From NCBI GenBank assembly GCA_031266215.1, contig JAISBL010000107.1, forward strand, positions 1 to 34,927: a DNA stretch of 34,927 nucleotides, given 5' to 3'. Below the pieces are notes generated by a model. It saw only the letters and a list, made by a program, of their open reading frames with translations. It did no database searches and was not told where the DNA came from. Each line of letters starts with the position of its first letter. Position 1 is the first letter of the stretch. Shown here one piece after another: positions 1-34,927 of this stretch. Source of the DNA: Tannerellaceae bacterium. Its GTDB lineage: Bacteria > Bacteroidota > Bacteroidia > Bacteroidales > Tannerellaceae. The position numbers and the translations under genes are program-made.

Positions 1-1478
1 CATTTGAGATGTCCGGGGGCGGAGCTCACCTGGAACTGGGCGACCCCCTCGATATGGAAGGATGTTTGTCCGCAGAACACGTTACCGTCTATATCCTGAT
101 AATGTACATCGTTGATATAGAAAGCCGGGTTAAGGCTACGCCCGGCAGAACCCGAAAGGTAATAATACGATTCTGCGCTTCCGGTTCCATACCCCATAAC
201 GGTCAGTCCGGCAAGATTGTTGAAGTAATATGAAGCCGCCGTATTGGTCAGTTGGAGGGAGTAGAATGACATGCCGGAGCCTGAACCGTTGCCGGTTGTC
301 CATGAACCTCCGCTCAGTGCGGCAGGCGCTTCTGAACCTATGGCTATCGTTGTGTTATCGCGTGTAGCCGTAGGAGTGACAACCAGGGCGTAATGCTTTG
401 CCAGATTAGTTCCACCGCTTGGGGCGAAAGGCGCTATGACAGCCATATCGGCAGCCTGCTCAACTGCCGGCACCCAGGCCAGGGCCGGGTCGCCGATGGC
501 ATCGCTTAATCCCGAATAACCTGTACCCAACAGGTAAGAAGCTACGGCGACAGGTTTATCGGCTGAGATATATGCGCCTCCGGTTGTCAATGCTATTTCA
601 AATTCTGCAAACTGTCCGGCGTTGAGGGTGAAAGAGTTTTCATTGGCCGGGTTCTGCGCCCCGCCTCCGCCATCTGTTTTTTTAACGCCTCCGGTTTGAG
701 CCACTGTTGTGTTGTTTTGAGAAGCCACTACCCTGACACGTTCTTTCCCGCGGTGTGTGACGGGCACAAGGAAATTGTTTCCCCACGAGTTTACCGGCAC
801 CATTTGCTGATAAAGACAGTCGCAATAAGTTGTTCCTACCGGGACATTAACGCATGAATTGGTTGCAAAATAAGCGATTGGATGGTCGGATGTTATATGC
901 CTGCCTGTGGCATCTGTACTCAGATAATAAGCGGAATAAACCTGCCCGGCGTTTAAGGTGGCCTTCGAGCTGCCATTCTCGTAAACTGTTGTGCCGTTTA
1001 CTGTGGCAATAACCGTGTAACCATCCGCATACGTACTTAGCGGTTGATATGAAACCTGATAATAGTCCATTCCCAGATTATTTACCGGTAACACATTTGT
1101 GGCGTCTGTGGTTGCACTGCTCTGATTCAGGGCGTAAACGGAAACCGGGGCTGTAGATTGTATGCGTAGGGATTTGTCTGAAGTGCCTTCCGCAATTGAG
1201 TAAACGTTGGTTTTTTGGGTGGCATCCAAATTGTAGGTATAAACCTGTCCCGCCTGAACATTCAAAGTGACCGTACTTGCATCTGCCTTAAAAGTGAACG
1301 TAACTGTCGCATCCTGAGTTGCGGCAATCCTTATCTGCATGGTAACTGCACTGACTGCATTGCCTGCATTTTGCCCGAACGACACATAAAAGTCTGTGCC
1401 CTGGGTTGTGATCTGAGCAAATGCACTGTAATATATTAAGGACAAAAAGAAAGCAAAGAGTAAGGTGTATTTTTTCAT
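1..1478 (-). CDS. Secreted IgGFc-binding-type protein, 3' end beyond window
   Basis: The reading frame is open from the ATG at 1478 to the left edge (492 codons) with no stop, so the C-terminus is missing. A signal peptide (MKKYTLLFAFFLSLIYYSAFAQ, split here as MKKYTLLFAF + FLSLIYYSAFAQ) is followed by TTQGTDFYVSFGQN and a Thr/Ser/Ala-rich, beta-rich body with motifs such as SDHPIAYFATNS, QMVPVNSWGNNF and ADKPVAVASYLLG. These fit the IgGFc-binding N-terminal domain found in large secreted Bacteroidota proteins. A C-terminal sorting domain of the secretion system would lie outside the window. It starts 21 bp after the stop of the small secreted protein upstream, so the two are probably co-transcribed. 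The exact ligand is unknown; binding of IgG is only the family name, not evidence of function. Confidence 0.72.
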   Translation of the reverse strand, partial: MKKYTLLFAFFLSLIYYSAFAQITTQGTDFYVSFGQNAGNAVSAVTMQIRIAATQDATVTFTFKADASTVTLNVQAGQVYTYNLDATQKTNVYSIAEGTSDKSLRIQSTAPVSVYALNQSSATTDATNVLPVNNLGMDYYQVSYQPLSTYADGYTVIATVNGTTVYENGSSKATLNAGQVYSAYYLSTDATGRHITSDHPIAYFATNSCVNVPVGTTYCDCLYQQMVPVNSWGNNFLVPVTHRGKERVRVVASQNNTTVAQTGGVKKTDGGGGAQNPANENSFTLNAGQFAEFEIALTTGGAYISADKPVAVASYLLGTGYSGLSDAIGDPALAWVPAVEQAADMAVIAPFAPSGGTNLAKHYALVVTPTATRDNTTIAIGSEAPAALSGGSWTTGNGSGSGMSFYSLQLTNTAASYYFNNLAGLTVMGYGTGSAESYYYLSGSAGRSLNPAFYINDVHYQDIDGNVFCGQTSFHIEGVAQFQVSSAPGHLK

Positions 1479-1499
1479 CACGATTGAGTTGTTGGATTT

Positions 1500-1946
1500 T
1501 TACTTTTGTCCATTAAATGTATATTCTTCTTTGGCCTGATGAACCGCATCTTCATCATTAATTACGTAATTGACGGTCTGACCCAGGCGGATACCTCCCT
1601 GCGGGAAGGTACAGTTATAGTCGGTCGAGTGCGAAGCAAATTCTATATGCAGCGTATTGCCCTGCAGGCTATAAGTTCCGACGCTTTGGTAACCGGCATA
1701 TTCAAAGGTAACCCGGTCGTCGGCGAACGTTATTTTCACCGGCGCCTGGATGAATCCGAAAGACATATCATCGCCGTGGTAAAAGACTTTGCTTGTCGGG
1801 AGGCCATTGTCTATTGTTTTTTTGATTTCTACCCTGTTGATAGTCCAGACGCCCTGAAGGGCTGCATTGCCCGACTGGGCCATGCTCTGATGGGGCGCTA
1901 CGTAAGCCATAAGAAATAAGATGGAAAAAATTAAGTTGACTTTCAT
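1500..1946 (-). CDS. Small secreted lipocalin-like protein of unknown function
   Basis: 148 residues with a clear signal peptide (cleavage near SMAQ-SG). The mature part starts LQGVWTINRVEIKK and alternates short beta-type strands (VKITFADDRVTFEYAG, YSLQGNTLHIEF), the pattern of lipocalin-like or DUF-type small beta-barrel proteins of Bacteroidota, in which 'GxW' follows the signal peptide. No catalytic motif is visible. It is the first gene of a likely two-gene unit with the large IgGFc-binding-type protein 21 bp downstream, and a good promoter lies about 140 bp upstream. Coding is supported by the signal peptide and gene order; the family assignment is tentative. Confidence 0.7.
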   Translation of the reverse strand: MKVNLIFSILFLMAYVAPHQSMAQSGNAALQGVWTINRVEIKKTIDNGLPTSKVFYHGDDMSFGFIQAPVKITFADDRVTFEYAGYQSVGTYSLQGNTLHIEFASHSTDYNCTFPQGGIRLGQTVNYVINDEDAVHQAKEEYTFNGQK

Positions 1947-2084
1947 ACGAATAAAATGTTTAATTCTAATGCAGGTATGGAACTCGCAGTACGTTTTATT
2001 TATCGCCTTTGGCGTAAATAGTTTTTACATGTTCGTTTCATGATTGTAAAAATGTTGCAATAAAGGTGTGTATTGTACTTTGCG

Positions 2085-2114
2085 CAAAGTTAAAAGGATT
2101 TTCCGGGAATGCAA
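2085..2114 (-). promoter_or_regulatory. Bacteroidota-type promoter for the minus-strand secreted-protein pair
   Basis: On the minus strand a -33 TTG (plus-strand CAA at 2112-2114) is followed after 19 bp by TAACTTTG (plus 2085-2092), matching TTG-N19-TAnnTTTG. The start of transcription would be near 2078, giving a leader of about 130 nt before the ATG at 1946. Confidence 0.55.
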
Positions 2115-2315
2115 TCTGCTACCATACAAAATGCGTAAACCGTTGATGTGGCGCGGCTTTTGCGATATTAAACGGTTTGCTTCACCTTCCTGATTTGTTG
2201 CTATTTTGTGATAAAATATAAAGGATTACAGACGAAATTAGATTATTGGTCGTTAAAATATAATAAAAAACACCATAAAAGAAACATGAGTGTGATTTTT
2301 GATAAATAATATGCA

Positions 2316-2323
2316 TATATTTG
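2316..2323 (+). promoter_or_regulatory. -7 box TATATTTG upstream of the fimbrial genes
   Basis: TATATTTG is a perfect TAnnTTTG. The -33 position carries only the weak match TGTG (2291-2294). Transcription would begin near 2330 and cover the 59-codon leader ORF and the fimbrillin gene. Confidence 0.55.
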
Positions 2324-2361
2324 CGGCGTGAAAGGTATTTAATGCAATATATGTAGATAAT

Positions 2362-2541
2362 ATGAAACATTTAACGCAAAACAAAGAGATGGACTTGTAT
2401 GATATGTATAAAACTCGCATCTTTTTTAAAACTCAACCGAAAGATATGCTTTTAGAGATAAGCGAAAACATATTCGCTTTCTGTAACATATCAGGACTAA
2501 AACTTATAACGACAGCTATGACACCACAATTAACGGTGTAG
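2362..2541 (+). CDS. Possible 59-aa leader ORF before the fimbrillin
   Basis: ATG to TAG, 59 residues, beginning MKHLTQNKEMDLYDMYKTRI and ending TTAMTPQLTV. It is soluble-looking with no signal peptide and no family that I recognise. It lies about 30 nt after the predicted transcription start and 33 bp before the fimbrillin ATG, so it would be translated from the same mRNA. Lys/Asp/Glu codons are mixed as in coding DNA, but the length is too short to be sure. It could be a regulator, a remnant of an N-terminal domain, or chance. Confidence 0.35.
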   Translation: MKHLTQNKEMDLYDMYKTRIFFKTQPKDMLLEISENIFAFCNISGLKLITTAMTPQLTV

Positions 2542-2574
2542 TGTTTTTTATATATCATTAAAAATCAATTTAAA

Positions 2575-4110
2575 ATGAAAAAAACGTTTAATTATTTTTT
2601 TATGTGTGGCGCTGTTTTGGCAGTAGCGCTTACCGGTTGCACCCGCGAGATCATTGACGACGGGGGCGAAGGAAGTAAAGGAGGCAATAAAAGCGAAGGG
2701 GTTTCGACGTATGCCACCTTCAATTTTAGAATGAGTGGAGTTGATACAAGGGCTGCGGACATGATTGATGACAGCGGTGAGATTGACGATGTAAAAGACA
2801 TCCGCCTGATAATTTTTAAGACCGGCGCCAGTACTTCATGCGAAGTAAACGAGGTCTATACATCATCCGACACCGACTGGGTGAATAATAAATCAAAAAC
2901 AGTTCAACTGACGTCAGGATCAAAAAGGATATTTGTAATTACCAATGCAGAAAAACAAAGCGCACTCAGTAAATTCCTTGACGGTACATCTATCGTCGTA
3001 GGGTCTACCACGCTTTCGCAGTTCTACAATATGGTGTACGACCTGGGAGCTCCCAAGCTCGCAAATATTGACAAGCTGAAAGAACTGGTCGATAAGTCAA
3101 ACGGCTATGTGATGAGCAACACCATGAGCGCAAAATCAGCATTCGTCCTTGTCGGAGGTATCGGACTGGATGAATCGAGAAAAGGCGGCGCGACCGAAAA
3201 TAATTTTACGATCGAAATCCAAAGGACGGTAGCCAAAACTTTCGTATACTACGAAAACGCATCCGTACTGGAAACAAAGGACAAGACGGGAGCGGTTTCA
3301 GACCTGAAATATATGCTGCAGAACGTAAACCGTTCGCTCTACATGTTCCAGAAGTTCGCCACCGACATGGTAGACCCGTCCGTCAGCATTCCCCGTTCGC
3401 CATACTACCTGCTTCCCACAGGCACTCCCGTGGCTACTTATGACACTACCTATTACCGTGATTATAAGTTCATCCCGGTGGGCACCTCCAAGACCGGCAA
3501 GTATGTATATGCTACCGAAAACACCAGTGAAACGCCCCGTAATGCTACTACCACATACGCGGCTATCCAGAGCGTGTTCCTTCCCAAGAAAGGGATGATA
3601 GTTGAGCAGGTCAAATACAATCCGCTGATAAACGCCTTCCACAGCATCACGACCAACACCGCTGACGCCAAATCAGCCGCTACGTTGTACCGCCTTGTCA
3701 ACATAGGCTCTTCAACGGGTATCACCGCCAATGTCTTCTTCACCGACAAAACACTGGCCTACAAGACTGCATATTGCATCAAGAACAATTCGGAAACGGG
3801 TTTTGACGTCAATAAAACAGACGAACTGAAGTGGGACGGCGCCAAGGGCACCGGTTACATAACAGAATATACCGGCGGTATGTCGTACCACCGCCTCAAT
3901 CTTGGCGAGGGCAGCGGAACAAGCTTCGATCCGGGCCTCAGACGCAACAATCTCTACAATGCCAGGATAACATCTTTTTCAGGTATCGGAGCTCCGAACC
4001 TGGATGACCTCAACAACGACCCCGACAAGCCAATCGGTCAGAAAACGCATGTCACGGCAACCATTACCATTGCTCCGTGGACTGTCGTAGCCTCAGATAC
4101 AGAATTTTAA
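2575..4110 (+). CDS. Mfa1-family fimbrillin, structural subunit of a type V pilus
   Basis: 511 residues. A lipoprotein signal ends in LTGC (Cys22), and the sequence GVDTRAAD places Arg59 where Bacteroidales fimbrillins are cut by a trypsin-like (gingipain-type) protease to free the donor-strand groove. The C-terminus THVTATITIAPWTVV resembles the C-terminal strand of fimbrillins, and NNLYNARITSFSGIG is the usual lead-in. Known mechanism of the family: the subunit is exported as a lipoprotein, processed at the outer membrane and polymerised by strand exchange. The length and lone C-terminal strand fit a major Mfa1-type subunit. The anchor gene follows after a hairpin. No tip genes (Mfa3-5 type) are seen nearby, so the locus is a minimal two-subunit version. 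Confidence 0.88.
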   Translation: MKKTFNYFFMCGAVLAVALTGCTREIIDDGGEGSKGGNKSEGVSTYATFNFRMSGVDTRAADMIDDSGEIDDVKDIRLIIFKTGASTSCEVNEVYTSSDTDWVNNKSKTVQLTSGSKRIFVITNAEKQSALSKFLDGTSIVVGSTTLSQFYNMVYDLGAPKLANIDKLKELVDKSNGYVMSNTMSAKSAFVLVGGIGLDESRKGGATENNFTIEIQRTVAKTFVYYENASVLETKDKTGAVSDLKYMLQNVNRSLYMFQKFATDMVDPSVSIPRSPYYLLPTGTPVATYDTTYYRDYKFIPVGTSKTGKYVYATENTSETPRNATTTYAAIQSVFLPKKGMIVEQVKYNPLINAFHSITTNTADAKSAATLYRLVNIGSSTGITANVFFTDKTLAYKTAYCIKNNSETGFDVNKTDELKWDGAKGTGYITEYTGGMSYHRLNLGEGSGTSFDPGLRRNNLYNARITSFSGIGAPNLDDLNNDPDKPIGQKTHVTATITIAPWTVVASDTEF

Positions 4111-4148
4111 TTTAGATCTCTGATTTAGAACTCTGATTTTTAAATGCC

Positions 4149-4219
4149 GGGAAGAGGAGGTCTGCAGGGCGGCGCGCCACAACAGCGCCCCTCTGGTATT
4201 GCCTGCCTCTTCCCTTTTT
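4149..4219 (+). terminator. Rho-independent terminator or attenuator between fimbrillin and anchor
   Basis: GGGAAGAGG (4149-4157) pairs perfectly with CCTCTTCCC (4206-4214), followed by TTTTTC. Between the arms a smaller G/C-rich helix (AGGGCG with CGCCCCT) can form. Because the anchor gene begins only 35 bp later in the same direction without an obvious promoter, partial read-through would give many fimbrillin messages and few anchor messages. Confidence 0.75.
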
Positions 4220-4249
4220 CTTTTCTGATAAAACTATAAAAACGCCCGT

Positions 4250-5191
4250 ATGAGACGAATGAATTTATTAAAGACGCCGGCTGTCGCTTTTTTCCTTCTT
4301 TGCATGTTTATGACGGGATGCATAAATGATGATCTGTCGGAATGCGGCGTGAGCCTTCATTACCTGTATACCCGTAACGTAGACGGGGTTGATAAGTTTA
4401 CGCCGGAGGTAAAGAAGGTCAACCTCTATATTTTTGACTCCGACGGCGTATTCCTTGACGAATACCAGGCGGACGAAAGGCAATTGCACGGCAGCAACAA
4501 TACGGTAAAGCTCAACCTCCCTCCGGGGAAATACAACCTTGTGACCTGGGGCAACCTGTACGCCGATTACGAGTTACCTGTCTTTGAGAAAGGAAAAACC
4601 ATGATGACTGAGGCGGTGCTTTCGCTCAGGCGCACCGCAAATACAGTGACCAGCCAGCCGGGGCATCTTTTCTTCGGCTCATTGTCGGAGGTAGAAATCA
4701 TGCCCGGCCTGTGGAAAAACCAGGTCATTGCGATGGACATGATGAAAGACACAAAAAAGATACGTATCACAGCTAAAGGGCTGTCGCGGGAAGAACTTGC
4801 CGCCAAAGGCTTTTCGTGCCGTATCACCTCGGTAAACGGCGACTACAAATTCGACAACTCCGTCGGGTCCTCCGACACATTGCTGTATATACCCGCTTCG
4901 TCGGTTGACGAACAGGGCCGTATGATATCTGACTTTGTAATAATGCGAGACCTTAACGATGCTTCCACCCGGTCGAGGCTGATATTTACCTACCATAACC
5001 CCCACGGAGGGCCGGATGTGGAGATAAAAAACGTCAGCCTGACGGAGTTGCTGCTCTCTCTGTCGAAAACCAAAGACCTTGACATAGAAGATTATTTCGA
5101 AATAGAACTGACATTGGATTTTACCAGCGCCGGCGCCACCATAACCATTAAAGGCTGGGGCGTTATCGATACTGTTTATCCTCTGGGCTAA
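4250..5191 (+). CDS. FimB/Mfa2-family fimbrial anchor lipoprotein
   Basis: 313 residues with a lipoprotein signal ending in MTGC (Cys24) and the family pattern ECGVSLHYLYTRN...FTPEVKKVNLYIFDSDGVFL, then NLPPGKYNLVTWGN, which mark the DUF1812/FimB-Mfa2 family. Known role: outer-membrane anchor that terminates and limits the length of type V fimbriae. The gene follows the fimbrillin, as in mfa1-mfa2 and fimA-fimB pairs. An alternative ATG at 4259 (MNLLKT) gives a more usual signal peptide, so the start is uncertain by three codons. The 21-bp array begins 33 bp after the stop. Confidence 0.88.
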   Translation: MRRMNLLKTPAVAFFLLCMFMTGCINDDLSECGVSLHYLYTRNVDGVDKFTPEVKKVNLYIFDSDGVFLDEYQADERQLHGSNNTVKLNLPPGKYNLVTWGNLYADYELPVFEKGKTMMTEAVLSLRRTANTVTSQPGHLFFGSLSEVEIMPGLWKNQVIAMDMMKDTKKIRITAKGLSREELAAKGFSCRITSVNGDYKFDNSVGSSDTLLYIPASSVDEQGRMISDFVIMRDLNDASTRSRLIFTYHNPHGGPDVEIKNVSLTELLLSLSKTKDLDIEDYFEIELTLDFTSAGATITIKGWGVIDTVYPLG

Positions 5192-5224
5192 ATACATTAT
5201 CTGCAAACGTGCCTGTGTTGCTGC

Positions 5225-5577
5225 TTTCGTACGCACGTTTGCCACTTTCGTGCGCACGTTTATCGTTTTCGTGCGCACGTTTGCCGTATTCGTGCGCACG
5301 TTTGCCGTATTCGTGCGCACGTTTGCCGTATTCGTGCGCACGTTTATCGCATTCGTGCGCACGTTTATCGCTTCCGTGCGCACGTTTGTCGCATTCGTGC
5401 GCACGTTTGTCGCATTCGTGCGCACGTTTGTCGCATTCGTGCGCATGTTTATCGCATTCGTGCGCACGTTTGTCGCATTCGTGCGCACGTTTGTCGCATT
5501 CGTGCGCACGTTTATCGCATTCGTGCGCACGTTTATCGCTTCCGTGCGCACGTTTGTCGCTTCCGTGCGCACGTTTG
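5225..5577. repeat. Array 1: 17 exact 21-bp tandem repeats with a palindromic core
   Basis: Seventeen cores of CGTGCGCACG (a perfect 10-bp palindrome) start at 5228, 5249, 5270 and so on to 5564, always 21 bp apart with no insertion or deletion. Two cores have one substitution (CGTACGCACG at 5228, CGTGCGCATG at 5438). The 11-bp spacer has the form TTT[GA][TC]CG[CT][AT]T[TC], with a few variants. Because 21 is a multiple of three and no stop occurs in the unit, all six frames are open through the array, which produces long artefactual heptad proteins. It lies between two plus-strand genes. No coding role is claimed. Confidence 0.97.
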
Positions 5578-5629
5578 TATGAAATTCTAACGGTTTTCTT
5601 GCGCCTCCGGCACGCATCGTTAACTTTAT

Positions 5630-5646
5630 TGGCAGTATATTTGCCA
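5630..5646 (+). promoter_or_regulatory. Promoter of the LysE-type gene inside an inverted repeat
   Basis: TATATTTG (5636-5643) is a perfect -7 box 34 bp before the ATG at 5677. It sits within TGGCA-N7-TGCCA (5630-5646), a dyad that could be a repressor operator over the promoter. The -33 box is not convincing. Confidence 0.5.
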
Positions 5647-5676
5647 GATGAAAGGGAATAGCAATAAACAGATTGA

Positions 5677-6297
5677 ATGCTGGGACTAATAGGTAAAGGG
5701 CTCGTTATAGGAATTCTGGTTTCGGCCCCGCTTGGGCCTGCCGGGATGCTATGCATACAGAGAACGCTCAACAGAGGCAGGTGGTATGGTTTTTTCACAG
5801 GGATAGGCGTCATGTTCTCAGACGTTATATATGCCGCCCTGACCTGCCTGGGAATGGGTTTTATGGTCGGCTTTATAGAAGCGAACGAATTGCTGCTCGA
5901 GATTATCGGCAGCATAGTACTCGGACTGTTCGGCTACTACACCTGCTGCAGCAACCCGGTGAAAGACCTGAGAAAACGTGTGGCCGGAAAAATATCATAC
6001 ACATATGGCTGCTTTACAGGTTTCTTACTTACCTTTAGCAACGTTTTGGTAGTTGTTTTATATATCGGGCTTTTCGCCCGGTTCGGCTTTGTAGCTACAG
6101 AGTACTCAGCATGGATGCTGCTGGCCGGGATAATATGCATAGGAGCGGGAGCGGCCATATGGTGGCTGGGAGTTACATATGTTATCTCAAGAATGAAAAA
6201 GTGGTTTAATATCCGGCATATCCGGATACTGAACAGAATAGTGGGCGCTGTCATAATCCTGCTTGCAATAATCGGAATTGTATCTTTAATTTTTTAA
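5677..6297 (+). CDS. LysE/RhtB-family amino-acid exporter
   Basis: 206 residues, almost wholly hydrophobic with about six membrane segments. The first carries SAPLGPAGMLCIQRTL, the conserved G-x-PxGP motif of LysE/RhtB transporters, with a mid-protein loop CSNPVKDLRKRV and a final helix IVGAVIILLAIIGIVSLIF. Proteins of this family export amino acids or related metabolites driven by the proton gradient; the substrate cannot be told here. The CBM9-like gene starts 26 bp downstream, so the two may be co-transcribed, although no functional link is obvious. The length matches the family. Confidence 0.85.
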   Translation: MLGLIGKGLVIGILVSAPLGPAGMLCIQRTLNRGRWYGFFTGIGVMFSDVIYAALTCLGMGFMVGFIEANELLLEIIGSIVLGLFGYYTCCSNPVKDLRKRVAGKISYTYGCFTGFLLTFSNVLVVVLYIGLFARFGFVATEYSAWMLLAGIICIGAGAAIWWLGVTYVISRMKKWFNIRHIRILNRIVGAVIILLAIIGIVSLIF

Positions 6298-6323
6298 AAC
6301 TGAAATTTATAAGTCAACTTAGT

Positions 6324-6968
6324 ATGAAAAATCTCGACATTCCTTACCTGCCTGCTCTTGATGTGCTTGACCTGTCATCTGTCGGTTTCCTGATGGAGAA
6401 CAAATCACGACGTATATACGTGAATGTTATCAACTGGGACAAATATCCGTACCTGCCTGTTGTAGTTGCCGACGTTGCGCGAAGCGACACCAGCCTGTAT
6501 ATACGCTTTTTTGTAAAGGGCAACTCCATGAAAGCCGTATACCCGGACGACGGCTCGCCGGTACACAAAGACAGTTGTGTGGAGTTTTTCATGAAAAAAG
6601 CAGATGAAGACTCGTACCTGAACTTTGAGTTCAACTGCATCGGCGCGTGCGATGCGTCACGCCGTACGTCGCGCGACAGTAAAACGCCATTCACAGGCAG
6701 GGACTATAGCCTGATACGACGCTACTCCAGTCTGGAACGCAAAGCGCTGCCTGAGCGCAAAGGCGTTCATGCGTGGGAGCTGGCCGTAGCGATCCCCCTC
6801 AGACTGATGGGACTGGACCCGGGCGCTCTGCCTGAAAAGATCCTCGGCAATTTCTATAAATGCGCCGACGAGACAGACTCGCCGCATTACGTGAGCTGGA
6901 ATCCGGTGGATACCCCTGCGCCTGACTTCCACCGCCCCGAATTTTTCGGCGAGATGTATTTCCGTTAA
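6324..6968 (+). CDS. CBM9-like carbohydrate-binding domain protein
   Basis: 214 residues without a signal peptide or membrane segment. The order YVNVINWDKYPYLP, then VEFFMKK...YLNFEFNCIGAC, and the C-terminal YVSWNPVDTPAPDFHRPEFFG match the single-domain carbohydrate-binding family 9-like proteins of Bacteroidota, which are usually cytoplasmic and of unproven ligand. The reading frame ends 2 bp before the stop of the convergent histidine kinase gene, leaving no room for a separate terminator. The family call is firm; the ligand is unknown. Confidence 0.82.
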   Translation: MKNLDIPYLPALDVLDLSSVGFLMENKSRRIYVNVINWDKYPYLPVVVADVARSDTSLYIRFFVKGNSMKAVYPDDGSPVHKDSCVEFFMKKADEDSYLNFEFNCIGACDASRRTSRDSKTPFTGRDYSLIRRYSSLERKALPERKGVHAWELAVAIPLRLMGLDPGALPEKILGNFYKCADETDSPHYVSWNPVDTPAPDFHRPEFFGEMYFR

Positions 6969-6970
6969 AA

Positions 6971-8704
6971 CTAAAGCTTCTTAAGGGTGAAGAGGAACTC
7001 CAGCCCGCCGTTGATACGGTTTTTCACCTGAATATCGCCTTTGTGGAAAAGGATGGCATTCTTCACTATCGACAGGCCCAGGCCTGAGCCTCCGGTATCG
7101 CGCGTGCGGCCTTCGTTTATACGGTAGAAGCGCTCGAATATGCGGCCCAGGTGCTGCTCGCCGACACCGACCCCGGTATCGTAATAAGAGAAGTAGAAAT
7201 AGCGCTCATCCCCGGCATACTGACTGATATGTATATCTATGTCATGCCCCGCGTAGCTGATGGAATTGTCGGCAAGGTTGCGGAAGATGGAGTAGAGCAG
7301 CGTATAGTTGCCCGTCACCGTGAGGCCCTCCGGAATGGACGATGTAAACCTGATGCGCTTTTCGGCAAGCCTGTCGCTGAGGTCGGTGCGCACTTCGCCG
7401 ACCAGTACCGGCAGGTTCACCTTCTCTACGCTGAACTGCGATGGAGCGTCTTCGATCTTGCTTATTATACTTACGTCTTCGATCAGGTTCGACAGGCGTA
7501 TTGCCTGCACGAAGGCGCGCTCGATAAACTGCTTCTGCCTGCTTTCGTCAAGCTCGTGGGTGTTCAGCGTTTCCAGATACCCGCGCAGGCTCGTTACGGG
7601 AGTGCGCAGCTCATGGGCGATGTTGCTTGTCATCTCCTGCTTCATGAGGCGGGTTTTTTCGGCCTTGCTGATGTCTTTTATGATTATCTCGAAACTGCCG
7701 TCTCCGAATATGATGGATTGCAACGAGAAAGTCCTGCCGTTTTTACTTATCTGGAAGACCATATGGTTGGTCTCCCTGTCTTCATCGTGAAGGAAATCGG
7801 TTACGGGCCTGAACATCTGGTCTTCCAGTATATCTTCTGCGTCAAAGGCGGGATAATCGGTTATCAGGTTGATGTAGCGTATAAAGCCTGTGTTGGCGTA
7901 TATCTTCTTCATATCGCGGTTGAAGATGCAAAGCCCCTCGCCGGAGAACCGGAAATGACGTATCAGCTTCTCGCGCTCTATCTCGGTATTCTTCCTGCTG
8001 TTCTCCATTTGCTTGAAGATGTCTGTCAGCTCATTGCCTATCTCGCCGAGCTCGTCGGCCTGGAAGTGCATATTCTCCGGGATGGATTGCCCTTTACGAA
8101 CCCTTTGCGAGAGTCGCTTCAACTGAAGTATTGATTTGCTGAAACGCCCGGCTACGTAGTTGATGAATATCAGGACGACAACAAAGAGGGCGACTATCAT
8201 GTAGGCAAACAGGTTTTCGGCTTTCAGCATATTGCGCGTCCCGGTATTGTAAGGCAGGGCTACGCGGACGTAGTAGGGGCTGAAATGCCGGGCGTAATAC
8301 AGGTATTCCTGACTGGTGGAGGCCGACGTCCGGATGTTTGTGCCGTACGCCGAACGAAGGGCGTTCATTATCTCCGGCCGGCCGAGGTGGTTATCCATGC
8401 GGTTGAGGTCGGCCACCTCATTGTCGAACAATACCTCTCCGCTGTCGTTAATGACCGATATGCGTATATGATCGGGCATAAGCCGGCTGAGTTCGCCCAG
8501 CCTCCCAATGGCATCGTCCCTCTCCTGCCCCTGCCGGCGGATAAACTCGTGTATGATCTCTGTGTATCCGTCCAGACGGGCTTCAAGGTCAGCCTGGCGG
8601 AAAGACTTCTCATGCTTCCGCTCGATCAGGATAACGCCCGCTGCAAACAAAAAGAAGATGATCAGGAAATAGCCGAATATGCGCCCCCGGTAATTAAGTC
8701 TCAT
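6971..8704 (-). CDS. PhoR-like membrane sensor histidine kinase
   Basis: 577 residues: TM1 at about 9-27, a periplasmic sensor loop of about 140 residues, TM2 at about 165-187, a HAMP linker (about 188-240), a PAS-like domain (about 245-350), HisKA with phospho-acceptor His364 in NIAHELRTPV, and an ATPase domain with the N box NLADNS (476-481), DTGVGVG (509-515) and GGSGLGLS (538-545). All catalytic motifs are present. The start ATG overlaps the response-regulator stop by 4 bp (ATGA), so the two are translationally coupled. The HAMP-PAS-HisKA order is that of PhoR and its Bacteroidota relatives (RprX type); the signal is not known. Confidence 0.92.
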   Translation of the reverse strand: MRLNYRGRIFGYFLIIFFLFAAGVILIERKHEKSFRQADLEARLDGYTEIIHEFIRRQGQERDDAIGRLGELSRLMPDHIRISVINDSGEVLFDNEVADLNRMDNHLGRPEIMNALRSAYGTNIRTSASTSQEYLYYARHFSPYYVRVALPYNTGTRNMLKAENLFAYMIVALFVVVLIFINYVAGRFSKSILQLKRLSQRVRKGQSIPENMHFQADELGEIGNELTDIFKQMENSRKNTEIEREKLIRHFRFSGEGLCIFNRDMKKIYANTGFIRYINLITDYPAFDAEDILEDQMFRPVTDFLHDEDRETNHMVFQISKNGRTFSLQSIIFGDGSFEIIIKDISKAEKTRLMKQEMTSNIAHELRTPVTSLRGYLETLNTHELDESRQKQFIERAFVQAIRLSNLIEDVSIISKIEDAPSQFSVEKVNLPVLVGEVRTDLSDRLAEKRIRFTSSIPEGLTVTGNYTLLYSIFRNLADNSISYAGHDIDIHISQYAGDERYFYFSYYDTGVGVGEQHLGRIFERFYRINEGRTRDTGGSGLGLSIVKNAILFHKGDIQVKNRINGGLEFLFTLKKL

Positions 8705-9408
8705 GAATGCCGGCGTTTTGCAGGGTTAAACAAATACCCGTACCCGGTGCGGTTAACGATGCAATCGGCATAAGGCCCTATCTTTTTCCTCAGCCGGGTG
8801 ATATGCACGTCTACGGTTCTCTCAAGTACAATACCTTCGTTGCCCCATGCTTTGTCAAGGATATCATTGCGCGAGAATATCTCCCCCTCGTTCTGTACCA
8901 GCAGCAGCAATATATTGTATTCGGTTTTTGTCAGCTCCACAACCTTCCCGCCGATGAAAAGCGTCTTCGTGCGGCGGTCTATCGCCATGTCGTCGGTCTG
9001 CAAAACATCCGGCTCCGTTTTTACCGGCGAACCAATTCGCCGCAGCACGCTTCTTACCCTTGCCACAACCTCCTTTATGGAGAAAGGCTTTGATATATAA
9101 TCATCCCCGCCGATGGAAAAGCCCGTCAGCATATCATTCTCCGTATTACGGGCGGTAAGGAATATCACCGGCGTCCGGTTACCATCCTTACGCAACTGGT
9201 CGGCCATTTTGAATCCCGACATGCCGCCCATCATAACATCCAGCAATATCAGGTGATGCCCCGGCGTGAGTATGCGTAACGCCTCTTCGGCGGACTCGGC
9301 CACGTCAATAAGGTATCCCTCGTTCTCAAGGTTAAACTGGAGTATCTCCCGGATGTCGGCCTCGTCGTCAACCACCAGGATACGTATGTTTTCGTTCTTC
9401 ATTTCCAT
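8701..9408 (-). CDS. OmpR/PhoB-family response regulator
   Basis: 235 residues from the ATG at 9408. The receiver has acidic Asp14/Asp15, phospho-acceptor Asp57 (LILLDVMM), Thr85 and Lys107 (SKPFS). The C-terminal winged helix has KVVELTKTEYNILLLL and RTVDVHITRLRKKIG. Other starts are possible: ATG at 9402 gives MKNENIRI, and TTG at 9432 would add eight residues; the ATG is preferred. The kinase gene overlaps its 3' end. Four half-sites spaced by 11 bp lie just upstream (9448-9485) and suggest autoregulation. The PAP2 phosphatase gene upstream ends at 9482, so read-through from its promoter is also possible. Confidence 0.92.
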   Translation of the reverse strand: MEMKNENIRILVVDDEADIREILQFNLENEGYLIDVAESAEEALRILTPGHHLILLDVMMGGMSGFKMADQLRKDGNRTPVIFLTARNTENDMLTGFSIGGDDYISKPFSIKEVVARVRSVLRRIGSPVKTEPDVLQTDDMAIDRRTKTLFIGGKVVELTKTEYNILLLLVQNEGEIFSRNDILDKAWGNEGIVLERTVDVHITRLRKKIGPYADCIVNRTGYGYLFNPAKRRHS

Positions 9409-9429
9409 TACTGAATTCTTTATGTGTTG

Positions 9430-9485
9430 CAAGGATAAGTGAGAGTTGTAACAGAACGGTTACGGAAAAGTTACCAGACGGTTAA
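9430..9485 (-). promoter_or_regulatory. Predicted regulator-binding site: four half-sites spaced 11 bp
   Basis: Read on the minus strand, TTAAC (9485-9481), GTAAC (9474-9470), GTAAC (9463-9459) and GTTAC (9452-9448) start exactly 11 bp apart. OmpR/PhoB-type regulators bind direct repeats on an 11-bp period, and the gene following is such a regulator. A near-consensus -7 box TATCCTTG (plus 9430-9437) lies directly downstream, so the sites would overlap the -33 region. The site also overlaps the end of the PAP2 gene by 4 bp. Confidence 0.5.
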
Positions 9486-10228
9486 AACCGGCAGGCAAAC
9501 CCCAGTCCGTACATATCGTTCCCTGCCAGCGGGACGATGCTGATGTCTCGTCCGTCGTCGCCCATAATCCGCCTGAAGGCCGGCAGCAGCAGGTAAGCCG
9601 CCTCGACGCTCAGTATGCCAATCCCGGCCCCCGCCACCACGTCACTCAGCCAGTGCTTCCGGTTCATCATACGCATAATACCCGTAGCGCCCGCCGTAGC
9701 GTAACCGGCGACGCTTATCCAGGGCGAATGCCCGCCATATTCCCTGAACAGTATATGCGCTCCGGTAAAGGCGGTGGCGGTATGCCCGCTTGGGAATGAA
9801 TTATCGGCCGAGTTGTCGGGCCGCCTCACGCTCAGGCTGTTTTTGACCGCATGTACAGACGCCGTCATGATAAGGTGCGAAGAAACCATCACAAACGTGC
9901 GGTCCCGCAGACTGTTCCTGGCCTTCACTCCGGCGAAATCCAGTCCGTACACCGCCACGGCGGGCGCATATTGCACATAATCATCTATCCATGTATGGCC
10001 GTGGGCGATCTCATTGTTTACAAACCTGTCCAGCCTTTTAAACGCGGGTATAGCCTGCGTCGCCGCACCGTAAGCAACAAACGCGGCGGGGAGTATCAGC
10101 CTGCCATACGACCCGGCGCTCACCTGCGCAGGCGCGTCGTACCTGAAGTGTAGGCTGTCGCTCTGGGCATGAGCCGTGTTTGCAAATATCACAACGGACA
10201 GGAGGGAGAACAGCGATAAATAATTCAT
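9482..10228 (-). CDS. Membrane-associated PAP2-family phosphatase
   Basis: 248 residues with an N-terminal signal peptide (cleavage near AHA-QS) and hydrophobic segments. The three phosphatase motifs are complete: K129-x6-R136-P137 (KNSLSVRRP), PSGH (146-149, catalytic His149) and R186-x5-H192-x3-D196 (catalytic His192). This class hydrolyses phosphatidic acid, undecaprenyl diphosphate or lipid A phosphates at the periplasmic face; the substrate is not determined by sequence. The neighbouring two-component genes on the same strand suggest, but do not prove, a link to phosphate or envelope sensing. It has its own good promoter upstream. Confidence 0.9.
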   Translation of the reverse strand: MNYLSLFSLLSVVIFANTAHAQSDSLHFRYDAPAQVSAGSYGRLILPAAFVAYGAATQAIPAFKRLDRFVNNEIAHGHTWIDDYVQYAPAVAVYGLDFAGVKARNSLRDRTFVMVSSHLIMTASVHAVKNSLSVRRPDNSADNSFPSGHTATAFTGAHILFREYGGHSPWISVAGYATAGATGIMRMMNRKHWLSDVVAGAGIGILSVEAAYLLLPAFRRIMGDDGRDISIVPLAGNDMYGLGFACRF

Positions 10229-10264
10229 TTGGTCTCGTTTAATAATGATCCTTTAAGAGCATGG

Positions 10265-10296
10265 CAAATGTAAATGAATTACTTAAATCCGGCAAA
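10265..10296 (-). promoter_or_regulatory. Promoter of the PAP2 gene
   Basis: Minus strand TTTG (plus CAAA 10293-10296), 20 bp, then TACATTTG (plus 10265-10272): an excellent Bacteroidota promoter, placed about 37 bp before the ATG at 10228. Confidence 0.7.
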
Positions 10297-10320
10297 CAGG
10301 CGCCTTCGACCCGTCTCCGA

Positions 10321-10355
10321 CCGGGCGCCGGCAGGGCTTCCCGTACGGCGCCCGG
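10321..10355. other. Unexplained perfect 9-bp G/C hairpin
   Basis: CCGGGCGCC (10321-10329) and GGCGCCCGG (10347-10355) are perfect inverted copies around a 17-nt loop, lying between the divergent PAP2 and cysK promoters. No U-run follows on either strand, so it is not a standard terminator. It could be a protein-binding dyad. Confidence 0.6.
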
Positions 10356-10401
10356 GCTAATATACCATATGCAAGGTATTTAACGCCCGGTTTTGCGGTT
10401 T

Positions 10402-10409
10402 TATCTTTG
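10402..10409 (+). promoter_or_regulatory. -7 box TATCTTTG for cysK
   Basis: A perfect TAnnTTTG 34 bp before the cysK ATG. No clear TTG at the expected -33 position. Confidence 0.55.
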
Positions 10410-10443
10410 TCGCGTTTGATTACTAAATTTTAAAAGAAATATC

Positions 10444-11391
10444 ATGGGAAAAATTGCAAAGCAACTGACAGACCTCATAGGTAATACCCCTCTGCTGGAG
10501 TTGTCAAATTACAATGCAGACAAGGGTCTGAAAGCACGCGTAATCGGCAAGCTGGAATATTTTAATCCGGCCGGTAGCGTAAAAGACAGAATCGCCTTGT
10601 CGATGGTTACGGATGCCGAAGAAAAAGGTTTGCTCAGACCGGGGTCTACGATCATTGAACCGACAAGCGGGAATACCGGCGTAGGGCTTGCTTTCGTCTC
10701 AGCCTCCAAAGGCTATAAGCTCATCCTTACGATGCCGGAAACGATGAGCCTGGAACGCCGCAACCTCCTGAAAGCCCTGGGGGCAAATCTGGTGCTTACG
10801 CCGGGCAGCGAAGGCATGAAGGGCGCAGTGGCCAGGGCCGAAGCGTTACAGAAAGAGACGCCTGGCTCCATAGTCCTCCAGCAATTCGAAAACCCGGCCA
10901 ATCCGGCCATACACCGCCAGACAACGGCGCGGGAGATATGGGAGGATACTGACGGGAAGGTTGACATCTTTGTCAGCGGCGTAGGCACGGGAGGAACCGT
11001 CAGCGGCGTAGGCGAGGTGCTGAAATCGCTCAACCCGAAGATAGAGATCGTCGCCGTAGAGCCGGCCGATTCTCCGGTGCTGTCGGGAGGTAAACCCGGT
11101 GCGCACAAGATACAGGGGATAGGGGCCGGCTTTGTTCCTAAAATATACGACGGGAAGGTGGTAGACCGCATTGTCAGGGTGGCTAATGACGACGCTATCC
11201 GTACAAGTCGCGAACTGGCCCGGCAGGAAGGGCTTCTGGTAGGAATATCGTCGGGGGCCGCCGCATTTGCCGCTACCGGGCTTGCCCAACTTCCGGAAAA
11301 CGAAGGAAAAATAATCGTCGCCCTGTTACCCGATACGGGAGAGAGATATTTGTCTACTGTTCTTTATGCTTTTGAAGAATATCCGCTGTAA
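10444..11391 (+). CDS. cysK: Cysteine synthase A (O-acetylserine sulfhydrylase)
   Basis: 315 residues, the usual length. PLP-binding Lys47 is in [10 protein letters not shown], the substrate loop TSGNTG is at 74-79, and [10 protein letters not shown] supplies the phosphate-binding turn. The enzyme makes cysteine from O-acetylserine and sulfide in the cytoplasm. It is a single-gene unit with its own promoter and terminator, between a minus-strand phosphatase and the sigma-factor locus. The C-terminus [17 protein letters not shown] lacks the regulatory extension of plant or fungal forms. CysK is favoured over CysM by its overall similarity and the TSGNTG loop. Confidence 0.95.
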
Positions 11392-11407
11392 CGGCGGATA
11401 TTTCTTT
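11379..11407 (+). terminator. Rho-independent terminator of cysK
   Basis: ATATCCGC (11379-11386) pairs with GCGGATAT (11394-11401), and the loop contains the cysK stop codon. A T-rich tail TTCTTTG follows. Confidence 0.65.
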
Positions 11408-11564
11408 GCCTTACCGAAACCTTCAATTCTCAGCAATAGCTTAGACATGCGCACGTTGCGGAGGCTTACTCCCGGCTCGCGCATTCCTGCCGGGCGCGCC
11501 GCCGGCGATGATGTCAGGAAATTATGAAATTCGTATCTTGCGACTGATTACATAAAGGATCAGG

Positions 11565-12149
11565 ATGCGCTTGGCGATTGACATTGATAAACTTAGACAA
11601 GGAAATCAGGATGTATTCCGTGATTTCTTTGTCTTGTTCTATCCTAAAATGATGGCATTAGCCTGCCGTTTTGTAGACGAACAAACGGCTGAAGACCTGG
11701 TTCAGGAGGTATTTGCCTCTTATTGGGAACAAAGAAAGGAGATACAGGCGGATAATATCCGGTCTTTCCTTTATAAATGGCTGCAAAACAGATGCCTTAA
11801 CCACCTTAAACACCAGATGGTAGCCGATGAATACGAAGCCCGCGTAAAGATTGCCGAGGCGCGGATCGCTTTTTTAAATGAATCTTCCGACGTGAACGAT
11901 GTATTTAAACAGGTGGTAAACCAAAACATCCGCGAAGTGATAGAAATCTCAGTCAGGAAGCTCCCTCCCAAATGTGCACAGGCTTTCAGGTTATGCTATT
12001 ATCATGATATGTCGCATAAGGAAATTGCTGATGCTATGGACATTTCTCCACGCACGGTAGAAGGACATATACGCCAGGCGACCCTTTTTTTACGTGACGA
12101 CCTGCGTGATCTTTTCATGCTGTTCTTCGTGTTTTACGGCACGGTTTGA
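11565..12149 (+). CDS. ECF RNA polymerase sigma factor of the glycan-locus type
   Basis: 194 residues. Region 2 includes FRDFFVLFYPKMMALACRFV and TAEDLVQEVFASYWEQR; region 4 has KLPPKCAQAFRLCYYHDMSHKEIADAM and ISPRTVEGHIRQA, the helix-turn-helix for the -35 element. This is the Bacteroidota ECF group that pairs with a FecR anti-sigma and a SusC transporter with an STN domain. RBS AAAGGA lies 5-10 nt before the ATG. Unusually, FecR is not adjacent but 613 bp downstream, separated by array 2. Expected role: activates the susC/susD genes when the transporter binds substrate. Confidence 0.92.
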   Translation: MRLAIDIDKLRQGNQDVFRDFFVLFYPKMMALACRFVDEQTAEDLVQEVFASYWEQRKEIQADNIRSFLYKWLQNRCLNHLKHQMVADEYEARVKIAEARIAFLNESSDVNDVFKQVVNQNIREVIEISVRKLPPKCAQAFRLCYYHDMSHKEIADAMDISPRTVEGHIRQATLFLRDDLRDLFMLFFVFYGTV

Positions 12150-12426
12150 TTTTTTTATTACTGTCCGCTAAAAACATAATTGTCCTTATAATTAAGGGCT
12201 GATATTCCGTAATTGATCATAGAAAAAGCGCAGGAATACAGATAAATTGCGTTAAGAAAGGCTTTGTGCAGGTGTATTTTACCGAATGGTGAAACAGGCG
12301 GTGACGTTTTGTTGTGACCGGAATGTTTTTATAAGGAGCGGATAATTAAAAGGTTAGTAATCTATTACACTCGTGTGAGCCGGATAAAAACACGCAGGGG
12401 ACTCTTTTATTTACCCGGAAATTTGT
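12150..12426 (+). other. Sigma-FecR intergenic, left part
   Basis: A T-run follows the sigma stop (12149-12156) but without a strong stem. Beyond that I see no gene, promoter or repeat before the array starts at 12427. Confidence 0.4.
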
Positions 12427-12691
12427 TCCCGCCGCACGTGGGACAGGTTTTATCCCGCATGGGATAGATTTCATTTGACGTGTTATGGATTTCATCTCAT
12501 GTGGGATAGATTTTATCTCATGCGGGACAGGTTTCATTTGAAGTGTTATGAATTTCATCTCACGTGGGACAGGTTTTATCCCACATGGGATAGGTTTCAT
12601 TTAACGTGTTATGGATTTCATCTCAAGTGGGATAGATTTTATCTCATGTGCGGCGGATTTCATTTTTCATGAGGCGGGTTTTATCCGGCGG
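12427..12691. repeat. Array 2: about twelve 21-bp repeats with a 63-bp super-repeat
   Basis: Consecutive 21-bp units begin at 12448, 12469, 12490 and so on to 12679, plus a degenerate unit from 12427. Three unit types recur in order: TTTTATC[CT]C....GGGA[TC]AG, then TTTCATTTGACGTGTTATG, then TTTCATCTCA[CTA]GTGGGA, giving a 63-bp higher-order repeat seen about three times before it degenerates at the right end. Dyads occur within units; for example TATCCCACATGGGATA (7-bp arms) near 12577-12592. Frames stay open on both strands because 21 is a multiple of three. It separates the sigma gene from the FecR gene. Confidence 0.93.
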
Positions 12692-12762
12692 TTGTTTTTT
12701 TCTGTATCCCCGCCACGTAGTTTTACCTCTCTCAACTGTCTTCTTTATACACATAGCCGAAA

Positions 12763-13749
12763 ATGGATGATCAATTACTTATAAGGTTTCTAACGCACCG
12801 GTGCCGGGAGGAAGAACTCCGGCAGATAAGCCGATGGATTGCAACGGACAAATCCAACGCCGACTGGCTGTTTGAGATGGAGCAGATATGGAGCTTAAAG
12901 GATGAACTGCGCTTTTCGGACGAACAGAAGATCAGCCGGGCCTATAACAGGTTCGTTTCGGGAATGGAAGCCAAGCCTGCCATGAAACCGGGGAAACGGG
13001 TGTTTATCTCTGTCATGAAGTATGCGGCCGCCGCAGTAATTATCCTTCTTCTGTCGGTAAACCTGTACAGGATGCTGGAGGAGGAGGAAGTTCCTTTATC
13101 AATGAACATTGTCGAAGTCCCTATGGGCGAACGCGCGTCGTTGACGTTAAGCGACGGCACCAAAGTGTGGCTCAATGCCGATACCAGATTCTATTACCCT
13201 TCACGGTTTATGTCAAAAAAGAGAGGTGGCAGGGAAGTAATGATCGATGGTGAAGGCTATTTTGAAGTGGCTAAAGATGAAAAACGGCCTTTCGTCGTAA
13301 AAGGCGACCTGTTTGATATAAGCGTTTTAGGAACAGAGTTCAATGTGAAGGCCCATAAGAATGAGCCCGCGGAGATTTCCCTGAAAGAGGGTAAGATCAA
13401 AGTCGGCACGCCAGGCAGAGATGATCCGATGATCCTTAGTCCCAATGACCAGATTCAGGTTTCAACAAACGGGAAGACCAGGCTCCAGCAAATAGATATG
13501 TCAACAGTCAACAGTTGGACTAACGGCGAGATTGCGTTTAAAGACGAGCCTTTATCGGTTATTATTAAAACACTGGAGCGGAAGTTCAATACTCCCATTG
13601 TCCTGGTAGACCGTGATCTGTCCGACGAGCTTTTCCACTGCCGGACGTCTTCGGAAAAGACGCTGCCCGAAGTGCTGGACCTGTTAAAGGATACCAGGCG
13701 GATGAACTACAGGTTTGAAAACAACAAAGTATTAATTACAAAAAAGTGA
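12763..13749 (+). CDS. FecR-type anti-sigma factor
   Basis: 328 residues: an N-terminal cytoplasmic part (1 to about 82), one membrane segment YAAAAVIILLLSVNLYRML (about 87-105), a periplasmic FecR domain (VPMGERASLTLSDGTKVWLNA... FDISVLGTEFNVKA) and a C-terminal DUF4974 domain (GEIAFKDEPLSVIIKTLERKF... NYRFENNKVLITKK). Known role: holds the ECF sigma at the membrane until the STN domain of SusC signals. The SusC gene follows 122 bp downstream across a strong hairpin. No canonical promoter was seen upstream; array 2 lies just before it. Confidence 0.93.
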   Translation: MDDQLLIRFLTHRCREEELRQISRWIATDKSNADWLFEMEQIWSLKDELRFSDEQKISRAYNRFVSGMEAKPAMKPGKRVFISVMKYAAAAVIILLLSVNLYRMLEEEEVPLSMNIVEVPMGERASLTLSDGTKVWLNADTRFYYPSRFMSKKRGGREVMIDGEGYFEVAKDEKRPFVVKGDLFDISVLGTEFNVKAHKNEPAEISLKEGKIKVGTPGRDDPMILSPNDQIQVSTNGKTRLQQIDMSTVNSWTNGEIAFKDEPLSVIIKTLERKFNTPIVLVDRDLSDELFHCRTSSEKTLPEVLDLLKDTRRMNYRFENNKVLITKK

Positions 13750-13777
13750 TGCCTATGGGATAAACAGATAAAACAAA

Positions 13778-13807
13778 AACCGGAAAATGTTGCAGCATTT
13801 TCCGGTT
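13778..13807. terminator. Strong 12-bp hairpin between fecR and susC
   Basis: AACCGGAAAATG (13778-13789) and CATTTTCCGGTT (13796-13807) are perfect inverted copies around a 6-nt loop. On the plus strand no U-run follows, but on the minus strand the stem is followed by TTTGTTTT, so it reads best as a minus-direction terminator. On the plus strand it could terminate or attenuate fecR before susC. Confidence 0.65.
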
Positions 13808-13871
13808 CGGGATTAGAAAGCAAATTTGATTTATAAACCTGAAATTATTACCAACTAACCATTGCAAAGAT

Positions 13872-16800
13872 ATGAATTATAGTCAGATAAATGGATTTTT
13901 TCACGCGAAAAGGCATCCATTCCTAAGCAAAGCTCTATTTATAATGAGATGTATCTTTTTGTTTATCATTCTGGGCACATTACAATCCCTGGCTACAGTG
14001 AGTTATTCACAGTCAGCGCTGTTAACATTAGAAAAAGAAAATACCACAATTCAGGAAATACTCTCCACGATTGAAAATGAGAGTGAGTTTTACTTTACGT
14101 ACAACCTGAATCAGATCAATGTTAATAAGAAAACTTCTGTACGGGTGGCAAACAAGGATATTACCGAAATCCTGAATATTTTATTCCCCGAAGGAGATGT
14201 AAAATATATCATACACGACCGTCATGTCGTATTGTATAAAGAGGTGGCCGCACGGTCAGGCTCCGCCAAAGATTCAGACACGCCCGGAGTATTGGGAGCG
14301 GACCAGCAGGCCAGGATAATCTCAGGAACGGTAACAGACGAATTCGGAGAACCTCTGATCGGAGTCAATGTGGCCGTCAAAGGGACGACCAACGGCTCGG
14401 TAACCGATGTCAACGGCAATTTTACCTTACAGCAGGTGTCTGAAGGCTCTACATTAATGATCAGCTACGTCGGGCACATAACACAGGAAATCCTCGTAGG
14501 CAGCCAATCGTTTTATCTCATTGTTCTGAGGGAAGATACACAGAGCCTCGACGAAGTGGTTGTAGTAGGCTATGGCGTACAGAAGAAACAAACCCTGTCA
14601 GGGTCTGTCACTTCCATAGGGGCTGAAGATATATCTTCTACCAAGACAGAGAACGTAATCAGTAATATCCAGGGGAAAATGCCGGGATTACTGATACGCC
14701 AGCGCACAGGGGAACCCGGCGTCTTTGATAATCTTATCAGTATCCGCGGATACGGGAACCCGTTGGTGGTTATCGACGGCGTAACCCGTCCGATGGAGGA
14801 TGGGGCCAGCGAACTGGCCCAGTTGAATACCGATGATATTGAAAATATCTCCATCCTGAAAGACGCCTCCGCCGCTATCTACGGGATGAATGCGGCAAAC
14901 GGGGTGATTATTGTTACGACCAAGAAAGGACAGGACGGAAAGGCCAGGGTCTCATATTCCAACTTATTCGGTATGAAAGGCGCTACCGGCATGGAGATGA
15001 CCGTCGATGCCTATACTTATCGTTTAATGGCTAACGAGATGCAGCGCAATATTGGCGCCACTCCTACTTACAGCGACGAGATACTTGAGAAATACAGGAA
15101 TAACGAGCCGGGATATAATGATCATAACTGGCTGAAGATGTTCCTGAACGACTGGGCTTTCCAGCAACAGCATAATATCTCGGTAAGAGGCGGAACGGAC
15201 AAGGTGAAATATTTCAACAGCTTCGCCTATGCCGAAGATAACGGACTGCTCAAAGGCGGCAACCAGAAGTATAATCGCTTCAACTTCCGCTCTAACACCA
15301 CGGCGGAGATCGCAAAAGGCCTGCAGTTGAACGTCAATGTGTCGGGCCGGCTGGACAACAGCGAGGCTCCCCGCGATGAGTTTCAGTGGCTGTATAAGAT
15401 ATTAATGATTAACGACCGGGGTAAAAACTGGCATACCATTGACAATGAAAACCACCTGACCTCCATTGAGCCGGAAAGGAAAAACGCCTACGCGCTGGCC
15501 GACCCGGATATCGACGGCTACCGCAGGTATAAGAACTTCAACTATTCGGCTAATCTGGAGATGACCTACAAGGTTCCCTTTGTAGACGGATTAACGCTCG
15601 GAGTGCTCGGCGCATATGACGGGTACGAGAGGAACGAATCAAAACTACACAAGATGTACGACCTGTACGATTACTATACCGATGAGTATGTAGTGACCAA
15701 CGGGGCCGGGACGTACAGCAATACCATCAGGCTGTTCCAGAAAGTGCATGCCCGCGGGCAGGTCAACTATACACGCTCGCTCGGCAATCATAACTTCAAC
15801 GTTATGGGAGTTGCCGAACTGACAGCCACCCGGATGGACGAATTACAGGGTATGCGGCGCTATGCCGAATTTTACACCCATGACATCATCAACCAGGGAA
15901 CAGCCACAACGGCTTCCAATTCGGGGTTCCGCCGCTACGGGCGTCTTGCCGCCTACCTGGGGCGTATCAATTATGATTATGCCGGCAAATACCTGCTCGA
16001 AGGGGTTGTGCGTTACGACGGTTCTTACCGTTACGCTCCCTCAAAACGATGGGCTTTCTTCCCGTCGGTAAGCGCAGGGTGGCGCCTGTCGGAGGAATCT
16101 TTTATCAAGGATAATCTTGCGTTCATAAGCAACCTGAAGCTGAGGGTGTCCTACGGCAAGAGCGGGTACGATGCCGGCAATGAGTTTGAATATGTGGCAG
16201 GTTATACGGCCCAGTCCAACAGCAACTCCAATTACATGACCGACAGAAGTTATGTCTTTGAAGACGGACAGGCTACCACCGGCATGGTTCCTCCGGGCGT
16301 TGTCAATGACAACCTGAGCTGGGTTACCTCCGCAACGTCAAACATCGGGGTCGATCTCGACCTCTGGCATGGCAAACTGGGCTTTGTCCTCGATCTGTTC
16401 CAGCGGGAGAATACCGGACTGCTGGCCAGCCGTATCCAGTCGGTGCCTAATACCTTCGGCTCGACCTTCCCGCAGGAAAACATCAACTCGACGGTGAACA
16501 GGGGTTTTGAAATATCAGTGACCCACCGGGGGCAGGTCGGGAAGGATTTTAATTACTCTGTGAGCGCCAATTTCACTTACGCCCGCACCAAAGAACTGCA
16601 TTACGAGAGGGCGCCCCACACCAGTTCATGGGACCGCTGGGTAAACGGACGTGAAGACCGTTATACCGGGAGGATGTGGCTGTATGAATATGAAGGGCAA
16701 TATACCTCGCTGGAGGAATATGAGACCGCTCCGCTGCTCGGAGGCACCCAGGGTAATTCCAAGATGCTGCCCGGCAGCTATAAGATAACAGACCTGAATG

Positions 16801-17387
16801 GAGACGGGGTGATTGATGGAAACGACAGGCAACTGGACAACTGGGCGCAGGGTAATCTGAACCCTCCCATGCAGTTCGGCTTCAACCTGAGCGCCTCTTA
16901 CAGGTCATTCGACCTCAATGCGCTTTTCCAGGGCGCCGCAGGTTATTCCATCAACTACAGTAACGGCGACATCTGGGGATATGGGCGTTACCCTACACTG
17001 CATGAGAAGTTCATGGACCGCTGGCATACGACCGGTACCACCGACGACCCGTACAACCCGGCTACAAGCTGGATACCGGGGTTTTACCCGGCATTGCGCA
17101 GTAACTTCAGTAATACGACAGACCAGCATAGTATTGACATCTGGATACCCAATGCCGCTTATCTGCGGCTGAAGAGCCTTGAGATAGGTTACACCATTCC
17201 GCGCGCCGTTCTCCGGAAGACCGGCATAGCCGGCTTAAGGGTATTCCTTAACGGCTTCAACCTGCTTACATTTTGCAGGAAGGAACTGAGGCAGGCCGAC
17301 CCCGAACGCGAAGAGCGCGACTGGAACGCCAATGCCGCCTATCCGTTGATGAAGACGTTCAACGTCGGGTTTAATATTAACTTTTAA
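13872..17387 (+). CDS. SusC/RagA-family TonB-dependent transporter with STN signalling domain
   Basis: 1171 residues. A long N-terminal leader with a signal segment (about 25-47) precedes an STN domain (about 50-125, LTLEKENTTIQEILSTIENE), then a carboxypeptidase-like domain (about 150-225, ISGTVTDEFGEPLIGVNVAVKG), the TonB-box and plug start (LDEVVVVGYGVQKK), the plug (IRGYGNPLVVIDGV, SAAIYGMNAANGVI) and a large beta-barrel ending NVGFNINF. Known role: outer-membrane uptake of glycan oligosaccharides together with SusD; the STN domain passes the signal to FecR. The SusD gene starts 6 bp after the stop. The substrate is unknown. Confidence 0.95.
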   Translation: MNYSQINGFFHAKRHPFLSKALFIMRCIFLFIILGTLQSLATVSYSQSALLTLEKENTTIQEILSTIENESEFYFTYNLNQINVNKKTSVRVANKDITEILNILFPEGDVKYIIHDRHVVLYKEVAARSGSAKDSDTPGVLGADQQARIISGTVTDEFGEPLIGVNVAVKGTTNGSVTDVNGNFTLQQVSEGSTLMISYVGHITQEILVGSQSFYLIVLREDTQSLDEVVVVGYGVQKKQTLSGSVTSIGAEDISSTKTENVISNIQGKMPGLLIRQRTGEPGVFDNLISIRGYGNPLVVIDGVTRPMEDGASELAQLNTDDIENISILKDASAAIYGMNAANGVIIVTTKKGQDGKARVSYSNLFGMKGATGMEMTVDAYTYRLMANEMQRNIGATPTYSDEILEKYRNNEPGYNDHNWLKMFLNDWAFQQQHNISVRGGTDKVKYFNSFAYAEDNGLLKGGNQKYNRFNFRSNTTAEIAKGLQLNVNVSGRLDNSEAPRDEFQWLYKILMINDRGKNWHTIDNENHLTSIEPERKNAYALADPDIDGYRRYKNFNYSANLEMTYKVPFVDGLTLGVLGAYDGYERNESKLHKMYDLYDYYTDEYVVTNGAGTYSNTIRLFQKVHARGQVNYTRSLGNHNFNVMGVAELTATRMDELQGMRRYAEFYTHDIINQGTATTASNSGFRRYGRLAAYLGRINYDYAGKYLLEGVVRYDGSYRYAPSKRWAFFPSVSAGWRLSEESFIKDNLAFISNLKLRVSYGKSGYDAGNEFEYVAGYTAQSNSNSNYMTDRSYVFEDGQATTGMVPPGVVNDNLSWVTSATSNIGVDLDLWHGKLGFVLDLFQRENTGLLASRIQSVPNTFGSTFPQENINSTVNRGFEISVTHRGQVGKDFNYSVSANFTYARTKELHYERAPHTSSWDRWVNGREDRYTGRMWLYEYEGQYTSLEEYETAPLLGGTQGNSKMLPGSYKITDLNGDGVIDGNDRQLDNWAQGNLNPPMQFGFNLSASYRSFDLNALFQGAAGYSINYSNGDIWGYGRYPTLHEKFMDRWHTTGTTDDPYNPATSWIPGFYPALRSNFSNTTDQHSIDIWIPNAAYLRLKSLEIGYTIPRAVLRKTGIAGLRVFLNGFNLLTFCRKELRQADPEREERDWNANAAYPLMKTFNVGFNINF

Positions 17388-17393
17388 AGAGAC

Positions 17394-19349
17394 ATGAACA
17401 TGAAGAAGTATATAATATCGATATTAACCTGCGGCCTGCTGTCTGCTTTTTCCGGGTGTAATAAGTTCCTTGAACTGGAGTCTCTCGAGAAGGTAGGCCC
17501 CGACCAGTTGCTGGGCACTGACGGCGGACTGAAAACATTGCTGGCGAGTATGTACAATGCAATGCCGGTCGAAGACTTCGCCTACCGCCCCAATCAGGGG
17601 TTCAACCTGCACTCGTCTATGGGTGTCGACCGTATGATAATGTCTTCGTTCTACACCGATGAGAGTTCGCGCAGCGACGGCGACCAGGGCATCGGGCCCT
17701 GGGACTTTGACTACTGGCCATACGACCATATACGCGAAGTCAACAAGTTCCTTGAGAACATCGAGTCGGCCAGGAACGCCGCCACTATCACCGAAGCAGA
17801 GTATAATCACCTTAAGAGCGAGACCCATTTCATACGCGCTTATATCTATTTCGGCATGGCCAAACGCTTCGGCGGCGTGCCGCTGATCGACCGTGTGCTC
17901 GACGGCGACTACCTGCCGGGTACAGACAACGAAGCGCTGTATATCCCCCGCAGCACTGAGAAGCAAACCTGGGAGTTTATCCTTAAAGAATGCGACCTGG
18001 CTATTGCCGGCCTTCCCGAAACCCCCGACGGCTACCGCGCATCCAAATGGGCGGCTTACGGACTCAAGTCACGCGTCGCCCTCCATGCCGCTTCGCTGGC
18101 ACGGTACTGGAACCGCGCCCCGCTTGCCGGTGATGCCGTAAACCAGAAGCTGGTAGGGATGGAGCCGTCTGATGCAGCATTCTTTTACAACGAGTGCCTG
18201 AGCGCATCGAGGGCCATTATCGACAATTCGGGCAAATCACTCTATATGCCCAATCCGGCAGGCAGGGAAGAGGCGGCGAAGAACTTTCAGGACCTGTTCC
18301 TCAGCAGGCATGATGAGATCATCTTCAGCAAAGCCTATCTTGACGGACTTGTGGTCAATTACCAGGGGCACAGCTACGACGTCTACTACAGTCCGTCGCA
18401 GGGCAATCCGGGGTTCAATAAGTTCGGGCGGTTCAATCCCACGCTTGACATTGTAGACCTTTTCGAAGATTATACTGACGACGGAACAGGCAGGAGCGCC
18501 CGCATCGTCACACGTACGGACGGGCGGGAAGAGATTACCGTCGCCGACCCCCGCGACCTTGACCTCTCCATCCCGTTCGTTAAGTACGACGATCCTTACG
18601 AGCCGTTCAAAGACAAAGACGCCCGGATGCTGGCAAGCGTTATCGTACCCGGCGCACAGTTTAAGAACAACACGATAGTTATACAGGGAGGGATGATCAG
18701 GACAGACGGCACGCCGCTGGTATATGCCGACGGCAGCGACGTGGGTAAAGACGGCGTGCGCTACTATGCCTTCGGCGCCGAGGGTACGGCCGGATTCTCC
18801 GGGTTCTTCGGCATGGGGCGTAAAGACGACGCCAACTTCACGTCTACCGGCTTCAGCGTAAGGAAATACCTCCAGGAGGGCAAAACGCTCGTAGGACGCG
18901 AGAACTCTTCCACCACCAGTTGGATAGATATGCGCCTGGCCGAAGTTTACCTCAACTATGCCGAAGCAGCCGCAGAGAGCGGCAGCGGAGACATGGCCCT
19001 GGCCGCCGGCCTCATCAACGCCCTGCGCCACCGCGCCGGGCATAAGGATGACATCCCGGCGACGCTGGAGAACATACTGAAAGAAAGGCAGGTCGAACTG
19101 GCCTTCGAGGGTTTCAGGTACTGGGATCTGGTGCGCCGCCGCGAATATCATACCATCTTCAGCAGCGGACGACGCAAAGCCCTTGTGCCGCTTCTCGACC
19201 TGCGCGGGGAGCAGCCTAAGTACATCTTTGTGCGTTCCAATTTCTACTACGACGAATATGCCGGCGGGCGTACCTTCCAGCCATACCGTTACTATAAGTC
19301 GATCCCCGGCAGGAATACAAACAATCTGGTGCAGAACCCGCAGTATTAA
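17394..19349 (+). CDS. SusD/RagB-family outer-membrane substrate-binding lipoprotein
   Basis: 651 residues with a lipoprotein signal ending in FSGC (Cys22), then NKFLELESLEKVGPDQL, and TPR-rich helices such as NHLKSETHFIRAYIYFGMAKRFGGVPLID typical of SusD. The C-terminus VELAFEGFRYWDLVRRRE is the RagB/SusD family signature. It forms the lid over the SusC transporter and binds the glycan at the cell surface. It is placed immediately after susC and 19 bp before the DUF3823 lipoprotein. An alternative ATG at 17400 shortens it by two residues. Confidence 0.95.
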   Translation: MNMKKYIISILTCGLLSAFSGCNKFLELESLEKVGPDQLLGTDGGLKTLLASMYNAMPVEDFAYRPNQGFNLHSSMGVDRMIMSSFYTDESSRSDGDQGIGPWDFDYWPYDHIREVNKFLENIESARNAATITEAEYNHLKSETHFIRAYIYFGMAKRFGGVPLIDRVLDGDYLPGTDNEALYIPRSTEKQTWEFILKECDLAIAGLPETPDGYRASKWAAYGLKSRVALHAASLARYWNRAPLAGDAVNQKLVGMEPSDAAFFYNECLSASRAIIDNSGKSLYMPNPAGREEAAKNFQDLFLSRHDEIIFSKAYLDGLVVNYQGHSYDVYYSPSQGNPGFNKFGRFNPTLDIVDLFEDYTDDGTGRSARIVTRTDGREEITVADPRDLDLSIPFVKYDDPYEPFKDKDARMLASVIVPGAQFKNNTIVIQGGMIRTDGTPLVYADGSDVGKDGVRYYAFGAEGTAGFSGFFGMGRKDDANFTSTGFSVRKYLQEGKTLVGRENSSTTSWIDMRLAEVYLNYAEAAAESGSGDMALAAGLINALRHRAGHKDDIPATLENILKERQVELAFEGFRYWDLVRRREYHTIFSSGRRKALVPLLDLRGEQPKYIFVRSNFYYDEYAGGRTFQPYRYYKSIPGRNTNNLVQNPQY

Positions 19350-19368
19350 TCTTAAAAATATCTGTCAT

Positions 19369-20103
19369 ATGAAGAGAATAACCTATATACGATTACTCCT
19401 GGCCTCCTGCCTCCTTCTCACGTCCCTGTCCTGTGAGATAGACAACTACGACGGGCCCGACGCTTCTTTCTCAGGCTCGGTAAGGGACGCTGCGACAGGC
19501 GAACTGGTAGGGACCGACATACAGAACGGCTCCGTTATCCGCGCCATCGAGCTGGGATGGGAAACGCCTACCGCGCAGAACTGGGTCATAAAGCAGAACG
19601 GCGAGTTCCGCAACGACATGGTCTTTGCCGCCCATTATGACTTTGAGTTTATCAATGCCAACTTCTATCCTTTCACGGTGAAAGACTTCGAGATCAGGAA
19701 AGGCAGTAACACCCACGACTTTGAAGTGACCCCCTATATCCGTATCCGCAACGCAGCCATCACCCGCGATGAGGGGGCCGGGCGCATTGTCGCCACCTTC
19801 AGCCTGGAGGTCGGGAAGCCTGAGGTGAAGCTTGCCGCCCTGCGTCTGTACGCCTTTACGGACATGTATGTGGGCGAGCAGGTGAAGTTCGCCACACGCG
19901 GGGCGGACTTCAGTCAGACTTTCAGTCCGGCCGCCGACATAGACGCCTCAGCCACCTACACCCTGAGCATCGACCTGGCCGAGAATGCAGAGTCCTTCAG
20001 GTACAGCCGCAACTACTACTTCCGTATCGGTGCACTGGCGAGCGTACAGGGCGTTGGGACAGTGCGGCACAACTACTCTCCGACGGTCATCATCCCGATG
20101 TGA
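19369..20103 (+). CDS. DUF3823-domain surface lipoprotein of the glycan locus
   Basis: 244 residues from the ATG at 19369. A longer frame upstream overlaps the SusD gene and lacks a signal, so this start is preferred. The signal ends in LTSLSC (Cys22). The mature start EIDNYDGPDASFSGSVRDAATGELVGTDIQNG is the N-terminal part of DUF3823, a beta-sandwich protein encoded beside SusCD pairs and probably a glycan-binding surface protein. The C-terminal half RNYYFRIGALASVQGVGTVRHNYSP is a second fibronectin-like sheet. It is probably the last gene of the susCD unit. Confidence 0.88.
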   Translation: MKRITYIRLLLASCLLLTSLSCEIDNYDGPDASFSGSVRDAATGELVGTDIQNGSVIRAIELGWETPTAQNWVIKQNGEFRNDMVFAAHYDFEFINANFYPFTVKDFEIRKGSNTHDFEVTPYIRIRNAAITRDEGAGRIVATFSLEVGKPEVKLAALRLYAFTDMYVGEQVKFATRGADFSQTFSPAADIDASATYTLSIDLAENAESFRYSRNYYFRIGALASVQGVGTVRHNYSPTVIIPM

Positions 20104-20112
20104 CGGCTTAGT

Positions 20113-20152
20113 GCGAACTGCATTGGCCCACACGCACGGGCCAATGCATCGC
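20113..20152 (+). terminator. Terminator-like hairpin after the SusCD unit
   Basis: TGCATTGGCCC (20119-20129) and GGGCCAATGCA (20138-20148) form a perfect 11-bp stem with an 8-nt loop, extended by GCGA/TCGC past a 2-nt bulge. No U-run follows. It marks the end of the susC-susD-DUF3823 unit before array 3. Confidence 0.6.
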
Positions 20153-20264
20153 AGAGGCATGCGCTGATAACCTGAGTTTATGAGAAAACCAACCGCTCCC
20201 TCTCGTTGTCACTACCGATGACGACGATAGGGAGCAGTCAGGCAGGGTATTTCGCTGACACTTA

Positions 20265-20413
20265 AGAAGATACTTCACTAACGCTTAATAAGGCGCTTCA
20301 TCAGCATTTTTGAAGGACCTTCATAGCCCTTATGAAGGACCTTCATAGCCCCTTATGAAGATGCTTCATAGCCCTTATGAAGGTGCTTCATAAGCCCCTG
20401 TGAAGGTGCTTCT
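20265..20413. repeat. Array 3: seven dyads every 22-23 bp
   Basis: Seven 13-bp dyads start at 20265, 20288, 20311, 20333, 20356, 20378 and 20401 (spacings 23, 23, 22, 23, 22, 23). The best are TGAAGG-A-CCTTCA; outer ones keep GAAG...CTTC. The linker is AGCCC-type with TTA. Unlike arrays 1, 2 and 4 the period is not a multiple of three, so it cannot be a heptad coding repeat. It lies between the DUF3823 and beta-helix genes. Confidence 0.9.
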
Positions 20414-20630
20414 AAAACGCCGGGTAAAAACCGGAGTCCGGGATATGAGGGCGCCTCTGTAAAACGCGCCCGTGACGCCGCTCGTGTGAGGGTTTCTCTT
20501 ATGTCGAACTCAGGCTGATGTTATAACAGAGGTCTGCGCTGATATTATCGCAGGCATATGAGAAAAAGCGTAATTTCGCCCTGCGGCAAATTATCATGAG
20601 ATTTAATAACCAACTAAAAACATACGTATT
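20414..20630 (+). other. Leader of the beta-helix gene
   Basis: No gene is seen. TAATTTCG (20571-20578) is one base from a TAnnTTTG -7 box and lies 52 bp before the ATG, so it is a weak promoter candidate. Confidence 0.3.
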
Positions 20631-23600
20631 ATGAATAATCTGTTGAGATCACTTCTGACCCTCCTCCTGTGCTCTGCCCCGCTCGCGCAGAGCATGGCGG
20701 TTCAACTGGAATCAGTCTACACGCAAAGGCCGGAAGACCGCGAAGCCTTCTGCTTCACGGCCCGTGGAGACGGCAGGACCGACGTATCCGACGCCCTTCA
20801 GGACGCCATCAATCAGGTGAAGCGCGAGAGGAACTTCGGCATCCTCTTTATCCCCGAAGGGAAGTACCTGATAAGTAAAACCATCTACATCCCCGGCGCC
20901 ATCCGCCTGATAGGCTACGGGGCGAAGCGGCCGGAGTTCATCCTCACACGCAACTCGCCGGGCTATCAGGAAGAAGTGGCGGATGACAAGGGGCGGGCCT
21001 CATATATGTTCTGGTTTACCGGGGGAATTGTAGAACCCGGAGGCCCCGTGAGGGATGCCAACGCCGGGACGTTCTACAGCGCCATGTCAAACATCAATCT
21101 GAGGATAGAAGACGGTAACCCGCATGCCGTGGCCCTTCGCACGCATTACGCCCAGCACAGTTTCGTGAGCCACGTCGCCGTCTATGCAGGTAAGGGGAAG
21201 GCCGGACTGTTCGACGTGGGCAACGAGATGGAGAACGTCGCTTTCTTCGGCGGCGACTATGGCATTTACTCCACCAAAGCCTCGCCCGGATGGCCCGTGA
21301 TGATGGTCGATTCTTATTTCGAAGGCCAGCGCCTGGCTGCCGTCCGCTGTCAGGAGACAGGTCTGGCGATGGTTAACATGCAGGTGAAGAATGTCCCTTC
21401 GGTCTTCGACATAGACCCCGAACATGCCGAGCGTCTCTATATCGAGAACAGCAGCTTCGAGAACGTCAGCGGCCCCGCCTTCATCATCAGTAATGCCGAC
21501 AACAGCAACAACCAGATAACCCTCCGCAACGTGTACTGCCGCAACGTGCCGCTGCTGGCCCGGTATCGCAGGAGCGGAGAAGAGACGGCCGTCGGCCACA
21601 GGATGTATCATATACGCGACTTCGCCCACGGTCTTCAGATCGACAACCTCGCCGCCCGCGCCGTATACCGTACTGTTACCGACATTGTCCCCATCGCGAA
21701 GATGCCCCCGGCGCTGCCTCGCGACATTCCCCCGCTGCCCGGTATGGAGACGTGGGTCAACCTTCGCGACCTGGGAGCGGCAGGGGACGACGTGGCCGAC
21801 GATACCAGAGCGATACAGGATGCGATCGACAGGTACGATAATATCTACGTCCCGCAGGGCTGGTACCGTATCACCGAGACCCTGAGGATGAAGCCCGGGA
21901 CCCACCTGATCGGTCTGCACCCTTTCGCCACCCAGTTCCGCCTTGCCGAGAGCACGCCGGCCTTCAGCGGCTTCGGTGCGCCGAAGGCAATGCTTGAATC
22001 CTCCATCGGCGGCGAAAATATATTTAACGGCATCGGCATCAACACCGGCGCCTACAACTACCGTGCGGTAGGCGTCAAATGGATGGCCAGTGCCGGTTCG
22101 TACCTCAACGACGTGAAGTTTGTAGGCGGCCACGGCGGAATGTCAAAGCCCGGCCCGTCCGCACCGCAGGCCTACCGTCAGCCGGCCGCCGCCCGTATCA
22201 GTTCGCCCTATAACCCGGTAGCCGCTCAGGGTATGGATATGGCATGGGATAACCAGTACTGGAGCTTCTGGATAACCAACGGCGGCGGAGGGACCATCAA
22301 AGACGTATGGAGCGCTTCCACCTATGCCGCCTCCGGGCTGTACATTAATAACACCTCCACGCCGGGGCGCATATACGCCATGTCGCTCGAACACCACGTG
22401 CGCAACGAGGCCCGGCTTAAGAACGTATCCAACTGGAAGATATACGCCTTCCAGTTCGAAGAAGAAAGCCGCGAGAGCCGGGACTGCCAGCCGCTGGAGA
22501 TGGAGGATTGCTCAGACGTTATGGTAGCCAACCTGTACATGTTCCAGGTAATACGGGTAAACACCCCGTACCCCCACTCAATCAGGACATGGAACTGCCG
22601 CAACCTTGAGTTTATCAACGTCCACAACTACGCCCAGACGCTTTACCCGGCCGTTAACCCCCTGTATGATATAAACCGTGATATTGACATACGCCCGTGG
22701 GACTTCCAGCGGCTGCTAATCACCGGGCAGGAGCCGCGCCGCCAGCCGGTCGTCAACGCCGCAGGCAGGATGGAACGACTGGCGACCGGCTTCGAATACG
22801 CACAGGGCATTACGGGCGACAGCAAAGGGAACATCTACTTCTGCGAAAGCCGTATGCGCCGCATCTACAAATGGTCGGCTGATAGCAACACGCTCTCACT
22901 GGTAGCCGATTTCCCCTGGAAGCCCTCAACGCTGGCGGTTGACTCTGAGGATAACCTTCTGGTATCATTCCGCTACGACCCCCAGCCGGGGTATATGATC
23001 GACGGCAGGCAGGAAGCCTTCGCCCCGCTGCCCGACGGCTCAGGTACGTCCTATGCCGGTTACGGCAATGACACCTCGCCGATGCTCTTCTACTCCATCG
23101 ACCCTGATAATCCCGAAGAGACGATCAGGCCGCTGCAACTGGCTCCTATGGGGACGGTCGCCGGCGTACACAAGGCATTGTACCCCTCCAACCGTCGCAG
23201 AGACCGCCACGACTTCAACACCGCGGCCCTCTACGTACCACAGAAATGCTTTATAGCGCCTGACGGTAAGACCATCATCCCGCAACACTTCGACCTCGCC
23301 CGTTGCGCCGCACTTCAGGAAGCCTGGCCCGGAAGGCCCGTCTACGCTTCCGACGAATACCGCAAGCGCACCGTACGGATGGACGTCGCTCAGGACGGTA
23401 AGCTCTCCAACCTCCGCTACTTTGTCGAATGGAGCGAATACAATGCCGCCGTAGACGATGAGGGCAACGTCTACATCGCCGACGGTCAGATATACGTTTT
23501 CGACAAAGACGGCAACGAGAAAGGAATGATTGAAGTCCCTGAACGCCCCACCACCATCAGGTTTGGCGGAGCGGACGGTAAGACCCTTTTCATCACCACC

Positions 23601-23633
23601 CGCCGGTCTCTCTACAGCGTCCGCATCGCCTGA
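20631..23633 (+). CDS. Secreted double beta-helix (pectate-lyase-3 type) protein with C-terminal propeller
   Basis: 1000 residues with a signal peptide (MNNLLRSLLTLLLCSAPLAQ...). Two pectate-lyase-3 type modules start with AFCFTARGDGRTDVSDALQDAI (about 40) and VNLRDLGAAGDDVADDTRAI (about 372), each followed by a right-handed beta-helix with runs such as NSNNQITLRNVYCRN. From about 720 a propeller-like part begins: GITGDSKGNIYFCESRMRRIY, LAVDSEDNLLVSF, AAVDDEGNVYIADGQIYVFD. The tandem helix pair recalls GH55-type or GH28-related enzymes. I could not identify catalytic residues with certainty, so lyase or hydrolase activity is inferred. It is encoded just downstream of the SusCD unit, presumably acting on the same glycan. 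Confidence 0.82.
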   Translation: MNNLLRSLLTLLLCSAPLAQSMAVQLESVYTQRPEDREAFCFTARGDGRTDVSDALQDAINQVKRERNFGILFIPEGKYLISKTIYIPGAIRLIGYGAKRPEFILTRNSPGYQEEVADDKGRASYMFWFTGGIVEPGGPVRDANAGTFYSAMSNINLRIEDGNPHAVALRTHYAQHSFVSHVAVYAGKGKAGLFDVGNEMENVAFFGGDYGIYSTKASPGWPVMMVDSYFEGQRLAAVRCQETGLAMVNMQVKNVPSVFDIDPEHAERLYIENSSFENVSGPAFIISNADNSNNQITLRNVYCRNVPLLARYRRSGEETAVGHRMYHIRDFAHGLQIDNLAARAVYRTVTDIVPIAKMPPALPRDIPPLPGMETWVNLRDLGAAGDDVADDTRAIQDAIDRYDNIYVPQGWYRITETLRMKPGTHLIGLHPFATQFRLAESTPAFSGFGAPKAMLESSIGGENIFNGIGINTGAYNYRAVGVKWMASAGSYLNDVKFVGGHGGMSKPGPSAPQAYRQPAAARISSPYNPVAAQGMDMAWDNQYWSFWITNGGGGTIKDVWSASTYAASGLYINNTSTPGRIYAMSLEHHVRNEARLKNVSNWKIYAFQFEEESRESRDCQPLEMEDCSDVMVANLYMFQVIRVNTPYPHSIRTWNCRNLEFINVHNYAQTLYPAVNPLYDINRDIDIRPWDFQRLLITGQEPRRQPVVNAAGRMERLATGFEYAQGITGDSKGNIYFCESRMRRIYKWSADSNTLSLVADFPWKPSTLAVDSEDNLLVSFRYDPQPGYMIDGRQEAFAPLPDGSGTSYAGYGNDTSPMLFYSIDPDNPEETIRPLQLAPMGTVAGVHKALYPSNRRRDRHDFNTAALYVPQKCFIAPDGKTIIPQHFDLARCAALQEAWPGRPVYASDEYRKRTVRMDVAQDGKLSNLRYFVEWSEYNAAVDDEGNVYIADGQIYVFDKDGNEKGMIEVPERPTTIRFGGADGKTLFITTRRSLYSVRIA

Positions 23634-23643
23634 CCCTCCAATA

Positions 23644-23680
23644 CATAATTGTCTCCTCTGCATCAGGGGAGACAATTATG
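23644..23680. terminator. Hairpin between convergent genes
   Basis: CATAATTGTCTCC (23644-23656) and GGAGACAATTATG (23668-23680) are perfect inverted copies, placed where the plus-strand beta-helix gene meets the minus-strand Fic gene. It can serve as a two-way terminator, although there is no long U-run. Confidence 0.65.
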
Positions 23681-23709
23681 CGCCGGGGGGATGATGAAAG
23701 GGCAGGGGG

Positions 23710-24525
23710 TTAAAAGAGCGCTGTGAAGTTATCGCTTTCGTTCCGGCGTCGCGTGTGGTTGCTGATTTCTTCCCGCAGCGTCTTTAAGTGCTGCCGGGCC
23801 ATAAAGGTCCTGAATGGGGCGTTGGAGTTTCTTCCCCTGCTTTCTTCCAAAGCTTTTATATACCCGCCCTTGTCTTCCTTGCGTATCCGGGTGGGCGTTA
23901 ATTCATGATAGAATTGTATGTAATTCATCAATAGCCGGCTTGTACGACCGTTGCCGTCTAACCACGGATGTATGGTTACCAGATTGAAGTGGGCGTCAAA
24001 TGAAAGGTTGTATTTATCTCTGAGGCTCTCTGCATCCATCCTTTTATCGAGTTCTTCGCACAGCCTGTTAACATTACCGGGAACTTTCTTATAGTCCATA
24101 TAAGACTTACCGCCTATACCTGCGCTTACCCCGCATAAACGATATTCTCCCCTGCCTGAGTCAAACGTCCCGGCTGGCATATTGTTGATGCCGCCGGTGT
24201 TTTTCATTACCAGAGCATTCAGGTCTTTCAGCAGGGCGGGGGTAATAGTGGTTTTCCTGTGCGCTTCTGCTACCGCATATTCGTAAGCCGCCCTGAGGTC
24301 TATATTCATAAGGTATTCTACGATATTCCCTTTCCCGGTTATTCCCTCGTCGAACAGGAGGCTTGCGTCTTGTTCCGAAAGCGTAGAACCTTCCAGGGCT
24401 GTCGAGTGGGCGATGATGGAATAGAGATAGAACTTATCATAGTCTTTCATCTCACTCAGCGCCAGATCGCAGTACCGCTTCTGCTCCTGCTCGATGGAGA
24501 GCCATATGTCAGCTTCATTTGTCAT
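23710..24525 (-). CDS. Fic-family protein with an N-terminal inhibitory motif
   Basis: 271 residues from the ATG at 24525; a 43-residue upstream extension overlaps the ilvC terminator and is discarded. The Fic core HPWLDGNGR (186-194) has the catalytic His186 and the phosphate-binding DGNGR. S41-T-A-L-E45-G46 fits the [ST]xxxE[GN] inhibitory helix, which is placed before the Fic core as in class II Fic proteins. Known activity: transfer of AMP (or another nucleotide) from NTP to a target hydroxyl, held off by the inhibitory Glu. Target and role are unknown; no antitoxin gene is adjacent, consistent with a self-inhibited protein. Confidence 0.9.
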   Translation of the reverse strand: MTNEADIWLSIEQEQKRYCDLALSEMKDYDKFYLYSIIAHSTALEGSTLSEQDASLLFDEGITGKGNIVEYLMNIDLRAAYEYAVAEAHRKTTITPALLKDLNALVMKNTGGINNMPAGTFDSGRGEYRLCGVSAGIGGKSYMDYKKVPGNVNRLCEELDKRMDAESLRDKYNLSFDAHFNLVTIHPWLDGNGRTSRLLMNYIQFYHELTPTRIRKEDKGGYIKALEESRGRNSNAPFRTFMARQHLKTLREEISNHTRRRNESDNFTALF

Positions 24526-24564
24526 TTTGATATCCGGACTTATAGTGCGAAGGTACTGAATATA

Positions 24565-24598
24565 GCGCCACAGGCCCGTTATGCCGGGACTGTGGCGC
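24565..24598 (-). terminator. Terminator-like hairpin after ilvC
   Basis: GCGCCACAG (24565-24573) and CTGTGGCGC (24590-24598) are perfect inverted copies; a second inner pairing CCCG/CGGG extends the stem. It lies 8 bp past the ilvC stop. A U-run is lacking. Confidence 0.6.
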
Positions 24599-24605
24599 GC
24601 AGGTA

Positions 24606-25652
24606 TCAGTTGTTTTCCGGACGCAACCGGCGTACGGTGGCCCCGGCCTGCCACATCTCGCTGTTGCGGAGGGCGGCAAGTTCTTTTTCCAGACCTTCAC
24701 GGTAGTCGGGCCTGCCGTTGGTGTCGATGGAACGCTGCGCCTCACGTCCGGAGGCTACTTCTTCATAAAGCTTTTCGAAGACTGGCAGGGTGACGTCGTG
24801 GAAAGTCCCCATCCAGTCCAGCGCCCCGCGCTGGGCGGTGGTAGAGCAGTTGGCATACATCCAGTCCATACCGTTCTCGGCGAACAGGGGCATGAGCGAC
24901 TGGGTAAGCTCTTCTACCGTCTCGTTGAAAGCCTCCGAAGGATCATGCCCGTGCCGGCGCAGGGTCTCGTACTGTGCCAGCAGCAATCCCTGGATGGCGC
25001 CCATGAGCGTGCCGCGCTCTCCGGTGAGGTCTGAGTATACCTCTTTCCTGAAGGTGGTCTCAAACAGGTAGCCGGAGCCTACGCCGATGCCCAGCGCTAC
25101 GACGCGCTCCCAGGCTTTGCCGGTAGCGTCGCGGTAGATGGCGAAGCTGGAGTTTAGTCCCCGCCCCTGAAGGAACATCCGCCTCAGACTGGTGCCCGAT
25201 CCTTTGGGAGCTACCAGGATGACGTCTACGCCTTCGGGCGGTATGATGCTGGTGCGCTCCTTGTACGTGATGCCGAAGCCGTGCGAGAAGTAAAGCGCCT
25301 TGCCCGGCGTGAGTAACCCTTTGATGCGGGGCCATACCTCTATCTGCGCCGCGTCTGAGAGGAGGTACTGTACTATGGTCGCCCTCCGGCAGGCCTCTTC
25401 TATCTCAAAGAGCGTCTCGCCCGGCTTCCATCCGTCGGCCAGGGCCTTATCCCACGTTTTACCGCCGCTGCGCTGCCCGACGATAACGTTGAAGCCATTG
25501 TCGCGCAGGTTGAGGCTCTGTCCCGGCCCCTGAACGCCGTAGCCGATGACGGCTATGGTTTCGTCCTTCAATACTTCCTTAGCCCTTTCGAGGGGAAATT
25601 CGTCGCGGGTGACTACGTTCTCGTCTACCCCGCCAAAGTTTAATACTGCCAT
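24606..25652 (-). CDS. ilvC: Ketol-acid reductoisomerase
   Basis: 348 residues, normal for the Bacteroidota form. The Rossmann loop GYGVQGPGQ (37-45) binds NAD(P)H, followed by VIVGQRSGGKTW and the catalytic segments FSHGFGITY, APKGSGTSLRR, SDLTGERGTL and CSTTAQRGALDW. The enzyme converts acetolactate to dihydroxy-isovalerate (valine/leucine) and its isoleucine homologue. It is last in the ilvB-ilvN-thioesterase-ilvC operon, 43 bp after the thioesterase. The dihydroxyacid dehydratase gene ilvD is not in this window. Confidence 0.96.
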   Translation of the reverse strand: MAVLNFGGVDENVVTRDEFPLERAKEVLKDETIAVIGYGVQGPGQSLNLRDNGFNVIVGQRSGGKTWDKALADGWKPGETLFEIEEACRRATIVQYLLSDAAQIEVWPRIKGLLTPGKALYFSHGFGITYKERTSIIPPEGVDVILVAPKGSGTSLRRMFLQGRGLNSSFAIYRDATGKAWERVVALGIGVGSGYLFETTFRKEVYSDLTGERGTLMGAIQGLLLAQYETLRRHGHDPSEAFNETVEELTQSLMPLFAENGMDWMYANCSTTAQRGALDWMGTFHDVTLPVFEKLYEEVASGREAQRSIDTNGRPDYREGLEKELAALRNSEMWQAGATVRRLRPENN

Positions 25653-25695
25653 TGTTTAATGTTTTAGAGTGATTATTGTTTTTGTTGTGTGTATG

Positions 25696-26421
25696 TCATT
25701 GCCATGTGACGGCGGCGCGGCAGATGGCTTTTCCCTCATGGCAGACGGCCATGTGCCAGGCGTCTTCGAGCGGCTCGCGGCAGTGGATGGTGAGGTCCAT
25801 TCCGTATCTGCCTTCGGCCATGTAGGCGATCTCAAAGCGGGAGATGTCTTTTTGGGCGAAGAGGTCGAGGTCGAACCTGTCGAGCAGGTGTTCCATGTAC
25901 CTGATGCTGTTCAGGTGCCCGTTTATGTCGAGGTCGCTGTAGCGCACGCGGTAAGGCTCGCCGGCTACGAGATTTTCTACCGGAGGTATCTTGCCCGGCT
26001 TAGCTATCGGGCATGGGCGGTCGAGGTAGTAGACCCCGAGGCCTTCTGTGTCGAGAGGTGTCGGTCGGCGCGTTTCCAGACTGATGGCCGCCCATATGGA
26101 GCGGGCGTAGCCAAACACTCCCCTTGTGGCGGAAGTCAGTTCGAAACAGCGGTGGGTGAACATCCCTGCCGCACTTTCTATCCATGTGTATATCGTAATA
26201 TCTTCCGACAGCTCCGGGGTTGCGCTCATCTCTACAGCCAGGCGCGAGAGCACCCACGCGGCGCCCCGGCGCTGCATGTCGTTATACCCGAAGCCGCGCG
26301 AGGCTGCGTGAATAGTTGCCGCATGGAGAAGCTGCGCCCCGACGACGGGGATCGTAATGCGACGGCGGAAGTCCACCAGGTCTGAGTCTACATTGAAACT
26401 GAATGCGCCAACCTTGTCCAT
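25696..26421 (-). CDS. Acyl-ACP thioesterase in the ilv operon
   Basis: 241 residues with two hotdog repeats: the first has VVGAQLLHAATIHA and GAAWVLSRLAVEM, the second VRYSDLDINGHLNSIRYMEHLLD, whose D-x-N-x-H set is the family's catalytic core. It releases fatty acids from acyl carrier protein in the cytoplasm. The start lies 2 bp after the ilvN stop, so the genes are translated in series. A thioesterase of this type inside ilv operons is a known Bacteroidota arrangement; it may serve branched-chain fatty-acid homeostasis, which is inference. Confidence 0.9.
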   Translation of the reverse strand: MDKVGAFSFNVDSDLVDFRRRITIPVVGAQLLHAATIHAASRGFGYNDMQRRGAAWVLSRLAVEMSATPELSEDITIYTWIESAAGMFTHRCFELTSATRGVFGYARSIWAAISLETRRPTPLDTEGLGVYYLDRPCPIAKPGKIPPVENLVAGEPYRVRYSDLDINGHLNSIRYMEHLLDRFDLDLFAQKDISRFEIAYMAEGRYGMDLTIHCREPLEDAWHMAVCHEGKAICRAAVTWQ

Positions 26422-26423
26422 AT

Positions 26424-26972
26424 CTACGTTACGTTTATTTTCTTTTTCATTGATGAGAGCATGTCGCTCAGTCGCTCGACCTTGCTCTTTGTGATAGCTA
26501 TACGCCCGGAGCGGATGAACTGTAGTACGCCTATGGAGCGGCTCAGCTCTTCAAAAAGGGCCTGCGTCTCTGCGTAATGCCCGCTTTTTTCAAGCACTAT
26601 GTAGTCTTCGTTAACGTCCAGCATCCTTGCATTGTATTTACGGATAAGCTCCTCCACGCCGTCCAGCTTCATGAAAAGCCCGGCGCTTACCTTGTAGAGG
26701 GCTATCTCCTGGTGTACCAGATATTCGTCTGTGTTGTAGTAAGCCTTCAGTATATCCACACGTTTGTCTATCTGTTTAACCACCTTTTCTATCATGTCCT
26801 TTTCGGCAAAGGTGGTGATGGTAAACTTATGCACCCCTTCAATGGCCGAGGGCGAGACGGAGAGCGTCTCGATGTTCAACTGGCGGCGCGTGAAGATGAT
26901 GGTTATCTGATTAAGCAGGCCTACCGTGTTCTCCGAAAATATAATTACGGTGTATAATTGTTTTGTGTTCAT
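26424..26972 (-). CDS. ilvN: Acetolactate synthase small regulatory subunit
   Basis: 182 residues. The N-terminal ACT domain (YTVIIFSENTVGLLNQITIIF... NIETLSVSP) binds valine for feedback inhibition; the C-terminal half (VSAGLFMKLDGVEELIRKY) is the second regulatory domain. It activates and regulates the large subunit encoded immediately upstream, 34 bp away. The sequence ends in a basic tail (SSMKKKINVT). The ACT fold and gene order make the call firm; the symbol could also be ilvH. Confidence 0.93.
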   Translation of the reverse strand: MNTKQLYTVIIFSENTVGLLNQITIIFTRRQLNIETLSVSPSAIEGVHKFTITTFAEKDMIEKVVKQIDKRVDILKAYYNTDEYLVHQEIALYKVSAGLFMKLDGVEELIRKYNARMLDVNEDYIVLEKSGHYAETQALFEELSRSIGVLQFIRSGRIAITKSKVERLSDMLSSMKKKINVT

Positions 26973-27006
26973 ACTTTGATAAAATGGTGACGGTGACGGG
27001 AGAGGG

Positions 27007-28707
27007 TTACTCTCCCATGATAATACTGGTAATGGAAGCCCCGGCGGGCACCATGGGATAGACCATGCCCCGGGTCTCTACTTCGGCCACCAGCATGTAG
27101 GCTTCGTCGCAACCAAGCATCTCGCGGATGGCCTCGTCAAGTTCTTCACGTTCGCTCACCCGGCGGCTGCGTATGCCGTAGGCGCGGGCTATGGCTGCAA
27201 AGTCGGGGTTGATCATTGTGGTGGCCGAGTAGCGTTTGTCGAAGAACAGTTCCTGCCACTGCCGCACCATGCCGAGGTAGTTATTGTTGAGCACGATGAT
27301 CTTAACGTTCAGCCTCTCCTGCATTATAGTGCCAAGTTCCTGGATGGTCATCTGCAATCCTCCGTCGCCGGTGAAGAGGCATACGGTGCGTCCGGGGGCT
27401 CCCTCTTTGGCTCCGATAGCAGCCGGCAGTCCGAAGCCCATCGTCCCCAGTCCGCCCGAAGTGACTACGCTGCGTGTACGGCTGTAGCGAAAGTAGCGTA
27501 CGCCCATCATCTGGTTCTGCCCTACGTCGGTCACGAGCACGGCGTCGGACCCGGCCGCATCAGACACCTTGCGCACCACCTCGCCCATCTTCAGCCGACT
27601 ACCTGCCGCGGGGCTGATCTCCTTCACGACAACCTTCTCGTACTCCTCGCGCTCATCGGCCTCAAAGCTGTCTATCCAGTCCTTGTGTACGGCCGGGTTC
27701 AGCAGTCGCGCAACGGCGGGTAGCGTCTCCCTGGCGTCGCCCGGTACGGGCGCGTCTGTCGGGACGTTCTTGCCTATCTCTGAAAGGTCGATGTCAAAGT
27801 GTATGATCTTCGCCTGCCGGGCGTAAGACTGTAAGTTGCCTGTCACGCGGTCGTCAAAGCGCATCCCGATGCCTATAAGCACGTCGCAGTCGTTGGTTTT
27901 GCGGTTTGGCCCCACGTTACCGTGCATTCCCAGCAATCCTTTGTTCAGGCGGTAGCCGGAGGGCATGGCCGACAGTCCCAGCACAGTAGTTGCGGCCGGT
28001 ATATCGGCCTTTTCAAGGAAGTCGCGCAATTCGTTTTCCGCCCGGCCGAGTATCACGCCCTGCCCTACGAGCGCAAGCGGTTTCTTTGCCCCGTTTATCA
28101 GTGCGGCCGCACGGGCGATGCTTTCGGGGTCGATTACCGGTACAGGCTGGTAACTGCGTATAGAGGTCACCTTATTGTAGGCATAATCCGTCAGTCCCAG
28201 TTGTGCATCTTTGGCGAAGTCTATCACCACCGGGCCGGGCCGTCCGGAAGAGGCGATGTAGAAAGCCCGCGACACAGCCCAGGCAACCTCTTCGGGCCTG
28301 CGCACCTGATAAGCCCATTTGGTAATGGCCTGGGTGATGCCTATGACGTCTATCTCCTGAAAAGCGTCGCTGCCGAGCAGCGGTGAGGGTACCTGCCCGG
28401 ATATTACTACTATGGGCGTCGAGTCCATCATGGCGTCGGCTATTCCCGTGATGGTATTGGTAGCCCCGGGCCCGGAGGTGACAAGGACGACCCCCGTTTT
28501 GCCCGATACCCTTGCATAACCCTGCGCGGCATGTGTAGCGCCCTGCTCATGCCTGACGAGTATGTGTTTCAGCCGGTCGCTGTAACCATACAGGCAGTCG
28601 TAAAGGGGTATGACCTGTCCGCCGGGGTAGCCGAAGATAGTATCTGCACCTTCGGCGATCAATGTCCGGAGTAATGCCTCCGAACCGGTTATCAAATTCT
28701 TATCCAT
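27007..28707 (-). CDS. ilvB: Acetolactate synthase catalytic (large) subunit
   Basis: 566 residues. The cofactor-activating Glu54 lies in VRHEQGATHAAQGYARV, the FAD/pyruvate region includes DAFQEIDVIGITQAI, and the TPP motif runs from GDGGLQMTIQELG to LNNNYLGMVRQW. It joins two pyruvates, or pyruvate and 2-oxobutyrate, in the first common step of branched-chain amino acid synthesis. It is the first structural gene behind the leader-peptide attenuator. The start ATG at 28707 is 16 nt after the terminator U-run. Confidence 0.96.
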   Translation of the reverse strand: MDKNLITGSEALLRTLIAEGADTIFGYPGGQVIPLYDCLYGYSDRLKHILVRHEQGATHAAQGYARVSGKTGVVLVTSGPGATNTITGIADAMMDSTPIVVISGQVPSPLLGSDAFQEIDVIGITQAITKWAYQVRRPEEVAWAVSRAFYIASSGRPGPVVIDFAKDAQLGLTDYAYNKVTSIRSYQPVPVIDPESIARAAALINGAKKPLALVGQGVILGRAENELRDFLEKADIPAATTVLGLSAMPSGYRLNKGLLGMHGNVGPNRKTNDCDVLIGIGMRFDDRVTGNLQSYARQAKIIHFDIDLSEIGKNVPTDAPVPGDARETLPAVARLLNPAVHKDWIDSFEADEREEYEKVVVKEISPAAGSRLKMGEVVRKVSDAAGSDAVLVTDVGQNQMMGVRYFRYSRTRSVVTSGGLGTMGFGLPAAIGAKEGAPGRTVCLFTGDGGLQMTIQELGTIMQERLNVKIIVLNNNYLGMVRQWQELFFDKRYSATTMINPDFAAIARAYGIRSRRVSEREELDEAIREMLGCDEAYMLVAEVETRGMVYPMVPAGASITSIIMGE

Positions 28708-28723
28708 AAATATCAGTTATACA

Positions 28724-28755
28724 TAAAAAAAGCCCTTCTCTCTAAGGAGAAAGGC
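28724..28755 (-). terminator. Attenuator terminator and anti-terminator of the ilv operon
   Basis: In the minus-strand RNA, AGCCUUUCUC pairs with GAGAAGGGCU across a 6-nt loop (DNA 28731-28756) and is followed by seven U's (28724-28730). An alternative partner exists: GGAGAAAGGC (plus 28806-28815, codons 23-26 of the leader peptide) is perfectly complementary to GCCUUUCUCC of the terminator's first arm (plus 28746-28755), so an anti-terminator can form. Ribosomes that finish the leader peptide would cover this partner and allow the terminator. Confidence 0.92.
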
Positions 28756-28799
28756 TCTGAGCAATTTTTTAATAACACATTACGAACATTCATTATCCA

Positions 28800-28883
28800 T
28801 TACACGCCTTTCTCCGTCTGGTAGTCAATACTTAGAAGCACCACTGCCACCAGGATAACGATATGTAAGAGATTGTCCTTCAT
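28800..28883 (-). CDS. ilv leader peptide (27 aa)
   Basis: ATG at 28883 to TAA at 28800. The peptide starts MKDN, continues LLHIVILVAVVLLSI and ends DYQTEKGV; 13 of 27 residues are Leu, Ile or Val, 12 of them within residues 5-19. This is the control-peptide arrangement of branched-chain amino acid attenuators: ribosomes short of Leu-, Ile- or Val-tRNA stall in the middle and free the anti-terminator. CUGGUGG within the codon run can pair with CUACCAG downstream as the pause hairpin. The short length is why ordinary gene finding misses it. Confidence 0.92.
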   Translation of the reverse strand: MKDNLLHIVILVAVVLLSIDYQTEKGV

Positions 28884-28911
28884 AAATTACTATTCTTTTC
28901 TATAGGCGCCG

Positions 28912-28942
28912 CAAATGTAGAATAATAATTCATATCTGCAAA
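28912..28942 (-). promoter_or_regulatory. Promoter of the ilv leader and operon
   Basis: Minus strand TTTG (plus CAAA 28939-28942), 19 bp, then TACATTTG (plus 28912-28919). Both boxes and spacing match the Bacteroidota consensus. Transcription would start near 28905, about 22 nt before the leader-peptide ATG. Confidence 0.8.
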
Positions 28943-28960
28943 GAATGCCGATATTTTTTC

Positions 28961-29120
28961 CAGTGCTGACGCATCATTGATCAACGATGCCCTCCGAATT
29001 TCACCGGACGGCAGAAAACTCCCTGCATTGGACGCCTGACGTAGCCTTTGATGAAGATAACAGCCGGATGGGATATAAATACCCGGCAGGCTCCTGATAA
29101 ATCAGATACGTCAGCCCAGG
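28961..29120. mobile_element. About 160-bp MITE-like or internally deleted IS remnant
   Basis: The left end CAGTGCTGACGCATC (28961-28975) and the inverted right end CTGGGCTGACGTATC (read on the minus strand from 29119) match at 12 of 15 positions. The same end sequence appears at 32842 (CAGAGCTGACGCAT) and 34348 (CAGGGCTGACGCATC). The right half, read on the minus strand, shares about 60 bp with 34348-34410, including CTGATTTATCAGGAG. No transposase frame is inside. It lies between the ilv promoter and the RRM gene. Confidence 0.62.
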
Positions 29121-29201
29121 GAAGGATATAAACAAATATGAAGCTATCCGAATGGACAGTTTTTGAATATGATATCCCACCCTGTATAAAATAGTTTCGG
29201 C

Positions 29202-29513
29202 TTAATAACGATTTCTGTTGTATCCGCCACCGTTTCCGCCACGATTGTTGTAACCACCGCCACTTCTCTCTGTTTTAGGACGGGCGACGTTTACAATAAT
29301 TGTTTTTCCCTCAAAATCTGTTTCATTCAATTCTGAAATGGCATTTTGGCCTTCTGTGTCATCAGACATTTCTACAAAGCCAAAGCCGCGCGATCTGCCT
29401 GTTTCACGGTCTGTAATAATTTTAGCAGAAGTTACTTCTCCGTACGCTGCAAATAATTCCTGTAAACTTTCGCTTGTTGTGCTAAAGTTCAGATTTGATA
29501 CATAAATGTTCAT
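29202..29513 (-). CDS. RRM-domain RNA-binding protein
   Basis: 103 residues. A single RNA-recognition motif: RNP2 as IYVSNL (3-8) and RNP1 as SRGFGFVEM, flanked by the usual FSTTSESLQELFAAYGEV and GKTIIVNVARPK. The tail SGGGYNNRGGNGGGYNRNRY is glycine-rich and basic, as in many bacterial RRM proteins that bind RNA at low temperature. It follows the cold-shock gene by 28 bp on the same strand, in an A/T-rich block with helicase and cold-shock genes, which suggests an RNA-chaperone operon. Confidence 0.92.
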   Translation of the reverse strand: MNIYVSNLNFSTTSESLQELFAAYGEVTSAKIITDRETGRSRGFGFVEMSDDTEGQNAISELNETDFEGKTIIVNVARPKTERSGGGYNNRGGNGGGYNRNRY

Positions 29514-29541
29514 TTGTTTTTTATTTTATTATTATTATTGA

Positions 29542-29994
29542 TTATTGGTCACTCTTATTGGCAAGGGCGATCCTGACGGCATTCATACCTTTCTGACCGC
29601 GTTCCAACTCGAATGTTACCATATTTCCTTCTGTAATGGATGCCGGGGCGCTACTGACATGAAAAAAATACTTGTCTGTACTTCCTGTATGCTTGATGAA
29701 GCCATATCCTTTATCCTGATTAAAATATTCTACCCTGCCATTTAATACAATATCTTCCATATCTTCTTTTTTAGGAGTAGAGATAACGATATTTTCTATT
29801 TTTGTTTTCTGTTTTTTCGCCAGATCGGGAGGGGTATCTGTTATAACCCCATTCTCATCCACATATGCAATCATATTGTCAAACGAATCTGTCGGATTAT
29901 TTTTTCGTTCCTCTCTTCTCTGTTGCTTTTCTTTCCTCTTTTGTTGTTTATTTTTTTCTATTTCCCTTTTATTAAATGAATTTGATTTCGCCAT
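29542..29994 (-). CDS. Cold-shock-domain protein with a long basic N-terminus
   Basis: 150 residues. Residues 1-32 are highly basic and rich in Lys, Arg, Gln and Glu (REIEKNKQQKRKEKQQRREE), a likely disordered RNA-binding tail. A cold-shock domain begins near 84: GRVEYFNQDKGYGFIKH and KYFFHVSS, with RNP1 KGYGFI (95-100) and RNP2 YFFHVS (109-114). Known role: binds single-stranded nucleic acid and unwinds mRNA structure. It is twice the length of a plain Csp. It lies 57 bp after the small protein of the helicase operon. Confidence 0.9.
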   Translation of the reverse strand: MAKSNSFNKREIEKNKQQKRKEKQQRREERKNNPTDSFDNMIAYVDENGVITDTPPDLAKKQKTKIENIVISTPKKEDMEDIVLNGRVEYFNQDKGYGFIKHTGSTDKYFFHVSSAPASITEGNMVTFELERGQKGMNAVRIALANKSDQ

Positions 29995-30051
29995 ATCTAT
30001 ATTTGAAGTATTTGTGTTTAATTATTACTAAGTTATATTTTAGAACGGTTT

Positions 30052-30291
30052 TTATACCTTCGATTTATGCAGACTGATATATTTTTTCACCCTGGCATCA
30101 ATTTCTTCCTGCGATAAATGAGCCGGAAGCTCGATTGTAGTCCTGGCGCTAATAGCGATATGGATCACATCTCCGGATTTCTCTTTCGCACTTTTCAATA
30201 CATATCCGGCTTGCTGAGTTGCCGATGCTCTTTCGGAATGGGTTATTTCCCTTTCTTTTTTGTTTACGGGCGGTTTTTGTCTTGCTGCCAT
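30052..30291 (-). CDS. Small basic protein of the cold-shock operon, unknown function
   Basis: 79 residues from the ATG at 30291; a TTG at 30321 would add ten residues and abut the helicase stop, but ATG is preferred. The sequence starts MAARQKPPVNKKEREITHSE and continues to TTIELPAHLSQEEIDARVKKYISLHKSKV. It is basic and has no signal. I do not recognise the family. Co-location with helicase and cold-shock genes suggests a role in RNA handling, which is inference only. Confidence 0.6.
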   Translation of the reverse strand: MAARQKPPVNKKEREITHSERASATQQAGYVLKSAKEKSGDVIHIAISARTTIELPAHLSQEEIDARVKKYISLHKSKV

Positions 30292-30321
30292 ATTCGATTC
30301 GTTTAAAACAGATACCTGCAA

Positions 30322-31437
30322 TTAGTTTGATACCATAAGATTTTTCCCTGTCAGTTTTTGGATATCTTTAAGCATCGCCCTCTCATCATCGGCACAAAAT
30401 GTCAGCGCAGTACCTTTGTTTCCTGCTCTTCCTGTCCGCCCGATACGGTGTACATACGTTTCGGCAACATCAGGTAAGTCATAATTTATGACTAAATCCA
30501 GTTGATCTATATCAATTCCCCTGGCAGCGATATCTGTTGCAATAAGAGTTTGTATCTTGTGCAACTTAAAATCGGTCAGGGCGCGTTGCCTGGCATTCTG
30601 AGATTTATTTCCATGAATAGCTGCACTACCTATTCCGGATTTGCTGAGTATCCGTGCTATCTTATCTGCTCCATGCTTGGTACGGGAGAATATCAGTACT
30701 GATTTGCTTTTGTCTTTTTTCAGCAAATTTATGAGTAAGTCCTTCTTTTCCTGTTTTTCTACAAAATAGATATATTGTTTTATAGTATCTACAACCGATG
30801 ACACCGGGGTAACTTCCACCTTTACAGGATTACGTAAAATTGAACGCGAAAGGGTTGCGATAGATGAAGGCATTGTTGCCGAAAAGAAAAGAGTTTGTTT
30901 TTCTTTTGGAAGCTTAGGTAACAGGCGTTTAATATCATGGATAAATCCCATATCCAACATCCGGTCGGCTTCGTCAAGCACAAAATGGCGGATAGAATTC
31001 AAACTGACGATTCCCTGATTCATTAAGTCAAGCAAACGACCAGGGGTGGCGACCAAAATATCTATGCCGGTTTTCAATTCGTTTACCTGAGCGCTTTGCT
31101 TCACCCCTCCGTAAATTACACAATGACGGATACCTGTATATGGAGTGTAATCATTCAGGCTGTCATTGATCTGAATTGCCAGTTCACGGGTTGGAGTTAA
31201 GATCAATGCCTTAATTTCACTTTTCTTCCCTTTGACTTTATTCAAATACAATTGTTGTATGATTGGAAGAGAGAAGGCAGCGGTTTTACCTGTTCCTGTT
31301 TGCGCCAATCCCAGGATGTCGCAATTACTAAGAGCCGGAGCTATAGCCTGCTGTTGTACCGGAGTAGGATTTGTGTGTCCTTTTTCGTTTAGAGCTCTCA
31401 ATACCGGCTCAATAATGTTTAATTCTTTAAATGTCAT
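30322..31437 (-). CDS. DEAD-box RNA helicase
   Basis: 371 residues, a minimal helicase core. Q motif with TPVQQQAI (25-32), Walker A AQTGTGKT (45-52), TPTRELA, DEAD (155-158) followed by RMLDMGF, SAT (186-188), then TDIAARGIDIDQL and HRIGRTGRAGN. There is no C-terminal extension, so it resembles RhlE-type cold-shock helicases. It unwinds short RNA duplexes with ATP. A 7-bp inverted repeat lies in its leader 15 nt before the ATG. It is the first gene of the cold-shock block. Confidence 0.94.
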   Translation of the reverse strand: MTFKELNIIEPVLRALNEKGHTNPTPVQQQAIAPALSNCDILGLAQTGTGKTAAFSLPIIQQLYLNKVKGKKSEIKALILTPTRELAIQINDSLNDYTPYTGIRHCVIYGGVKQSAQVNELKTGIDILVATPGRLLDLMNQGIVSLNSIRHFVLDEADRMLDMGFIHDIKRLLPKLPKEKQTLFFSATMPSSIATLSRSILRNPVKVEVTPVSSVVDTIKQYIYFVEKQEKKDLLINLLKKDKSKSVLIFSRTKHGADKIARILSKSGIGSAAIHGNKSQNARQRALTDFKLHKIQTLIATDIAARGIDIDQLDLVINYDLPDVAETYVHRIGRTGRAGNKGTALTFCADDERAMLKDIQKLTGKNLMVSN

Positions 31438-31451
31438 ATTTTAATATTGAT

Positions 31452-31474
31452 CTGTTACAGATTCTGCGTAACAG
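31452..31474 (-). promoter_or_regulatory. Hairpin in the helicase leader near the RBS
   Basis: CTGTTAC (31452-31458) and GTAACAG (31468-31474) can pair in the leader RNA, only 15-37 nt before the helicase ATG. It could affect translation start, for example as a temperature-sensitive structure, but no function is shown. Confidence 0.4.
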
Positions 31475-31538
31475 TGTTTTTTTATTTTTAATTATTACAC
31501 CTCTTATCTGATAGCCTCAACCACGGCCTTTTCTGCAT

Positions 31539-32615
31539 TTACTTTACTCCTGCAAGTTTTGCATTCAGAAATTCAGCTTTTAGATTGGAGATAACTTCTT
31601 TCACAGTTGATATTTTCTGAGAGAGGTGAACATTTATTCCTGTAAATGCGTAACCTTTTTTCATATTACCTTTTGCTGCCTGATAAAGGCATTGGGCAAT
31701 ACAGTAAGGACTTTTAGTATAATCGCAGGTCTTTATACAGTGAAAAGGACAGGTTTTAGGCTTCTCCAGCCCTTTTTCTACACTTTGTATAAATTCACCG
31801 TCAATGGCCCTGCCCGGCATCCCGACGGGGCTTTGTATAATCTTTATATCTTCCTGTTTTGCATTCACAAAAACATTCTTAAACGTATCGGATGCATCGC
31901 ATTCGGTGGTAGTGACAAATATTGTACCCATTTGAATGCCCGAGGCGCCCATCTCAAGAAAACGGTATATATCTTTACCCGATGATATTCCTCCTGCCGC
32001 AATCACAGGTATATGTTTTTCTTCTTTATACGAACCGGCTATAGCCACAATTTCCGGGATAAGCTGTTCCAGAGAATATTTCTCATCTTCAAGTTGATTT
32101 ATTTTGAACCCTAAATGACCACCGGCCTTAGGACCTTCGACTACAATAGCGTCGGGCAAATAGTTATAATTATTTTTCCACTTGTCGCATATAATTTTGA
32201 CTGCCCGTGAAGAGGATAAGATAGGGACCAGCTTCGTTTTACTTTCAGCGGTCAGATAGGAAGGTAAATCGAGCGGTAATCCTGCTCCGGCGAAGATAAC
32301 GTCAACTTTTTCGGCTATCGATGTTTTTACCATATCGGCATAATTAGTCAGGGCTACCATGATATTTACTCCGATTATACCTTTACTCTTTTCTTTAGCC
32401 TTATTGATTTCCTCTTTCAATCCCGAAATACACTTGGCTAAATAATCCCCCGGAGATTTATGGTAAATTAAACCCAGACCGGCACATGATATAACCCCGA
32501 TACCTCCTTCGTTAGCAACGGCTGACGCCAGCCCTGACAGGGAAACGCCTATCCCCATTCCACCTTGTATAACCGGAAGTTTTACTTCCAGATTACCTAT
32601 AAAAAATGATTTCAT
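31539..32615 (-). CDS. Nitronate monooxygenase / 2-nitropropane dioxygenase-type flavin oxidoreductase
   Basis: 358 residues. An FMN barrel: VIQGGMGIGVSLSGLASAVAN, then IGVISCAG, GIIGVNIMV, VVEGPKAGGHLG and VIAAGGISSGKDI, GASGIQMGTIFVTT. Near the C-terminus is a Cys-rich stretch CPFHCIKTCDYTKSPYCIAQC, seen in related Bacteroidota enzymes. Known activity of the family is oxidation of nitronates, but several members are FabK-like enoyl reductases; the Cys-rich tail here leaves the role open. It is a separate unit upstream of the helicase operon with 101 bp between them. Confidence 0.85.
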   Translation of the reverse strand: MKSFFIGNLEVKLPVIQGGMGIGVSLSGLASAVANEGGIGVISCAGLGLIYHKSPGDYLAKCISGLKEEINKAKEKSKGIIGVNIMVALTNYADMVKTSIAEKVDVIFAGAGLPLDLPSYLTAESKTKLVPILSSSRAVKIICDKWKNNYNYLPDAIVVEGPKAGGHLGFKINQLEDEKYSLEQLIPEIVAIAGSYKEEKHIPVIAAGGISSGKDIYRFLEMGASGIQMGTIFVTTTECDASDTFKNVFVNAKQEDIKIIQSPVGMPGRAIDGEFIQSVEKGLEKPKTCPFHCIKTCDYTKSPYCIAQCLYQAAKGNMKKGYAFTGINVHLSQKISTVKEVISNLKAEFLNAKLAGVK

Positions 32616-32792
32616 TCTATTTGCAAAAATGTGTCACGATATTGCGTTTCACACCTTCGCGACGGATTAATACTATAAACAAGTAAGTTGATTTTTGATG
32701 TCAATTTTGACAATTGGAAGTCTCGTTGATAAGCAACGAAGCTAAACATTGCGAAGAAAAAAGATACAATATAAACTTGACTGTTCAAGTCG

Positions 32793-32800
32793 CAAAGATA
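32793..32800 (-). promoter_or_regulatory. -7 box candidate for the flavin oxidoreductase gene
   Basis: Minus strand TATCTTTG (plus CAAAGATA), a perfect TAnnTTTG about 178 bp before the ATG at 32615. No -33 box was found, and the leader would be long. Confidence 0.35.
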
Positions 32801-32841
32801 TGAAAATAATTTAAAGTTTATATTATTATCTTGTTTATTGC

Positions 32842-32855
32842 CAGAGCTGACGCAT
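32842..32855. mobile_element. IS end remnant
   Basis: CAGAGCTGACGCAT is a third copy of the end sequence found at 28961 and 34348. It lies 40 bp before the transposase fragment and reads toward it, as the left end of an internally deleted IS would. Confidence 0.5.
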
Positions 32856-32881
32856 TCTGAATGTACTTTTCATTTATGTAA

Positions 32882-33037
32882 GTAAAAGCATATTTTTCAG
32901 CCCCAAAAGAAGCGGATTATATCACTGCCATGAAAGGTAATCAGGGTAACCTGTTGGAACAGGCTGTCCCGGTATTGCGCCGGAAGAGCCTGTATTATAA
33001 AAGCTTAAAATGGAAAGTGTTCAGGATTTGGCGATAA
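32882..33037 (+). pseudogene. ISAs1-family transposase fragment
   Basis: A stop-to-stop fragment of 51 codons reads VKAYFSAPKEADYITAMKGN and QGNLLEQAVPVLRRKSLYY. The part DYITAMKGNQGNLLE matches the ISAs1-family motif (A)DYV.ALKGNQ..L. The rest of the transposase is missing, and the fragment overlaps the end of the convergent DUF4469-type gene by 17 bp, so it is a decayed insertion. Confidence 0.72.
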
Positions 33038-33797
33038 ATAACTGCTCGGCGCGTACGCGGCGTACTTCTGTGAGCGCCGCACTGCCGTTTTTGACGCCTG
33101 ACCGGGTAACTGCTTCGATGTAGTAATCAGTTTCCGGAACGAGGTCCTCCGGTACAATGGCCGCAAGGGTGTGAGGCTCGTTTATTATCACGGAAGCTGA
33201 CCTGTAGGCAGACCGCATGCCGTCGGTTGGTATAAACCACAGTCCGACCTCATCAATATGTTCCTGACTGTCATCATGCTCTATCTTAAGTCCGGTTCCA
33301 TTGATATGAATGGGCCTGCCGATGGTTATAACCTCATTCTCTTTGCCCGTGACGTCGTCTGCGACGGTGAATATGTGACCGTTAGCCTCATCGACCCCCT
33401 TAATATCCACCTTTACATTATCTTTTAAGTATTGCCGGAATATCCTCGTTACCTGTATCCGGGGCTCCGGGCGAACGCCTTCGGGCAGACTGGTCTCGTA
33501 ACCGTCGTACTCGCCCGGTACGCCGATGCGGGTGCGGAAGAGCAAATTTTCTATACCATAGCCGTCCGCCGCGAGGTATGCGCAGAGGTTGAAGTACTGG
33601 TTCACGTTTAGCACCATATCTTCGGGGTCTGTGTATTCGTCGTATAGCGAAGCCTTTGCAGCCACTTCGCGCACGCTGAGGTAGGGGAGGGCCTGTGGCA
33701 GTGCGATATACTTTTTCTTATGATTGGGAAGTGTGTTCTCCGCGAGCCACACAGTGACGCTGTGTATCACGTCTTTCAGTTTAGGGATTGTTTCCAT
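33021..33797 (-). CDS. HU-like DNA-binding protein with a DUF4469 Ig-fold domain
   Basis: 258 residues. The N-terminal half (KKYIALPQALPYLSVREVAA... LFRTRIGVPGEY) has the spacing of Bacteroidota HU-like domains; the C-terminal half (VITIGRPIHINGTGLKIEHDD... SVIINEPHTLAAIVPEDLVPETDYYIEAVTR) is a DUF4469 immunoglobulin-like sheet. The family is usually called DNA-binding, but direct evidence is limited. No transposase or amidase partner remains except the IS fragment touching its 3' end. The likely small lipoprotein gene is 133 bp upstream. Confidence 0.7.
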   Translation of the reverse strand: METIPKLKDVIHSVTVWLAENTLPNHKKKYIALPQALPYLSVREVAAKASLYDEYTDPEDMVLNVNQYFNLCAYLAADGYGIENLLFRTRIGVPGEYDGYETSLPEGVRPEPRIQVTRIFRQYLKDNVKVDIKGVDEANGHIFTVADDVTGKENEVITIGRPIHINGTGLKIEHDDSQEHIDEVGLWFIPTDGMRSAYRSASVIINEPHTLAAIVPEDLVPETDYYIEAVTRSGVKNGSAALTEVRRVRAEQLFIAKS

Positions 33798-33930
33798 ACT
33801 GTTGTTTGTTTTAAATTAATTATTAAGGTATTTTCAGAAAGGTCTGGATATGCCGGCGGCGCCACGGGCGCGTTCTATGCGGAAGCTGTAATGACGGCGC
33901 TGGATGCAGGCTGTTGTGGCCTGATGGTTG

Positions 33931-34134
33931 TCAGCGTCGCGCGGGCTTTGCCGGGGTCTTCGCCGCCCTGCGTGTCGTCAGGCGTAGTACGTGCATGGTA
34001 AGATACCGCATGTTTTCGGCGCTAAGAACTACGGGCTGAATTCTTCCATAGCCATCAGATGTGTTATCTTTGCCACATCCTGTCGCCGCCATTCCTGTGA
34101 TAGCCGTGGCCGCAAATAATTTAAAGTTTTGCAT
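33931..34134 (-). CDS. Doubtful small lipoprotein, possibly frameshifted
   Basis: 67 residues starting MQNFKLFAATAITGMAATGC, a lipoprotein signal with Cys20, then GKDNTSDGYGRIQPVVLSAE. After about residue 45 the frame becomes Arg-rich (RLTTRRAAKTPAKPARR). In another frame of the same strand the sequence RTTPDDTQGGEDPGKARA continues more naturally to about 33890. A frameshift near 34000 is therefore possible. It lies upstream of the DUF4469-type gene on the same strand. Confidence 0.4.
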   Translation of the reverse strand: MQNFKLFAATAITGMAATGCGKDNTSDGYGRIQPVVLSAENMRYLTMHVLRLTTRRAAKTPAKPARR

Positions 34135-34850
34135 TGGTAGATACGTTTATTGTTTCCGTTGCGAAGTTCGTGCATTATTCACAATTTCCGAAATAAATAC
34201 ACTCCCAAAAGTTCATCTGTTTCGCCTCGAAACCAACCAAAAAGTTCACCTTTTCAACCAATATCTGAAACGCGACTATTGCCCACTCATACGGGCGTGC
34301 GATGTTCTTCTTGTGTCTGACTCAGATTATAAGGGTGGACGCTCAGCCAGGGCTGACGCATCTGATTTATCAGGAGTTTGCACGGATATTTATTATCCCA
34401 TCCTGCTTTTGATCGTTTACCTCTCACTCCGTCTTTTGTTGTTTTCTAATTTTTAAGCGGGTTCAGGGCAATGCGGTTTGCTCCGATGAGGCGCTGGCCT
34501 GATGTATATTTACGCAGTGTATTGCGCCGCTGCCTGCCAGCATTCGATACTTCTGCCGTACGGCGCCTGTATATCAGCGTTTGTAGCCGGCTGCGATTGT
34601 CTGTCGGCCGGTCAGGCAGGTGTACTGCCGTTTCAGATTGCAATTCACAATGTGTGTAAATAAAATTATCTGTGTAATTTAATTTTTCATCTGTACTCCC
34701 ATACCGTTTTCCTGCGCCGTACACGATTGCTCCCGAAATGCTCATATGCCTGTATATTAATTAATAAGACACTTTATTGTCTGATGTTTTCACGCACAAA
34801 CATAAAAAAAACACAAATTAATTCTCTTATTTTTCACAATTATTTTATTT
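34135..34850. other. Intergenic with no supported gene
   Basis: Apart from the IS end at 34348, only two weak signals are seen. AAAAGTTCA occurs twice (34207 and 34240), and a 99-codon minus frame (34446-34745) has no recognisable domain and is not accepted. Confidence 0.4.
34348..34410. mobile_element. IS end copy homologous to the 29060-29120 element
   Basis: CAGGGCTGACGCATCTG followed by ATTTATCAGGAG and, after divergence, TATTTATTATCCCATCC, closely similar to the minus strand of the element ending at 29119. Only one end is present. Confidence 0.6.
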
Positions 34851-34927
34851 TATCACGTACGTGATAGCTTTTATTACGTGCATGATAATTACTATTACGT
34901 ACGTAACAATTTCTATCACGTACATGA
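34851..34927. repeat. Array 4: 21-bp palindromic repeats, cut by the window edge
   Basis: Units start at 34851, 34872, 34893 and 34914, exactly 21 bp apart. The first core TATCACGTACGTGATA is a perfect 16-bp palindrome. The third core has TTACGTACGTAA where the first has TCACGTACGTGA: two changes at mirror positions that keep the symmetry. The spacer is 5 bp (GCTTT, ATTAC, ATTTC). The array continues past the end of the window. Confidence 0.9.

Follow-up and report, generated by a model that had tools for sequence, protein, structure and literature searches.

The question raised by this locus is why one bacterial contig carries four tandem arrays whose units are all 21-23 bp long. The window, meaning the whole stretch of 34,927 nt that was analysed (all of contig C9 from a Tannerellaceae genome), was originally predicted to hold four unrelated arrays, each with a dyad core repeated about every two helical turns. 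TRF recovered all four at the predicted places and periods (Table 1), with the period of array 1 exact over about 17 units. Overall, the observation behind the prediction was partly confirmed and its interpretation partly supported. Judged from sequence, at least three of the four arrays belong to small repeated elements scattered through the genome of this gut-type bacterium. The arrays are probably the minisatellite cores of small non-autonomous MITE-like elements that multiplied in intergenic DNA, an account that covers neither array 1 nor the size of the unit.

Table 1. Repeat features located in the window
Feature	Position	Strand	Basis and remarks
Array 1	5226..5578	none	TRF; 21 bp x 16.8 units, 0% indels, core CGTGCGCACG
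Array-2 element, dispersed, ~542 bp	12157..12698	+	Comparison with other genome loci
Left terminal module of array-2 element	12157..12215	+	Comparison with other loci
Array 2	12435..12665	+	TRF; degenerate 21-bp units, 63/126-bp higher-order repeat
Target-site duplication, left copy TGATA	20165..20169	+	4/5 equal to right copy
MITE holding array 3, complete, 346 bp	20170..20515	+	End-to-end alignment with other copies
Left terminal inverted repeat	20170..20191	+	Degenerate, 3-base deletion
Array 3	20290..20412	+	TRF; 22-23-bp units, 45-bp dimer, GAAG-NNN-CTTC dyads
Right terminal inverted repeat	20494..20515	-	4 mismatches to ACCTGAGTTCGATGTAAGAAAA
Target-site duplication, right copy TGATG	20516..20520	+	4/5 equal to left copy
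Leader of array-4 element	34346..34846	+	Common, whole or in part, to 10/10 other loci compared
Array 4	34847..34927	+	TRF; 21-bp units around ACGTACGT, cut by contig end

The four arrays are members of a large population. A sample of 610 kb (~23%) of the 2.70-Mb genome, itself 87% complete, contains 83 tandem arrays, of which 67 have a period of 21-23 bp; three Markov-1 controls of the same sample gave 0, 0, and 2 such arrays, which excludes chance as their source. Among arrays with at least five copies, 43 fall at these periods and one at all other periods together. Their density is ~110 arrays per Mb; together they occupy 2.2% of the DNA sampled. A simple gene caller labelled 11 of the 67 as coding; five lie inside real-looking genes, and the other six were judged to be open reading frames made of the array itself. 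Arrays of period 21 leave reading frames open. The genome scan thus bears out the prediction that such arrays exceed background and largely avoid genes. Eight of the 67 arrays lie within 60 bp of an end of their stretch, which is a contig end in all eight cases, and such arrays seem to break metagenome assemblies. Within the window, neither an Rfam match at gathering thresholds nor a tRNA was found. CRISPR arrays were ruled out as the units stand head to tail without unique spacers.

Unit sequences and flanks were compared for 54 of the 67 arrays (at least 2.5 copies, minus the coding L011, L012, and L041). The units sort into 20 loose families, 13 of them with two or more arrays. The word 'unrelated' proved too strong, as arrays 2 and 4 share a cluster under the permissive single-linkage rule. 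A leader and/or tail common to another sampled locus accompanies 36 of the 54 arrays, and whole-genome flank searches add arrays 2 and 4, raising the number to 38. No shared flank was found for the remaining 16, including array 1, where, of the 18 arrays negative in the sample, the genome-wide flank search covered just arrays 2 and 4. Dispersed repeats make up 39.7% of the intergenic sequence up to 300 bp from an array vs 15.2% further away.

The clearest case is the element around array 3. It aligns throughout with copies at three other loci (L101, L107, and L019) and partly with L008, L017, and L024, and the genome as a whole yields 68 overlapping match rows. Five-base target duplications flank the copies in L019 (ACGTA) and L101 (CTAAA), both perfect in contrast with the 4/5 match in the window; the L107 copy has none, and three further copies show no clear second end. 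The terminal sequence occurs at 44 genome sites with at most three mismatches and at none in a backward control. No gene is called between 20104 and 20630. The features that define a MITE are found together here: terminal inverted repeats, a target-site duplication, short length and many copies, the absence of a transposase gene and, in relatives, an autonomous partner. The array-3 element is plainly a mobile element of a type already described, and one that is unusually abundant and diverse in this genome.

The partner is seen in two relatives, G012 and G007, where ends of the array-3 type enclose transposases of the IS982 family (NF033520, E 4.5e-75 and 3.9e-76, respectively); the element in G012 is flanked by the duplication TATCA, and that in G007 lacks a target duplication. 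The array-bearing genome itself holds nine partial matches to the relatives' IS982 transposase, three of them with stops. Two other transposase genes were considered as movers. A DDE_Tnp_1 transposase on contig C110 was dropped, its locus being without such ends, and an IS630-type reading frame near one end copy in G041 lacks a good second end at that locus (L174). The phylum Bacteroidetes also includes Cardinium. Its MITECca01 is derived from an IS982-family element (PMC9769881), the family of the putative partner of the array-3 MITE; it measures ~240 bp and is described in that paper with no mention of tandem repeats, in contrast with the 346-bp array-3 MITE and its tandem core.

The element around array 2 is mobile in appearance and differently built. 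Its left edge is sharp, 7 bp past the stop codon of a sigma-factor gene (12149), and its right edge is placed to within about 15 bp. In two relatives (L004 and L005) the spacer between the sigma-factor and FecR genes lacks the element at the same site; this empty-site evidence covers the array-2 element only. In the comparison with 10 of the 13 other loci, the start of the left module reappears in direct orientation past the right end of the array at three of them (L120, L122, and L123). No terminal inverted repeats were detected in this element, and MITE status is not demonstrated for it because the repeat of its end module is direct rather than inverted. The check for terminal inverted repeats in the array-4 element, likewise compared at 10 of 13 other loci, shows a left edge only, with the right side cut by the contig end.

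Array 1 stands apart. It lies between Mfa2 (ending at 5191) and a LysE-type gene (starting at 5677), and its kin is one other genome locus that has the repeats alone in common with it; a genome repeat search and a comparison of flanks in the sample found no leader, tail, or ends in common with other loci. Perhaps array 1 once had a leader and a tail and lost them, or perhaps it never had any. Together with the 15 other arrays for which no shared flank was found, it invites the reading that the arrays are independent local minisatellites unlinked to mobile elements, their shared flanks being contributed by other nearby repeats. The IS982-type end, at the 25 sites sampled, points partly the same way: 12 sites have an array on the inner side, no more than 400 bp away, and seven have one on the outer side, so that this end does not bound every nearby array. 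Among 20 loci with such an end in relatives, a 19-22-bp array lies inside at four and a 21- or 42-bp array outside at two, with 11 of the 20 stretches ending less than 400 bp inside. This local origin is nevertheless very unlikely, as array-3 copies align as one element, array and ends together, and the leaders of arrays 2 and 4 accompany the same arrays at other genome loci. Of the roles first proposed, locus-private minisatellites made by a common mechanism came closest, yet 'locus-private' does not hold for arrays 2, 3, and 4, which sit in elements dispersed over many loci.

Short intergenic palindromes at many loci also recall REP/BIME units moved by a RAYT (Y1) transposase. This origin is extremely improbable: a search for Y1_Tnp (PF01797) gave no match in the 87%-complete genome, whereas the same search matches 21 of 39 relatives.

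The dyad symmetry predicted for each array is real as a tendency but is not present in every array. By a strict measure (eight ungapped pairs, against shuffled units), array 3 alone is significant (p 0.001; 0.081, 0.217, and 0.055 for arrays 1, 2, and 4), although this measure is too stringent for palindromes with a loop. A loop-tolerant measure over the 20 families gave a mean of 5.22 vs 3.72 +/- 0.19 for shuffled units (maximum of 500 shuffles, 4.38), with p < 0.1 in 10 families. The same measure found enrichment in six of seven sampled relatives, where arrays of period 21-23 or 41-46 were considered. The architecture recurs in relatives G006, G009, and G011.

These dyads, together with a narrow unit size across 20 families and no need for shared sequence, are what would be expected if a dimeric DNA-binding (nucleoid) protein docked on the arrays, with dyads about two turns apart and size and symmetry under selection while sequence is free. 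A protein of this kind was proposed by Subirana and Messeguer for their constant-size satellites, in the cited sections of that work (PMC8161180). The phasing fits poorly, since 23 bp (31 arrays) is as frequent as 21 bp (29 arrays) and does not equal two helical turns of 10.5 bp each. About half of the families lack a clear dyad. Compensatory change was not seen in arrays with a stem score of at least 5 and at least four distinct units: over 65 dyad column pairs variable on both sides, the gain in complementarity was -0.036 vs -0.002 for other pairs. A simpler count gave 19 double changes that kept their pairing, 11 from a single array, vs 321 unpaired cells among 1,858. Phased binding by a dimer is accordingly unlikely as the explanation of the arrays.

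Dyads could also belong to transcribed hairpin RNA that controls the read-through or stability of a neighbouring operon, and the genes on either side of each of the three complete arrays in the window are indeed co-directional, as predicted. That setting is not the rule. Of 37 sampled between-gene arrays, 19 are in co-directional, 12 in divergent, and six in convergent gaps, compared with 99, 45, and 24 comparison gaps (intergenic, at least 100 bp), so the frequency in divergent gaps is as expected. Stem mismatches in 32 arrays (at least three copies, stem score at least 5) show no RNA wobble bias on the + strand, with 87 G.T vs 88 A.C; read in gene sense they lean towards G.T (34 vs 21 A.C), a lean that is small and comes from non-independent arrays. 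The 12 arrays in divergent gaps, the lack of covariation and of an Rfam match in the window, and the sigma-FecR spacer that does without the array-2 element in two relatives make a hairpin RNA highly improbable.

The minisatellite-in-MITE account has precedents, contrary to the original remark that no described system with this pattern was known. Porphyromonas gingivalis belongs to the order Bacteroidales, as does the bacterium studied here. Its BrickBuilt (23-nt) and PgRS (464; 41-nt) MITEs carry a tandem core between a leader and a tail and, like the arrays here, combine an intergenic position, an element without transposase, changes in unit copy number, and predicted stem-loops (Klein et al. 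2015, PMC4596501). MITE239, another element of that species, has a printed end, ACGTGAGTTCGATATAAAGGAA, that resembles the end found here (PMC4596501). The systems differ in that two repeat-bearing element types are described in P. gingivalis, vs ~20 unit families of 21-23 bp in one genome here; the parent given there is IS5, vs an IS982 partner (in relatives) here; and that paper makes no mention of palindromes, vs the dyad tendency here (PMC4596501). The BrickBuilt/ISPg1-type end GAGACCTTTGCA was not found, with one match at up to one mismatch in 41 stretches vs two in the reversed control.

The second precedent is the constant-size, variable-sequence bacterial tandem repeats of 20-23 nt reported by Subirana and Messeguer (PMC8161180). 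They resemble the present arrays in repeat size, non-coding position, several families per genome, and species-specific sequences; in the cited sections they are not connected with mobile elements, and neither dyads nor Bacteroidetes are mentioned, unlike the arrays here (PMC8161180). The present genome, with at least four non-coding repeats of 20-23 nt in several families of different sequence, falls within the definition of such satellites. The arrays are best regarded as a diversified form of a known kind.

Within this account, elements of the array-3 class would be moved in trans by an IS982-type transposase, and the other families would have other ends and other movers. After insertion, slipped-strand copying or unequal exchange may change the number of units, which would keep the units of one array alike; mean unit identity over 13 families is 0.858 within arrays vs 0.765 between sister arrays, with units no more similar within than between arrays in two of the 13. 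The dyad would mostly be a legacy of the founding unit, passed on as units duplicate, and not selected on every unit. A tentative possibility is that minisatellites whose size and symmetry are restricted, though their sequence is not, keep arising afresh inside non-autonomous elements of this bacterial family, because some step of replication or transposition, or a protein that binds dyads, accepts only founding units of 21-23 bp, mostly with a dyad, whatever their sequence.

The finding links two separate literatures, that on MITEs with an internal minisatellite and that on the unexplained constant-size bacterial satellites, and suggests that the latter may originate as the cores of mobile elements. 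This array-rich lineage is suited to the study of the 21-23-bp unit size and of the dyad tendency.

Each of the four tandem arrays named in the original prediction was found at its place in the window, with array 1 holding a strict 21-bp period through 16.8 units and array 3 a measured period of 22-23 bp, both as predicted. Array 2 consists of degenerate units with higher-order periods of 63 and 126 bp, and array 4 is truncated by the contig end (window C9, 1-34927). The source genome comprises 2,695,745 bases in 134 contigs and is 87% complete. Two named relatives of the SusC gene were found, one at 86% in Parabacteroides sp. PF5-9 and one at 85% in a Tannerellaceae MAG.

Location and surroundings of the arrays, elements and associated features
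Feature	Location	Neighbours (Pfam)	Remarks
Array 1	window 5226-5578	Mfa2 and LysE	
Open frames across array 1	window 5209-5661 (+), 4679-5617 (-)		
Array 2	window 12435-12665	ECF sigma factor and FecR	
Array-2 element, with surroundings	window 12149-12763		separates ECF sigma factor from FecR-type partner gene; the two genes ~60 bp apart in two relatives
Module of ~60 bp, ATTACTGTCCGCTAAAAACATAATTGTCC...	window 12157-12215 and many loci		alone or flanking array-2-type arrays, direct orientation
Array 3	window 20290-20412	DUF3823 and pectate-lyase-like protein	
Array-3 element	window 20170-20515		TGATA before, TGATG after
Array 4	window 34847-34927		
Array-4 leader	window 34346-34846		
Intragenic arrays, 21-bp period	L011:2094-2206, L012:8834-8996		flanks alike
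Composite loci	L008:4666-5183, L017:1-447, L039:5861-6528, L054:33-496		2-3 array families adjoining
Arrays of 41 and 43 bp in relative G011	L073:10794-11270, L074:3708-3972, L071, L075		

The arrays belong to a genome-wide population, as assessed in 40 further stretches taken in contig order without regard to content (609,800 bases including the window; TRF arrays collapsed, period of at least 9, arrays sharing one locus counted separately). Among 83 arrays, 29 have a period of 21 bp, 7 of 22 bp, 31 of 23 bp and 16 any other period; with at least five copies, 43 have a period of 21-23 bp versus one of another period. The 67 arrays of period 21-23 bp cover 2.2% of the sample, versus 0, 0 and 2 such arrays in three Markov-1 controls; occurrence is above the background level that would have refuted the original prediction, but dyads do not occur in every array. 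A simple gene caller designates 11 of the 67 as coding, six being ORFs made of the array itself and five lying in real-looking genes. The two intragenic arrays in L011 and L012 have similar flanks within genes and are therefore a coding repeat apart from the intergenic class. Arrays between two genes (n=37) are co-directional in 19 cases, divergent in 12 and convergent in 6, compared with 99, 45 and 24 among intergenic gaps of at least 100 bp; a further 19 lack a gene on one side.

Clustered by permissive single linkage, 54 arrays make up 20 families, and 13 of these contain at least two arrays. The family mean stem score is 5.22 versus 3.72 +/- 0.19 in shuffles, with p < 0.1 in 10 of the 20 families and the others unremarkable. 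Stem scores also exceed shuffles in six of seven relatives (G006, G009, G011, G020, G019 and G010) and not in G027, with 1 to 10 arrays in each. The dyad tendency recurs, yet it is no rule for single arrays. A hairpin-RNA role in read-through, one of the possible roles in the original prediction, is unsupported by gene orientation, stem mismatches and the absence of compensatory change. Per-unit selection on the dyad is likewise not supported; a protein requiring just some dyads would be compatible with this. Mean unit identity across the 13 families is 0.858 within arrays versus 0.765 between sister arrays, with two families equally alike in both.

Same-family arrays share flanks as well as units; in some families, L006/L022/L023 for example, the flanks agree at 95-100%, in others at ~71-94%. 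For 36 of 54 arrays, a flank within 150 bp is common to another sampled locus, and dispersed repeat makes up 39.7% of intergenic bases up to 300 bp from arrays versus 15.2% farther away. Whole-genome searches added arrays 2 and 4 to this set. The array-2 region gave 66 match rows (93-96% identity in L119, L120, L121 and L128) and the array-3 region 68; these rows overlap, include the window itself and are not locus counts. All 10 of the other loci that were compared share the array-4 leader, wholly or partly (75-89%). The composite loci look as if elements had inserted beside or into each other.

The array-3 element fits the tested features of a MITE. The aligned copies represent a single element whose ends are asymmetric and whose core is a 23-bp array. 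L101, L107 and L019 span it from end to end, apart from a small left-end gap in L019; L008, L017 and L024 cover part of it. Flanking duplications are ACGTA on both sides in L019 and CTAAA in L101; the alignment gave none at the sides of L107. The end ACCTGAGTTCGATGTAAGAAAA has 44 genomic sites at up to 3 mismatches, against 0 for the backward control. Of 59 relatives, 20 carry this end, among them 12 of the 17 that belong to the same genus; the control gave a single site, in one genome. All 25 sampled sites at up to 5 mismatches are intergenic, the shuffled control yielding 1 site. An array lies at most 400 bp away from 17 of the 25; arrays occur inside the end at 12 sites and outside it at 7. 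The same end bounds IS982-family transposases in relatives G012, with duplication TATCA, and G007, where no duplication was seen. This transposase has nine partial matches in the source genome, three with stops. At 20 end-bearing loci of relatives, of which 11 stretches stop less than 400 bp inside the end, a 19-22-bp array lies inside within 400 bp at four (e.g. AAAGGTCCGGACCTTTTTTGAG in G016, L193) and a 21- or 42-bp array outside at two.

The array-2 element has a sharp left edge at ~12157, 7 bp past the sigma stop codon, and an uncertain right edge, ~14 window bases beyond the assumed edge being without match. Where the window has the element, L004 and L005 run straight from the 3' end of the sigma gene into the ACGTAGTTTT segment before FecR. 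The inverted-repeat test was negative for this element: L120, L122 and L123 have a second occurrence of its end module to the right, as a direct repeat.

A small sample of seven relatives (74-200 kb each) contains 13.5-119 arrays per Mb of periods 20-24 or 40-48 versus 111.5 here, the same-genus values being 50 (G006), 66.5 (G009), 13.5 (G010) and 119 (G011). The repeats reported for P. gingivalis include BrickBuilt with 23-nt units, PgRS with 41-nt units and direct repeats of 22 nt (PMC4596501); the printed end of MITE239 from the same species resembles that of the array-3 element. PgRS resembles the G011 arrays in length. BrickBuilt as the identity of the array-3 element is ruled out by the ends of the latter. 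In many bacteria, according to Subirana and Messeguer, there are 20-23-nt repeats that keep a constant size, about two helical turns, and vary in sequence (PMC8161180). A search of mostly non-subscription literature yielded no description of a single genome with many 21-23-bp families that have dyad cores, and no report of constant-size satellites tied to MITEs.

The best supported explanation is that of non-autonomous elements with a minisatellite core, which would have spread through transposition, unit number then being altered locally. Transposition is shown for the array-3 element by its ends and duplications, and for the array-2 element by the empty site; for the elements of the remaining arrays we infer it. 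None of the tested factors accounts for the narrow 21-23-bp size. Array 1 has no element and matches one other genomic locus, through repeats alone. Long open frames cross it on both strands because its period is a multiple of three; automated gene prediction may yield false repeat proteins here.
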